Source of the DNA: Ricordea florida
Taxonomy: Eukaryota; Cnidaria; Anthozoa; Corallimorpharia; Ricordeidae
Direction of reading: 5' to 3'
Length of the DNA stretch: 64,000 bases
Assembly: GCA_949710005.1 (NCBI GenBank)
Contig: OX453275.1
Span: 24,718,718 to 24,782,717, forward strand
Below, in pieces: positions 1 through 64,000 of the stretch; within the stretch, counting starts at the first letter, position 1, and every line of letters begins with the position of its first letter. Below the pieces are notes generated by a model. That model was not told where the DNA came from and ran no database searches. It worked only from the letters and a program-made list of their open reading frames with translations. Position numbers and translations under genes: made by a program.

Positions 1-315
1 TCAAAAGTACTCAAGAAACAAACGACAACGATCCGCCTTGCAATCGGCTTGGAATATTCATTTTTTAGCTCGTTGAAATTTGTTACACCGAACTGAAGGA
101 AAGTGGGTAATGACCTCCTTCGCAAGAGACCAAATTTCGAACGTTACTTTTTGTGTTAATTGACGCCACTAATTTGGAACGAGAATCGTATTGGCGTGCG
201 AAAACGATCTTCGTTCATTTCTATGTTCAACCACAATGCATAAGAAATTACATTGTGATTGGCGTATGCCACTGCTTCTGGCTCCGTACAATGATTCGCT
301 TTTCATTGGATCACA

Positions 316-543
316 AGGGACGGACCATTAGAAAAGTGATGGGGGGGGGGGGTGGGAAAAAAAAAACATTCATGCAGAAGGAAGGTCCAATTGTGACTTT
401 TTCACACGTAGTAAAACAAAATTCGTGCAGAGGGGTTCACCTGAAAAAAAATTCCTGCACAAGCAGTGAGCGAAAAAAAAAATTCATGCAAGCTGAAAAT
501 TCCCCACCCCCCTCCCCCATCACTATTCTAATGGTCCGTCCCT
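316..543. mobile_element. MITE with GGGACGGACC termini, copy 1
   Basis: The terminal inverted repeats begin AGGGACGGACCATTAGAA and close with TTCTAATGGTCCGTCCCT. Just inside are a G run and the matching C run. The interior holds several 'ttcatgca / ttcctgcac' blocks between A runs. No coding capacity is visible. A second copy in reverse orientation lies at 8571-8829. A target duplication could not be fixed. Short, A-rich and non-coding, it fits a non-autonomous DNA transposon of unknown superfamily. Confidence 0.75.
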
Positions 544-2095
544 AAGTGGAATCGGAAAAAAATTTTGAAACGTCCTGTTGGTTTCCACTCCGACTCCGTC
601 GAGTTTATACCTTGGCGTTACGACTCTGATTTTTTATTTTAACTGGATTGCAAGCGCTCTAAAAAGCCTGCTTACCACTCCCACTCTATCGTCGTTGAAT
701 ACCAGCCTTTTCCCGACAACCTAGTTTTATCAAACTTAAATTTAAATTCTTAAATTTAAAACCCCTAGTAACAAAGTATATGTCACACAATAGTAGAGAT
801 CGGATGCTGTAAATTGAAATATTGAATTGAACATAAAAGGATTGTACTAAGAATGGAATTTTCAGGGAACTTTTACTACCTTCATGTCATATCATTTGAA
901 ATTCGCTCTAAGAATAAGCAAAAGCCCTCAGCGTTTTCAGAAACACCTTCAGCACGAAATGATGGTGCTCTCCACGAGGTCCGCATATGTTAGCAAACGT
1001 ATTAATATGGCTGGCAAATTAGCCGTGCGCAAAAGTACTCTCCTCCATGTTTAATTTTCCCGTAGACTCCTTGTACAGACCATTTCTTGGTACAATCAGT
1101 TTGTGATTACGCACGACACACTGCAAGAAGGCTGGCGGTTTTCATATATGGAGAAGTGTTGGTTTTCAAAACATCCGTTTGCAACAAAGTCACCCCAACT
1201 TGACCCTGTGGAAGCTGCTATGAGACGAAGTGTCCATGGCAACGTGTTTCTAAATATAACAAAGTCTGTCAAAACGCACGATCCAATATTTAAGGTAATA
1301 GGGGAGAAGAACGCTCAGAGACAAGGTGGTGCATTCGCGCTCACTTCTAGCTCACGAGCCTGTGTTTATAAGCGATTCACTTTCTTCTCTTCTAGTCTAT
1401 TATCTATTATTTCAGTTCAACAGCTACACTTAACACTCCAACCAACCAAAATCCGAGTAGACTTTTTTGTGCACTTGATTACTAATGAAAAATTTTCTTT
1501 CGACCATATCGAAGTGTTTGATAAATTACACCTCAAATTCGACACCACTGGTTCACATTACGTGAAAAACAGAAACAACGAAAATAACGAAAAACAGTTT
1601 AGGGTCCAATCCGGTGGCTGTCATAATGTAAAACGGGAACATAGGAATTAAAATGAAAACAGGAAACATCTAGTCAATTCATGTACAATCTAAAAGCATA
1701 GCGTTACTGTCACGTAGTCTGCTCGCATGATCATTCCCTAATTGACGCAGCTGGTGTTCTTGGAAGCAGCGATATTGCAATAGTGATTCCTGAGTTACGA
1801 CAATTAAGAAATCGTATTGAGCTGAAATAAAGCTGTAAATAAATGGAAAACATGAGGTAATTATCGTCTGGAAAAAGGATTTGAATACTTGCGAACTAGG
1901 AACGATCTGGGAACGTATGCGTACGTCCTTGTTTGTTTCACCACGTTTCAGTTCGGTCGTCTACTTCCTCGTTTTTGTCCTCGTGTTCAGGATTTTCTAA
2001 AGGAAACAGAGAACATTGGGAAGGTCGCGTTCTTTTTCTACCACAGCTGCCATCTGCTTTACTGTTGCCGTTGAAAAAAAAATCACTTTGAGATC
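544..2095. other. Gene-poor stretch before the first PY gene
   Basis: Mostly AT-rich unique-looking sequence. It contains a 182-codon open frame (1103-1651) and a 61-codon frame (1889-2074), but neither shows a recognisable domain, and the codon content looks random. The last few hundred bases would hold the promoter and 5' UTR of the gene starting at 2096; no clear TATA box or splice site was identified. Confidence 0.4.
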
Positions 2096-2497
2096 ATGGC
2101 TTTTTTTAAGAGTAAACGACTCTTCGGCTGTTTGAAGACGAAACAAAGCAGGACGATCAGTTCGGGAACTTATCGACGAAGCGGAGAATCACTTGGCGGA
2201 AGTCTCCCAAACGCAGATAACGAAGGCGATCAAACGACGATTTTTTCAGCAACGCAAGAGGAACTAAATCAATCCGCACTGATGAATCTTACCTCTTCAC
2301 GTCCCATTATGTCAACAACAGGAATTATCAATGTTATATCATCCCCGCTCGTCGATGAATTCAACCATAGTACAAGTCATGATCACGGAGGCCAAGAAAC
2401 GGCAAATGAACATGGCGAAGTCAGACCGCCGGCTTACAGCTCTTTGTTTTATTGTCCGCCACCGAAATACGAAGATATCGTGCTGGCCTCACAGTAA
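2096..2497 (+). CDS. TM-less dual-PPxY protein (tail-only family member)
   Basis: A 133-residue single-exon open frame with an ATG in the context atcATGg. It has no signal peptide and no membrane helix. The N-terminus is basic (MAFFKSKRLF), resembling the juxtamembrane end of a cytoplasmic tail, and similar to the start of the protein at 9311 (MSLFRRKRLW). The C-terminus has PPAYSSLFY at about 111-119 and PPKYEDIV at about 122-129, the same pair found in the tails of the membrane-anchored proteins at 44778 and 52801. PPxY motifs are established ligands of WW domains, notably in NEDD4-family E3 ligases. It probably acts in the cytosol as an adaptor or competitor of the anchored members; that role is inference. 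An upstream exon supplying an ectodomain cannot be excluded but none was seen. Confidence 0.65.
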   Translation: MAFFKSKRLFGCLKTKQSRTISSGTYRRSGESLGGSLPNADNEGDQTTIFSATQEELNQSALMNLTSSRPIMSTTGIINVISSPLVDEFNHSTSHDHGGQETANEHGEVRPPAYSSLFYCPPPKYEDIVLASQ

Positions 2498-5400
2498 AGA
2501 GCCTTGTTCACTACAGTTATATTTGCGGTGTACCAACTGCGTTCAAACTGTTCTTATGAAGTGCTTAGTTGATTCTCAGAAATTTCTCTCAGTTTTTTTT
2601 AATATCACGACAAACCGTGGGACAAAGGGAACAAGCTAAAGGTAAAAACTTTGAGAACGAACTTCTCTATTAGCATAATCAAACTGTCGTCATTCGCAGT
2701 GAGCAATATTCAATTTTATGAATTAAAAGGCGAGATATGATATCTCGGCCAGGTGCTGATTTAAAATTAATGGTTTCTTAAAATAGTGTTTCGATTCAAG
2801 TAGCTCCGATATGTAATAATCCGCTTTTCTTTTTGGTTGATGTGTGATATATTTGCGGCGACAACCGGTCGGAACACACACTGATCACAGCTATAAAGTA
2901 TAAGCTAAGGAAATTAACATTGCTAATGACTACAGTAAATAGACTTTGTGACTGGTCACGCAGTTGTACATGAAAAATTACGAAAGAAGTATAAGTACAG
3001 TAAATATTTTCATTTTTTCATATGATCATTGCCTGTGATAGATGTAGTTTTGGACACAGGCAAACCCATAAGAAAACATAAGGGCTCAAAGGCGAACTCG
3101 TGGAATACTGTATTTGCCGGAAGTGAAAGATTCAGGAGGGCCATTCATCAACAAAAAGGCCAAAGTTTGAATGTAATCCCTTAAAGGAAATACACAAGTT
3201 CTCTCTCGGAAAAATGTCGGCGAGCGAATGATCCGACATATCCACTCTTTATGTACACACCAGAACCACAGAAACACGGAAGATGATATAGACACTTAAC
3301 TTTGAAGCTAACTCTGTAACATTCTTTCATATGTAACAGTTTGGTAAGCTAAGCGTAAACGCGTTGCTCAACAGCCATTTGACCATTGGTAACACTGTCA
3401 CACCGAATCTCATTTCGTTTCGAGAGGCGACATGCTCATAGTAATGCATGTAGTCACAGAAGATAGTAAAATAAAGTCATATTTCTCCCTAACTGAATTG
3501 AATAAAGTCAGAATCGCTAAAAACCTGAAGAATCACCAGAAAACTTTCTATTTAACATGTTTAACTGAAACTCAGTAAAGATAACCCAGATTTTCAGGCT
3601 TCCCGTTTCGGGTTCTTTTATGTTTGCTTCCACCTGGCTTTCGCGGAGCATGATATGCTTAATCAGACCACAATTCTAGAAGAAAATGCTTCGCCCTTAA
3701 TCCTTCGTGAGTATGCGTTAACCCGGCTCCACATGACTTGTCAAATTTGTTTCTGACTGGGCAGTTTTCCCTGCAAAAAGACCGATAGCGCCAAAACAAA
3801 CATTTTTCAATTTTGATCACGCGTATGAAACCTTAAACACGACAGAACTCAACTGGGCAGAGATGTTCAGGAATATCTTTGCCAAGTTTCCATCGCCAAA
3901 TCGAATAAGGTTGTCAACTTTCTATTAAGCATATATAAGTGCCCGTTCGCGAACCTTGGGGCCCGCGGGCTTCCAGCCAGACTAACGGTCACTCTCCATT
4001 TCTATTTGCTACACCTTCATAAACAAAGGTTTTTAAAAAAAGTCTTGAATTCGTTTTGTAAGCTTATTCGTGACAGAATAAATTCTTAAACAATGCGTCA
4101 TTTAGCAAAGCAAACTACGTGTTATTTGGCAGGTTAAAGCGAAACCAAAGCACCGTCTTAGCTTTTATTCAATTTTTGGCCGAGCTAAAATACAATATAG
4201 CTTGAAGGTCACATGTGAAGACAAAATGAAGTCACTTTTTTTTTTCGCCTATATAGCTAGCGCTAAGACTAGATAACAACGATGTTGGCTTTCGTTTTGG
4301 AGGCGCTTAGAATTTATATAGACTCGACCCGGAATTGAAATTGAAATTCGAGAACGCATTATAATTTCAATTGTTCGAACTCTAAATTCAATAGTTCGGC
4401 AATGATGCAAAACGACTTTGTTCGAGTTTTTGATAAGAAAATTCAGCGGTGTTCGTAAAATTTGGTTGGTTGATATATTTTACGATTACAAATACTGATT
4501 TTTACAAAACTTGTTTAACTCCTACTTTCACAATTGAAAATGACTACAATCAATAAAAAAGCACCTGCCGTCTCATCGGAAGATGAATTGCTTAAGTTAT
4601 TGACTTGTTACCGCTGCACACTGGTGAATTCTAAACATCAATTGATATAAATATACTGCGACGGTGCGAAAAAAGGCCATTTTTCGCAACTTATCCTTTG
4701 AACGAGCGAAAAACGAAATTACAAAAACGTTTCTTGGTAAGTAACCATTGTGTTTTGTTAACTGCAGTGCTATTATAATCTTCAGGTCGCTCTTCGTGCA
4801 TTGTTTTAGAAATTATAATGTACAAGAAATTCCATTCGAACCTAAAGTTTTCAAGCTATAAACTATGTATCTTGGTTGTTTTTGCTGGTGCACGTTAAAT
4901 TCGTCTCGTTGCTGCCGAATAGCTGATATTTAGGAATGTACTCGAGGAAAGTTGAAATATTGATTTTGGTGCAATGTTTTCTTGGTATAATCCAACGTAG
5001 CGACAGCGCTTGCGAGCCAAACACACTTGAGGAAATATTGATTTTCTTATCTAAATCGCATGGTGCAAAACGATGCCCAATGTTTGTGCGTTCAAAGTTT
5101 GTGTAGTTGTATTTTATATTTTACACTCAAATATTTTCAGCTGCATTAGAATTCAAGTTGGACCCATTTAACTTCCATTACTACAAGCCCCATTGTCTGG
5201 TTGTTGGTTGCATTATGAAAGGGGCCAGCAAACTATAAAAAAAGAGATTGCAACGTCATTGCAGCAACGGTGCTTGCACAGTTCCTGTCAAGTAATTGTC
5301 GCGATATCTATTTACGGTATTTAATGGTATAAAGGAGTTGGTTTCTAAGGAAACTGGTGATGTATCGGTGGGGAATTGAAAAATAAAAACACAAAGAAAA

Positions 5401-8400
5401 TAGTTCATCAAAGGAGTTGTACCAGGCCATAAGACGTGAAACGCCGGTGTATATGACGCGCGTTAACAGCTTGTCCAGCTTCCACATTTCCCAAGTGCCA
5501 TATTTGGAAGCGGCTTCCCCAAGTCATCGAGCTTGTTTGGACAGTCGCGCTAGAGTGTCGCGTCGTAAACGACATGTATTTATAAGTCAAACTTTTTGAA
5601 ACGTAGAAACATTTAAGACAGGCTTCACTATGTTTTCTGCCACTGATACTTGGCTCCATATTACAAATTCCGAAAAAAAACAAACTTAGCTTGAGTAAAA
5701 ATATTTTTTTTCGAGAAGGCATTGAGGCCTGAAATATTACCAACTCAGTTTAACGGCTCCGCTTGGCGTTGCTTGAACAAATTCTGCGTAGTTTCGCACA
5801 GTGCAATTTAAGGTGAAAATCGAATGGGGAAATGACACCTGAAGTAATTATCCTTGGTCAACCAGTTCATTTTAATTCTGAACAAGAGAAGGCCGTTATG
5901 TGCTAATACACTTCGTTGTAGTAACCTGGGGAGCAGGGTTGGCGCAGTGGGGAGAAGTTTTTCATCCGGGTACTCCGCTTTTCCCCACTCCACAAAAACC
6001 AATATTTTATTTGATTTGAATTGTTTTGGATGCATGAAGAGCCACTTCATTGTGGAATTGCTGAAATAAAGCAGGAGCCCATCACCTGAATAAAGTCATA
6101 CCGAACACGCTTCACCCATATAGAGGAAAATGGCTTACTGTAGTTTGCGAAACGAAACCAAACCAAACCAAACAAAAACCATTTTAAAGAAATTTTAAAA
6201 CAAGTAACCTACACAATATATAATTCAATCAAAATCATTTATAAAAGAAATTTTAAAAATCATTCTTACACCGCTGGATCTCTAAAGAAAACTCTCTATG
6301 ATAAGATTGTGAACTGCGTGGCTGCAATTTGCGCCTTAATAAGCAGTCTGACAAAGTCCCCCACAAAAAGTGTTGTAAAGCGCTTTGAGCCTTGGGATAA
6401 AGCGCTATATAAACCCTGAATCATCATCATCTTCCGATCTCATCGCATCATCGAAGTTTTCTTTCTTTTGAGAAGAGTTTAGGCAGCGGATGGTAACCTC
6501 CAAAGAAAGACACAGGTCAATGAAAGACACGTTGCAACACCTAGCGAACATGGCGAATTATTTTTTTCCCTTTGTGAGGCACAGGCTTCCCAAAACTTGA
6601 ATAAAAAATCGTTCGAAAGGTGACAATAATCGATAAAAAGGTAACAGCATAGGTTATGTTTTAATTTCTTTCTTCTAGTTTCGGTTTCGTTTCGTTTGGT
6701 TTCCCTTCGTTTGGTTTCTTTTGGTTCGGTTTGGTTTCATTTTTAAAACTTCAAAACTTCGCGGGGCTACATTGGTCGAATTTTTTTTTGTCAAGAAAAT
6801 TAAAGTTCGTTATCTAAGGTATCATTTCCCGAAAAATGAAGCTAAAATATTAAACGCGCGCCAGGCATTGGGAAAAAAGAGATTTTTTAGTTAAAGTTAA
6901 TGACCGCTAAGGTGTCATAATCCTCTTTAGTTATTGACTCGCCATTAGCATTTTTGTTTATACTCAACCGTGGTCACGTTTTTGAAACCAAATCCTTTGG
7001 TCGTCATGAAACGCTCCAGAACGGAGAAAAGTCCTTGGATAAAAGGCAAAACAACGCCAGGGGAAAAAAATAAGAATTTCATCCAGATAGAAGGAAAAAT
7101 CGCGCCGAACGTGACAAGGGCTTGTGGTTCAATCAACCCTCCGAAATCGAAGCAGATTTTGAAAAGTTGTGACAGGCCTACATGACTCCCGCTGTTGGCA
7201 AATGTAAGAGATCACAGTTGGAAATGTTGGTACTTTCCTAACAAAATGGCTATACTAATTACTATATCCCCGGTACTAAAACCTTTATCAAATACTTTAA
7301 AATTTACCGGACCATAGTTAGTAGACTGGACTGGACTCAAAACTTAACCAAACGATCTCGTGTACGTAACGAGTGCCTCCTTGAAACCGCGCTGCGGCAT
7401 GTGTTCCTCGGTTTGTTTTTGTTTCGGGGAAGCACGTCGCATTCCTTTCGTTTTGCCCATAGTTGGCCACAGCTAAAACGTGTGCGCCTGGAACGTGACT
7501 GCGATACCATCGCTTTCCCGCGAAGCTCACGTTTGCATACTGTGAACGCTAGGAGTTCTGTTATTTCATTGGCCGTCGGCTTCTCAAGTTGTCACATTCC
7601 TCTGTGACGGCGTAATATGTTTACAAATCTTTAGAAGTCGAAAACTCCCACTCGTTTTTCGGGAGAATCCCTTCTCTTTAAATGAATTAATAGGCTATGC
7701 AGATTTTACTGTTTTCCATGAAATTTGGTCAGAACATTCACTGATAGATATGGAACAAAAGAGTTTCGGCGAATTCCTTTCTTTGCAATACTTTTCTCAT
7801 GGCGGCCTCTAACGCAGCAGGTTACCCGAATTTTTCGATAGTCGAACTTGACAGATCTATAAAAAAATAATCAATAGAAATAAAAGAAAATGCTGACACC
7901 TATTTGGAGATTGATGCTTTGTGATTAACACTGCACAGTTATTTTGCTTGAACGATGGAATGTCAGTCGGTCATTTTGGCGTTGACGGTTTCTGCCGTCT
8001 TTGGAAAGCAAAAGCCAAGACAAAACATAATTTTATCGAATTCTACATTTTATAACCTTTCTGTTGCTATATAGTTTGTGGGGGTTCTTTAAAGACAGCC
8101 CGGGTACGAATTTCTTTCTGGAGTACACCCGCGAAGGTTTGAAGTAGCCTTAAGTTTCGTTTCGCAAAGTGCAGTAAGCCGAGGAAAATTTGTTTTCTTG
8201 AGTGCAGGAGTCCTCTTACGACTATAGTTAGCAGAATCAAGGTCAAAAAACGCAACACACACAAAAAAAACTAACTGCAACTGAAAAGTAGAATTGTTAA
8301 CAAAGAGCGCCATCTTGTCTCTATCACTGATGACCATAACTAAACTTGCACTGAAATTAGAGTAAAATGATGGAATGTTAAGATTCGGGACAATATTAAT

Positions 8401-8570
8401 GACAGCAGTTATCAGACAAATAATCAAGGTAAAGTAGTTCGAGTAAATTTGTCGACTTTTTTTACCCTAAACAATCAGTTCGTGGAAAATTGTTAAACGG
8501 TGCATGCACAAACATGATCTTGTCAAGGAAACCACTACGCTTTAGTAGCTGCCCCAGCAAGTCTGAGCGT
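2498..8570. other. Long intergenic stretch, no supported gene
   Basis: About 6 kb with only short chance open frames on either strand. It holds AT-rich sequence; an AAACC-rich tract near 6150-6180 with an inverted TTTGG-rich partner near 6675-6745; and at about 6372-6430 a 'gcgctttgagc ... aaagcgctatataaa' motif followed by a TCATCAT run, which resembles the 3' tail of widespread metazoan SINE/MITE families. The motif caggagcccat occurs at 6072 and again near 10990 and 18637. No exon with convincing coding character was seen. Confidence 0.4.
6150..6745. repeat. Inverted AAACC/GGTTT-rich flanks
   Basis: Left block: repeated 'aaaccaaacc' after 'gcgaaacg'. Right block, about 500 bp away: 'ggtttcgtttcgtttggtttc' and further TTTGG units, reverse-complementary in composition and followed by 'aaacttcaaaac' against 'ttttaaaac' on the left. 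It could be a decayed foldback element or simple-sequence coincidence. Confidence 0.35.
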
Positions 8571-8829
8571 ATGGGGGAGGGGGGGGGGGGGGTGGGGAAT
8601 TTTCAGCTTGCACGCTCACTGCTTGTGCAGGAATTTTTTTTTTCAGGTGAACCCCTCTGCACGAATTTGTTTTACTACGTGTGAAAACGTCACAATTGGA
8701 CCTTCCTTCTGCATGAACTTTTTTTTTACCTTCTTTTTTGCATGAATTTTTTTCTTGGCATTTTCCCTTGCATGAATTTTTTTCCCCACCCCCCTCCCCC
8801 TCCCATCACTTTTCTAATGGTCCGTCCCT
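8571..8829. mobile_element. MITE with GGGACGGACC termini, copy 2 (one end truncated)
   Basis: This is the reverse complement of the element at 316-543: the same 'cagcttgca', 'ctgcttgtgcaggaatt', 'aggtgaacccctctgcacg' and 'acgtgtgaaaacg' blocks occur in order, ending at ctaatggtccgtccct. The left end lacks the outer part of the inverted repeat and starts in the G run after 'gagcgtat', so it is truncated there. It also has extra 'gcatgaatttttt' units compared with copy 1. Confidence 0.7.
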
Positions 8830-9310
8830 AAGGTAAAGCAGTTAAAGTCACATATTACGAAGCATGATTTAACAGTTGTAGCGCTAGATAATAAAGTAAA
8901 ACAAATTTCGAAATTCTTTGGGACTGTAACACGGTTACACCGCGCATGCGCATCACTCACAATATTATTTACATAGAAAAAGGAAGCTAACCGGGGTCGG
9001 GCAAAACAATTTTGGGGACCTCTCTGCTAGCGCCTATGGTAGAAACTGTTTTCATCTTTTGTAATAAACTGAGGGAAATTATAAGTCAGGACGCTAATTG
9101 CGTTGTAGGAAGATAAGTTTGTCGCAGCTGCAGATAGCAGGTGCAAAATATTTAAGGGTGCACAATTGTTTTATTTGATACGTTAGTTAGGTTATTGTTT
9201 TCTAATTAAGAGGTTTGTTTTTACAGGATGTTCTCATGTTCTTGGCGAAGTAGCTGTTTGAGTGAACTCCACTTTAGAATAAATATCTTTAAGTGAACGC
9301 AAGCCGTGAG

Positions 9311-10681
9311 ATGTCTCTCTTCAGGAGAAAACGCTTGTGGAGCAGAGGTCGAGAGGGGGTATATCTTGTCAACGTTGACACGAACAAATCCGATGAGAAG
9401 GATGCTTCCCGGATAAGACCGGATGTGGGGAACAGGCCGAAATCTCCTCAAGGTAGAGGTGGTCTCAGTTCTGCAAGTAGCTTAGTTTCTATTAGCCAGT
9501 TTGATCGCGAGAATAGCCAAATAGCAACCTCTACGAAAGGCCCTTCGCAATTGACGGAATTAAAGAATGGTTGGTTTGGTTCGTTAGACTCGCTGGATGT
9601 CGACGAAGTAGGGGATTCCACGTCCACGCTTCTTTCTGCTCCTAGGATAAAATCGGTAACGGCTTTACAACAAATTGAGGTCGACGTACACGAACAGAAT
9701 TTCGGAATAACTAAAGGCGAAGCATACACTGCTCAAATCAAGCCTCAAGACATCACAAACGATCGGAATGTCGAAGATATGACGACGCCGTTGTCGGAAC
9801 GTGTTAACGGCGATGAACGACACGATGACTCTGATTCGGAGAGTTCGACGAAAACCTCGGAAAGTTCGGAAAAGGACATTGCGGCGTCTTCAAACAGCGA
9901 GTCGGACGACGATGGTTCAGTGTTTGATTTTAACGCTTACATCGAGCGGCTATGTGATGGTGAGAACGGCAGTGACACAGAGTCGGACGAAAATTGCAGC
10001 AATGCATCGGACGCAGCACTCAAAAAAGCTATTAATATAGTCATCAGAAAAATCAAAAGGGAGCGCTCGAACGAACTGGCCGATTCCAATGACGGTGGCT
10101 CTCATAACTCTTCCGAGAAAGGTTCGGATGACGAGGAGTCTACGAACAGTGACGACCACACAACAACCAGTGATAGTGACACCGACGGTGAATCCAACTG
10201 TTCTTTCTCAAGCGAGATCGAAAAAGACGTTGACCCTGAAATTGCCGAACTTATTGAAGACGGATTAATAATACATCCTATAAACGGGAAAACACAAAGC
10301 AACGCGACTCGCCTTGTGTACAGGTATTATCTCACTAAAGAAGGAAAAATTGATTCGGTTCTGGAGAAAATGGAAAAAGTGTCCGATGAAGAGGAAAACT
10401 CATCCAAAGAAACCAACGACGATAATCACCTCGCTTCTACTCTATATACTGAAAATGTTCAAGATCTTCGATGGCCTTTTTCAAGTTATTACGTGAAAGA
10501 GGTACAAGACATCCCCGTGGGGGAGGAGGATGTGCTGCCATCCTATAAGTCGACCAAGGCCTCCGCGTCCTTTCCAGGTCGAAGTAGAAATGTGATGCTG
10601 GGGCGAGTGTGGTGGGTGGAGTGGTGGGCAAGAGAGGATATGAAGATGAAATCTCATTCGGGGTCAGATATTGGACAGTGA
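9311..10681 (+). CDS. Acidic Ser/Asp-rich protein with one PY-like motif (TM-less relative)
   Basis: An open frame of 456 codons from the first in-frame ATG (9311); the frame is open further upstream only through non-ATG codons. The N-terminus MSLFRRKRLW parallels the protein at 2096. There is no signal peptide and no membrane helix. Residues about 160-330 are dominated by Ser, Asp, Glu and Asn, typical of a disordered region rich in casein-kinase-type acidic serine sites. A short basic patch (KKAINIVIRKIKRER) interrupts it. Near residue 409-412 is LPSY, a PY-like motif matching the LPAY of the protein at 21193. The last 44 residues are Trp- and basic-rich and may not be the natural end, because a GT follows 'tttccag' near 10578 and could be a splice donor. 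The long frame is most unlikely by chance. Function unknown; cytosolic or nuclear adaptor is a guess. Confidence 0.6.
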   Translation: MSLFRRKRLWSRGREGVYLVNVDTNKSDEKDASRIRPDVGNRPKSPQGRGGLSSASSLVSISQFDRENSQIATSTKGPSQLTELKNGWFGSLDSLDVDEVGDSTSTLLSAPRIKSVTALQQIEVDVHEQNFGITKGEAYTAQIKPQDITNDRNVEDMTTPLSERVNGDERHDDSDSESSTKTSESSEKDIAASSNSESDDDGSVFDFNAYIERLCDGENGSDTESDENCSNASDAALKKAINIVIRKIKRERSNELADSNDGGSHNSSEKGSDDEESTNSDDHTTTSDSDTDGESNCSFSSEIEKDVDPEIAELIEDGLIIHPINGKTQSNATRLVYRYYLTKEGKIDSVLEKMEKVSDEEENSSKETNDDNHLASTLYTENVQDLRWPFSSYYVKEVQDIPVGEEDVLPSYKSTKASASFPGRSRNVMLGRVWWVEWWAREDMKMKSHSGSDIGQ

Positions 10682-11990
10682 TACATAACAAGATTTGAAG
10701 TCAAAAGTCGCCTAGTAATGCATGATATGATGGAGTCGGAGTAGTGATATCGTCTGAGATGCTCACTGAAAATATCAAACAATTACTTTGGTTTCCAAGA
10801 ACTAAAATAGATTAGGAATTTTTCCCTATTTACAATGTCAGTCACGGGGTTTCGCTGAAAGCTGACATTAGAACTCATTTATTTTATTCATCGTCCAACG
10901 TAGACCCACTTTTGTATTAGTAAATGTTTTTTTCTTTTGATTTAGGATCGTTCAATATGTGATCATGAAGCGAGTGATTACGCATAGCCAGGAGCCCATC
11001 AGTGGGCTCTTGGTATAGCTTTTCTGTATGAAAAAGAGATGGCACTTGTAGGGCCATTGGAGTTCAGGTGGGAAGTTGCTTAGTGACGAATTCTCTTTAA
11101 GGCAGAAACAGGGTAGGACGGGTAGAGATTCCTCACCTCGATTTCTTACTGAGCTCCAAAATAGACTAGCCGTAAGAAAAAAAACAGTTTTTTTTAGAAT
11201 CTTCCCGTTTGTAACTGATATAACAGCTCCAACATTTCTCTGGGACGTATATGAACATATTCATATAAGCTAAACAACTAAACAACAACAAAACTAAACA
11301 AGCAAAACTAAACAACAAAACAGTGAACGTGACAGTAGGTTTCTTTCGAAAGATTGGGTCCAATTTGTACTCTCTCCAACAGTCTTTCGATCCTTCTATT
11401 TTTCCTTGAGTGACTAGTAGTAAATATTTGCTCTTTTACATGTACGGTTCTGGTTCCGTAGTATGTATCGTAGGCCCATTGGCTATCAACAACCAAGTTA
11501 GCGTGAAAAGCATTGTACTGAGTACAGTAATTTAAAACTGTTTTATAAACTCGAGGCAAGGGGAATTATGGGAGTTGTTCTCTAGGGGTATGGGGTCCTG
11601 GCGCGTAAAGAGATGAAGTGTTGCATGGACAGTGGAAATGAAAGGATTAAGTAATACTTTTTTTTCTCAATCATCTGATCGGGCCGGAATCCTAAATCCT
11701 CGAATTTGATTGGCTAATCACGCGCACGTGACCGGTCTAGTTTTTTACGATACGGCCCACGGGCCGGATTTTTTTCCCCGCTGTAGCAATTTCTTTTAAT
11801 AAGTTATTTACCGGTCTAGGTCGGTCCGTGTAGGAAAAACTGTGCCCTTGGCCTTGGGCCGTACTCGACAAGTCGGGTACAGTGTTTTTTCCATACGGAT
11901 CGACCTCGCGCGGTAAATAAAATATATCACTGACGATAGACCTTTACGATATTGTTCCTGTTAAGTGTTTTCCTTGATTCTAAGGCAATA
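10682..11990. other. Intergenic; one imperfect palindrome
   Basis: No supported gene. About 11798-11925 forms an imperfect inverted repeat: 'tatttaccggtctaggtcggtccgt' on the left pairs with 'acggatcgacctcgcgcggtaaata' on the right, with 'aaaaactgt' and 'acagtgtttttt' next to them. This may be a small foldback transposon. Around 11280-11330 is an AAACAACAAAAC-type simple repeat. A caggagcccat motif near 10990 is followed by its partial inverse 'gtgggctctt'. Confidence 0.4.
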
Positions 11991-12566
11991 CAGTGCGACC
12001 TCTATAAAGCGGCCACCTATTAAGCGGCCAACCTCCATTATATTAAACGGCCATTTTCAAAAGTCCCGAATTATTTGTCACTAAAATGTTGTATTCGTTA
12101 CCTCTGTTCAACGGCCACCTCCATTAAGCGGCCGCGGCCACCTTTTGGTTGTCGCAAGGTCATTATTTATTGCTTTTTTACCTCTATTAAGCGGTCAATA
12201 AATTATTTTTCGAGCGAAATGGTGACAGGAAGACGGCAATAAGAATAGGTGATAACTGATAACAACAAGAACAGCAATGTAATCTCCATTGTGATAACAA
12301 GTCAAAAGCCATAAAATGTATACACGTGGAAATCTTTCATAAATCAAAGGCTTTGAGCAGACAGTTGGCATTGTGATTGTGTTAAGTTTTGTTTCATGGA
12401 TTTATTTGAATATATCTTCACGTATTTAACTCTTTTCAAAAAGCATTTTGCTATATAGAGTCAATAACTCACGTTAACCGCCATTTCTGCCCAATTTATA
12501 TTTTACCTCTATTAAGCGGCCACTTTCCAAAGTCCCGGGGGTGGCCGCTTAATAGAGGTCGCCCTG
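11991..12566. mobile_element. pogo/Tigger-like non-autonomous element with TA target duplication
   Basis: The left end CAGTGCGACCTCTATAAAGCG and the right end CGCTTAATAGAGGTCGCCCTG are inverted repeats, flanked directly by TA on both sides (11989-11990 and 12567-12568). The unit 'ctctattaagcggccac' recurs several times inside. Ends beginning CAGT with 'cctctattaagcggccac' and a TA duplication are characteristic of the Tc1/mariner pogo/Tigger group. At 576 bp with no open frame, it is a non-autonomous derivative. Confidence 0.8.
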
Positions 12567-12954
12567 TAGTTCCCGTGCAACATGAAAAAAGAAGGAGAAA
12601 AAAAAAAAGAAAGAAAATATCGATAATAAACGGAAAAACGGGAATAAGCAGAAGTTTGGCATAAACAATTAAGAAGAGTAACAGGGCATGAGCCAAACTG
12701 ACTTGCCTCAGTCACTTGCATGAGACTATAATACGGAATTTTTTGTCAAAATAATGCGTGACCTCAATTTTGTGTTTATACGAAGTCATAATTAAAGCCC
12801 TAAACACCTGGCAGGAGAATTTAACCACTGGCCTTATTGTTCCCTGCTTAGACACTGAGGCGGCTTCGCTTTGTGAAGGGAATCGACACAAAACAGTAAA
12901 TAAATAACCGGCAAACTTCTGGCCCCTGGAATGAAACCAAAAGTACTAAGTAAC

Positions 12955-13065
12955 TTAAAAACTGATAATGGCATTGCCTGCGTGCAGATGTCTCCTATTT
13001 CCTATGTTGCACGCGGAAAAGGGGCCGCGTGCAACAAAGGACTGCACGCAGGGAAATAATGGCAG
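12955..13065. mobile_element. Small palindromic element (two nested stems)
   Basis: CCTGCGTGCAG at about 12977 pairs with CTGCACGCAGG at about 13052, and inside it CCTATGTTGCACGCGG pairs with CCGCGTGCAACAAAGG around a 7-base loop. The double stem is too regular for chance and fits a short foldback MITE. No target duplication was determined. Confidence 0.55.
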
Positions 13066-13280
13066 TAAATGGTTATCTCTTCAGATAACAAATAAATAGA
13101 CAAACTGACAGTTATGACAGAAAAAAAAAACACTGCATTTACTTACAATTTTATTCCATCTGGAATTACAGTAAAACTACCCGAACCAATCAGAGACCAA
13201 GACCACCCAAATAAATGTTCATACAAATTTTGAATGTTTGTTGTTGACGCTGAACAACAGATTCAGTAGCAAGTTTCTAC

Positions 13281-13289
13281 CCCGGGGGT

Positions 13290-13323
<34 letters not shown>

Positions 13324-13682
13324 CGCCGTGAAGGGTATGGTTTTCAAGCAGTTTACTCTAGCATAGGGTATATAAATCAGCTGCAGAGCGTTTGGGTCTA
13401 GAACAGGGTATCATTTTTCACGAAACTGACCATTTGGTTGAAGATTTTATCTAGACCAAGGAAACCAGGAATTGACTATCAAACTGTCAAAAATCTGGAT
13501 GCAAATGGAAATCCGTGGTTTAATACTGGTTAATACTCTAGGATAGGAGTCATTTGGGGGGGGTTACTCTAGTATAGGGTGGCAAAATTCAGCTGAACCA
13601 GCTCTGGTATAGGCCTGGGGTTCCAGGGTTCCAGCGGCACATCCCCACCCACAAATTCCTAAAGTACCCCCCCCCCCTCCGG
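13281..13682. mobile_element. 402-bp MITE with 8-bp target duplication
   Basis: The sequence is flanked on both sides by GTTTCTAC (13273-13280 and 13683-13690). The left end is CCCGGGGGTGGTAC; the right end, read in reverse, is CCGGAGGGGG followed by GTAC. The interior repeats 'actctagcatagggtata', 'actctaggatagg', 'actctagtatagggt', i.e. several copies of one motif. No coding capacity. An 8-bp duplication fits hAT, P or Mutator-type insertion; the superfamily is not resolved. Confidence 0.7.
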
Positions 13683-14432
13683 GTTTCTACCAACTTAGAT
13701 GATTCTTTATCAATCTTTATATGTTCTGTGCAGTTATAGAGCAGATTATATGCATTTTAAGCGAGATATAAAGCATTTTTAGAGATTCTATTCTTCAGAT
13801 GCTCGATCGAGATTGGATAATCATAATAGTCATCCATCTACGAACAACGATGAGTACAATTACAAAACTTCTAATATATAGATTTAGCCAAGCCTAAAAG
13901 CGGGGCTCCCGTTAGTACTTTCATTTCACTTTAAACTGTAAAAGCATTCTAAAATTTTGCGAAGGAATTCTGACAAACGTTTTTAATTATAGTTAAGTGT
14001 CGAGGTCGGTTAACTTGCTATGATTTTTGTCTTAACTTTCGTCTGCCATTAGTACGGTCTTTCTACCTACAAAGTCATGGAGTATATTCTACAAAAAACA
14101 CAAATTATCAATGTACTGTATTCTATTCCTGATGAAATTAACCATTCTATTTGCGTAAATGTATTTAAAAGATTTGTACACGCTACTGGGAAATGCAGGA
14201 CACAACTCTTGTCATTTTAGTGTTAAAACGAACACCTCGGTAAAATAAATGTTTACTCCAAGCAGGGTGCAAAGAAAATTAATTTTACAGATTGCCCTTC
14301 GGGCAAGCTGTAACCAACATCTACCAGCCCGAAAAACATTTTTCACGAGAATGAAAAAATAATTATTAATTATTCTTTTCTTAATTACATTGTAAGTTTA
14401 AAAAACTACTGCCTTCATTTATTCACTACAAT

Positions 14433-17114
14433 CACAGGCATCCCAAGCTCACGTTTAAATAAAGGGAATAATAATTTATCTATTTATTAGTATTAGCGTC
14501 ACGGTACACTGTGTGAGTCGGAACGTGACCTTTCAGCTGACGCGGTATTAGATTACACGACCGTTGAGAATATGAGCGCTTTATAAGACGATGTATGGGG
14601 AATAAAATAACTCTGATTTAGATCGCTAAATTCTTCATAATTACTACTTTTTTTACACTAAATTAATAAAATGAACTCACCTCTTGTGTGTCTGTTGTGT
14701 TTGATGGTTATTTTTGCCGTTTGAGGCTTTTATGCCACCGCTGTATTCCTTTCATAAGACGGAGTCAAGGCTGCACACTCGGGTTTCGACCGTTTCCAAC
14801 TCTGAGGCGGTTTGCGTCCAGAAAATCCACCCGATCAAAAAATTTTTCTCCCACAATTAAAGCCCTATGATCCGTGCACCCGCACAAATGTCTCATCTTC
14901 AAAAATCATCGCGCAATATGTAGAAAATCAGCATTTTCCAAAGCCGATTTCACGATCGCTGCTTTCCGCGACACCTTGTGATTTTGTGATCGGACACCGC
15001 CGCGGAAGAGGCTTGGATCCAAGGTAAAATTTCGCTCTACCCAGGGTGGTAAAGTCATTTTGTGTACATTACTTACCCCACTTCCGGAGTGAACTCTCAC
15101 CGTGCTCCATTGTCCCGATCAACCAATGGCACAACGAGGAGACGCTACGGGAGATAAACAACGGACGCAATTTGAATATTCTGCGGGGTTTTCTGTGAGC
15201 ACTTGCGAGCACGATTCACCGAAATGTTATCGAAAGCGAAGAGACCCGTCGAGTTCAACGACTATTCGAAGTCAAAAAAATTAAAAACCGGCAAAGGTTC
15301 AAGGTATCCGCCGTACTGGAAATTCTGGTGAGTATAAATTCAAAGCTTTTTGAATAGTTGAAGTTCCTTCCTTTTTAACGTTCGATGTACAAGTTTGAAT
15401 TTCCCTTTAGAAGGAAGGTTTTTTTTTGAAATATCACTTCAAATATTCTTTTCCGATAGGTTTCTTTCAAATTACGAATACTCTGAAGGCAGCCTCGTAT
15501 TTGCTGATGAGATCAACAAGCACAGTCAAACTGAGAAAGAAAATCGTGACTCGATAAATTCGTTATCAAGGAATACGATGGGCAGTGTCATCACGGATGT
15601 ATGGGGTGGTAGAGTAAAGTCTGTGAAACGTGGCCCACGAAGTAATCGCCAAACCGCTTATGTTAATCTCAAGAAGGTAGAAGGTAACGGAAAACTTATC
15701 CACTCGGTTCTAGCCACGGATGACATCTCGCTTCCAGAAGGCTGGATGGCGGAATGTTTACGCCAAGGGTATTACGTTTTTTCAAGAAAAGAAAAACAAG
15801 AGTTCAATGCTCAGCGTTTGACCCTGGAATTGTCGGTAGATTTGCCTCCATCCTCGGATCCAGGGTACTACATAAGCTCCCATGGTTGTGTTACCGGTTT
15901 GGGGACTGTTCTAAAGATCAATGGAAGCACAGCCAAATCATTTCCAGATCACATCTCGTGTATATTGTAGTGCCTGGACAAAGTGCCAATCTGTTATCTC
16001 TTTAAATTTTCAGGAAAACCTAGAGATGGTTGTAAAAAATGGCAAACACAAAATTGTTGGGTTTGTAGAGTTGGGGGAAGCCCATGATCACATGGAAAAA
16101 ATCCTAGGTGAGACAAATATATGGCGACAAACGATAACATTGAATTTCCGGTTTTTAATATCAAGTGGAAAATTTAACCATCAAAGCGATCAACATTTCC
16201 TTGGACAAAACATGGACCTTTGTCGGTTTTTAAGTTTTTGGACTTCGGGTCTCTTCGCTTTCGACAACATTTCAGTGAATCCTGCTCGCAAAGTGCTCGC
16301 AGAAAACCCCGCAGAACATTTCGGTGAATCGTGCTCGCAAGTGCTCACAGAAAACGCAAAGAAAACCCCGCAGAATATTCAAATTGCGTCCGTTGTTTAT
16401 CTCCCGTAGCGTCTCCTCGTTGTGCCATTGGTTGATCGGGACAATGGAGCACGGTGAGAGTTCACTCCGGAAGTGGGGTAAGTAATGTACACAAAATGAC
16501 TTTACCACCCTGGGTAGAGCGAAATTTTACCTTGGATCCAAGCCTCTTCCGCGGCGGTGTCCGATCACAAAATCACAAGGTGTCGCGGAAAGCAGCGATC
16601 GTGAAATCGGCTTTGGAAAATGCTGATTTTCTACATATTGCGCGATGATTTTTGAAGATGAGACATTTGTGCGGGTGCACGGATCATAGGGCTTTAATTG
16701 TGGGAGAAAAATTTTTTGATCGGGTGGATTTTCTGGACGCAAACCGCCTCAGAGTTGGAAACGGTCGAAACCCGAGTGTGCAGCCTTGACTCCGTCTTAT
16801 GAAAGGAATACAGCGGTGGCATAAAAGCCTCAAACGGCAAAAATAACCATCAAACACAACAGACACACAAGAGGTGAGTTCATTTTATTAATTTAGCGTA
16901 AAAAAAAGTAGTAATTATGAAGAATTTAGCGATCTAAATCAGAGTTATTTTATTCCCCATACATCGTCTTATAAAGCGCTCAACGGTCGTGTAATCTAAT
17001 ACCGCGTCAGCTGAAAGGTCACGTTCCGACTCACACAGTGTACCGTGACGCTAATACTAATAAATAGATAAATTATTATTCCCTTTATTTAAACGTGAGC
17101 TTGGGATGCCTGTG
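14433..17114. mobile_element. P-like transposon with ~0.85-0.9 kb near-perfect inverted arms
   Basis: Both ends read CACAGGCATCCCAAGCTCACG inward. The flanking CTACAAT (14426-14432 and 17115-17121) is a 7-bp target duplication; copy B of the host element has one CTACAAT at this site, giving the empty site. The arms (about 14433-15305 and 16215-17114) are near-identical inverted copies over at least 14688-15100 against 16454-16866. The unique centre holds open frames at 15395-15970 and 15921-16409. Ends starting CA, a 7-8 bp duplication and a centre fragment reading KIVGFVELGEAHDHMEKIL, reminiscent of the 'GxVDLG' region of P-element/THAP9 transposases, suggest the P superfamily. The near-identity of the arms indicates recent formation or gene conversion. 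Confidence 0.7.
15395..16120 (+). pseudogene. Coding remnant inside the P-like element
   Basis: The first frame (15395-15970) encodes a stretch with the core 'TDDISLPEGWMAECLRQ' near its middle and ends at a stop at 15968. The next frame (15921-16409) continues with residues around 'NLEMVVKNGKHKIVGFVEL' and runs out into the right arm. The two frames overlap, so the original protein is interrupted or was spliced. The second part weakly resembles P/THAP9-type transposase; the first part I do not recognise and may be captured host sequence. Without THAP domain or complete catalytic residues the element cannot supply its own transposase. Confidence 0.45.
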
Positions 17115-17609
17115 CTACAATCAGCTGTAGTTACTTAACAAAAGAAATAAATAACCGTAAAAGTGTGAACTATAAGTAGACCTGGTCCAACGCAACACGT
17201 GAATGACTAACATACATTTGAGACATTTTACAATTAAGAAGAACATTTTTTACGAAAACAACGGCGTTGAAACCAAAGTTCTCAATCGACCCACTAAATG
17301 ACAACGTCGACAACGCGAAAAGCTGCCATTGTAAGCGCTACATTCTGCAATTTGCCGCCAAGAGAAAATTCCCGCGGGAGTATTTCTTAGCCGTCGACAG
17401 GGGAGATGTTTATATGATTAAAGGACATAAAAATGTGAAATCTTTCATCAGTTTGCTTCTCACTCAAAAGTAGTGCATTTAGAAGATCATTTTTCGCAAG
17501 AAGGTTTGTTTAGAAGTCGGTTTTCCAAGTCAAGTGTCAATTTTACGGGAAAGTGGAAAGTGCGAGTGCTGAGTCACGCATCAGTGAGCAAATATTATGC
17601 AGACAAAAC

Positions 17610-17897
17610 TTATGCAAATTTATGGTCCATAGCACGGAGTCTTTCCACTTCTCGGCTTTCTTCGCTACAATTTTGTCTGTTTTCCACAGCACGGAGTCTT
17701 TCCGCTTCTCGACTTTCTTCGCTACAATTTTGTCTGTTTTCCACATCACGGAATCTTTCCGCTTCTCGGCGTTCTTCGTTAACATTTTGTCTATTTTCTC
17801 GAGCCCGGACTCTTTCTGCTTGTCGGCGTTCTTCGCTATAATTTCGTCTCCTTTCTCTTTCCCCAGCGCGCCTTCTTTGGCGATCTACTTCGCTCAT
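17610..17897 (-). CDS. Charged 19-residue-repeat protein of Helitron-like copy A
   Basis: A 95-residue frame starting MSEVDRQRRRAGERERRR and continuing with about three and a half units of the type ENRQNCSEESREAERLRAV (19 residues, 57 bp). The sequence is almost entirely Arg, Glu, Asn, Ser and Ala and would form a charged helix. Similar Arg/Glu repeat tracts are known in proteins of animal Helitrons and in STPR-type DNA-binding proteins. It may be the remnant of an element-encoded DNA-binding protein rather than a host gene. Copy B at 50.3-50.6 kb has more units and a small insertion that breaks the start region. Confidence 0.4.
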   Translation of the reverse strand: MSEVDRQRRRAGERERRRNYSEERRQAERVRARENRQNVNEERREAERFRDVENRQNCSEESREAERLRAVENRQNCSEESREVERLRAMDHKFA

Positions 17898-18246
17898 TCT
17901 TCCTCAGTTAATTCTTGCTCTCTTTCCCGTTGCTCTTCACCTGTGTTCTGCAAATTATATTTTCTCTGCTATTGTTTGTTGACATAGCAATAGAAATTGT
18001 TTCGTTTATCCTTTAGCAGTGTAGAGTAGTAATATTGTGTCTTAAAAAGACAATGAACTGAAAATTTCTTTTTCAGTCGTCAACGCAATTTCCCGCCAAA
18101 AATATGCGGGCTACCAGAACAGCTTCCAAATAAATCACGTCACCTCGATGAGTTGACACATGAGCCGACAATATGGTCATGTGATGCTGGTCAGTGGCTA
18201 TCCCGTTATGACAGCTGTCAATTGACCATATTGTGAATGTCCAATA

Positions 18247-18419
18247 GAGCGTTTTCACTCACGTGGCCAGCAGCCATGCAAATATTTTGGAACCAAAGAA
18301 AGTTTTTACATAAGAAAAGAGTTCAACTCCCAGAGGATTAGTTTGGAACACCAACATGGCCGCCGTTTCATTGTTTTGGAACACCAATATGGCTGCTGTG
18401 ACGTCATGTGAAAACGCTC
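18247..18419. mobile_element. 173-bp MITE (GAGCGTTTTCAC termini), TA target
   Basis: Inverted ends GAGCGTTTTCAC and GTGAAAACGCTC, flanked by TA on each side (18245-18246, 18420-18421). It is missing from the matching position of Helitron-like copy B, which reads ccaatataaaag. It contains 'ttggaacaccaa(c/t)atggc' twice. The TA duplication points to Tc1/mariner-type mobilisation; an AT duplication is an equally possible reading of the junction. Confidence 0.75.
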
Positions 18420-18639
18420 TATATTAAAAGATGTGGATTTGCCAAGACAAGCCTGAGATACCCCTCCCTTCCTTTTGATAGTCTCCCCTACCCTACCCGT
18501 ACAATCTGTAGACGCGTACGTACGTACACTCGGTCAGTCACGTGACAACCAAACGAAGAGAGGTTGACCATATTCCATGAGTAGGGGGCTCTGCTCCACG
18601 CGCGCTTCGCGCGCGGGAGCCCCGCTATTATTAGAGCCA

Positions 18640-21060
18640 GGAGCCCATGCAGCTTATCAGAGGGATAAAACTGATGACATTCAGGGAGTCTAACATTGTT
18701 TCCCGTTACCTTTTGTCAAAGCTGAATCCGAGATGTTTTGAATTGATTTAATTTCCTGGCGGAAATGACTTTTTGGAGTGGCAAAATTTTGAAATATTTT
18801 AAATGTTGTTTCCATTGTCGAAGAGTCTGAACAACGGGGTGGGAGTGACGCCAAGTTATAATTCAGTTATCCCAAGAGGCAGCTGGTGTGAGCAGACAGT
18901 TGTAAATGGTTTAACGAGACGGTAAGGTCAAGTAAGGCGTAAGGCCAACCACATTTAGAGTAAGACCTAACGTCTAGGACGTTAAAATGCATGTTATAGA
19001 TAGTTTTAATATTAAGGACAACGGAAAGCATATTGGATTCAGGGGTTGAAACCGAAAACGTTTAACCAAAAACCGTTATCTATCTGACTGCTGAAAGCAC
19101 AATCCAGCTGCTAACTGGTTTGACTGAATTACGCCGTGCACATGGTAAAACAAACAGCACCCGTTGCCTTCCGAAGAAGATTCAAACCACATGGTTTAAT
19201 CCACGGATGAAAAAGCTCGTTCGACAATTTTAAAAAACAGTCAGACAAACAATACCCTAAATACAGTACTATTCTGAGTGTAGCTTTCCAAAGAATGGCC
19301 ACACAGCATAGTTTGATAGACAGCTGAAAACCTTTTTGAACCTACTGTAAACTATATATAAAACAAACAGTACCACAGTGCAGTACAGTTCAGTAACTTT
19401 ACCAACAATACTCAGTCTGTATGTTTGATCAACAGTTGAAATAGTGAGAACCACGCTGTAAAATACATGCAAAACATAGAACCACGCAATTTTTTATCTT
19501 TACAAACGAGTGATCCCATTCTTTGGTTGTTGACACCATGTATAGAGCATGTCAGTTAACAAATATTACAACAGAACAGATTTGTGATATTTTGTTTTGA
19601 AAGAATGGCTCTATTCGAGGGGTTTAGAAGTGAAAACGTTAAACAATACACCATGTAGTAAAACAAAGAAATTGACGTCGCAAGACATGTATCGTGAAAA
19701 CAATATTAGTAACTTTCTCACAGTTTGTCACACTCGCTTCCCACCTCGCCTCATCTTATGACAGATCAAACGTTTCTCATGACGGAAACTAAAATTCCGC
19801 GAGTAGCAATCAGGAGAACTCATGCATGCTCAACACTCATGATAACGAAAACGACTCCTTAGAATAAGACTATGAGTGATAATGTAAGGGTTAGTATACT
19901 GATAACATAGTAATAAGTAATATCATCTGGTTGGTACCGTATGTAGGTGGAAAATACTTGAGCTCCTTTGTCAAACTGAAGTTCTTGCAAAATCGTTAAA
20001 CCCGTGAAGTAATCAAAATTCCATTCGTGTTAACAGCGTAAAACATCAACACTGACTCCGCTTTCCTTTTAAAATAGTTTCGTTTTGCAAAGCATGCTTT
20101 GTTCTAAAACATGAATTCAATATCTGAATGCAACTGATGCACTTTAAACCAGACAGAATGGGGCTTCTGCGGTTGAAAGAAAACATCCGTTTAATTGTTG
20201 TAAATAATTCCAAGGCGCCAACGAGAATAGGACGAGAATAGCTTTAGATCACTTAAGACTCCGGGACGATGGCTAAGGTTATTTTGACTGTATCAGACAT
20301 ACAGTTTAAGCCTGGTTTTAAGTTTACACACATCAAAATGCACTTTTTCCCTTTTGCTTTTATGGATTGAACACTTGACTAACATTTGTCACAGTTTGAT
20401 ATACGTTTCATAACCAACTTAATCCAAAAGTGCTCAGTAACGTCAAACAATCAGTTATATTGAAGAGGGAACAATAGACAACAAAGTTTGACCCCCAATC
20501 GCTTCAGAAGTAAACAATCACAAGTTACATTCCTTGAGTTAAATCCTCACAGACAGGTCTCTAACCTTCTGATCATGCAGTATTTCGACTTCGTCCTTGT
20601 AACAAGTCTTCTGTGTAACGATTTCAGTTTTTTGGGTAGTCATTTGGCGGAATTTCATTCAGGCATTTGTATGCTTGATAAAATATGCTCGGTAAAATTT
20701 CATGAACTCTGAAGAGAAGAGCGTCTGAATGGACGGAAAACTTAGTGGGAGCAACGTTTTGTTGGCAGTGCTGGACCTTAGGTCAAGTGAATTAGGAAAT
20801 TCAATCACGACTTTTAAAAATCTCAGGACTATTCTACGGTCTCTTCTCCCACTACGTTTGGGAAGTGCTGATAGTCAGTTTTTTTATCAATAGCCTCTTA
20901 TGTGAATAATGTTTTTACGCAAATAGAGTAATTAATTGTCGGTCTATAACCGATATTCGTGCTTTTCCGGATCCGCCTCAAGAGTCACCTCCGGGGTTTT
21001 GACGACTGATTGGAAAATGACTCATGACGTCAGAAGACAAACCGGAAGAAAGCAATCCCA
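18640..21060. other. Intergenic stretch with degenerate reverse copies of the 106-bp repeat
   Basis: No supported gene. At about 19195-19560 there are diverged, reverse-oriented relatives of the minisatellite at 41.65-42.35 kb: 'aaacaaacagtaccacagtgcagtacagttcagta', 'ccaaagaatggccacacagcatagtttgat' and 'tttaatccacggatgaaaaa'. The rest is AT-rich sequence without visible structure. Confidence 0.5.
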
Positions 21061-21080
21061 CTTTGTCGTTTATATGTAGC
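21026..21080 (+). promoter_or_regulatory. Possible core promoter of the 21193 gene
   Basis: A CRE-like tgacgtcag lies at about 21025-21033 and a TATA-like 'tttatatgt' at about 21070, some 115 bp before the ATG. Both are weak, short matches; no transcription start is known. Confidence 0.25.
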
Positions 21081-21192
21081 GAGGGAAAAACCGCTACTTA
21101 TACAGAATTCACAACACATTTGACGCGTTCACTCCTCTAAGGGCGTTTTTGCGCTCTCAACAAGTCTTGCTGACTTTAAAAAGCTAAGCGTC

Positions 21193-21822
21193 ATGGCGTT
21201 TGTACAAAAATTTGTCACAGTTATAGGACTCGCTTGGGCATCGTTCATTCTTGGCGTTTCATCGCAGTGTGATCGAATGAAATCTTGTCCCGGAGGTGGA
21301 CTTTGCGTGGAGAACAGTTGCAAAACAGATGCCGCGGAGTCGAACACGACTGGCGTGGAAATTTTAGTGGCGATAATGAGTGTCTCTGTGGTTCTAATTA
21401 TTGGATTAGTCGTTGTGCTGGTTTACGTTTGTTTCAAGAAAGGACCCTGGGTGAACGAGAACCATGAAAGTCACACCCAGTCGAGCTGTCCGAATTCAGC
21501 GGTTGAAATCTTCCCCCAACGAAGGAGATTTTCATCGATGACTATCACGAGTGGCCCTCCACCATATTTCAGTCTATTTGACGTTATCATACATGACGGA
21601 GCCACAGTCATAAGAAGCAGTGCAGAAATCGAACAAAACTCCAACGCACTGAGCCGCGTTCATAACGACAACGGCGTTCCGCGGATTCTAAGCTTCGACT
21701 TAGAACTACCAGCGTATCACGTTCTATTTGGGCAGTTGCCACCACAATACGACGACGTTGTGTTTTACGAGACCGCGCCGGAGCACACAAATAATTCCGC
21801 CTTACAAACATGTACAGACTGA
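21193..21822 (+). CDS. Type I membrane protein, short Cys-rich ectodomain, three PY motifs
   Basis: A 209-residue single-exon frame with ATG in the context gtcATGg. Residues 1-24 are a signal peptide. The ectodomain is short with four cysteines (26, 32, 38, 43) and an N-glycosylation site NTTG near 51. A membrane helix spans about 56-80, followed by FKK as stop-transfer. The tail has PPPYFSL at 122-128, LPAY at 172-175 and PPQYDDVV at 183-190. This matches the family at 36165, 44778 and 52801, with the smallest ectodomain among those with a PY tail. PPxY tails recruit WW-domain proteins, typically NEDD4-like ligases controlling trafficking and ubiquitylation. An adaptor or orphan receptor at the plasma membrane or endosome is likely; the ligand is unknown. 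The Shisa/WBP1-like architecture is analogous, not proven homologous. Confidence 0.8.
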   Translation: MAFVQKFVTVIGLAWASFILGVSSQCDRMKSCPGGGLCVENSCKTDAAESNTTGVEILVAIMSVSVVLIIGLVVVLVYVCFKKGPWVNENHESHTQSSCPNSAVEIFPQRRRFSSMTITSGPPPYFSLFDVIIHDGATVIRSSAEIEQNSNALSRVHNDNGVPRILSFDLELPAYHVLFGQLPPQYDDVVFYETAPEHTNNSALQTCTD

Positions 21823-21849
21823 AATCATGACGAAAAAACTCCCCCGGTC

Positions 21850-23775
21850 GGTTTTGGACGGGTTAAGCGGTTTAATATTACGGCTTTAAGTGTCCAAACG
21901 TACGGTCACGTTCTAAATAAGTGGACAGAGCAGGCAACGTATGACCACGTAAAGATCTTGAACAACTGCCGCCTTGGCAGGGAAAACGTCCGTCAAATGG
22001 GCTGAATTAATTCGATGGGTTGAACAGATAAGAGCCGAAATGTAAAAGAGAAGATGTTCGTGAAATTTATGTAGCTCCATATTTGACATTGAAATTGCCC
22101 AAGCGTGTTTGGATAAGAGACCATCACCAGTGAGGGTTTTAAAGAAACGTATGATGAAACAGACTCCGACGTCAGCCTTAAAAGGAAAATTTAAGGAATG
22201 GTTAGCCATTTTCGAATAACTCTTTCAACTGCAAGAAGCGCAGTAGTTCCCCAAAAATATCGTCTAAATACAACCGCGAAAACATAGATCAAAATAAGCA
22301 AAATGTAGCTTGGAAAACTGCCTCGCAAAGGCAATCAATTAACAAAATAAGAATTTCGCGCTTAATTATTAAAGCGTCCGGAAAGGAGTGGCAGGAAACC
22401 AGTGAATACAAATGGGAAAAGTTAAAAAAAAAACAGGCAGCATCGCCACAGCTGTGTCCATTTTGGCGTACAAATTTAAAAGCTATACGAACATCTGATA
22501 TTATTTATTGTACATAGCCGTAGCTTGGCCTCAACTCGGCTACTTTTGTATAATAACTTAGCGTTATTTATTCGTAGTTATTTATTTTTTGTAAACTTCA
22601 AAATGTATCAAATACAGTAGGCAACCAAAGTTGTGCTGTAACCACTACCGTTTAGTTTATCAATTTATTTATTTATTTATTTTTGTTTTTTAGCTAGCTA
22701 GCGTCTCCGCGGTCTCTGTGGAGCCAAGCAAAAGCTAATTCCACGCAATGTACTAATAGCAGCTCCGCCTCTCTTTCTGTACGCGATACCTAATACCTAA
22801 GCTTCTGTTTGGCTACTAAAAGGGCAACCCTTTTATCTATTGACTTCCGCGGCGATTGTGTCACAGTAATAATTGTGTCCGTACAACTTACAACAACTTA
22901 CAAGTTACAACTCTTGATTAACATTTTTCCATCAATCCTTACCCGCAAAATAGCCTAACTAATCGGAGCGGGAGGGAAAAAAGATAAGGACAGTTAGAAC
23001 AACAGGTTTGAAACATAACAATAAGGGAAGCTGATATACGAACATCAGCATATTGAATTTAAAAATCAGTAAGTACAATTATATTTCAAAGTAGGTAAAT
23101 AAAGCAAGTGTTAATATTTACTAAATATTTGAACTAAAGTTTACACGCCAACATAATTATGATCCTCTATTAAAATATCCATCAGCCGACTCTGTAGGAA
23201 ATTCTTAAAGTTTTACTTAGGTAGAGCACGATGACTATCGGCAATGCTATTTCATATCTTTGCAGCAATACTTGAAAAAGAATTTTTTTATGGTCTGTTC
23301 TCCAATATTTAATGTAGAAATTGCCAGCCGCAGAAAATCGTGTAATTGACTGTTCAAATTCTTTCTGTATTCACTCACTTCCTCCTCCGCAACGGAATGC
23401 TGATACCGGTAATCCAAATACGAGCGCAAAATAAGGAAGTCAGGGGGTGGTGGGTGGCTCGCCAGTCGCCCCGACTTCCTCCCCTTGTTGCATCAACTGA
23501 CCGATTTCAGTCAAGCCTACGCCAGCAAGTGAGCACGCTCACTTGTGAATCGCGCGCGCAAGTTACATAGCGGCAAAGCCGCGAGGGTGAGCCGGCGAGA
23601 TGAATAGGAAGAGGAAAAGTGAGCCTGCTTGCATGGAGGTGTTTTTTAAAATCCTTGCGTTCGCCTACGAACGCAGCCATCTAATTGGCTAAATTTGGTA
23701 GGTACAGGAGCGAATTGCCGCTTTCTTCAGGCGAAATTGCTGACATCATACATGACATTGCTGACGGTTCTGCTT
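21850..23775. other. Intergenic stretch, nothing firm
   Basis: The 3' UTR of the 21193 gene probably lies in the first few hundred bases. At about 22662-22685 is a TTTA tetranucleotide run. The remaining sequence has only short, unrelated open frames on both strands. Confidence 0.35.
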
Positions 23776-23778
23776 TAT

Positions 23779-24022
23779 CCCGGCTCGGGTTGTTCGAAGC
23801 AGGTTAAGGTAACCCGGGGTTGGGGCGAAATTTAAATGGAGAATGAGAACTTAAAGAGCACACTCAGTATAATTATTTTTGAATACAATTTGACGATTGC
23901 ATGCTCTGAAAAAAATGGAGAAAGTTATTGGAGAAAATGCATTTTAACAAGAGGAAAAGAAACCCGGGTTAAAATTTAACCTTGAGTTAGCGCTAATCGG
24001 CCTTCGAACAACCGGCCCCAGG
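23779..24022. mobile_element. MITE with GGTTGTTCGAA-type termini
   Basis: The left end reads ccggctcgggttgttcgaa and the right end, inverted, reads cctggggccggttgttcgaa. Both are followed inside by 'ggttaa' and 'acccggg' motifs in inverse order. About 240 bp, non-coding. From memory such ends are abundant in coral genomes; this was not checked. Confidence 0.55.
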
Positions 24023-24195
24023 TGATTTGCCAGGTGATTTTTTTGTGATTTCGTTCAGTTTGTGATAGTTAAATATTTGAATACATTAATAATCTTTCGC
24101 AAATTGTCCTGGCTGAACACATACCATATATTCATTATTTTACTTTGATATGATTAATTCATCTAATGAATTTGCCCCGATAAGACAGGTGGATA

Positions 24196-24326
24196 TGTTG
24201 TGGTTCAATTTTTTTCTTGGTTTAAATTTTATTTTCCTTAGTTTCAAACTCATTGTCATAGCTTACCATACCACTGAAAACAAAGGAAAATAAAATTTAA
24301 ACCAAGGAAAAAATTGAACCACAACA
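24196..24326. mobile_element. 131-bp hairpin element, ~45-bp arms
   Basis: TGTTGTGGTTCAATTTTTT at the left pairs with its inverse AAAAAATTGAACCACAACA at the right, and the stem continues through 'cttggtttaaattttattttcctt' and its complement. The loop is about 40 bases with 'actcattgtcatagcttacc'. It is non-coding and near-perfect, a typical foldback MITE. Confidence 0.75.
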
Positions 24327-24540
24327 GGTACGCAAACCTGAAAGGAACATGACTAGACACGCTAGAAGTCCACTAGAAAGGTATAGTACACAAACCAACC
24401 CACAAGTAAAAAATAGCTTCTGCATAATAAAACTCCAGTAATACATAATTGAAACTATTACACTAATAAATACATGTAGCCCGACGAGAACAACGAGTTC
24501 AGTTACTGATCCTTCGACATTTTTGGCGGTATTCGATTGG

Positions 24541-24946
24541 GAAATCCGGAGTTCGATTTACAAAATCCACATCCAGATTTTGCAAGCGAACACAAAATCT
24601 GCAAACGGATTAAAGCCTTTCATAGATTTCTCGCCCTTGCGTTTGTTCGCCAGAAAATCCGCAAACAGATTCGCAAAACGCTTTTTTGTGAGCATTCATC
24701 GGTCTTGTAGCAACTGAAAGTGCGCGCGCATGTGACCACTGCTCACTACCACCTTTTTGCAAATCCGTTTTCGGATTTTCCCAAACGAACGCAAAAGTGC
24801 AAATCTTTGAAATCAAGTTTTGGATTGCTCAATTTATCTCCATGTCCAGATAGAAAGGCTTTCGGTAAGGCTAAATTCGTTTTGGATTTTGTCACGGTGT
24901 TCGTTCGTAAAATCTGGGTTTGGATTTTGAAAATCTAAATCCGGAC
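24541..24946. mobile_element. Foldback element with AAATCCGGA termini
   Basis: The left arm begins gaaatccggagttcgattta and contains 'caaaatccacatccagatttt' then 'aagcgaac'. The right arm inverted reads gagtccggatttagatttt, 'caaaatccaaacccagatttt', 'gaacgaac'. The inner part repeats 'ttcgccagaaaatccgcaaacaga' style units in both senses. About 400 bp, non-coding. Confidence 0.65.
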
Positions 24947-24957
24947 TCAATTAATAA

Positions 24958-25110
24958 GGGAAAGTAGTAATTTAAGTAAGTAACTAAAAAGGTAAGTAAT
25001 GGAGCAAGCAAGTAAGTAATTCAGTAAGTGAATCAGTGCTAAATAAGTGGGTAAGTAAGTAAGTGAGTGAATGAGTGAGAGAGTGAGTAAATGAGTAAGT
25101 CTATAAGTAG
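24958..25110. repeat. AAGT-type imperfect tetranucleotide repeat
   Basis: Irregular runs of 'aagtaagt', 'gagtgagt' and 'aatgagtg' fill this stretch. Leu/Thr-rich open frames over it are artefacts of the repeat. Confidence 0.8.
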
Positions 25111-25629
25111 AAGTGCCATTAGGATCATGGGCCAAACCGAATCGCAATAATTAAAGTTTTTGTTCTCTGTGGGGGCCTGTTTCTCAAAACGTCCGCTAAC
25201 TTGCCGGTCCCCGTAACCAATTTTATGATAACAATATTTACTGTCGAAAAGGAAAATTACGGCACGTGAAGTGTCACGTTGTGTGACTGTTATATAACGG
25301 CTCGTCTTCGCACATGTTGAATCTCACTATTGCTGAATCTAGTAGTCTTTTCTTGCGATATTCGTTCAGTCAAGGATTTATTTGTACCAGGGAAGTTCGT
25401 CACGATTAAACGAGTTGAACCTCTGAAGATTTGTGTCTTGGTTTTAGTCCGAAAATAATAGGATTTTATTCACTCCAACGTTTACAACAAGAATTACGGT
25501 TTTGTTGGGTTAAGTTGAAGCCAGGCAATTCTAAGGTAATTGGCTCGTTGGGTTGGTTCATGTAAGTCCGAGGAACTGCACAAACAATCGATAGACTCTG
25601 ACTCAAAAATCTAGCGTCGGGGCCCAGTC

Positions 25630-25908
25630 TTTCGGAAATGGGCCAGTAATCCACCGCAATATTCCGAACTGATTAATTTCCCGTTTATTTCGCCGAATAT
25701 TTCTCTCACAAACTCACTACATAACAACTGCGTAATCCCTCTCCTCGCGTCCCGCGTGCACTAAAAACAAGAACTCTTTATGATATGCGATACTATGATT
25801 GAAAGGTAAGATCATCTTTCTCCATGGTGAGCCACCAAAGCTGTCATATGTCAATACTGACACTATCTTAATTGACTTAGGAATCTAATCACGGAATAAT
25901 TTCCGTCA
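25630..25908 (-). repeat. BEL/Pao 3' LTR (intact)
   Basis: Minus-strand start TGACGGAAATTATTCC and end CCGAAA. It is nearly identical to the split copy at the other end. On the minus strand it is preceded by the purine tract GGGGGAGTG, the likely plus-strand primer. Confidence 0.85.
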
Positions 25909-26034
25909 CACTCCCCCTGTTTACCTCCAAAGGAGATAAACACAAGAATTGTTCAGAGTTCAAAGTTCATACGAAACCGATAAAACGAAACGAAAAACAA
26001 CAACGATATTCACGATAGAGCAGAACATTGCCCT

Positions 26035-26465
26035 TTGTCTGTCACAGAGTTTCTAGCCTTCTACAGTTGGGATTCATTCTGCACTACGTCACGAATCCGT
26101 AGATTAGCAGCGACGGCGGCATCCCGGGTAGGCCTAAATTCTGGCGCCTCAATGCGCAGCTCGGTTGGTCCGCCTCTGTTTCCCGGTCGGTCACAGGACA
26201 GTTCCAATGGGTATAACTGTTTCACTGCCCGCTCTATATGCGAAGTGCCTGTGCGCAGCTTCGCTGCCCGTACAACATCATCGCGCCCCTTGATAAGCTC
26301 CACAACGATTCCGATCTTCCACTTTGCACGATTCTTTTCGTCCGAATTTATCAGCACGATCTCGCCAACACTTGGGGCGTGTGGAATCCCGGAATTCTTT
26401 TGGCTGTGACGTTCACGGAGACCCCTGACGTACTCCCCCGTCCATCGCTTCCAGACGATCTCCTG
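26035..26465 (-). pseudogene. Frameshifted C-terminal (DUF5641-type) part of the BEL polyprotein
   Basis: In a second frame on the minus strand the sequence continues with 'VWKRWTGEYVRGLRERH' and 'VGEIVLINSDEKNRAKWKIG', the typical domain that follows integrase in BEL/Pao polyproteins, and runs to about 26061. It is separated from the main frame by a one-base shift near 26466. Its presence shows that the main frame's last ~40 residues are out-of-frame translation. Confidence 0.75.
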
Positions 26466-29400
26466 AGGTACCTCGCTTGCTTACGTAAATCTCTATCTTC
26501 CAGGTGATGCGGTTCGGCGAAGTCCACTCCTATGACCTGAAATGCATTTTTCCCTTCGGTGCGATCTCTTGGTAGCTGTCCTGGTGGCGGGGTGGCGAAG
26601 GCTGAGGTGTGGAAACGCTTGCAACCGTTACAAGCTTTAACAACCCTCTTTGCAAGGCGTCGCAACCTTGGGATCCAAGATTTCTCACGAATCTTTGCCA
26701 TTGTGAGGCCCACTCCCCCGTGAAGTGTGGTTAGATGTGCTTCTGCAACCATCTTGTCTGCAAGCGGGTGAGAATCGGGCACGTATATCGGGTAGTCTCC
26801 CTGGATCCGCCCTCGGCACACAAGCAACCCAGCTGCATTCTTCTGAAGGTTAAGTTGTAGACGATGGTCTTCGAACCCCTCATTTCCCTTTGAGCTGTCC
26901 TGTACTCTCTTAAGCCACAAGAGTTGCTGTTTGTTGATCTCGTCTGTCGTGAGTGGTCCCTTGGATCTGCTGGCCTTGACGCTCCGCAGGTTGTGAATGA
27001 AACGTGCAATCCAAGCGCACACTCTCAGGGTTTTCCATAAGCTGAACTTAGCCAGCAGGTCATCTCTGATGTCTGTCTGAACCTGCGCCACAGCGAATAT
27101 TTCTCGTACCACCTTTGCTTCCGCCTGACTCTCTGCTGTGGCTGTTGTTTCAATGTCGGCTGGCCATCGCTCTCGATCTGGTAGCCATTCAGGCCCTCTC
27201 CACCATAACTCTTCGTTTTCGATGCTCCTGCTTCGACTTCCGAGGTCTGCTGGGTTGTCTTTAGTGCCCACATGACGCCATTTCACTTCTTCATGCTGCT
27301 TGATCTTGTGGACTCGGTTGCTCACGAACTGTTTGTAACTCCCTCCTCCTTTAATCCAATGCAACGCTACACTGCTATCTAACCAGCAGAACATCTCTCC
27401 AACCGGAAATCCCTCTAGTGCTTCTTTAACATTCATGATGAGGTTGCACGCCATGTGACCCGAGACCAACTCGAGGCGGGGAATGGTCAGGCCTTGCTTC
27501 GCCAGTCTGGCTTTGGCTGCTATCAACCCGACACTATTTCCGGATGGCTGCGATATGACGCCGTACACTGCAGCAGAAACGCCTTGTTTGCTCGCGTCGC
27601 CGAAACAATGCAGCACAATATCAGTGATCTCCTCACGATGTTGAGGTATGGCTCTGGGTGCGGAGACGCTCACAGACAGCCGTGCCTCCCATCTCGTCCA
27701 CTTGGTTGCCAGTTGACCTGGAAGTTGAGCATCCCATGCCGTTTTCAGCTCACACGCGTCTCGGTATAATAGTTTCCCGCCCAGCGTCATGGGTGCTACG
27801 AGTCCCAATGGGTCGTACACTCTCGCTATCTTCGCCAGTATCCCTCTCTTCGTTACTTGGGCACGGTCAGTTGGGAACTTAACTTCTATAGTGTCTTGCT
27901 TCTTATTCCATGGGAGCCCGAGAATGGAGCCCCCTCCCTTTTGAGGAGCACCCAACTGATTCTTTGCGAACGTAGTGTCTCCGCTAAGCGACTCAAAAGG
28001 AGACTCCACTTCCGGTACATTTGAATGCCACTTGTGTAGCTTGAATGAAGCTTGACCTAACAAATTGGTGGCACCATCTTTAACTTCAAGGGCCGCTTGC
28101 ACGGAGGGTCCACCACTGATAAGGTCGTCTACATACAAACTCTTCTCTATTTGTCTCACCAGATCCGGGAGCTCAACACGGCAGGCTTCCAGGTGCTGCT
28201 TGATTACTCCCCCCAGAAGAAACGGCGATGGCGCCAAGCCAAATAGCGCTCTCGTAAACCGCAGTACCTCCACTCGCCTGGACTCTAAGTCGGTAATCCA
28301 GTGGAATCGCATAGCATCTCTGTCTTCCTTGCGTATACGGACTTGCAAAAACGCTTGCTTTATGTCACCGGTTAAAGCTACAGGGTGGAAACGTGCTCGA
28401 ACCAACACTGCCCATAGCTTGTTCTGCAACGGAGGTCCCGCGTGAAGGCACTCGTTGAGCGATGGAGCCCTCTCTGAAGCTCGGGCTGAGGCATCATACA
28501 CAATGCGGAGCTTGGTACTCTCCGCTGCCTCTCTCACTACAGCTTTGTGGGGGATGTAGAATTCCACTCCCACTGGTTGACCTGATACTCGCTCCACTAT
28601 CCCCTCTTCAAGCTGCTCTCGTATCACCTGGTCATAACGATCCAGGAGGTCAGACCGTTCCAGCTTCCGCAGTAACGAATCTAGCCTTCGAAGACTGCCT
28701 CCTTCGTTACTTGGGAGGGTTAGATGGTTGCCTTTCCACGGGAGCCCCGTTTGGTACCACCCCTCTGGGCTGCGCTGCAATTGCTCCTTGAACTCGAGGT
28801 ACACTTGTTCCTGATCTCCAAGAGGAGGATCTTGAAGCCCCAGTACATCGAGCTGACACAGCTTCTCGTAGTCTACCTGGGATGTCTGCGTCAAGAGCAT
28901 CCTAGAGAGGTCTGGTTCCTTCCCCGGGTGCATGATGGTCCAGCCAAACCTTGTCATCTCAGCCACTGGCTCTCCAGGGCTTCCGACACGTGGTGCTTGC
29001 TTTGTCTTGATCTGAGCAAACTCACTGGCACCAAGGATTAGGTGTACGGGTAACAGTGCTTTCGTATCACTATCATCCATCTTCACTCCCTTCAGATGAC
29101 TATAGCGCTCGAGAATGTTACTGTAGTTTGGGTTATCAAGTTCCACCAATGTCGGTTTTTCCACACGTGTGACCTCTATTGTCAGCTGAAAATCTCCGTT
29201 GAGATTTGCCACACTCACACTTGTGATCTCCACCTCCCGAGTAGCGACTCCCAGCATCATTTCGATTCTTCGCACTTGTCGTTTTCCAGGTCTCGCACCA
29301 ACACGGTCGAGCAGCGCTGCTGAAGCATAAGAGCTCCCCGCCCCGGTGTCCAATAGTGCACGGCATCTCACTCCCTCCACATCAACGATTACGACTGGGT

Positions 29401-30694
29401 ACACGACGGCGCTATAACCAGAGTACGTAGCTGTCAACAGCTGGGTTGCCTTGTCACAAATAGATGTGTGGTGCCGCTGACCACAATTTTTGCAGGTTGA
29501 GCGACTCTTGCAGTCAGCAGCCCGGTGTTTTCCAGCAACACAGTTGAAACAGAGGCGCTTGGAACTCAATAACCTCTTCCGCTCGTCCAGTGTGGCATAT
29601 TTGGTGCAATCATTCTCTCTGTGCTCACTGTTGCCACAGTAGGCACACCCACGTACTCGTTCATGTGCGTGGAAGGACTTCGCGCGCGTGTGCGAATTCG
29701 GACTTTCGCTATCCTCCACCGGGTTAATTTCTCTCCATTGCTTTAAGGCTTGAACCAGTTGTACAAAATCCCACTCTTGCCAGCCACTTTGACCACGCAC
29801 TAGATCTGCCTTTATCCCCTTCAACTTCTCCAATACCGATCTTACATTTCCTGTCACGTCACGCAATTTCCCGAGAGTTTCCAAGCTCTGCACGTTATGT
29901 AACAGCTTCTTGTAAAACTCGTCCACTCTCTTCGGATTAGAACTTGCGATCACTGGCAATCCCATAATATTGTTGATATAGGCGTTGACGATCTCTGACT
30001 CTTTTCCATACTCTGATTGTAGGATATTCTTCGCGCGCTGATAACCTTCGCTCGAGAATGGTAGCCCGTCGATTTCCGCCCGCACTTTCGGGTCGACTAG
30101 CTCTTTCAGATAAGCAAACTTGGTAACGGACGCTATATCTGCCGAGTCGACTTCTGCGCAGAACTTGTTCCAGAAAGACAACCAACCTTCGTAAGTCCCG
30201 TTGAACTTAGTTATGGTCAACTTGGGTAGTTTCGCTGTGTCTCCCTTAGAATCTGGTTTCTTGCCTTTGTTTACATCTGCCATCTTCTTGTCATATTCTA
30301 ATTTGAGCTCGAGTCGCGCGCGTTCGAACTCCAATTGCTCCTTCCTTTGTTGATATAATGCAGCTTCTTCGGCCTCTTTGCCGGCTGTGCTAGCCTCCCT
30401 TCTGATGTCGTTCAGACGTTTCCCACCCCGCACAACGCCTTCATCGACGCTTGCGAGTTTCATTTCAACTTCACTACTCCACGTGGTGACCTCTTGTTGC
30501 GTGTCTCCTTTGGAGATTTTCGCTTGTTCCACCTGAATCTTCAGGTCATCCACTTCCTTAGACAGCTTTCTAAGGGCATCTAGATGTCTGTCGATCGTCT
30601 CGACGTTTCCTCCCGCTAGGATTCCTTTGGTTTTAGCTTCGGTTAGCTCCAACAGTTTGACTTTGGTTTCGATCTCCTTAATGAGTGCTTCCAT
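26351..30694 (-). CDS. BEL/Pao Gag-Pol polyprotein with deleted integrase core
   Basis: A 1447-residue frame from an ATG at 30694. In order: an N-terminal coiled-coil Gag region (about 1-150); a DUF1759-type Gag domain with 'KFNGTYEGWLSFW' (about 155-300); three zinc knuckles (CAYCGNSEHRENDC, CFNCVAGKHRAADC, CKNCGQRHHTSIC; about 355-425); an aspartic protease with LLDTGAGSSY (about 450); reverse transcriptase with YVDD (about 860); RNase H; and the integrase zinc-binding domain (HLTTLHGG then CNGCKRF, about 1330-1385). Immediately after 'FQVIGVDFA', where the integrase catalytic core should begin, the sequence jumps to the following domain ('EPHHLEDRDLRKQARYL'), so the D,D-35-E core is missing, and a one-base shift then breaks the frame. 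The element can no longer integrate by itself. Confidence 0.9.
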   Translation of the reverse strand: MEALIKEIETKVKLLELTEAKTKGILAGGNVETIDRHLDALRKLSKEVDDLKIQVEQAKISKGDTQQEVTTWSSEVEMKLASVDEGVVRGGKRLNDIRREASTAGKEAEEAALYQQRKEQLEFERARLELKLEYDKKMADVNKGKKPDSKGDTAKLPKLTITKFNGTYEGWLSFWNKFCAEVDSADIASVTKFAYLKELVDPKVRAEIDGLPFSSEGYQRAKNILQSEYGKESEIVNAYINNIMGLPVIASSNPKRVDEFYKKLLHNVQSLETLGKLRDVTGNVRSVLEKLKGIKADLVRGQSGWQEWDFVQLVQALKQWREINPVEDSESPNSHTRAKSFHAHERVRGCAYCGNSEHRENDCTKYATLDERKRLLSSKRLCFNCVAGKHRAADCKSRSTCKNCGQRHHTSICDKATQLLTATYSGYSAVVYPVVIVDVEGVRCRALLDTGAGSSYASAALLDRVGARPGKRQVRRIEMMLGVATREVEITSVSVANLNGDFQLTIEVTRVEKPTLVELDNPNYSNILERYSHLKGVKMDDSDTKALLPVHLILGASEFAQIKTKQAPRVGSPGEPVAEMTRFGWTIMHPGKEPDLSRMLLTQTSQVDYEKLCQLDVLGLQDPPLGDQEQVYLEFKEQLQRSPEGWYQTGLPWKGNHLTLPSNEGGSLRRLDSLLRKLERSDLLDRYDQVIREQLEEGIVERVSGQPVGVEFYIPHKAVVREAAESTKLRIVYDASARASERAPSLNECLHAGPPLQNKLWAVLVRARFHPVALTGDIKQAFLQVRIRKEDRDAMRFHWITDLESRRVEVLRFTRALFGLAPSPFLLGGVIKQHLEACRVELPDLVRQIEKSLYVDDLISGGPSVQAALEVKDGATNLLGQASFKLHKWHSNVPEVESPFESLSGDTTFAKNQLGAPQKGGGSILGLPWNKKQDTIEVKFPTDRAQVTKRGILAKIARVYDPLGLVAPMTLGGKLLYRDACELKTAWDAQLPGQLATKWTRWEARLSVSVSAPRAIPQHREEITDIVLHCFGDASKQGVSAAVYGVISQPSGNSVGLIAAKARLAKQGLTIPRLELVSGHMACNLIMNVKEALEGFPVGEMFCWLDSSVALHWIKGGGSYKQFVSNRVHKIKQHEEVKWRHVGTKDNPADLGSRSRSIENEELWWRGPEWLPDRERWPADIETTATAESQAEAKVVREIFAVAQVQTDIRDDLLAKFSLWKTLRVCAWIARFIHNLRSVKASRSKGPLTTDEINKQQLLWLKRVQDSSKGNEGFEDHRLQLNLQKNAAGLLVCRGRIQGDYPIYVPDSHPLADKMVAEAHLTTLHGGVGLTMAKIREKSWIPRLRRLAKRVVKACNGCKRFHTSAFATPPPGQLPRDRTEGKNAFQVIGVDFAEPHHLEDRDLRKQARYLRRSSGSDGRGSTSGVSVNVTAKRIPGFHTPQVLARSC

Positions 30695-31465
30695 TGTTGT
30701 TTCGTAACTCCCGAATGTCTGTTGCCGGTTCTTCGATTAATTTAACCTGTGTCCCGTCGGAGGTGCCACTGTTTCGGAAATGGGCCAGTAATCCACCGCA
30801 ATATTCCGAACTGATTAATTTCCCGTTTATTTCGCCGAATATTTCTCTCACAAACTCACTACATAACAACTCAGGGGCACCCAACGACCAAATTTTTCCA
30901 AATCCCTCAGAAGTGCCTTAAATGGATTTTTCTATGCTTTAGAAGCCTGTTTCATTAATCTGGAGCTGCCCTAAAAACTATTTATCTGTTCGGATTTCTT
31001 AGGGGAACTGTATTCGTCTCGAAAATCCTAGGCGGCCTTTTTGGCTCATCCGAAAGTTTTAGCTACCTTTATAGGTCTGTTCGAAAAATGAAGGACTCGT
31101 GCTAGCATTGCTGTCGTTATAAATTTTTAGGAGACCTTTTTTGTAAAAGCTTGCGTCTATGAAAAGATTCCGAAAATTTTAGGGAGTAACGTTTTTATTC
31201 GAAAGTATTAGGGGAAGAAATCACACGCTACTGAACAGAGACAAACAAGCCGACATTACCGTCGACCATATCTTCCATAACTTAGAAAAATAAAGCATTC
31301 AGATGACTTAGATCAGTTAGATGTAAGGTGAATGTTTATTATTATTACCTATACATGTTTGAAACCGATAAAATTTCCAGTTTTTAATTTGATCGCGGAA
31401 AAGCGTTTTAAACAAGGAGAAAACAAATCTAGTATAAACATATCCAGCTTATCCATAAGCGTTAA

Positions 31466-31678
31466 GGCCATCCTATTTTTTTTCTCCGTTTAGCGTCGTC
31501 CGACCGACCCAAATTTTTGGCATTTAAAAAAAAGTAACTCAGTACGTAGTTGGACCATTTTTCACTTGAAATAATTCTTATGACTTTTTTTTTTAACTTT
31601 CTCTTTTTTCAATCCGACCGACCCAATATCAGAAAACGCATTCGACGCTAAACGAAAAAAAAAAATATGAGGATGACC
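31466..31678. mobile_element. PIF/Harbinger-like MITE nested in composite copy 1
   Basis: Ends GGCCATCCTATTTTTTTTCT and, inverted, GGTCATCCTCATATTTTTTT, both continuing to CGTTTAGCGTCG. It is flanked by TAA at 31463-31465 and 31679-31681. A 3-bp T-A-A duplication is the PIF/Harbinger signature. 213 bp, non-coding. Confidence 0.75.
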
Positions 31679-33243
31679 TAAGTTTTATCGCGTCGGAAAG
31701 GTCGGTCAACAGCATAAAGACTGTGAGAATTAAGCTTACCAGGTCGTTCAAGTCAGTACGAGAGTACAACGTTAAACAAAGACGTTCTGATTTGGTGAAT
31801 TTGGACTGCCTTCTCAGATAAATCTTACTTCGATTTTCTGCACCCATGCGTTATACATCCCTAACTTGCGGACGACGTCCAAAAATTGCGAGTTGTAACT
31901 CGAACGAAAATTCTAGGGTAACTTTCTGTTGACTATCTATTTACGAAAAGTCTTGGACAACTTTTTCTCGACCACCTAAATTACGCAAATTCTAGGGCAA
32001 TTTTTTTTTCCGAAAATCAAGACAACGTGTTCTTTCCCTTGAGGAGAAATTTTCCGAAAAATTTAGGCGACCTTACATTCGAACAGATATTTTACCGAAA
32101 TCATTCGCTGGGTGCCCCTGAAGAGTTAGGTAGACTACTGTAACTTCCCAGTATCTGTTCGTTGATGTGTTAAACCATTTTAGTAAATAATTTTGTAAGA
32201 TTTTCCACCCACTTTGTGAGCAGAGATCTTTGCTGCCGTACAAGCTCTTATTGTATTTTCGACTGATTTGGTAGACATGTTGACCTGCTGTCGCGGACCT
32301 GTGGTCTGCCAAACATACGCGTTCAAAACAATTGTAATTTTTTTATTATTAATTATATTTATTATGACTCCAATATAGTGATTATAGTCTACAATCTCGT
32401 TGTAGTACTATAGGTGCCTTCTATTGCGCCAACATTTCGGAAAATTTCGGTCGAAAGCTAAATGAAATGTGTCTATCCTGTTGGAACAATGGAGTTTCAT
32501 CTTTCCTTGCTTAGTTCCACTAACAGGGGCACCCAACGACCAAATTTTTCCAAATACCTCAGAAGTGCCTTAAATGGATTTTTCTATGCTTTAGAAGCCT
32601 GTTTCATTAATTTGGAGCTGCCCTAAAAACTATCTATCTGTTCGGATTTCTTAGGGGAACTGTATTCGTCTTGAAAATCCTAGGCGGCCTTTTTGGCTCA
32701 TCCGAAAGTTTTAGCTACCTTTATCCTGTTCGAAAAGTGATTATAGTTATACCTGTTCGAAAAATGAAGGACTCGTGCTAGCATTGCTGTCGTTAGAAAT
32801 TTTTAGGAGACCTTTTTTGTAAAAGCTTGCGTCTATGAAAAGATTCCGAAAATTTTAGGCAAACCGTAACGCGCATCCGAAGATTGCAGGGGAGTAACTT
32901 TTTTATTCGAAAGTATTAGGGGAATAAATCACATGCTACTGAACAGAGACAAACAAGCCGACATTACCGTCGACAATTACTTAATCGCGTCTATACATGT
33001 ATTTCTTTTAAATCGTAAGATTTACCGAGCATATACCTCCTGATACCTGATAAATGATGTATGTAGCGGCCCTGAGGGGTACTCCAGATTTCATATGACG
33101 GGAATGATCGAAAGATTGGTTGGGTTTGAAATTTTGAGAGGAAAATTTTAGCAAGTATTTTTTGGTATCTTGGTTTGAGTAGGGAATTCTTTTGGTATTC
33201 AGAACAATCTGAAGATTCCTGATAGTTTCCGCGTATCCCGGGA

Positions 33244-33310
33244 TGGGATTTTTTTTCCTTTTTTTTTTTTTTTGGGGGGGGGGGGGTAAATTTTGGTCCA
33301 GGGATTTTTT
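33244..33310. repeat. T/G homopolymer run in composite copy 2
   Basis: A run of T followed directly by a long G run (about 33258-33287). The Lys/Pro-rich open frame on the minus strand (32991-33332) is an artefact of this. Confidence 0.8.
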
Positions 33311-34091
33311 TTCTTTTTATTTTTGTCCCCATTTGATCATCCGTGTCACTTGAAATCCGGAGTACCAGTACTAAATTAGCAATAAACTACGGAGAGACAG
33401 ACGGGCAGACTACAGGGATTTCCCTTCTAAATGGCTTTCTTGATAATCCGGTTCTCCATTTTATGTTCTCCTTATAGGGTATTTCATGAAGATTGCTCAT
33501 TATGTCACCTGATGGCAACAAACCGGACCGCAAAAGTTAGTTTTATTACCGGGCCGTAGATGAAAACTCATGACGTAGGGGCAGATTTAGCTCTGGATGG
33601 GTCCGAGTGAGTGGTAAAGCCCCTTATTTCTCGATTTTCTGCACCCATGCGATATACATCTCTAACTTGCGGACGACGTCCGAAAATTGCGAGTTGTAAC
33701 TCGAACGAAAATTCTAGGGTCACTTTCTGTTTACGAAAAGTCTAGGACAACTTTTCCTCGACCACCTAAATTACGAAAATTCTAGGGCAATTTTTCTTTT
33801 CCGAAAATCAAGACAACATGTTCTTTCCCTAGAGGAGAAATTTTCCGAAAAATTTAGGCGACCTTACAGTCGAACAGATATTTTACCGAAATCATTCGTT
33901 GGGTGCCCCTGACAACTGCGTAATCCCTCTCCTCGCGTCCCGCGTGCACTAAAAACAAGAACTCTTTATGATATGCGATACTATGATTGAAAGGTAAGAT
34001 CATCTTTCTCCATGGTGAGCCACCAAAGCTGTCATATGTCAATACTGACACTATCTTAATTGACTCAGGAATCTAATCACGGAATAATTCC

Positions 34092-35198
34092 GAGTTGGAC
34101 TAACTGTCGTGGGTCGTGGGTCGTGGGTAGTAAGTCGCGTGTCGTGGATCGTGGGTAAAGTCGTGGGTGGAAAAAATACCGGTGACGAAAAATAGTTTAG
34201 GAACGGTAAACATCAACAACTTTCCAAAAAGGATTTCGAAAAATAACTTCGGAAATCTTCGTTGTAATTTGCACTGGTTTTACACTCTTTGCACTCGTCT
34301 GGTATTACACTTAGGCGTGTCGAATGGTCATAAAAATTTTCAACTGCTCGCAAAATTTGGCCTTTGCTCGATTTGCTCGCAAAATTCAGATGAGTGTTCG
34401 CTTGCTCGTGCTCGCAAAATTTTTGCAATTGCTCGGATTCTCGTTAAAATTTGCTCGATTTCTTAAAATTCCGTAAATCATGTAAAAGCTGCTACGTTCG
34501 CCATGAGCACACAAAATATTGTTACTTCCTCAAATTCAAATTTTCCGGGACGTGAAATGATCGCAAAGTTACGGTACTAGGCGCACTCTAATAAATCGAA
34601 ACGTAAAATGAGCGGAAAATTTATCGAAGTGTTCGCTGTTCGCCAGTTGTATTTTCTAAAGTGCTCGCTGCTCGCAAGATAAATTTGATCACTGCTCGTG
34701 CTCGCAAAAAAAGACGCAGTGCTCGCGTGCTTGCAAATGCTCGCAAAGACCATTCGATACCCCTACACTTGAACTGAAGGAAGGAAGGATATTTGCGTCT
34801 GAGATTTGGGGGCCTTATTTTCGGGAGGGCTTATTAGCGGAATTTTACGGTATGTGTATTTTTTTAAAATAAGGCTTCTCTGGCAATTTTCCACGAGGTC
34901 TGCTAGTTCTCAACTGTCAGGTCTTCCCTTTGATGGTCTCGTCCGCCGCGCCGCCACGCGTCACGCGTCACGCCGTCACGTCTTCATCTCTTGTCTGGGT
35001 CTAAATTCCATGGTTCAATTTTGTTTTTGTTTGTTTGTTTTTTAATTCATTATTTTTCGAAATCCTTTTTGGAAAGTTATTGATGTTTACCGTTGTTAAA
35101 CTAGTTTTCGTCACCGGTATTTTTTCAACCCACGACCACGACCCACGACACACGACTTACTACCCACGACCCACGACCCATGACAGTTAGTCGAACTC
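34092..35198. mobile_element. Mutator-like (MULE-type) element with 9-bp target duplication
   Basis: The left end GAGTTGGACTAACTGTCGTG and the right end, inverted, GAGTTCGACTAACTGTCATG begin inverted repeats of about 170 bp. The flanking AATAATTCC (34083-34091, 35199-35207) is a 9-bp duplication, as made by Mutator superfamily transposases. The arms contain a run of about 8-bp units of the type GTCGTGGG, then 'accggtgacgaaaa' and 'catcaa(c/t)aactttccaaaaaggatttcgaaaaata'. No transposase is encoded. It interrupts the BEL 5' LTR and is itself interrupted at 34313-34764. Confidence 0.8.
34313..34764. mobile_element. Small TIR element nested in the MULE
   Basis: Ends AGGCGTGTCGAATGGTC and, inverted, AGGGGTATCGAATGGTC, flanked by ACACTT (34307-34312, 34765-34770). 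The centre is full of 'tgctcgcaaaatt' repeats in one sense. 452 bp, non-coding. The 6-bp duplication equals that of the composite element, but the ends are unrelated. Confidence 0.7.
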
Positions 35199-35219
35199 AA
35201 TAATTCCCGTCACAGTCAA

Positions 35220-36164
35220 TGTTCAAATAATAAGGCGTTGATACATTGTCGAACCAAAAAGAGATGAGAATTAAGAAAACGATCAAGTGAGATAGTGAAT
35301 CGATCTAACAACAAATTATCAAACTAGGATATGAGGAAGTGTATCGCTCTCGCTTTGGAGAATCACCAGTCTGATCTCCGGAGTGAAAGGGTAAAGGCAC
35401 TAAACAAGAGACAAGCATAAACTATATCTGTAATTAACTTCGGGAGAGTGTTCATTTCTTTACTTCGGTTTGTTATTGTAAAAAGTCAAACCAAAGTTCA
35501 GTTGTTAGTTTACGACTGCGCATTCAGTAATGACTATAAATTCCGTCCATTTTTTTAAAAAATTGTTAAATAATGAAAATGAGAGGAACCCATGCAATGG
35601 TACGTGTCGCGAGACTTATCTAAAAACCTAAAACCAAAGTTTCTCCACATGATGCACCGAAATGCGTCAGAGCCAACCATCCGTTTTGCACTGTCATCGC
35701 ATATTTGACCTCTCTAAGCATAAAAGTCTTGAAATCACCATGGATACCATGAGATACGATCCATATAAGGACAAGAATCAAAACAACAACCTAGAGGACA
35801 AAATTGTTTAGCGACAATCTAACTTGAAGCCACTTTCTCACTGGGCTCTTGTTTTGGCAATGCGTGAAAAGTCCCCTACTGTGGGTCGAACCGTTTGCCT
35901 CATCTGCGGCACATGTTAGTCGACGTTATTTGTGTTAATCTCGACATAAATGAACTTTTCAATGCATGGTTAGTCAACGACAAAAAAACAATGCTTAGCC
36001 CGAGGAGGAACTGTGAAACTGAGCTGAATATAGTTAATTACACAGGCAAATTCGGGCTATTTTAGAGCAACACTGCCTTGAATTCCATCGGGGAAAGTAT
36101 TCCCAAAGAAAGATAACGCAGACCGCCACACAGAAAGGTCGTCACTGGTCTTCCAAGCTTAGAA
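35220..36164. other. Upstream region of the 36165 gene
   Basis: Nearly 1 kb without a convincing open frame or repeat. It should hold the promoter and 5' UTR of the next gene; no clear TATA box was recognised. Confidence 0.3.
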
Positions 36165-37130
36165 ATGCAGCCGTCGGTCATTTACACTTTGCTTCTGTTG
36201 ACTTCGCTTCGTGCAAAGCTTGCTGAATGTTGTGAAACACGAAGTGGGTGTCCACCGCTGATGGAATGCTGCGAGGGTGTTTGTGAGAGAGTTTGTTCGA
36301 TGGCTTGCTCAAACGACGCTGATTGCCAGAAAATTAACAGCGAATTAACTTGCGTGCAGAATATTTGCACCCGGATAAGCGCCGAGAGAAGCGATGGTAA
36401 CACGACTGCGGTCAACGACACAAGCAATGCGGAAGATGCAAAGGAGAAAATTTTCAGAGCGTGCGCTGGAGAAAACAACAATGAATGCAGCTACGGGAAA
36501 ATCTGTCGTGGTGGCATGTGTATTGAGCCTTCTGGCCAGCCCACGTCCACCTCTGACAACCTGAAGAGTATTGGTCATAACAACGAGAAGAAAGCAAGCC
36601 CAACAACAACGTCGCCAACGAGCACGACTCGTCCGTTTCTCAATGGAAACCAAGAATTTGTAATCGCACTGGTCGGGTTCTCTATTCTCTTCATGAATTT
36701 TTGCCTGATTTCCTTCTATTTGGCGCGTAAACGAAGAAGACGAACTCTCCAGCAGCGCTCCGAAGGAACGCAAAGCTCGCTGACAGCGGATGATTTCAAT
36801 GCCAACATCAATGGGGCCCAAGATTCAGAACAACCAATCAGTGACCACTACAATCGCATGGGAATGGACAATTTTGCTTTAAACGGAGAGCTGGATGGCT
36901 TTACCAGCGATTTTGTGCTTCCTCAAGTAAGACTTCCTCCTTACGATTTCAATTCGGCGTATCACAAACCAAGACCTATTGGCGCGGAGGAAAGTGAAGA
37001 ACTGGAAGGAGAAACCGTGGATGTACATGACGACAGTGAGGATCCCCCGCCATACTGCGATCAAAGCTTCGAGAATCCGGGCCGTCCACCGAGTTATGAT
37101 GACATTTTGAAGCTCTCTACGGAAAGCTAA
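36165..37130 (+). CDS. Type I membrane protein with large Cys-rich ectodomain and three PY motifs
   Basis: A 321-residue single-exon frame, the longest membrane member here. Residues 1-20 are a signal peptide. Two cysteine blocks follow: about 22-68 with CC pairs (ECCETRSGC, MECCEGVC) and SNDADC, and about 100-119 (CAGENNNECSYGKICRGGMC). Between them lie N-glycosylation sites NTTA and NDTS. A Ser/Thr/Pro stalk (144-156) leads to a helix at about 165-187 and a strongly basic stop-transfer RKRRRR. The tail is acidic and carries LPPYDF near 265, PPPY at 294-297 and PPSYDDIL at 308-315. The final pair is the family signature. CC pairs recall Shisa-type proteins, but homology is not shown. It is likely a surface adaptor linking an extracellular cue to WW-domain ubiquitin ligases. 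Confidence 0.85.
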   Translation: MQPSVIYTLLLLTSLRAKLAECCETRSGCPPLMECCEGVCERVCSMACSNDADCQKINSELTCVQNICTRISAERSDGNTTAVNDTSNAEDAKEKIFRACAGENNNECSYGKICRGGMCIEPSGQPTSTSDNLKSIGHNNEKKASPTTTSPTSTTRPFLNGNQEFVIALVGFSILFMNFCLISFYLARKRRRRTLQQRSEGTQSSLTADDFNANINGAQDSEQPISDHYNRMGMDNFALNGELDGFTSDFVLPQVRLPPYDFNSAYHKPRPIGAEESEELEGETVDVHDDSEDPPPYCDQSFENPGRPPSYDDILKLSTES

Positions 37131-40100
37131 AACCAGGGGTAAAATTTACTTTAGTAGTGATGGCTGTGAGTTTGCTATTAGCCGTGACAGAGAAATAACA
37201 CCGAGTTAATACAGCAGTCTATAGTAAGACACCGAGTTTACACAGCAGTTTACACAAAACTAAGACGAGCCATCATGTCCTAACAGGGCGGGATAGGTTT
37301 GCAGTACATACGTGATTGGAATTACATTCGATCGTCTGGGATGGTGACGGTTTTTTGTCTTATCTGATGTTTGTATAATTTACTGCAAAGAATACTTGCA
37401 AACATGACGTAATTGTGCTGAGACAATTTGAGAACGGAATTTCTGGAAAAAAACTCAAGTGAATTGTGAAGTAAAGTATTACACTGTTTGATCCACGGAT
37501 GAAAAATCTAAAACCATGTATAATATGTATTGTAAGTGGCTTCACAGTGAGTGGTCACACTGCAAGGTGTCTTTGCAAGATGAAAATGTCTTCCTCTGTA
37601 CTTAGCAAATTTAACATAACCAAAGTGCAATATCAATCGGGAGCTTTCTAAAGAATTGATACACGTTTTGTCTGTGTGCCACTTCTGAACGCAACGGCGC
37701 GGATATTTTTATACATAGCCAAACATGTTTGTAATCGTTTACATGAGTGGAACGTAACTTGTTTCGGGCAGGTGGTTCGAGAAACGTAGAGGTATGGTTC
37801 TCTCGTGAAACCCAATTCAAAGTCATGATTACTCTGCTCACAAACCGCTCAGTAATAAAGCAGTCAGAGCCCAAACTGACTGAAATGTACTTATTTCGTT
37901 GGCATAAAGCGCGCGAAAAGGCTTGAGAGCCGACACAATTTTTTACTTGGTTGTGATTGGTTGAGGAATCGGAGCAAAATGTTAAAGTAAGCCAATCAGC
38001 TGTCGTGTTAGTGCAGAATTTTAATCCATCGTGCTTAGGGTACTTTCTTGGCGACAGAGGATGTTGGTAAGTCTTCAGCTTCGTCATTACTCCGTCTTAC
38101 TCATGCAAAGAATTTTCACCAGAGATGAGAACTTGAATGAAATGTCACGCAACGAATTACTCATGGAATAACATGGAATAACTGAATACCAGTTTCAGAT
38201 CTCAGCTTAAATATGTTCTTAATAGTCAGCTAGAGTGAAAAGAATTCGTTCTGGATAATGGCAGCGAGCCTTTGAACATGACTCTTCAATTTGACTTCGG
38301 CCAATCATGATCATTTTACGCTATTATCTAAGTTAACGAATACAGTTCCCGGCCAGAAAATTGCCAGTCGCATTAGAAGCTATGTGACTATGTCATCTCC
38401 TATTGGTCCGCATACGCAGCCTAACAAAAAGAACGTTTTGTTACTTTTCTCTTCAACTAAACTTCTTAGAAAATCATTCTCACCCTTGTTGAAACCTCGC
38501 CAGTGCATAGAATTCCAAAACAACAGAGAGTTTGCAAGAAGCTGTAATGTAAATGAAATCCAAACTGCAACAGCGACAAAATTTGATTCCAGGCGGAGCA
38601 AAACACAACCAAGCCCAAGAAAGGTTACGGGTCTTACACTCCAGGGTCCAGGAATGAGTACATGCTTCGACTTGATCTGTATGGACCATCATGGATTTTG
38701 TTTTGGTTGTTGCGAAAAAGGTCCGTTTGATAATGGCGTTGAAATAAGAATCTATGCGGAACGTGCATGGTATCGAAATATTTTCTTAACATATTCAAAA
38801 TATCAAATATTAATATTAAATTTTATAATATCAAATATTTTACCGTTAAAAATGCGCAAAAATCAATCCAGCCAAAGCGAGTTCTCCTTAATTTTTAGGA
38901 TGCGGGCTGCTGTTTCATGCATATTTCTACGTTTGATTAACAGAAATAAATAAGAATCGCGAAACGTGTGCAGTGTCCCGATCACATTTCGTCGGCTGGC
39001 ATAAAGGCGACATCAAAAGTTGTTGCAGTAATGAGGCACTTAAAAAAGTGGCTACGTGTCAGCCGACAGTAATAATAAACCACGCTTTGTGGTGGTTACT
39101 AATCACCCTGTATTATTTTCTCGCGAGAATGAAACTGCAAACTGAGTGGAAATTTTCAAATATTCACTTTTTGAAATGGTTGAAAGCCAAACGGCACCAC
39201 AAAAATGTAAATGAACTGTTCGACACCTTGTTAAAGGATGGTGGACGAAACTAAAGGAAACATCATCTAGAGCCGCTGTTGCAATCATCTTTTGACTAGA
39301 GCATTCAGTATGTTTACAAAGAAACAGTCAATTAACCCTTTGACTATAAAATCAAAATTTTTGTCGCACTTTGCCCAGTGTTTGAACATGAATTGGGAGC
39401 GCGTTTTGGAAAGCTGCTGAGAAGTACTTAACTCAGCGGTGTATGCTTTCTTTTCCACATTTGGTACGATTCATTTTGTTGCTTCGATGTAAGAAATTTT
39501 GTACAAACCGCCATATGGTAGCATTTAGCATTTTTTTTAGAAGATGTAATTACAACCCAAGAGTTACAACCAAACTTTCTTCATTAAAATTCTGCTCAGA
39601 TCTTAAGTTCTAATTATGATTAGACGTGTTAATAAAATTCGAAAGAGTAAAAAAATAATTAGTAATAAGAAAAGAGGAAGAAATGTGCGTGCATCTGAGG
39701 AACTGTTGAATTGTTACTTTTTAACTAATTTTGGTCTGTGTAGTTCTAATATAACGCAGGATTCTTGTTCCCCTTCTCACCCTCTTTTAGGGGAGCTAGG
39801 AAATGGGAGAATTTCAAAGACACTAGCAATCAGGAGTATCGATATCAATCACACTGAACCGATTCCAGCTTTCCACTTGACAGATTTGATTAAAGCCGCC
39901 GGTCTCGACAAGAATAGAATTCGAAGGGCGAACCGCTTACTTGCGTATACACTGTATTTTTTGCTAATTAAGTCGAGTCAACACACTTTGGCAAGCACGA
40001 TCGGCTAGAGAATCACAAGTGTGTACTCACTCTCTCGGTTGATTCACGCTCTTGGGACATAACATCAACAATTCCAGGGCTCTTTTATGATATTTTCTTT

Positions 40101-40777
40101 TAATCCTGCAGAATTTTTCGTTGATCTATCACGAATTAATTATAGCGATGCCTTTTCATCTCAAACGAGCCGCCCTCCTTACGTGACCTCAAGAAGAGAA
40201 TGATCACGCATGCTGAAGGCGATCACGAAGGGACATCTGCACGTGCAAGATGGCGAAAGGTGACAACCGAAGATAACACAAATTAACAATTTCGAACATG
40301 TCATCCGGTGCAATAAATGTATACTTTTAATAAAGCCTGACTGATTTTACGTAAACAAACTCTTTACTCTTATAAAACATAGGCCCAATACCACGTTGTA
40401 AACCTATTAAGAGTCATTAGCATAACAAGTTCGCGATGCCCGCAAATTGAACACAGGAATTTAAGCTTCTAAATCAACTAATACGCGCTATGTCAACAAA
40501 TTATCTGCATTGCGCTTTAGAGGCTAACCATCGAGATGACAGCTTAGAGATCTAGGCGCGCCCGTGTGCAAGATTACCGCAAATCTGGGAATCTTTAGGG
40601 CTGAAAGACGGTTGTATTTCTAAGTCAATTGTTTTCGTATTAACATCTGTATGCGGTGTGGGCGAGATCGCAAGTGATACACGAACCTTGAATTGCGCCG
40701 ATCAAGCGAATGAGTCAAGCAGGCACTGTTATTAATTTGTTTTAATGCGAGATCATGCGGTATTGAGCTCAACCAAC
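37131..40777. other. Intergenic region between two family genes
   Basis: No gene supported. At about 37485-37575 a fragment ('tgtttgatccacggatgaaaaa ... cacagtgagtggtcacactgcaag') resembles the 106-bp minisatellite unit. Longer open frames at 37611-38087 (minus), 38291-38953 and 39616-40008 (plus) lack recognisable domains or good coding signal. If any is expressed it would be a taxon-restricted protein. Confidence 0.35.
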
Positions 40778-41110
40778 ATGGCAGTTTATGGCTTCGACGC
40801 GACAGCAACAGAAGTTTGGCTGTGTACGGTTTTTGCTTTAGTAATTCACAACGTTTCTACCGAAAACGTCACTGGAGAGGTTTGCCACTCATGCGAACAT
40901 TCCATACAAGATATCTTGAACTGGTTAGTCCTGAGTGTCATGCTCGTTCTAAGCGTTCTTCTCCTGGTTCTCATGGTATTCCTCTGCTACCGACTGTGGC
41001 CGAACGATTCTCCGGAGCGTGCTGGAACGACGAACCGACAGCACCGTATGGACTCCCTTCTACACACTTCCGACTCAGGTTCAAGAGCTTTGGCGGAATC
41101 AAGAGCCTAG
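40778..41110 (+). CDS. Short membrane protein of the family lacking the PY tail
   Basis: A 110-residue frame from the ATG at 40778 (context aacATGgc; an in-frame ATG at 40745 would add 11 residues and spoil the signal peptide). The N-terminal 24 residues act as signal peptide or anchor. The ectodomain is tiny, with NVST and NVTG glycosylation sites and CHSC. A long helix spans about 47-71, then CYRLW and a 37-residue tail without PPxY. Position and orientation between 36165 and 44778 and the general design suggest a truncated family member or receptor-only variant. It is less certain than its neighbours because the frame is short. Confidence 0.5.
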   Translation: MAVYGFDATATEVWLCTVFALVIHNVSTENVTGEVCHSCEHSIQDILNWLVLSVMLVLSVLLLVLMVFLCYRLWPNDSPERAGTTNRQHRMDSLLHTSDSGSRALAESRA

Positions 41111-41649
41111 TAGGAACCCTAAGATGGGTAACGAATGAAGCGCGGTGACAGACAGTCGTAGTCAACAAAACGCGAAAATGGAAAAAACATTAACGCGGGC
41201 CTTACATGAGCCCTCGTGGAAAGAGGAATTTCGATGCGCCATGATTGTTTTAAAATAAGGTTAAAAAGTATGTGGCCCGCCACAAAAATGTTTGATGTTG
41301 AAAACTTAACGTCAACCCCGTCTTGAAATCTGAATTAATGAAGGTAAGATAAAATGACTTGTAAAGCCCTACAGAGACAACAAGTGATGCCATGTTCTAG
41401 ATCTCTTGTCTATCAAGACAAGAAATCGCAGGAAACGTTTAGGAGAGTAGCCAAATGTGGCCTCGAGGTATCCCGGCGATTGGCCAGACAGTAGTACAAA
41501 GGGAGGAATGTCTAAGATCGTCTTTATATGAACCGTTCTACCAGAAGAAAATGGGGAAAGTTCGTTGTCGCTTTGTGGCGACAATTCTTTACCTTGTGAC
41601 AATCACACCAACGTATCCTAACGATTGCATTGTGCAGTCTTCGGTGACG

Positions 41650-42350
41650 TGGTTCTAAGCTACTAAACAGTAATGTACTGTTTCTTTCACCATAGAGTGC
41701 AGTGTCTTTGTTTGTGGACCAAACCGTGCATTGTGACCATTGTTTGGAAAGCAACTCGGAACCGAGTACTGCGCAGTGGTACAGTTAAGTTTTACTATAC
41801 TTTGTGATTCTGACTTTATCAGTGTAGATCAAACCATACAAGGTGACCATTGTTCGAATAGCTACTGAAAATTACTTTACTGTACTCAGTGTATATATAA
41901 CTTTTTCATCTGTGGATCAAACCATGCAGTGTGACCATTCTTTGTAAAGCTACTGAACAGTACTGTACTGTGGTACTGTTTGTTTTACTATACAGTGTGG
42001 TTCTAACTTTTTCATCTGTGGATCAAACCATGCAGTGTGACCATTCTTTGCAAAGCTACTGAACAGTACTGTACTGTGTTACTGTTTGTTTCACTACACA
42101 GTGTGGCGCTAACGTTTTCATCTGTGGATCAAACCATGCAGTGTGACCATTCTTTGTAAAGCTACTGAACAGTACTGTACGGTGGTACTTTTTGTGTTAC
42201 TATACAGTGTGGTTCTGACTTTTTCATCTGTGGATCAAACCATGCAATGCGACCATTCTTTGAGACTGAGCCACTGAACAGTACTGTACTGTGGTACGGT
42301 TTGTTTTACTATACAGTGTGGTTGTAACCAGTGTCAGTGGAGCAAACTAT
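41650..42350. repeat. 106-bp minisatellite array, about 6-7 units
   Basis: The phrase 'ttttcatctgtggatcaaaccatgca' recurs with exact 106-bp spacing (41901, 42007, 42113, 42219 for its start). More diverged units lie at the left edge (41650-41900). Each unit contains 'gaacagtactgtactgtggtactgtttg' and 'actatacagtgtgg', themselves built of near-palindromic AGTACTGTACTG pieces. Isolated diverged units occur at about 42705-42745, 37485-37575 and, reversed, 19195-19560. Confidence 0.85.
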
Positions 42351-42359
42351 GCAACATTA

Positions 42360-43845
42360 CAAGTGTAGCCCCATAGTAATCTTCGTACTATTGTGCAGAG
42401 ATGCCGTGTTTTCATGGACTTGAGAGCTCCTTAAGAGAACTTTACGAAGGTACTACTTGAAATGTATTTGCTTTACCGATAGAGTGTGGTTTGTAAATTC
42501 CACTTGAGGAGGCATTGTTTCCACTGAAATAAATTTTGGCCTGAGTTCTGCTTGGTCGGCAGCTGCGAGTCAGCATACACTAAAAATCTTGATCTTGGTA
42601 AATACTTCGTAAAGTATCGAGCACCGCCTGCGCTGCACGCATATCCGCTACTCACCTAACTAACTGATATGAAAGGTATCTTGCATGAGTATATGTGGTT
42701 TCATCCGAGCCAATGATTACACTATTCAGTCTTTGGACCAAACAACGCCTTATAACCAATGCATAAAATTATATTTTCAAGCCCGTTTTCAACTGTGAGT
42801 GTCTCTTTTTTCGACGCGCAGTAAAATCTGGTTCATTAGTTGAATGAGCAATTCACGCCGTGGTTAATACATTAGGAACGTCCTGGCTTACGCTCATCAG
42901 GGCTTTGTTTTTCCGCCTCTAGAATTTCAGAAGCCTTTTAAACTGTAGCGGATTTTTTTATTAATTCAAAGATTGACAGCCAACAATGTTTCAGTTCAGA
43001 CAACAGCATGGGCATCGAGGCCTTGTTGCTTTCATCCAACTCGCCTGCATGTCCACCAACCATCTGTCCATTTAGTAGGTATTTTGCTGTAGCACTGTTA
43101 TTGCATCAAACTGGCTTAGGAAAACGGTTTCGTTTGCGATTCAGATTTGCGCAAATAGTAAGAAGACCTGGTATAAGTATAATTCTGGAAAGGTGAGAAT
43201 GGAAATAAAAGGTGCGAGAATGGGCGAACCCCTGCAGCACTTTACTACCAAGGGGTGAACTCCCTTTCGTAGATGATATCGGTAACTGAGTTCCTTTGAA
43301 CTGACTTGGATATCGAGGTTAGCAGTATATGTCTAAATCGGTTAGGGCTTTGTTCATTTTCTGAAAAAGGCTCTGAAGTTGGGTTTTTTCTTTCTAGCAC
43401 ATCATGACCAGTGAGCGTTTTAGAGGAATATCTGGAATTATTTAGAATCATTTTTTTTTTCTCCAGTCGTGTAAGGGGTTAAAGCAAATGTCAAATAGTT
43501 ATTGAGTCTCACTTTAAATATTGTTTGATCCTCTTTCGAGTCAAATAGAACATTGAAAATCACATGAAAAATTAGGGTTACGAAAGGAGTTGATAAACGA
43601 AGTTATCTCGCTGCAAGGGAATAAAGAGTCTGATGTTTATAAAGTGTTAGTTGCAAGCTTTGGGGCTAAATGCCCCAAGCATACCTCCCGAGCATATTTT
43701 TCCTTATTGAGGGCACATTCTTTGACTCAGTGGCCTAATTTTAGTATCCTATTTAGTTTCTGCTGGCTGATTAGCGAGTGACATCTGTGGCCATAATTAA
43801 AAACACATCAAAGAGGGAATCTTCACAACAAGGTCATCTAAAATA
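42360..43845. other. Intergenic, no supported gene
   Basis: Apart from one diverged minisatellite-like piece near 42710 no repeat or gene is visible. Open frames (for example 43008-43196, 43590-43781) are short and unremarkable. Confidence 0.35.
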
Positions 43846-43847
43846 TT

Positions 43848-44190
43848 TTATTATATAGACACGAGTGTTTTCCTGGAAAATATACCACTCGTAAAATTCA
43901 TAAAAACTACTCCGGGACCCGAGTGGTTTATTTTCCATAATCTCATACGTGAGTTTATCGATGACGTAAATTAGGTAATTTCCCTCCGAAATTTGTATCG
44001 ATGTCTTTTTGTCTATATAATAAAAAGAACATTACACGGCGGCTTGAAGATATGAATTTTATTTTCTCGTGGCAAAAACAATATTTTACTCACTCGCTGC
44101 GCTCGTTCGTAAAATATTGTTTTGCCACTCGAAAATAAAATTCATATCTTCGCGCCACCGTGTAATATCCTCTCTATATATTATTATGTT
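43848..44190. mobile_element. Foldback element with perfect central palindrome
   Basis: At about 44048-44155 'gatatgaattttattttctcg' pairs with 'cgaaaataaaattcatatctt', and inside it 'caaaacaatattttac' style arms surround 'tcactcgctgcgctcgttcg'. The wider unit runs from 'tattatatagacacgagtg' to 'accgtgtaatatcctctctatata', where the ends are again loosely inverse. Non-coding. The palindromic part is clear; the outer borders are approximate. Confidence 0.6.
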
Positions 44191-44646
44191 ATTCAAAGAG
44201 TTGAAAGGGCCAAGTCGGAAACCTGAATCCAAAACCATCCATATCTCTGATCGCATTTAATAATCAGCGGTACCATAAGTGTTGCACGGATGGGGAAACG
44301 TAGCATTATTGGACTGATATTCCGATCAGATCACAGATGATCGCATTCGGTGACCAGCGATTAAATGCAAGTCAGATGCCATAGATTGTTTTTCAGTTCT
44401 CATAAATGAAAATATTTGAGGAGCCTTTACAGACTGTTATATCAATTTGTGACAACGCTCTTTTACGATTTTTATGGAAACACATTTTTCAGTTGCCAAT
44501 CCGATTTAGCGCTTTAAAAAGTTTTCATCGACAGCTCAGGGGATCAGAAATGCTAGAAACCCTGGCGACGGCGTTTATTTCGCTTTCGCGATTCATGCAG
44601 CTTGCCATTATTCCGGCGCTTCTATTCAACGGTCCGCTCCAGTCTT

Positions 44647-44751
44647 CCCTTTAGTTGCGTTCCCTTTAGTTGCGTTCCCTTTAGTTGCGTTCCCTTTAGT
44701 TGCGTTCCCTTTAGTTGCGTTCCCTTTAGTTGCGTTCCCTTTAGTTGCGTT
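44647..44751. repeat. Seven perfect 15-bp tandem units just upstream of the 44778 gene
   Basis: The unit CCCTTTAGTTGCGTT is repeated seven times without change, followed by a partial unit, ending about 27 bp before the ATG at 44778. In the gene's frame each unit has a TAG, so the array cannot be coding and fixes the start downstream. It lies in the 5' UTR or core promoter and could affect expression if copy number varies. Confidence 0.9.
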
Positions 44752-44777
44752 CCCTTGTTTTGATCTCTGTGTCCATA

Positions 44778-45449
44778 ATGGCGGTGCATCTAGTTCTTTG
44801 GTGGCTTATACTTGTTCCACCGTGGATTCGTTTCGTTTTCAGTGACTGCCATTCTCACCGTGAATGTACGCATGACCAGCGATCTAGCTGCTGTCGGGTC
44901 AGTCGGAACCATTATCAGTGCGTGATTGTTGACAAGTGCGAAGGGATGTGTTCCTTTCCGAGCGACTGCCCTGATTTGTCTGACAGGTGTGATTACACAC
45001 GAGGACAATGTAGGAGTACGTTGGTCGAGTGTGTGTCGAGCTCGGATTGTCTGGAGGGCCACAGATGCGTTTCAAATGAATGTGTTGAGAAGGAAGCCTC
45101 GAAAGTGAACCCGGCTATGACAATTGTTCCTGTACTTTTATTATTAGTATTTGCGGTCATGTTCTACATATGCGTGCGTATACAGCGAAAGAATCTTCGT
45201 CAGGGCCACGAATCAGGGCCAAGCCGTGCTGAAGCCCCTGAACAAACCGCAGCAGCAGACGATTCTTTAGGAAATACTTGGCCACCTCCAGCTAATGACC
45301 GTATTGTCGAAGACGGTCCGCCTTCGTACAGTAGTTTGGGTTTCTACGAAACCGACCTCTCTCCACCGACTTACGAGGAGGCCGTGAAAGCGGGTGTGAA
45401 AGAGGCATGGACAGAAGAGCGTTTATCAACGCGGGAACATGCGGTGTAA
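44778..45449 (+). CDS. Type I membrane protein, Cys-rich ectodomain, paired PY tail
   Basis: A 223-residue single-exon frame. The start is the ATG at 44778 (ataATGg); upstream the frame only reaches a TTG and then a stop in the 15-bp repeat. Residues 1-22 form a hydrophobic signal peptide. The ectodomain (23-110) has about 14 cysteines, including SSCC at 36-39, CEGMC, SDC and the repeated pattern SSDCLEGHRCVSNEC, resembling small disulfide modules of dickkopf or EB type. A helix spans about 113-132, followed by RIQRK. The tail carries PPSYSSLGFY at 181-190 and PPTYEEAV at 196-203. These match 2096 (PPAYSSLFY) and 52801 (PPSYEEAV) closely. It is an inferred WW-domain-recruiting membrane adaptor. 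Confidence 0.85.
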   Translation: MAVHLVLWWLILVPPWIRFVFSDCHSHRECTHDQRSSCCRVSRNHYQCVIVDKCEGMCSFPSDCPDLSDRCDYTRGQCRSTLVECVSSSDCLEGHRCVSNECVEKEASKVNPAMTIVPVLLLLVFAVMFYICVRIQRKNLRQGHESGPSRAEAPEQTAAADDSLGNTWPPPANDRIVEDGPPSYSSLGFYETDLSPPTYEEAVKAGVKEAWTEERLSTREHAV

Positions 45450-46755
45450 ATTTTCAATGCGGAAATTCAGATTTTGCCATTTATAGATCTATATCAGTTT
45501 TATTGTAAAGTTGTGGAGCAGGCCTCCACTTGAAAATGATGTAGCAACAGTACTCAGTATAGCAATGACACTTTCGTTCTGTTTTGTACTTCATTCCAAT
45601 TAGTGTTGCTATAACGTCATTACTCTTCATTAGCAATTTCACTTTCATTGCAGCGAGACCCTGTTCCAATTCGGAGGCAACTTGAATGACTGAAGGTAAA
45701 ATTTGACCGACTTGGACGGCGGTTGAATTTGAGGCACCCGAAAGTAGACGCTTATGAAGACGAACTCTCGAGCAAAAGTTATGCTCACATTTTTATGCGG
45801 TACAGTAGAGGAGGCACTGCAGCATGACGGTTTGCGTGACGGACGTTTGATCATCATGTCCAGTGGTTCAAAACCAGGAGATGGTACTTCCTAAGACAAG
45901 AAACCTAACTTGACCCTATCGACCTCTCTTCAGATCAACATTAATGCGGGTGTATCGATGAGCACCGACGATATTAGGCTCTTACCTCATTCTCTCTTGT
46001 CTGAGGTGACTCTTCCTCGACTGGCGACTTATCCAGATTGTAGTAATAATACTCGTGCAGGTGTTTGTACTTCATAGAAACCGCGAGGAGCTCTGGTTGT
46101 TTTGGGCATCATGGCTCACGAACTGATGTGTTTAAGATTGGACATCGATTTTGGTCTTTCATTCATGAAATTTTAAAGTTGAATTTCATTGCCCAGATAT
46201 TTGCCAATGTACTCTCCTAGTATTTTAATTTTACAGTATGATGTTCAATAGTATTTAACAGGGACGGACATATAGTGTCTATATTTGGAAACGTGGAAAC
46301 TTTTCTGCCAGTTGGAGCAGCAGTGACTGCAGTAGCCATAACTTCCAGGCCTTGAAACCGGTTACTGACTAACAACTCAGTGCAAGAACTGCTTTTTGGC
46401 ATTAGTGAACTTTAACCCCATGCCAGTTGCTAGGCGAAATGCTTCTTTCTAATGACAATGCTGACGTTTGTGGTTCTATTTTTTATTTATCAACAGAACC
46501 ATGCAATGATCTGATTCATCTGTACATGTCACAATAATTTATTCCCTGCTGCTGTTTATGTTTCATTACTTTCGTCAGGAGCGAATCACTCCTGCTTTCG
46601 TACATGCTGGAAAAATTCATCATTTTTCACTTTCGTATTTTTACGTAAGGTTTTTTTTATAAAAAGAGTATTTATCATACTATTTCTATTTTTATATCAC
46701 ATTACAATTTGCTACCTCTTTTGAGAGGTATCTTGAAGAAGAATGGAATGACGTG
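45450..46755. other. Downstream region, no supported gene
   Basis: Likely 3' UTR followed by AT-rich intergenic sequence. A few words ('cagtactcagtatag', 'agaaccatgcaatgatctg') recall the 106-bp repeat but are too short to call. Confidence 0.3.
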
Positions 46756-46757
46756 CT

Positions 46758-46973
46758 TAGGGACTGTTGTTATTTATGGCTGGGGGGGGGGGTCGGTTAT
46801 TTTTTAACCAACTAAGGCAGATTAAAAATGAAATTACCCCCCAGCTTATGCCACCGACCGAAAACAAAGCTCAATTTAACATATCTGCAAACGGCAAGAG
46901 TTGAAACAACGGATTTTAAAAGTTTACTCCCCCCCACCCCCCCCCCCAGCCATGAATAACGAACAGACCCTTA
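46758..46973. mobile_element. MITE with TAGGGACTGTT termini and G/C runs
   Basis: The left end 'tagggactgttgttatttatggct' plus a G run is mirrored at the right by a C run plus 'agccatgaataacgaacagaccctta'. About 216 bp, non-coding. The inverted repeat is about 35 bp with a few mismatches. Confidence 0.7.
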
Positions 46974-47544
46974 TAACAAGCAAGCTATTATGTATTCAAA
47001 GTCAACTTTCAATACCACACGACTTTTCAGTGAATAATAAAATTTCACCTTAATTACTTGTGCCCAGGCCCTTAGACCGACACGAGTCTAGCTAGGTTTG
47101 TTTCGTCGTGTCGAGAATCTTGCAAGAATGTGCCAAGCACTTCTTATCCCCTGTACGAGAGTGCGAAAACGAGGTTGAAATCATGTGACCGAAGAGCATT
47201 GTCTGTGAGAAAGTGCTAGATCCTATCTTCGACGACCATGGCAAGTTTGCTTCTGGAACGCCCAAAGTACAAACAAAGGTACACGCCGTGAGCGGTAGAC
47301 CCACACTAAAAGAAGTCGGGCGTCAGTTGTGGAACGGGTTGTTTATAAGTTTAGGTAACTTGTATGTTCGCATACTGGTCTCTTCCATTAGGTTCTCTAG
47401 CTCTGTTACGATACTTCGTGATTTAGTCAGCCACACCTGCGTATGCCGGTAATTAGGTACGAATGTGCGCTCTAACAGCGTCTTGTTGCTGCGAGCATTA
47501 GCGAGCAGCAACAGTCTTCTTGACTTTCTCAGTGGGGACTGGGC

Positions 47545-47714
<170 letters not shown>

Positions 47715-47814
47715 AGCAGTATAAAATTGGTTTACCAAACGATGATCTCCCAGTAAGAGGAGCCACAGGATACAATGTCTCGACGTGAATTTGTAGTTAA
47801 GTATACGATAAGGA

Positions 47815-48840
47815 TGTGACGAAGAGACCAACTCTTGACTGTTCTGGACGAGTTTTAATACGACATTTCGGCCGTTCGGCCTTCTTCAGATAAACATTAA
47901 AAACTAAAAAGCTATTTACAATGGTTGCAAGTTACAGGAACATCGACTTATATACATAGCAGATACATTAAGATTGTGTAATACAACAAAGGTCGAAATT
48001 ACAAAGTGAGAAAAATGAAACAACGAAAGGCAAATAAAAACTATGATTGACATTGGAATACAAATAAGGTGAATACAAATAAGAACTACCAAAAATGATA
48101 GTAGAATAAAATCAAATTACGTCATATGGGAAAATTGTGAAATCACAACTATTCGATTGTAATAATTTATGCGGTGTTTGGATCTAAATTCTTGCCGTTT
48201 GTTGAGCCCGTGAGGATTAGGGGTAAATAATTTTGCCGGTCCAATAGGCCTCCCTAGTGAGTAATAATTGTTCAAGATGTAAGGAATTTTCAAAAGACCT
48301 GATTTGTTCAATGATAATAAAGTTGATTTGAGAAAGTTCATGTTCAGAATTATTAAAATGGATGGCCAATTCACAAGTTCTTTTGTTCTTTAGCATGTTC
48401 GACTTGTGGTTACGAAATCTTACTTTAAATTCAGTCGAAGTGGAGCCTACATATTGCAGGTTGCATTTGGTACAAGTGATTAAATAAATAACATTTTGTG
48501 ACGAAGAAGACAGCCTTTGTTGAATGGGATATTGACGACCAGTTGCCGAACTTAGAAATTTGGAAGCTTGAATTAAATAATTTTTACATAGATCGCACTT
48601 CTTGTTGCATTTTGAACTTCTCTTAGATTTCTACTGGAGGTTACCTGAAATTTCGAGGGCGCCAACAACTCCTTAAGATTTTTAGTTCTATACGATAAGC
48701 GGGAAATATCGATTTGGGTGGAAAAATTTCTTTGACTTCTGGTGAGGATTGCAACAGATGAAAGTGCTTTTTGATAACTTTTTGGATATCTGGCAAAATT
48801 GGATTGTAGCGTCAAGCAACAATGGAAAAACTTTCCTTGC
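47815..48840 (-). mobile_element. Penelope-like element, 3' fragment with GIY-YIG endonuclease
   Basis: On the minus strand the sequence at about 48510-48230 reads 'NVIYLITCTKCNLQYVGST' and on through 'FRNHKSNMLK', 'CELAIHFNNSEHELSQINF' and 'LEQLLLTREAYWTGK'. This is the GIY-YIG endonuclease that closes Penelope-like reverse transcriptases, preceded by a zinc-binding-like 'CNKKCDLCKNYLIQ'. Two frameshifts are visible: near 48605, and near 48230 where 'LFTPNPHGLNKRQEF' continues in another frame. The 3' end, with 'ttcggccgttcggcc' inverted pieces, reaches about 47815. No reverse transcriptase is left. A dead fragment. Confidence 0.75.
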
Positions 48841-48864
48841 TGGCTTTACCTTTTTCCTCAAAAG

Positions 48865-49075
48865 TTCTGCTCTAGGTATACTAAGACCTTTGTTGAACTG
48901 TTTATCAACAAGCTCCGCTGGATGATTTTGCGATTTAAAATACCCTTTGTATTCCTTACACCTATTTTGTCAGTAAAAAGTCGTCACTAGAACAATTGCG
49001 TTTGATTCTTAAAGCTACCCCAAACGGGACTGCTCTTTTGCCGAGCTTGTTGATAAACAGTTCAACAAAGCTCTT
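48865..49075. repeat. Inverted repeat 'agcttgttgataaacagttcaacaaag'
   Basis: About 48875-48920 contains 'acctttgttgaactgttt' and 'atcaacaagctccgc'; about 49033-49078 contains the inverse 'gagcttgttgataaacag' and 'ttcaacaaagctcttgg'. Arms of about 40 bp surround roughly 110 bp. It may be termini of a small element abutting the Penelope fragment. Confidence 0.6.
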
Positions 49076-49084
49076 GGTATTCGT

Positions 49085-49650
49085 GTCGTGCAAATTTGGT
49101 CTGAAATCATATGTTTGATTTCAAATATCGAACGAGCGCATAGCGCGAGTTCAATTTGAAATCACAAGTATGATTTCGGACCAAAATTGCACGACATGAA
49201 GTTCAATTACCACTTTGTTACACTCATTTTGAAATCACAGTTTTTTGTCAATACTACTTATTTATCAGACTACTTATTTATTTATCCACTACAATAAGCC
49301 CAGTGCAATTAAGAACAAAAAATGGTGCAATTTGTATAGGTAGTCACATGATTTCGAGTGCAATTTGGGATAAATCAGCACAAGTAAATTTTTCAAGGCT
49401 AACCAAATTGCACGAGCACGTAGGGCGAGTGCAATTTGTAGTCTTTGAAAAATTTACGAGTGCTGGTTTATCCCAAATTGAACGAGAAATCATGTGATTA
49501 CTTGTTAATAATATACATGCAAAAATTTAATTTCAACTTTCTGCACTCAATTTCAACTTTTTGCACTCAATTTCAATTTTCTGCACTGTTTGGGATTAAT
49601 TGACGTGCTCTCAGCCAATGAGCATGCTGAAATTTTTGCATGTATATTAT
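49085..49650. mobile_element. Cluster of palindromic MITE-like units
   Basis: Three units: 49092-49200 ('caaatttggtctgaaatcata' against 'tgatttcggaccaaaattg', centre 'cgaacgagcgcatagcgcgagtt'); 49312-49497 ('tcacatgatttcgagtgcaatttggga' against 'tcccaaattgaacgagaaatcatgtga'); and 49506-49652 ('taataatatacatgcaaaaattt' against 'aaatttttgcatgtatattatta'). All are non-coding foldback structures ending exactly at Helitron-like copy B. Confidence 0.65.
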
Positions 49651-51692
49651 TAGCGGGGCTCCCGCGCGCGAAGCGCGCGCGGAGCAGAGCCCCATACTCA
49701 TGGAATATGGTCAACCTCTTTTCGTTTGGTTGTCACGTGACTGACCGAGCGTACGTACGTCCGTACGTCCGTACGTACGCGTCTACAGATTGTACGGGTA
49801 GGGTAGGGGAGACTATCAAAAGGAAGGGAGGGGTATCTCAGGCTTGTCTTGGCAAATCCACATCTTTTATATTGGACATTCACAATATGGTCAATTGACA
49901 GCTGTCAAAACGGGATAGCCACTGACCAGCATCACATGACCAAATTGTGGGCTCATGTGTCAACTCATCGAGGTGACGTGATTTATTTGGAAGCTGTTCT
50001 GGTTGCCCGCATATTTTTGGCGGGAAATTGCGTTGACGACTGAAAAAGAAATTTTCAGTTCATTGTCTTTTTGAGACACAATATTACTACTCTACACTGT
50101 TGAAGTTTTACTAAAGGATAAACGAAACAATTTCTATTGCTATGTCAACAAACAATAACAGAGAAAATATAATTTGCAGAACACAGGGTTCAGGTGAAGA
50201 GCAACGGGAAAGAGAGCAAGAATTAACTGAGGAAGAATGAGCGAAGTACTGTAGATCGCCAAAGAAGGCGCGCTGGGGAAAGAGAAAGGAGACGAAATCA
50301 TAGCGAAGAACGCCGGCAAGCAGAAAGAGTCCGGGCTCGAGAAAATAGACAAAATGTTAACGAAGAACGCCGAGAAGCGGAAAGATTCCGTGCTGTGGAA
50401 AACAGACAAAATTGTAGCGAAGAGTGCCGAGAAGCGGAAAGACTTCGTGCTGTGGAAAACAGACAAAATTTTAGCGAAGAAAGCCGAGAAGTGGAAAGAC
50501 TTCGTGCTGTGGAAAACAGACAAAATTGTAGCGAAGAGTGCCGAGAAGCGGAAAGACTTCGTGCTGTGGAAAACAGACAAAATTGTAGCGAAGAAAGCCG
50601 AGAAGTGGAAAGACTCCGTGCTATGGACCCGGTAAATTTGCATAAGTTTTGTCTGCATAATATTTGCTCACTGATGCGTGACTCAGCACTCGCACTTTCC
50701 ACTTTCCCTTAAACTTGACACTTGACTTGGAAAACCGACTTCTAAACAAACCTTCTTCAGAAAAATGATCTTCTGAATGCACTACTTTTGAATGAGAAGC
50801 AAACTGATGAAAGATTTCAAATTTTTATGTCCTTTAATCATATAAACATTTCCCCTGTCGACGGCTAAGAAATACTCCCGCGGGAATTTTCTCTTGGCGG
50901 CAAATTGCAGAATGTAGCGCTTTCACTGGCAGCTTTTCGCGTTGTCGACGTTGTCATTTAGTGTGTCGATTGAGAACTTTGGTTTCAACGCCGTTGTTTT
51001 CGTAAAAAATGTTCTTCTAAATTGTAAAATGTCTCAAATGTATGTTAGTCATTCACGTGTTGCGTTGGACCAGGTCTACTTATAGTTCACACTTTTACGG
51101 TTATTTATTTCTTTTGTTTAAGTAACTACAGCTGATTGTAGTGAATAAATGAAGGCAGTAATTTTTTAAACTTACAATGTAATTAAGAAAAGAATAATTA
51201 ATAATTATTTTTTCATTCTCGTGAAAAATGTTTTTCGGGCTGGTAGATGTTGGTTACAGCTTGCCCGAAGGGCAATGTGTAAAATTAATTTTCTTTGCAC
51301 CCTGCTTGGAGTAAACATTTATTTTACCGAGGTGTTCGTTTTAACACAAAAATGACAAGAGTTGTGTCCTGCATTTCCCAGTAGCGTGTACAAATCTTTT
51401 AAATACATTTAGAAAATAGAATGGTTAATTTCATCAGGAATAGAACACAGTACATTGATAATTTGTGTTTTTTGTAGAATATACTCCATGACTTTGTAGG
51501 TAGAAAGACCGTACTTATGGCAGACGAAAGTTTAGACAAAAATCATAGCAAGTTAACCGACCTCGATACTTAACTATAGTTAAAAACGTTTGTGAATTCC
51601 TTCGCAATATTTTAGAATGCTTTTACAGTTTAAAGTGAAATGAAAGTACTAACGGGAGCCCCGCTTTTAGGCTTGGCTAAATCTATATATTA
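49651..51692 (-). mobile_element. Helitron/Helentron-like element, copy B (uninterrupted)
   Basis: The reverse complement of copy A without its two insertions: 2042 bp from 'tagcggggctcccgcgcgcg' (the 3' hairpin end, in reverse) to 'ggctaaatctatatatta'. It differs from A by a longer GTAC run (49752-49780), more 57-bp repeat units and scattered substitutions. It serves as the empty-site reference for the P-like element and the 173-bp MITE in copy A. Confidence 0.6.
50236..50638 (+). pseudogene. 57-bp-repeat protein frame of copy B, start region broken
   Basis: ATGAGCGAAGTA is followed by an extra five bases compared with copy A, producing a stop at once. The repeat itself remains open (50395-50712 frame) with five or so units of ENRQNCSEECREAERLRAV type, against about three in copy A. 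The unit count therefore changes between copies by whole 57-bp steps. Confidence 0.5.
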
Positions 51693-52800
51693 CTGAATAA
51701 ATCACACTGTTATGAGCCAATCAAATTGCAAGGATCACCCGTGTGGTTTCAAAATAAATGTAATAAAGCTTCTTATCGTTGCTGTTGCATTTAGTTCGTC
51801 GCCTCGCAGCACTTAACTTGTTATTACCAATCCCTAGTTATAGTAAGTATCATTTTGAGGTCATATTCATTTCAAATCGACTCGGCGTTAAATAGCTGCC
51901 CATAGTTGGAATTTCGAGCACCGAACGTAAATTAGTAGAGGTAACGCATCATTTTTGGACTTTGTAAAAGGAAGCTTCCTTCGAACGGGAAATCCCGGGC
52001 CAGTTTAAATTTGTTTATATATCAGTGGTTTTTTGATATTTTCAAAAATATTCTGAAAAAAGAGGACAACCTGAGAAGAAAGTACGTAAAATGCTATAAT
52101 AAGCGACTCGGTATGCTTTGTAAAGGTCATGAAAAAACTTCAATGGGTTGCTGCCCATACTTGGCACTGAAAAAAGATTGACCATGATCTCTACTAAAGC
52201 GTTAGTAACGATACATACAACTCTGTCAGAAAAGAACAAGTAAGCAACCTCAGCTCGAGGGGAAAAAAACTCCGGACACTAGGCCTGAGAAGAAGGTGTG
52301 ATGCCCTCAGCTGAGTTTTCTGCATCAGCACCGCGGTTCCCCCTACCCTACCAGGGAAGGAGCTTTGCGTGACGAGCCCGACATTGGCTGCAAAGGAAGC
52401 ACTTTTTACTTTAGACCTCAATGGGACTCCACTAAGTTCATTTCATATAGATTTCCACCGTTTCACAGCGTTGGTGGTCTTAACGCTCTAAGCTTTAGTT
52501 GAAAAGAAAACTGTCTTACAACACCGGATCAGCAACTTGACTTTATTTCTAAAAATATTGAAAATACAAGAATCTTTGTCATGCCTAGAGAGATTTTCTT
52601 TTCATTCCTCCGAGTTTTTGCCAGGTCTTGGCAGGCAGAAAACGGTTAGCTGCAGTTGAAGGGATCAATGGAATTTTCATTTCTGAAGTACAGTCATTGC
52701 TTGAATTCCATCGCCGAAGGTCCATTCCTAGAGTTCACTTGATAAATTACAGTTCCGGTAGAGCGTTTATTTATTCGTTCTTCAGTGACGGAAAAGTACA
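51693..52800. other. Upstream region of the 52801 gene
   Basis: No supported gene or repeat apart from the end of copy B. The open frame at 52628-52828 overlaps the true start in another frame and is probably 5' UTR. Confidence 0.3.
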
Positions 52801-53529
52801 ATGTCGGTTCGACGCTTTGCGTTGGTAGTGATTTCATTGCTCTCTTTACTGATTTCTTGCAGGATAAGTTCTACTTTTGCTTGCAATACCGACAACGACT
52901 GTTACGACGATCCTTATATCTACTGTTGTGATTATCAGTGCAAAGCTGATACTTGTGACTCCCTCTGCACCTACCACACTGATTGTCCCGACCACGAAAC
53001 CTGTGATTATTTGAGTGAAAAGTGTACCAATTTCTGCAGCAGTGACGGTGATTGTAAGTCAGACTACGAATGCCAAGATTACGGTTGTATTTGGAAAGAA
53101 GAAGAGTCCGATTTCAATGTAGGTAACATTTTTATCCTTATAATCGTCATAGTCGCCGCCATCTTTTTCGGGTGTTGTTGCCATTTCATTTCTCGGAAGC
53201 GTCGAGAAGAGCGGATGAGGGCAAATATGTCAACGGTTGGTGGACAAAATGTGGTCGAATCTCCGAGAATTCAGTCACCAACTGTAGATAACAGTCAGCC
53301 TCCTGTATATATGTTTCATTTAAACACACAGGGTAACAGTAATGGAACGCCGTCGAGGGATTCGACTGCAACTCCAGGTCAGCCTACACGTACTTTGCCT
53401 GAACAAAGCGAACCACGAAACCCTGATCCGATCGTTGATAACGGCCCACCTCCGTACAGTTTTGTAACTCATAATCCTGAAGACCCTCAATCACCGCCTC
53501 CCTCTTACGAGGAAGCTGTTAGAGCATAG
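52801..53529 (+). CDS. Type I membrane protein, 16-Cys-class ectodomain, paired PY tail
   Basis: A 242-residue single-exon frame starting at the ATG in 'acaATGtcg'. The signal peptide covers about 1-27. The ectodomain (28-97) contains regular blocks: CNTDNDC, YCCDYQC, TCDSLC, TDCPDHETC, KCTNFCSSDGDC, ECQDYGC, i.e. repeated C-x4/5-DC modules rich in Asp and Tyr. A helix at about 108-127 ends in GCCC, possible palmitoylation sites, followed by RKRREER. The tail has PPVY near 175, PPPYSF at 216-221 and PPSYEEAV at 233-240, just before the stop. With 44778 it is the clearest pair of paralogues. PPxYEE sequences are classic NEDD4-family WW ligands. Function in trafficking or receptor turnover is inferred. 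Confidence 0.87.
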   Translation: MSVRRFALVVISLLSLLISCRISSTFACNTDNDCYDDPYIYCCDYQCKADTCDSLCTYHTDCPDHETCDYLSEKCTNFCSSDGDCKSDYECQDYGCIWKEEESDFNVGNIFILIIVIVAAIFFGCCCHFISRKRREERMRANMSTVGGQNVVESPRIQSPTVDNSQPPVYMFHLNTQGNSNGTPSRDSTATPGQPTRTLPEQSEPRNPDPIVDNGPPPYSFVTHNPEDPQSPPPSYEEAVRA

Positions 53530-55195
53530 TACAGACCGAGAATTTAGCATAAACATGGAGTCTACATACACCGTACCATGTGAAAATTTTCCTCAATATC
53601 TAATTTCGCTTTTTGCTACGAAGTAGATCCTGTTATTTTAATTAATTTAATTTAAGAGGAGGAATATGTAAGTACTAACGCTTGCAAGTAACAGCAGACG
53701 TGGAAGAATCGTACTGCAAAGCCAAAATTACACGTGCGATATTATTCTTTACTCTAAGCTTCTTCCAGAATTGTAGTTGTTTTTATGTAAATTTCAGTTT
53801 CTTGTAAAGCATGATATGAAATTAGCATTTGAAAAAATGTACTGGAAACGAATAGCCCCTTAACTCAGGGCTCGAAAAACAAAAACCGTAACCGTCGTCC
53901 AGAACAAGTTGATTTTCCTCGGGCAAGTAACACTCTCTCCTTACTTGCCCCACGGGCAAGAGCCCGGGCAAGAGCCCAGTCAAGCCGTTTGCCGACTAAA
54001 TTTTTGATAACAATTTTGAAAAGAACGGGTTAATTTTAGGTTCATGAGTAATCAAGTGTTTAGGTGAAGCTTGACGAAAATTACAATTTACAAAAAATTT
54101 TATTACTTTGTTGATTGCGTGACGCACGCTCACGGCTCAGAAGCGGTTGCCTAGCACGTGAACAAAATCTGGCCCGGTCGAATTTCTTTCCAGGATTAAA
54201 AATAGCGGCGTTGGGCACGAAAACGCTGTGTTTATTTCTTAAAATTATTACAATTTTCTTCGAGAATTTTCCAGTTTCTCTGTACAAAACTGAACTCAAC
54301 ATCGACATATCAAAGCTGTAGAAATTGTACGCGAAAAGAAGACGCATATTTCTACTGCGAAAACAAGGCCAGGATTTTTGATGGTAAAATCAGAAGATCT
54401 CTGGATATTTTGTAAAGGCTTACATGATTCACTACCCCTCGGGATAGTTTGTAAAGGATTCACTACCCTATTTTGCTGTGTAACATTTGCTTGAGTATTT
54501 ATATACTATTATATCAGATTTCTTTATGGAATTTTTCACAGCACTCTATTGCCAACATATGCAGCCTAGTTAATATTATTTACATGCAAAACATTTGGAT
54601 GCCCTGTTTGGCTAAAAACATGTCCATTCATCCCAAGCTGTGCAGACACTTGAAATTGAGTGCAGAAATTGAAATTAAATTTGACATGTATATCATTAAG
54701 AAGTAATTGAACATTTTTGGGTGCAGTTTGGAATTAATAGGCACAAAGAAAAACAACAAACATTACACATGAAGAGACTCCACATTCATGCTCTTCTCAA
54801 CAAATCTAGCTGTTTGTTGAAGTAGTAAAAAGATAGAATGCAAAAAAACCAAGGAGCTTGTAAAAAAGTGTTTCCAGTGGAATATTTAGTGCTCTACTAT
54901 ACCAAGGAAAACTTTTTAAAAATAGAAATAGATGTAGAAGTGGTTTATGAAGATAATAAAAATGCAAATAGTTTTTCTACTTTGCAATTTTATATGTTTT
55001 AACTGTTTAAAGAGTACTTAAAGTACGATTTTAAAGTTCTCTTGTGTTTACTGAGACCTAATCTAAAATACAAACCATAAATTAAGATTGGTAAAGCAAA
55101 TTAGAGATAGTGTATACAAATTAAGATTTCATCTTTGAATTTGATTTTGAACAAGCCATTAAAAGCAGCTAGGGTGTGTGTTTTTTGTAGGGTAT
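53530..55195. other. Intergenic, AT-rich, no supported gene
   Basis: Only chance open frames. Near 53925-53985 'gggcaagtaac ... cacgggcaagagcccgggcaagagccc' forms a short direct repeat. Near 54650-54690 'gcagaaattgaaattaaatttgacatgtatatcatta' resembles the palindromic units at 49506-49652. Confidence 0.35.
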
Positions 55196-55474
55196 CATAG
55201 GCGGATTTAGGGGAGGGGCAGAGGGGGTTGCGACCCCCCTTTTTTTTCTTGTATTTTCAAAACAAACATGTTTTGCGTGCTCTAGGCAAAGAGTATGACG
55301 TCAGTATTTTTAATTCTATCTTCCGAAACCTTAACGTTACTTTACTTTGCATCACGAATACAGCACAATGCTGTATGTGGCATCTCCTGAAAAGTGGAAT
55401 TTTCATTTAAGAGGGGGGGGGGAGGGTGGGGGACTTGGCCCCTTTTTTCTGAATCTTCTGGATCTGCCCCTGGG
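55196..55474. mobile_element. MITE with GCGGATTTAGGGG / GGATCTGCCCC termini
   Basis: The left end 'ggcggatttaggggaggggc' and the right end 'ctggatctgcccctgg' are imperfect inverted repeats, with 'cccccctttttt' and 'ggccccttttttctg' inside. About 280 bp, non-coding. Confidence 0.55.
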
Positions 55475-56555
55475 TATATTAATGTTGTATTGTGAAGGAT
55501 GCTCTGAAAAGGTAAGTGTGCAGTACACAATGCTCCAATGTTTTAAAAGCACATTTAATTAAGACTTTTGTTGGCAATGTGCATAGATCTGGCAGTTAAG
55601 AATAGTTATGAAATTGTCTGAATAACAAGTAAAACTAGTGCATGACTCAATTATTTTACCATTTCACATTGTCTGGTAAAAAACCCTTGGCAGCCTGGCA
55701 ACTAGAAAATTAGTTTAAAGATACTGCAGCGTTTCAAGCACACAAGATAAGATGCCGCTGGATTGAACAATAAACTCCACCACTGTTTGCACACAATCCT
55801 GCATGTCACATAAACTTACACAATTATGGGCCAGTTGTGAACAGGCATATTTTTTGAGGTACAACGTACTGTACATGCATAGCAATAACACTAATAAAGG
55901 GTTACATCTACTTAGCTCTCAAGGGGCTATTGGTGTAACACTAGATTATCTTTTAGTTTTCAAACAGATGACAAGGCATATTGAAGGAGAATTTAGCTCT
56001 ATATCTGAAGTCACTGGTTTGTTCCATAACCGTTCAATACAGTCTTAAATATTGTACCAATATTGTTGTTGGTCTCATTCTAGTCATTATTTTGGTGTGT
56101 AAATGATGTGTTTGAGGCGCACTCATATTTAACTGGTATTTTAGTAAGTTTGAGATATGAATGTTTGTGGTTTATTAGGGCATTAACTGTTGTTTTTCTT
56201 TAATGACTACTAATCATATCCCTTTGAACTACTGGAGCTTTACTTGGGATCACGTATTATGGACAAGTGTTAAAACCTCCAGCCTTTTAGCCTAGCATAT
56301 CTGCCTAATAATTACTATGACTTGCTGTGGATAATGAGAGTATAACCCAGTGGTAATAGAATGCTGTTGGGAACAACTTTGAGATGAACCAGAGATCTTG
56401 TGGTGGCGTTTTTTTTTTCTTTTTTTGGAAAAGTTGATGTTCACATTTTTTCACTATGGTATTCTTATGTAAGGTTTTGTTAGCAAAAAAATTCAAGATG
56501 CTATTGCTATGTTTATGTCATAATACAATTTGCTAATATTTGCAAATTGTTAGAT
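55475..56555. other. Intergenic, no supported gene
   Basis: AT-rich sequence; the 81-codon frame at 55803-56048 has no recognisable features. Confidence 0.3.
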
Positions 56556-56640
56556 ACCGTAAAAACTCGTGTATAAGCCGCACCTTTTTGCTGAAATTTT
56601 GGGCTCAAAATAGCGGGTGCGGCTTATATACGAGACCATT
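56556..56640. mobile_element. Short hairpin MITE fragment ('taccgtaaaaactcgtgtataagccgc')
   Basis: 'cgtgtataagccgcacc' pairs with 'gggtgcggcttatatacg' about 30 bases later. Ends of the type TACCGTAAAA...CGTATAAGCCGCACC are known in Tc1/mariner-like MITEs. The right end is not clear. Confidence 0.55.
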
Positions 56641-56797
56641 GCTTTCAGAGGGGGCTAATTGCCTAGTTAGGGGTCAGATTTTGCACTTAAAAACGTAAGT
56701 TAATAAACATTCAACATTTTGAAACTTGTTGCTGTTGTTGATCATTGCTTTTGATAGAAGTGGTGGCTCCTAAAGGAGCCCTTTGTCTCTTCAGGTT

Positions 56798-57160
56798 TTA
56801 AACCTGAATCTTCTTCGCAAGTAGTTCTTTCAAGCGATTCATTTGTACTTCCTTTGCGCAGCTAAACTCTAACTGGCATGGAATTTCCATTCCTCCACAA
56901 AGCTGCTTACAATGCCTTCTGCGACCGATCACTTCAATACTGATCTCTCCGCCGTGTGCAAGAAAATACCACGCTATTCGTGAAAAGTCACGGGGCAAAT
57001 GACCGACTGTTTCGGTGTTCTTCACGACTTGCCCCGCGTGTTTATCCATAGGATTGTTAAACTCGCGTCGAGCAACAAGTTTTTCACCAATTGAAGGCTT
57101 CCATACATGTTTATAAACATGGTATCCACGCACAGCTGATGTGAAATGGAACTTTTCCAT
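56798..57160 (-). CDS. HIRAN-like domain protein, single exon
   Basis: A 120-residue frame starting MEKFHFTSAVRGYHVYKHVW. The pattern 'VRGYHVYKHVWKPSIGEKL ... REFNNPMDKHA ... VGHLPRDFSRIAWYFLAHGG ... GMEIPCQLEF' matches, from memory, a family of small HIRAN-like proteins repeated in cnidarians and some fish. HIRAN domains bind DNA 3' ends in HLTF/Rad5-type remodellers; stand-alone versions are poorly understood and often lie in or near mobile elements. The frame has no helicase or nuclease domain. The first Met fits the start of the domain. A minus-strand gene among + strand family members, it probably belongs to the mobile or hypothetical block on the right of the window. Confidence 0.65.
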   Translation of the reverse strand: MEKFHFTSAVRGYHVYKHVWKPSIGEKLVARREFNNPMDKHAGQVVKNTETVGHLPRDFSRIAWYFLAHGGEISIEVIGRRRHCKQLCGGMEIPCQLEFSCAKEVQMNRLKELLAKKIQV

Positions 57161-57289
57161 GTTGTTTATTTAACAAATTGACGTCCGTTTTTTATGCGTC
57201 TGTCCTCTTATTGATGATAAATTGCGTCATAACATTGTCAAAGTGTTGTAGATCCACGAGCCGATAGGCGAGTGGATCTACAACAAACA

Positions 57290-57660
57290 AAATGGAGGGT
57301 AACAAACATTGCTTTAGACTTGGAATTGAGGGAGACAGTCATACGAACGATCAGAAGAATCAACGAAGCAAATCCGAGTAGATTTAGGGTACCGCCCGCC
57401 GAGTTGGAGAAAGTTCATACTTTTCAAATGTGAGTAGATTTTTCATATTTTTCTCTTAGTTTTGACCTATTGCCTGAATTAAACGGTGTATTGGCACAAA
57501 TACTTGCTATTTTGGTGGAAATAGATCTGAATTATCTGTATTCCTGTCGGATTGTCTCGACATTGAAACTTTATACGCTGTGGCTATATGCCCGGCAGCC
57601 GGGCACGGTCTTAAATAGACTAAATGCCCGGCAGCCGAAAACTTTTACGGAATTTCCACT
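57290..57660 (+). other. Possible exon remnants
   Basis: A frame reading 'ALDLELRETVIRTIRRIN' and 'FRVPPAELEKVHTFQ' stops at 'caaat|gtgagt', a donor-like site. About 30 bases later, after 'ttctcttag', another frame begins 'FDLLPELNGVLAQILAILVEID'. The intervening stretch is too short for a normal intron, so this may be a decayed or misassembled gene. A 'tgcccggcagccg' unit is repeated at 57588 and 57622. Confidence 0.3.
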
Positions 57661-57669
57661 GTAAGGTTC

Positions 57670-57960
57670 TTTTAAACTTGTTGAGAGTATTAGATGTGTT
57701 CTTAGAATTGTTGAGCGATTCCAAAAACCATGTTGATTTTGTAGTTGACGAAATATCTGAACTTGGGCATACCGTAAAATCGCTGTGTTGTCGACACTTA
57801 GAAAATTTTGGCTCAGCCCGGCATTCAGAAATAGTCACCTGAATTCCGGCAGAAAGTCTCATTCAAACCTAACGAGAGTATTCGATGTTTGTTAAGATAT
57901 GCCAAGCGTTTGTAAAAATTATTTTGGTTTTGTAGTGGACGAATTTTCCGAGCTTGTGCA
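57670..57960 (+). repeat. Two diverged direct units (~195-bp period) with coding-like content
   Basis: Unit 1 (from about 57667) reads 'RVLDVFLELLSDSKNHVDFVVDEISEL' and unit 2 (from about 57865) the related 'RVFDV ... FGFVVDEFSELVHTV' with a stop. A third copy of the core in inverse orientation lies at 59795-59900. This suggests duplicated exons of an unknown gene. Confidence 0.5.
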
Positions 57961-58359
57961 TACAGTGACACAAGGAGAAAAAGAACATTTAAGCAGTCTT
58001 AAACAGAAATTAATCTTGGCTTAAAGTTATGTTTACTACATTTAATTACAGGTTTAAGAACTTAAAAATATGTTTAATTTCAACTTAAACCCGCCTTAAA
58101 CACCCTTAAGGCTAAAGCTTAATGCATGTTTAAGTGACCATTAAATACAACCAAAATATCTTCTGACTTTTACATTATGTTTAATTAGAACCTTAAACAC
58201 ATTCTAAATGTGTGTAAAAGTCATGTTTAAGGGTAATTAAATGATCATAATTATATTGTAATTTTAAAATCTTCACCTTTATCTTTTCGGCCATATTCAT
58301 TTCATAAGCATCTTTTAATTCACCCACCAAATTTATTCCTTCATAGACACTGGTGTTTT

Positions 58360-58734
58360 TTACTTGGTCATTACATGTACAGTGTATATTTCATTTGTTG
58401 TTGTATTGTTTGTTGCTTTGTAGCAAACCCACCCAGGCTTGCAGTAAACTTGTTTGATTATTTCAATAGTAGAACTCCGCCGTGAATTTCTCAAACCACG
58501 TAGGTTGCCCTGCTTCTCCTTCTTTTGCAATTCGTTTCTTAATCTTTCATTCCCCTGTCGCAGGCTTGCATTGGCATCCTCGAGTCTCTTTTGACTGTCA
58601 CAAATCGTATCCATTCTTCCGCTCATCCTTTCAATAATAAGAAGCTGTCGTTCCTGTTGAGCACCTAGTAAAGTCATCATTACCGAAAACAGTGAACTGT
58701 AACCAAATGTAAAAAACGATCGATCACACGGCAA
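58360..58734 (-). CDS. Hypothetical coiled-coil protein inside the TTAAAC-rich element
   Basis: A 124-residue frame with a central helix rich in Glu, Arg, Gln and Leu ('ERMSGRMDTICDSQKRLED ... RLRNELQKKEKQG') that should form a coiled coil, and a C-terminal part of random appearance. I do not recognise the family. It may be an accessory protein of the element or part of a spliced gene together with the frame at 58900-59181. Confidence 0.35.
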   Translation of the reverse strand: MPCDRSFFTFGYSSLFSVMMTLLGAQQERQLLIIERMSGRMDTICDSQKRLEDANASLRQGNERLRNELQKKEKQGNLRGLRNSRRSSTIEIIKQVYCKPGWVCYKATNNTTTNEIYTVHVMTK

Positions 58735-58899
58735 GAAACGAAGCTAGAATGCGAACTTCCAAATGACACTAACTACATGAAAGATACATCCCGCGATCGA
58801 CACTCTCGCCTTCTGATTGGCTTACTATCGAAAACCAACCAACTGTAATGAAGCAGAAAAACCAAATGCAAATTACACTTGAGATAACAATAGGGCCAT

Positions 58900-59181
58900 T
58901 CATTGCTCTTGCCGCAAATTAGCCATTACCGATTGCGGTTTTCTTTGATAATCAACAAAAAGGCCGAAGATTATCCTGAAACAAGTTTCGTCGCAAACAC
59001 TCCAAGCCCTTTCTTCTGTGATAAGTGGAAACTTGCGGAAAGTCCTTTGCACATTCATCTTCGTATCGTCGTCACACAAAAACGAAATGTTCTTCTCAAT
59101 CGCTAAAGCGTCGCCGTCGGCGATTGTGGATTTCCGATGAATGTGATGAACAAGATATATTTTTAGTAGCACCAGTATCAA
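58900..59181 (-). CDS. Hypothetical frame, 93 residues
   Basis: It starts with a hydrophobic 'MILVLLKIYLVHHIH' and continues with 'ERAWSVCDETCFRIIFGLF'. No known domain was recognised. Retained because it lies in tandem with the coiled-coil frame inside one element and on the same strand. Confidence 0.2.
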   Translation of the reverse strand: MILVLLKIYLVHHIHRKSTIADGDALAIEKNISFLCDDDTKMNVQRTFRKFPLITEERAWSVCDETCFRIIFGLFVDYQRKPQSVMANLRQEQ

Positions 59182-60063
59182 AATTTTGATGCAGAAGCTA
59201 ATAAAGGTACATGACTATATTAGATTGTATGGACATGGAGACTACATATACGGATAGAATTAAAGTTTCTTTATTCACTTGTCTTAGTGTGATTAGTGAA
59301 ATATGGTCATTTTTCTTGCCCTGTAGGTTGCAGATGATATTTTTTCTTAACTGATTATATTCCTTTTTTATTGAACTGAGTTCAAAATGTCAAGACACCT
59401 TTATATTTCTTTCATGTTTTGGTGTTATGATTCGTTTATGGAGAAGAGACAATTTGAAAATACTTAAGCAATGAAGTGCATAGTGATGTTACACACTGGA
59501 CAATTTTAATTCTTGCTATTCCTGTTATACATCAATAAATAGTCATTTATGGGAACCAAAACACAACCATTAATTTAGAGAATGTTTAATCTCCATTTCA
59601 GGAACTTAAATGGCTTCATGTGTATAATGTATGTTTCAGGGGCACTTAAACCCCACTATGACAATAGCATTGATTTAAGTGATGTTTTAAACAATTAAAC
59701 TAGACTTAAATGTGGACCCAAGTTCTAGGGTTGTTTAATGCAACTTAAATGTGATTAAAATGTAGCTTTTGGTCTAGTGTGAAGAAGTGCTAAGCGACAA
59801 ATCTTCTAAGTGTCGACAACACAGCGATTTTACGGTATGCCCAAGTTCAGATATTTCGTCAACTACAAAATCAACATGGTTTTTGGAATCGAATTGAGAA
59901 AACATCTCTGCCTTTCCCTAAAGGGGAACGGAATTGAGAAAACATCTCTGCCTTTCCCTAAAGCAACTTGCAACACTGTCTGTTTTCAAACAACAGCTGA
60001 AGAGACTCGCGAAGAGTCGAAACCGCCGGTCCTGTTGTAGCCACTGCAACTGTTGCAACAACC

Positions 60064-60582
60064 ATGTACGATGACTCAAACACACAATACCTCCATCCCA
60101 GTAATGATGAAGAGGAACTAGATATAAACAATTACATCGCTCCACCGAAAACAGCAGACTACCGTCCAAATGAGGACGACGATGAAATGCTTAACACCGA
60201 TGAAGAAAATGATTCGGAGAACAGCCCTCCGCCATCACAACCAAGACCAACCCAGAGCCCGCCAAAGGGACACAGGGAAACCCGTCTGCTAACGAGCAAC
60301 AAGCCTAGCAGCCCGCCAAAACCCAACTTGCCGAAGCGAGGCCAAAAACGAAAGTATATGGACCACAAAACTGTGGAGAACAAAATAGCAAAGACTGAAA
60401 ACTCTAGAAGACTATTAGAGGAACACCTAACAAATCGGACTTGTCCGAAATCTTTGCGATACACGGCGAAACCAAATATTACGCCGGATAACATATTTGA
60501 AAAAGAACTTAAGGACATCAAACTAGATGCTGAACAAAACCTGGTTGATGCCTTAACCCTTTTCCTCCCATGGGTATGCTAA
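60064..60582 (+). CDS. Acidic, Pro-rich hypothetical protein, probably first exon
   Basis: A 172-residue frame from ATG 60064. Residues 1-60 are acidic (DEEELDINNY, EDDDEMLNTDEEND); 60-95 are Pro/Ser/Lys-rich with 'SPPKPNLPKRGQKRKY', a likely nuclear localisation signal; the rest is a charged helix with 'SRRLLEEHLTNRTCPKSLRY' and 'DNIFEKELKDIKLDAEQNL'. It ends abruptly after 'LVDALTLF' where 'atgg|gtatgc' could be a splice donor, so the protein may go on in a downstream exon not identified here. From memory similar N-termini occur in multi-copy hypothetical proteins of corals. Nuclear role inferred; function unknown. Confidence 0.5.
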   Translation: MYDDSNTQYLHPSNDEEELDINNYIAPPKTADYRPNEDDDEMLNTDEENDSENSPPPSQPRPTQSPPKGHRETRLLTSNKPSSPPKPNLPKRGQKRKYMDHKTVENKIAKTENSRRLLEEHLTNRTCPKSLRYTAKPNITPDNIFEKELKDIKLDAEQNLVDALTLFLPWVC

Positions 60583-60599
60583 TTAATTTTCACAAAAAA

Positions 60600-61311
60600 C
60601 TCAACACCGTTTACTAATGGTTGTAAGTTGAGCTACATTTAGTCAATTTCCATCATGGGGAGAAATCCGATACAACATGGCCGCCGCGCAGCCGTACTGG
60701 TATCAAATTTGGTCTTAAATTGCTAACGCGTCGCTAACATCGTAACAAAGAAAATAGTGACAATTGCACAAACCTTCGTTTTATTTTTGCCACTTTGTTT
60801 TAACCGCCGGACATGAACAGTTTTCCCCTATCTTCAAAGAGAGTCATAGATGTGTTCAATCCTTCGATCCCTTCTTTAAGTGTTTTCGACGTTGTTTAGG
60901 CGGTTCCACGAGGCTGTTTCTTTTGCACATAATAATCCTCCAATTGTTCTGCCATACTTCTTGATTACAACCGGAGAGTGCACAAAACATCTAAGGCTAA
61001 ACTTCTTTGTGCGGTTCCTGGAAGTTTTTCCCGTATCTCACTGTTTTGTTTACAAGGGAAACTTCATTTTTCATCCACTTTTACGACCTATTCATGGCAT
61101 TAAACCGGTTCCAAACTTGGCGAAAGAATCACTAAAACATTGCTGAGTAAGACTGAGAGGGCCGCCATTTTTAAAGCGCCAGGAAAACACGGAAAATCGC
61201 CATGCTTTTTAAGCGCCGAAAAGGCATTTTCCTGATGAAACGTCCACCATTTTGAATCCCATAGTACTTTGAAAAAAAGCTTAGTGGCCTTTCCTTATTG
61301 AAAAATAAATT
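60600..61311. other. Spacer before the large right-end gene
   Basis: No gene supported; the open frames at 60764-61146 are short. Two 'ggccgcc' spots (about 60677 and 61157) and a GCGCC run near 61190 are the only visible composition changes. Confidence 0.3.
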
Positions 61312-62355
61312 ATGCTAATGCATTACACAATAAAACAATTTGCAAGTATGTCGGACGAATTTAGTCAATGTTGCGCTCGTTTCAAGGACGCAATCACGAT
61401 CACTGGACCAGATATTAGGTTTGACGGGAGGGAAAAAGATAGAAGAATCATTTTCACTCTGGAAATTCCTTACCCCTTTTTCAAGAATGTGCACAAAATC
61501 CTCCAAGAAGGAATCGAGTGCTCTACGGCAACTTCCGGTGAAAATTCTTTAACCGGAAGGCACTATGAAAAGACAAGTTCTTCGGCCACAAGCCCAAACG
61601 AAGACGAGACATCACCTTCATCGACGGCCAAACAATTCACCTGCTTGGATTTGGTCGAAAAGTGCACATTCGGTGAATGTTTTGCCTTCAGCGATGACCC
61701 AAATATTAGAGAGGAAATTGATTCAGCTTTGATGAAAATTGCATACAAAATTTCTCTCCAATACAAGAAAACCAAAGGTAGGGCAAGAAAAGAGTTAGAT
61801 GAGCGAATCCGGAAATTTCACGTAATGGAAGGGCAGGCGAAAACGATTCAAAAGTTTAAAAACAAAATAGATAGCCTTCATGGAGAAATAGGAATCCTAC
61901 ATGACGAGCTACACGAATGGAAATCAAAGTGTAAGAATTTAGAGGAAGAGAAGGAAAGGATCTATGCAGAAATGGTGTTAGAGGCGAAACAAAGTGAAAC
62001 AAAAACCCAAAGTTTACGGGAAGAAAACAAAGAACTGGAAGATTACATTAAATCTTTAGAACTATCTTTGGACACTTCATCGTTCAAAGGAAAGCCTCTG
62101 TCAGAAGTTAAAAACAAGTACAGGACATTGAAAACCTTTCTCTCTAGGGCACAGACTGCTCTGTGGTTCTCCAAATCTTTTGGCATTGAATTGGAGAGTT
62201 TAAGTGTCAAAGAATCAGGCACTGGTGTGATTCATAAGGTTAGTTGCCTGCCTAATTCCAGCAATTCTACTTCTCAATGTGCAGAGGGGGAAGACAGATA
62301 TAACTCCTTGTCAGAAGATGAAAAAAAAAAGTCGAGCAAATTCTGTTCTTGTTAG
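61312..62355 (+). CDS. Hypothetical coiled-coil protein, N-terminal part of a large gene
   Basis: A 347-codon frame from ATG 61312 (in-frame ATGs at 61318 and 61348 are alternatives; 61348 gives MSDEFSQCCARF). Residues about 1-70 look globular ('GPDIRFDGREKDRRIIFTLEIPYP'), about 80-110 are Ser/Thr-rich, and about 165-265 form a clear coiled coil ('KFKNKIDSLHGEIGILHDEL', 'REENKELEDYIKSLELSL'). It ends early at a run of ten A (62321-62330): with one more or two fewer A the frame would pass smoothly into the open frame that follows. I therefore read this as the front of one protein with the 62331-64000 frame, broken by a homopolymer indel or sequencing error. Confidence 0.65.
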   Translation: MLMHYTIKQFASMSDEFSQCCARFKDAITITGPDIRFDGREKDRRIIFTLEIPYPFFKNVHKILQEGIECSTATSGENSLTGRHYEKTSSSATSPNEDETSPSSTAKQFTCLDLVEKCTFGECFAFSDDPNIREEIDSALMKIAYKISLQYKKTKGRARKELDERIRKFHVMEGQAKTIQKFKNKIDSLHGEIGILHDELHEWKSKCKNLEEEKERIYAEMVLEAKQSETKTQSLREENKELEDYIKSLELSLDTSSFKGKPLSEVKNKYRTLKTFLSRAQTALWFSKSFGIELESLSVKESGTGVIHKVSCLPNSSNSTSQCAEGEDRYNSLSEDEKKKSSKFCSC

Positions 62356-64000
62356 ACAAGTTTTGTGTAGGAGATTCATTTTATCATGAAATCTCCATGA
62401 TTACAGATGAACTACCAAGGTCCTACTTGGTGAAGCAGTGCCGCGAACAGTTGAACAAAATGTGCCACATTGAGGCATTGGATGGAAATTTTGAAGGAGG
62501 CAAAGTAAGTTCAGCTGAAACAGTGTTCAAAGAACACATTTCTGATTATCTCAAACAAAACCCTGACTTTGACACTATCAATGACAAAATCAAAATTAAA
62601 ATCAATGGTGATGGTGCCAGAATGACAAGAAATTCAAATTTTATTTTACTTTCTTTTTCTATTTTACAAACTGGTGAATGTGTCATGTCTGCAAAAGGAA
62701 ACAGAACTATTGGTATTGTTAATGGAACTGAGGGGTATCACACAATCAAGGTCTCATTTGGAAGTTTATTCAAGGAAATAAACAGCTTGATTGACTCAGC
62801 AAAATTAACTGTAGATGGTCAAGACCTTAACACTGAATTTTACCTTGGAGGTGATTATAAATTTCTTTTACTGATGCTTGGACTTAAAGGAGCCACATCA
62901 AATTATGCCTGTGCTTGGTGCAAAGTACACAAGGCTGATCGTTGGAAAATAAGTGACAACTACCTTATTTACAACACTCCTCCCCTGGTTAGAACTCTAG
63001 ACTTAGAAGAGATTCTCTACTTAGAAGAGATCCGTGAAATGTCAACAACATCTAAAGATAATTACTGCTGTGACAAGCAACCATTGTTGAACATTCCACT
63101 GGATCATATAGTAGTGGATGAACTTCACTTGATGTTACGTGTTACAGACATTTTGGTTGAAAATTTGGTCAATGAATGTTTGGACTGGGACCATGAAGAT
63201 GACTTAGACAAAAAACGGGGAGAAGCAAAGGGGGCACACCTCAAAAGCCTAATTCAAGTGATCAGATCTTGTGGTGTTTCTTTCGATGTCTGGGAGCAAA
63301 AAAATGTGGATGGCAAAGCCAGTGGCAAATATGACTGGACAAGCCTCCTGGGATCTGACAAGAAGATCCTGTTGGCTGACCTTCCTAGCAAATTGCATAA
63401 TACCCTACGCCCAGAAACGGTATCAACAGTCGTTGAGGTATGGACAGCATTTGCTGACATCTACAAAGTTGTCAACAACTGGAATCCAGAAAAAGACCCA
63501 AAACAATTTTTTATGAAAGCAAAGCAGTGGATTTGTTTGTTCCTCAGCTTAAATGGCAAAAGGGAGGGGTACGAAACAAATCGAGTAACACCCTATATGC
63601 ACATCATGGTGACACACATTCCCAGGTTCTTTGAGCTCCACAAATCAGTCAAGATCTTCACAGGGCAAGGAGTCGAAAAAAACAACGACATGGCTCGTGG
63701 GATTATTTTACGCAAGTCCAATAAATGGGATTCTGCAGGGGATGTCTTGCGGCAAGAAAGACGTCAATGGGAGCTCAAAGAACATGAAAGGGAAGTGCGA
63801 AAGTACACAAAGAGAAAAGAGAGCTACTGGGACGTTGAAATTAAAGAAGCCCGAAAGCGAGCCAAAAATCATCTAACTGAACATCTGCAGCAATCAAGTG
63901 AAGTTCAAAATGAACAACCTCCTACACAATCCACAAGCTTTGATACTGATTTTTCAAAAATGACAGTTAAAGAATTAAAAAATGAACTGAAACAGAGAAA
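62331..64000 (+). CDS. Large hypothetical protein (possible domesticated DDE transposase), runs off the window
   Basis: About 556 codons without a stop, from 'VEQILFLLDKFCVGDSFYHE' directly after the A run to the last base of the window, so the 3' end is missing. Notable sites: 'KIKINGDGARMTRNSNF' (Asp at about 62608), 'YLGGDYKFLLLMLGLKGA' (Asp at about 62852), a C-x2-C-x2-H motif 'YACAWCKVH' at about 62910-62929, 'VVDELHLMLRVTDI', and 'GQGVEKNNDMAR' (Glu at about 63672). Two Asp, a zinc-like motif and a late Glu in this order recall DDE transposases with an inserted zinc-binding domain, as in the RAG1/Transib type, but the match is by pattern only. From memory the family is multi-copy in cnidarians and lancelets. 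The C-terminus is a charged helix. Confidence 0.65.

Follow-up and report, generated by a model that had tools for sequence, protein, structure and literature searches.

The 64-kb window (the whole stretch of DNA analysed, 64,000 nucleotides from an animal, probably a coral) holds seven single-exon open frames that a preliminary description read as one tandem family of cysteine-rich membrane proteins with paired PPxY (PY) tails, which raises the question of how many of them belong together and what such tails would do. All seven frames were confirmed where it had placed them, on the + strand, and an in-frame stop precedes each ATG by 3 to 23 codons, so that no further coding exon is needed before it; introns may lie in the untranslated leaders. 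Over its six frames the window has five cases of PPxY with two acidic residues directly after it, whereas 40 dinucleotide-block shuffles gave 0.025 on average and never more than 1.

Membership was judged by profile comparison against a core of five members, with one reversed and three shuffled controls for each of 36165, 21193, 2096, 40745 and 9311 (frames are named by their first position), all of which scored below 1%. The frame at 36165 reached 97% (E 1e-10), and 44778 and 52801, each left out in turn, were regained at 98.6% and 98.8%; judged by their sequences, these three are clear homologues. The match of 21193 (36%, E 4e-4) is limited to the last four-cysteine unit, its apparent kinship being this unit and the PY tail, and that of 2096 (69%, E 4e-5) is limited to the tail, which is all that it appears to share. 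Two frames were rejected: 40745 (2.2%), which has a helix without PY and whose 121 aa lie within the range of 15 shuffled windows (longest 187 aa), and 9311 (0.1%), which has one LPSY and no helix and gave no BLASTP match with 2096. The proposed seven-member family is thus reduced to five in the window, with 21193 and 2096 belonging in part:

2096..2497, + strand: tail-only member, 133 aa, without signal-like segment or helix, ending PPAYSSLF...PPKYEDIV
21193..21822, + strand: 209-aa member with a signal-like N-terminus, one four-cysteine unit (spacing 5-5-4) and one helix; tail motifs PPPYFSL, LPAYHVL and PPQYDDVV
36165..37130, + strand: full-length member, 321 aa, with a signal-like N-terminus weak by hydropathy, a 14-cysteine ectodomain that has long linkers, and a helix; tail LPPY, PPPY and PPSYDDIL
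44778..45449, + strand: full-length member, 223 aa, with a 14-cysteine ectodomain, a helix and a PPSYSSL, PPTYEEAV tail
52801..53529, + strand: full-length member, 242 aa, with a 14-cysteine ectodomain, a helix and a PPVY, PPPYSFV, PPSYEEAV tail
52882..53100, + strand: 14-cysteine ectodomain of the 52801 member, a CC-type cap and then two DPY-like units
53446..53526, + strand: paired PY tail of the 52801 member, PPPYSFV ... PPSYEEAV

The array reaches past the window: 12 open frames and two broken copies, all on the + strand, extend over ~248 kb at C4:24.72-24.97 Mb, and the tandem, single-frame, single-pass, cysteine-rich family with PPxY tails is therefore borne out and larger than first described. 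The broken copies, two of 14 members, are C4:24788448 (a stop before the tail) and C4:24967862 (a frame shift). Protein searches of the genome, for which eight open members (out of 12) and a broken copy served as queries, found no place off the cluster at E below 0.02, and hence no convincing relative that could be a spliced parent; these were single-sequence searches, which distant members could escape. The sole match of 2096 in the genome was 2096 itself. The best rows off the cluster (E from 0.027) are 37 places with one TGA each, most of them aligned to one common stretch of the query, and have the appearance of a repeated element. Another row, C13:5023677 (E 0.22), is a different protein, with CUB- and LDL-receptor-like repeats by eye and a PPPYELA tail. 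In tblastn over the region before the window, the top row (E 0.018, minus strand) lay in a cysteine-rich repeat.

Ten members are full-length: a signal-like N-terminus leads into an ectodomain with 14 cysteines, which is followed by a single helix and the tail. The 14 cysteines are invariant in all seven full-length members aligned, and the remaining three copies have identical cysteine spacing. The ectodomain can be read as a CC-type cap followed by two units that resemble the Dumpy DPY module in their 5-5-4 cysteine spacing, which is found in the last unit of 10 of the 11 ectodomain-bearing members and in the preceding unit of 6 of 10. When the ectodomain profile was searched against PDB sequences, the best match was to the Dumpy module (E 0.014); for the whole-protein profile, the best rows were matches to erbB-2 in the helix alone (E 0.005). 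Pfam Dumpy_DPY matched six of the 12 members weakly, none of the scores listed exceeding the cut-off (best 21.2 against 27 bits), and NCBIfam gave no match above a cut-off. Dumpy itself is a very large protein of the matrix that contains EGF modules, in the part of PMC2930355 cited. A single hydrophobic stretch follows residue 30 in 11 of 12 members and is absent from 2096; the best 21-residue helix windows of these 11 hold 0 to 5 aromatic residues, as counts and not as a motif pattern, where Shisa-like (STMC6) helices carry a four-aromatic motif. Signal peptides were judged by hydropathy only (19-residue window, at least 1.5), which gave a signal-like window in nine of the 11, the exceptions being 36165 and C4:24795317.

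At least two PPxY motifs are present in 11 of the 12 open members, and all 11 have at least one PPxYxx-hydrophobic motif. The last motif is PPxY[DE][DE][AIV][LV] in 10 of these 11; the claim that acidic residues always follow the last PY holds for the five window members, but fails across the array at C4:24806101. The member C4:24795317 keeps its ectodomain without any PY motif, so that not every member depends on the tail. The earlier picture of a variable outside and a constant inside was not borne out: identity between lineages is 21-35% in the ectodomain versus 11-37% in the tail (24-35% versus 19-37% without the PY-less member), the 14 cysteines are invariant, and the tail, its PY motifs set aside, has diverged no less than the ectodomain.

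Among known PY proteins, PRRG proteins carry a Gla domain, SUSD6 has a Sushi ectodomain, and NDFIP has three transmembrane helices, as opposed to the single hydrophobic stretch of the array. The layout had been likened to Shisa/WBP1/VOPP1, but Comm/PRRG/SUSD6-type is a better description of the tail. In the passages cited from PMC5578492, Commissureless (Comm) and PRRG4 are single-pass PY proteins that remove Robo, and they resemble the array in their single helix, several PY motifs and extended acidic-then-hydrophobic PY; GLPSYDEAL is there called critical for Comm1, and GLPSYEQAV stands in the discussion of PRRG. Five array copies have PPSYDEAL as against Comm's GLPSYDEAL, and the extended PY of 10 of the 11 PY-bearing members has P, not the L of Comm and PRRG, at its first position. 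Comm has no extracellular cysteines according to the same passages, whereas the 10 full-length members carry at least 14, and Pfam Comm matched none of the 12 members above its cut-off (one match, E 0.0083, 16.8 bits against 27). SUSD6 likewise has a single helix and an LPSYEEAV-type tail motif, and acts on a partner membrane protein, MHC-I, together with TMEM127 and WWP2 (PMC12720080, part cited; by our own translation, the Y-to-A primer for its LPxY site reads LPSAEEAVY). However, it has one PY motif and requires TMEM127 for WWP2 activation, and its likeness to the array lies in the helix and the motif.

The STMC6 group (Shisa, WBP1/WBP1L, VOPP1, CYYR1 and TMEM92) shares with the array a small cysteine-rich ectodomain, which begins C..C..CC in both, one helix and a proline-rich PPxY tail (11 of 12 array members), and WBP1L and CYYR1 act together with ligases of the NEDD4 family (PMC6991692, PMC11399591, parts cited). 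The group is defined by a six-cysteine C*C*CC*CC ectodomain in the parts cited of PMC5578492 and PMC6991692, whereas the array has 14 ectodomain cysteines and this pattern occurs in none of its 11 ectodomain-bearing members. At E up to 1, the 18 Pfam families listed for the 12 members do not include Shisa. WBP-1 matched two of the 12 at E up to 1, both below the cut-off (17.4 and 22.2 bits against 28.1), and the stronger match (E 2e-4) spans nearly the whole profile. Kinship with Shisa/WBP1/VOPP1 is therefore not upheld, although a remote tie to WBP-1 may exist; Shisa was reported only in bilaterians among the 31 species searched (PMC7653359, part cited).

We suggest, with about even confidence, that the family consists of tandemly duplicated type I single-pass adaptors that would recruit WW-HECT ligases to partner membrane proteins. 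The disulfide-rich ectodomain, stalk and helix would engage the partner at the membrane, and the two or three PY motifs of the tail would bind a Nedd4-type HECT ligase at several of its WW domains, which, by analogy with known adaptors, may relieve the ligase's self-inhibition. Because the tail has very few lysines, ubiquitin would go mainly to the partner or the ligase, and the ubiquitinated partner would pass to endosomes and lysosomes. In six PY lineages, the 658 tail residues include 12 K and 51 R, whereas the 557 of the ectodomain include 27 K and 29 R (Fisher p 0.0009); per residue, the tail is also depleted of lysine relative to four further long frames from the region (p 1e-8). PY-bearing members with a helix have 1 to 3 tail lysines, and beyond the first 15 tail residues there are 0 to 2 in the six lineages counted. 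The PY-less tail of C4:24795317 is lysine-rich (10 K and 7 R), a contrast of one case with six lineages.

The earlier proposal that the tails are aimed at WW-domain ubiquitin ligases is plausible, being supported by the motif forms and by candidate ligase genes in the genome. At three loci, HECT exons are preceded on their own strand by WW exons, which makes these candidate ligase genes:

C15:12.46-12.48 Mb: candidate WW-HECT gene, four WW
C2:40.45-40.47 Mb: candidate WW-HECT gene
C8:1.04-1.05 Mb: candidate WW-HECT gene

The published work, in the parts cited, gives the motifs a context: Nedd4 ligases are bound by the extended motif of ENaC, PPxYxxL (PMC2582799), NDFIP2 needs multiple PY motifs for WWP2 activation (PMC12720080), CYYR1 loses WWP1 binding upon pairwise but not single PPxY deletion (PMC11399591), and PY proteins on a membrane or polymerised activate these ligases, which was attributed to clustering (PMC5892558).

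It would also be tempting to see the proteins as ordinary receptors, whose ectodomain binds an outside ligand and whose PY motifs serve their own down-regulation by Nedd4-type ligases and AP-2. The signal-like N-terminus and compact cysteine-rich ectodomain would suit this idea, as would YSSL at the first PY of 44778, 2096 and five recent copies, which can be read as a YxxL endocytosis signal. Moreover, the families amplified in corals consist for the most part of transmembrane receptors and of proteins for adhesion and signalling (PMC10236652, part cited). We nevertheless consider it unlikely, since with so few tail lysines the proteins look like poor ubiquitination substrates, and the tail-only 2096 does not fit.

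PPxY is a general WW ligand that also binds YAP, WWOX and other non-ligase WW proteins, and the tails might instead sequester such proteins (YAP, WWOX, MAGI), the family tuning Hippo-type or apoptosis signalling. In support of this, most of the 25 WW exon matches in the genome lie away from HECT matches, and VOPP1 brings WWOX to a lysosomal compartment (PMC6125347, part cited). However, it is in Nedd4-ligase adaptors and substrates that the acidic-hydrophobic and PPxYxx-hydrophobic forms occur, which makes this idea improbable.

Scarcely any better are the prospects, we think, of a decaying, weakly constrained lineage-specific family of little function, as the broken copies and an amino-acid to silent change ratio of 0.99 among the five recent copies might suggest, for lineages only ~20-30% identical keep the 14 cysteines, with PY pairs in all except one, and neutral placement of an equal number of changes in the five copies leaves the frame open at a probability of 0.012 and keeps the 16 cysteines of residues 1-110 at 0.0025. 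Frame, these cysteines and PPxY are all kept among the five, which none of 20,000 neutral simulations matched (99 changes placed, some inflated by stalk gaps); PPxY retention by itself is not significant (0.14). The ratio, 0.99 overall, is also what weak constraint yields. Positive selection on the helix is not claimed, since the p of 0.028 for its 14 amino-acid and 0 silent changes takes no account of there being five regions; in the stalk, gaps in the alignment inflate the excess (18 to 1, p 0.06).

Returning to the adaptor reading, we speculate, with considerable doubt, that one array provides many adaptors sharing a lysine-depleted, ligase-recruiting tail, with ectodomain, stalk and helix varying the targets, 2096 acting as a soluble competitor and C4:24795317 as a dominant-negative form or substrate, in a lineage-specific repertoire. 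The transmembrane PY adaptors of the literature, in the parts cited, are few, their genes scattered among vertebrates, flies and yeast. If these proteins are adaptors, which may mark other membrane proteins for removal, an expanding single-exon array in a non-bilaterian animal would suggest that selective surface-receptor removal can diversify by tandem duplication, in parallel with receptor families, and the array would offer a small panel of natural variants in which to test how targets and ligases are chosen by ectodomain, helix and tail.

All seven open frames named in the preliminary description are present in the window, which corresponds to C4:24718718-24782717 (C4 is its contig) in a 538-Mb genome; an in-frame stop precedes every ATG by 3 to 23 codons, and 0/7 matched a Pfam profile above a cut-off. 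The tail motif, PPxY with two acidic residues directly after it, was counted 5 times over all six reading frames of the window, as compared with a mean of 0.025 over 40 shuffles. A profile built from five members (52801 and 44778, named by their window start, and C4:24806101, C4:24841612 and C4:24902653 beyond it) was compared with each other window frame and with C4:24795317, using one reversed and three shuffled sequences per frame as controls, all of which stayed below 1%. The matching frames were:

36165: homologue over signal, ectodomain and helix (profile 97%)
C4:24795317: homologue over signal, ectodomain and helix (profile 97.5%)
2096: match in the tail only (profile 69%, E 4e-5)
21193: match through the last four-cysteine unit, with a PY tail as well (profile 36%, E 4e-4)

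The proposal that the seven frames form one family is thus upheld for 36165, 44778, 52801, 2096 (tail) and 21193 (last unit and PY tail), but 40745 (2.2%) and 9311 (0.1%) are ruled out as members by the same comparison. Because shuffled windows (15 shuffles) yielded 0 to 6 open frames of at least 120 aa, the longest of 187 aa and none of at least 200 aa, the 121-aa frame 40745 may be a product of chance, while 9311 (456 aa), longer than chance frames, is another gene. Its product (9311-10681, +) is acidic and Ser/Asp/Glu-rich, with one LPSY and no Pfam match; the N-terminus MSLFRRKRL recalls MAFFKSKRL of 2096, and BLASTP detected no similarity between the two.

Genome searches and reading of the adjoining DNA placed further single-frame members past the window, all on the + strand, at C4:24795317, 24806101, 24819838, 24841612, 24859126, 24902653 and 24934137, together with two broken copies:

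C4:24788448, +: lacks the cap (the CC-type first part of the ectodomain); a stop precedes the tail, and a PY-tail-like stretch comes next in another frame
C4:24967862, +: frame shift

The array therefore comprises 14 members, 12 of them open and 2 broken, on one strand throughout, from C4:24720813 to 24968579; several stretches within C4:24.867-24.966 Mb, and the DNA past 24.970 Mb, were covered by protein search only. No member was found in the ~77 kb read 5' of the window, and single-sequence protein searches of the whole genome, which distant kin may escape, returned no place outside the cluster at E 0.02 or better; the queries were one broken copy and 8 of the 12 open frames. Since tandem duplication is reported to be common in corals, involving ~30% of the genes of two species, with most of the amplified families receptor-like (PMC10236652), a gene array as such is unsurprising. 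No described array of this kind was found among the openly licensed papers listed for coral or cnidarian PPxY families and for the tail motifs, judged by titles and abstract starts.

Several other elements lie in the window or farther along the array. A HECT-domain C-terminal fragment (C4:24953593-24953790, +; E 1e-4) sits between two family members, and may be a repeated element because C5:18694044, on another contig, matches the same profile positions. Between 21193 and 36165, a 1447-aa open frame (26351-30694, -) has by eye the appearance of a BEL/Pao-type retroelement polyprotein, and C4:24824374 holds a frame of similar look. A perfect 15-bp tandem repeat (44645-44756; 7.5 copies, 100% matches), ending 21 bases 5' of the 44778 ATG, is a possible source of variation in the leader or promoter. 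Arrays of, by eye, one common 57-bp unit occur in opposite orientations at 17626-17849 and 50290-50627, inside open frames of repeated Ser/Phe-rich peptide (17622-17987, +; 50140-50658, -). Two related elements bounded by poly-G/poly-C, MITE-like by eye, lie in opposite orientations at 340-540 and 8575-8830.

Fourteen ectodomain cysteines are invariant in 7/7 full-length members aligned, and their spacing recurs in the remaining three full-length copies. The first part has C-x5-C, CC 3 to 7 residues on and two further single cysteines, followed by two four-cysteine units. The last of these is spaced 5-5-4 in 10 of the 11 ectodomain-bearing members (7-5-4 in 36165) and is the only one in 21193; the penultimate unit is spaced 5-5-4 in 6/10. 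The Dumpy DPY module (PDB 1oig; match E 0.014) shares this 5-5-4 spacing, and Pfam Dumpy_DPY matched 6/12 members, every score printed being under the cut-off. A single hydrophobic stretch lies C-terminal to the ectodomain in 11/11 ectodomain-bearing members, and an N-terminal one passes the hydropathy threshold, and is in that respect signal-like, in 9/11.

Two or three PY motifs (PPxY or near forms) occur in 11 of the 12 open members, the exception being C4:24795317. The last is PPxY[DE][DE][AIV][LV] in 10 of the 11 PY-bearing members, with PPPYAQVV there in C4:24806101; the tail of the five recent copies, a close set within the array, reads PPPYSSL...PPSYDEAL. This last motif resembles the extended PY forms of known membrane proteins: GLPSYDEAL, described as critical for Comm1, and GLPSYEQAV, given in the discussion of PRRG proteins (both PMC5578492), and LPSYEEAV of SUSD6, implied by a primer as we translated it (PMC12720080). 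PPxYxxL is described as the extended ENaC motif (PMC2582799). By these motif matches, the tail feature singled out in the preliminary description is a known Nedd4-adaptor signature, joined to an unfamiliar ectodomain. By profile, the nearest described PY family is WBP-1. Against its cut-off of 28.1 bits, C4:24934137 scored 22.2 (E 2e-4) and C4:24841612 scored 17.4; the remaining 10/12 members gave no match with an E of 1 or less. Given these sub-threshold scores, and since the C*C*CC*CC pattern defining the Shisa/WBP1/VOPP1/CYYR1-type group (STMC6) is missing from the ectodomains, we do not file the array under STMC6, though there may be a remote tie. One account reports Shisa proteins in bilaterians only (PMC7653359).

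Part of the array is recent: repeated blocks of at least 200 bases in C4:24.812-24.8665 Mb, a region containing 3/5 close copies, are 90-98% identical. The five copies differ by 23 silent and 76 amino-acid distinct changes (ratio 0.99), the ratio being 0.59 in the ectodomain and 0.62 in the tail, with amino-acid against silent changes of 18 to 1 in the stalk and 14 to 0 in the helix; pairwise sums with slightly different bounds gave 1.08 (ectodomain), 8.4 (helix), 0.66 (tail) and 0.34 (PY stretch). When 99 changes were placed at random in 20,000 neutral runs, the probability of keeping the open frame was 0.012, that of keeping all 16 cysteines within residues 1-110 (two in the signal-like segment) 0.0025, and that of keeping the PPxY residues 0.14, the five-copy set being too small for PPxY alone; all three were kept jointly in 0/20,000. 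These low probabilities indicate that the frame and cysteines are under constraint among the five copies while much of the remainder drifts. The suggestion that the ectodomains diverged while the tail signature stayed was not borne out: comparing old lineages, divergence is no greater in the ectodomain (21-35% identical) than in the tail (11-37%; 24-35% and 19-37% without the PY-less C4:24795317).

Of 658 tail residues in six PY-bearing lineages, 12 are K and 51 are R; of 557 residues in their ectodomains, 27 are K and 29 are R (Fisher p 0.0009). The 99-residue PY-less tail has 10 K and 7 R. This composition suggests that the tails bring in a ligase without themselves being its main substrate. 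A single-pass frame with an ectodomain unlike the array's (C13:5022672-5024348, frame at C13:5023677; CUB- and LDL-receptor-like repeats by eye) ends in a tail with PPPYELA, likewise poor in lysine (1 K in 169).

The genome has 25 WW exons above cut-off, and at three loci (C15:12462047-12478166, with four WW, C2:40451860-40468524 and C8:1038916-1054868) such exons share a strand with HECT exons and lie 5' of them, the layout of Nedd4-type ligases; each locus is a candidate ligase gene. Several PY motifs are reported to be required for WWP2 activation by NDFIP2 (PMC12720080), pairwise deletion of PPxY motifs in CYYR1 to abolish WWP1 binding (PMC11399591), and Nedd4-type ligases to be activated when PY proteins polymerise or are tethered to membranes (PMC5892558); WBP1L is described as acting on CXCR4 and interacting with NEDD4-family ligases (PMC6991692). 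By analogy with these proteins, we suggest that the array proteins are most likely transmembrane adaptors.
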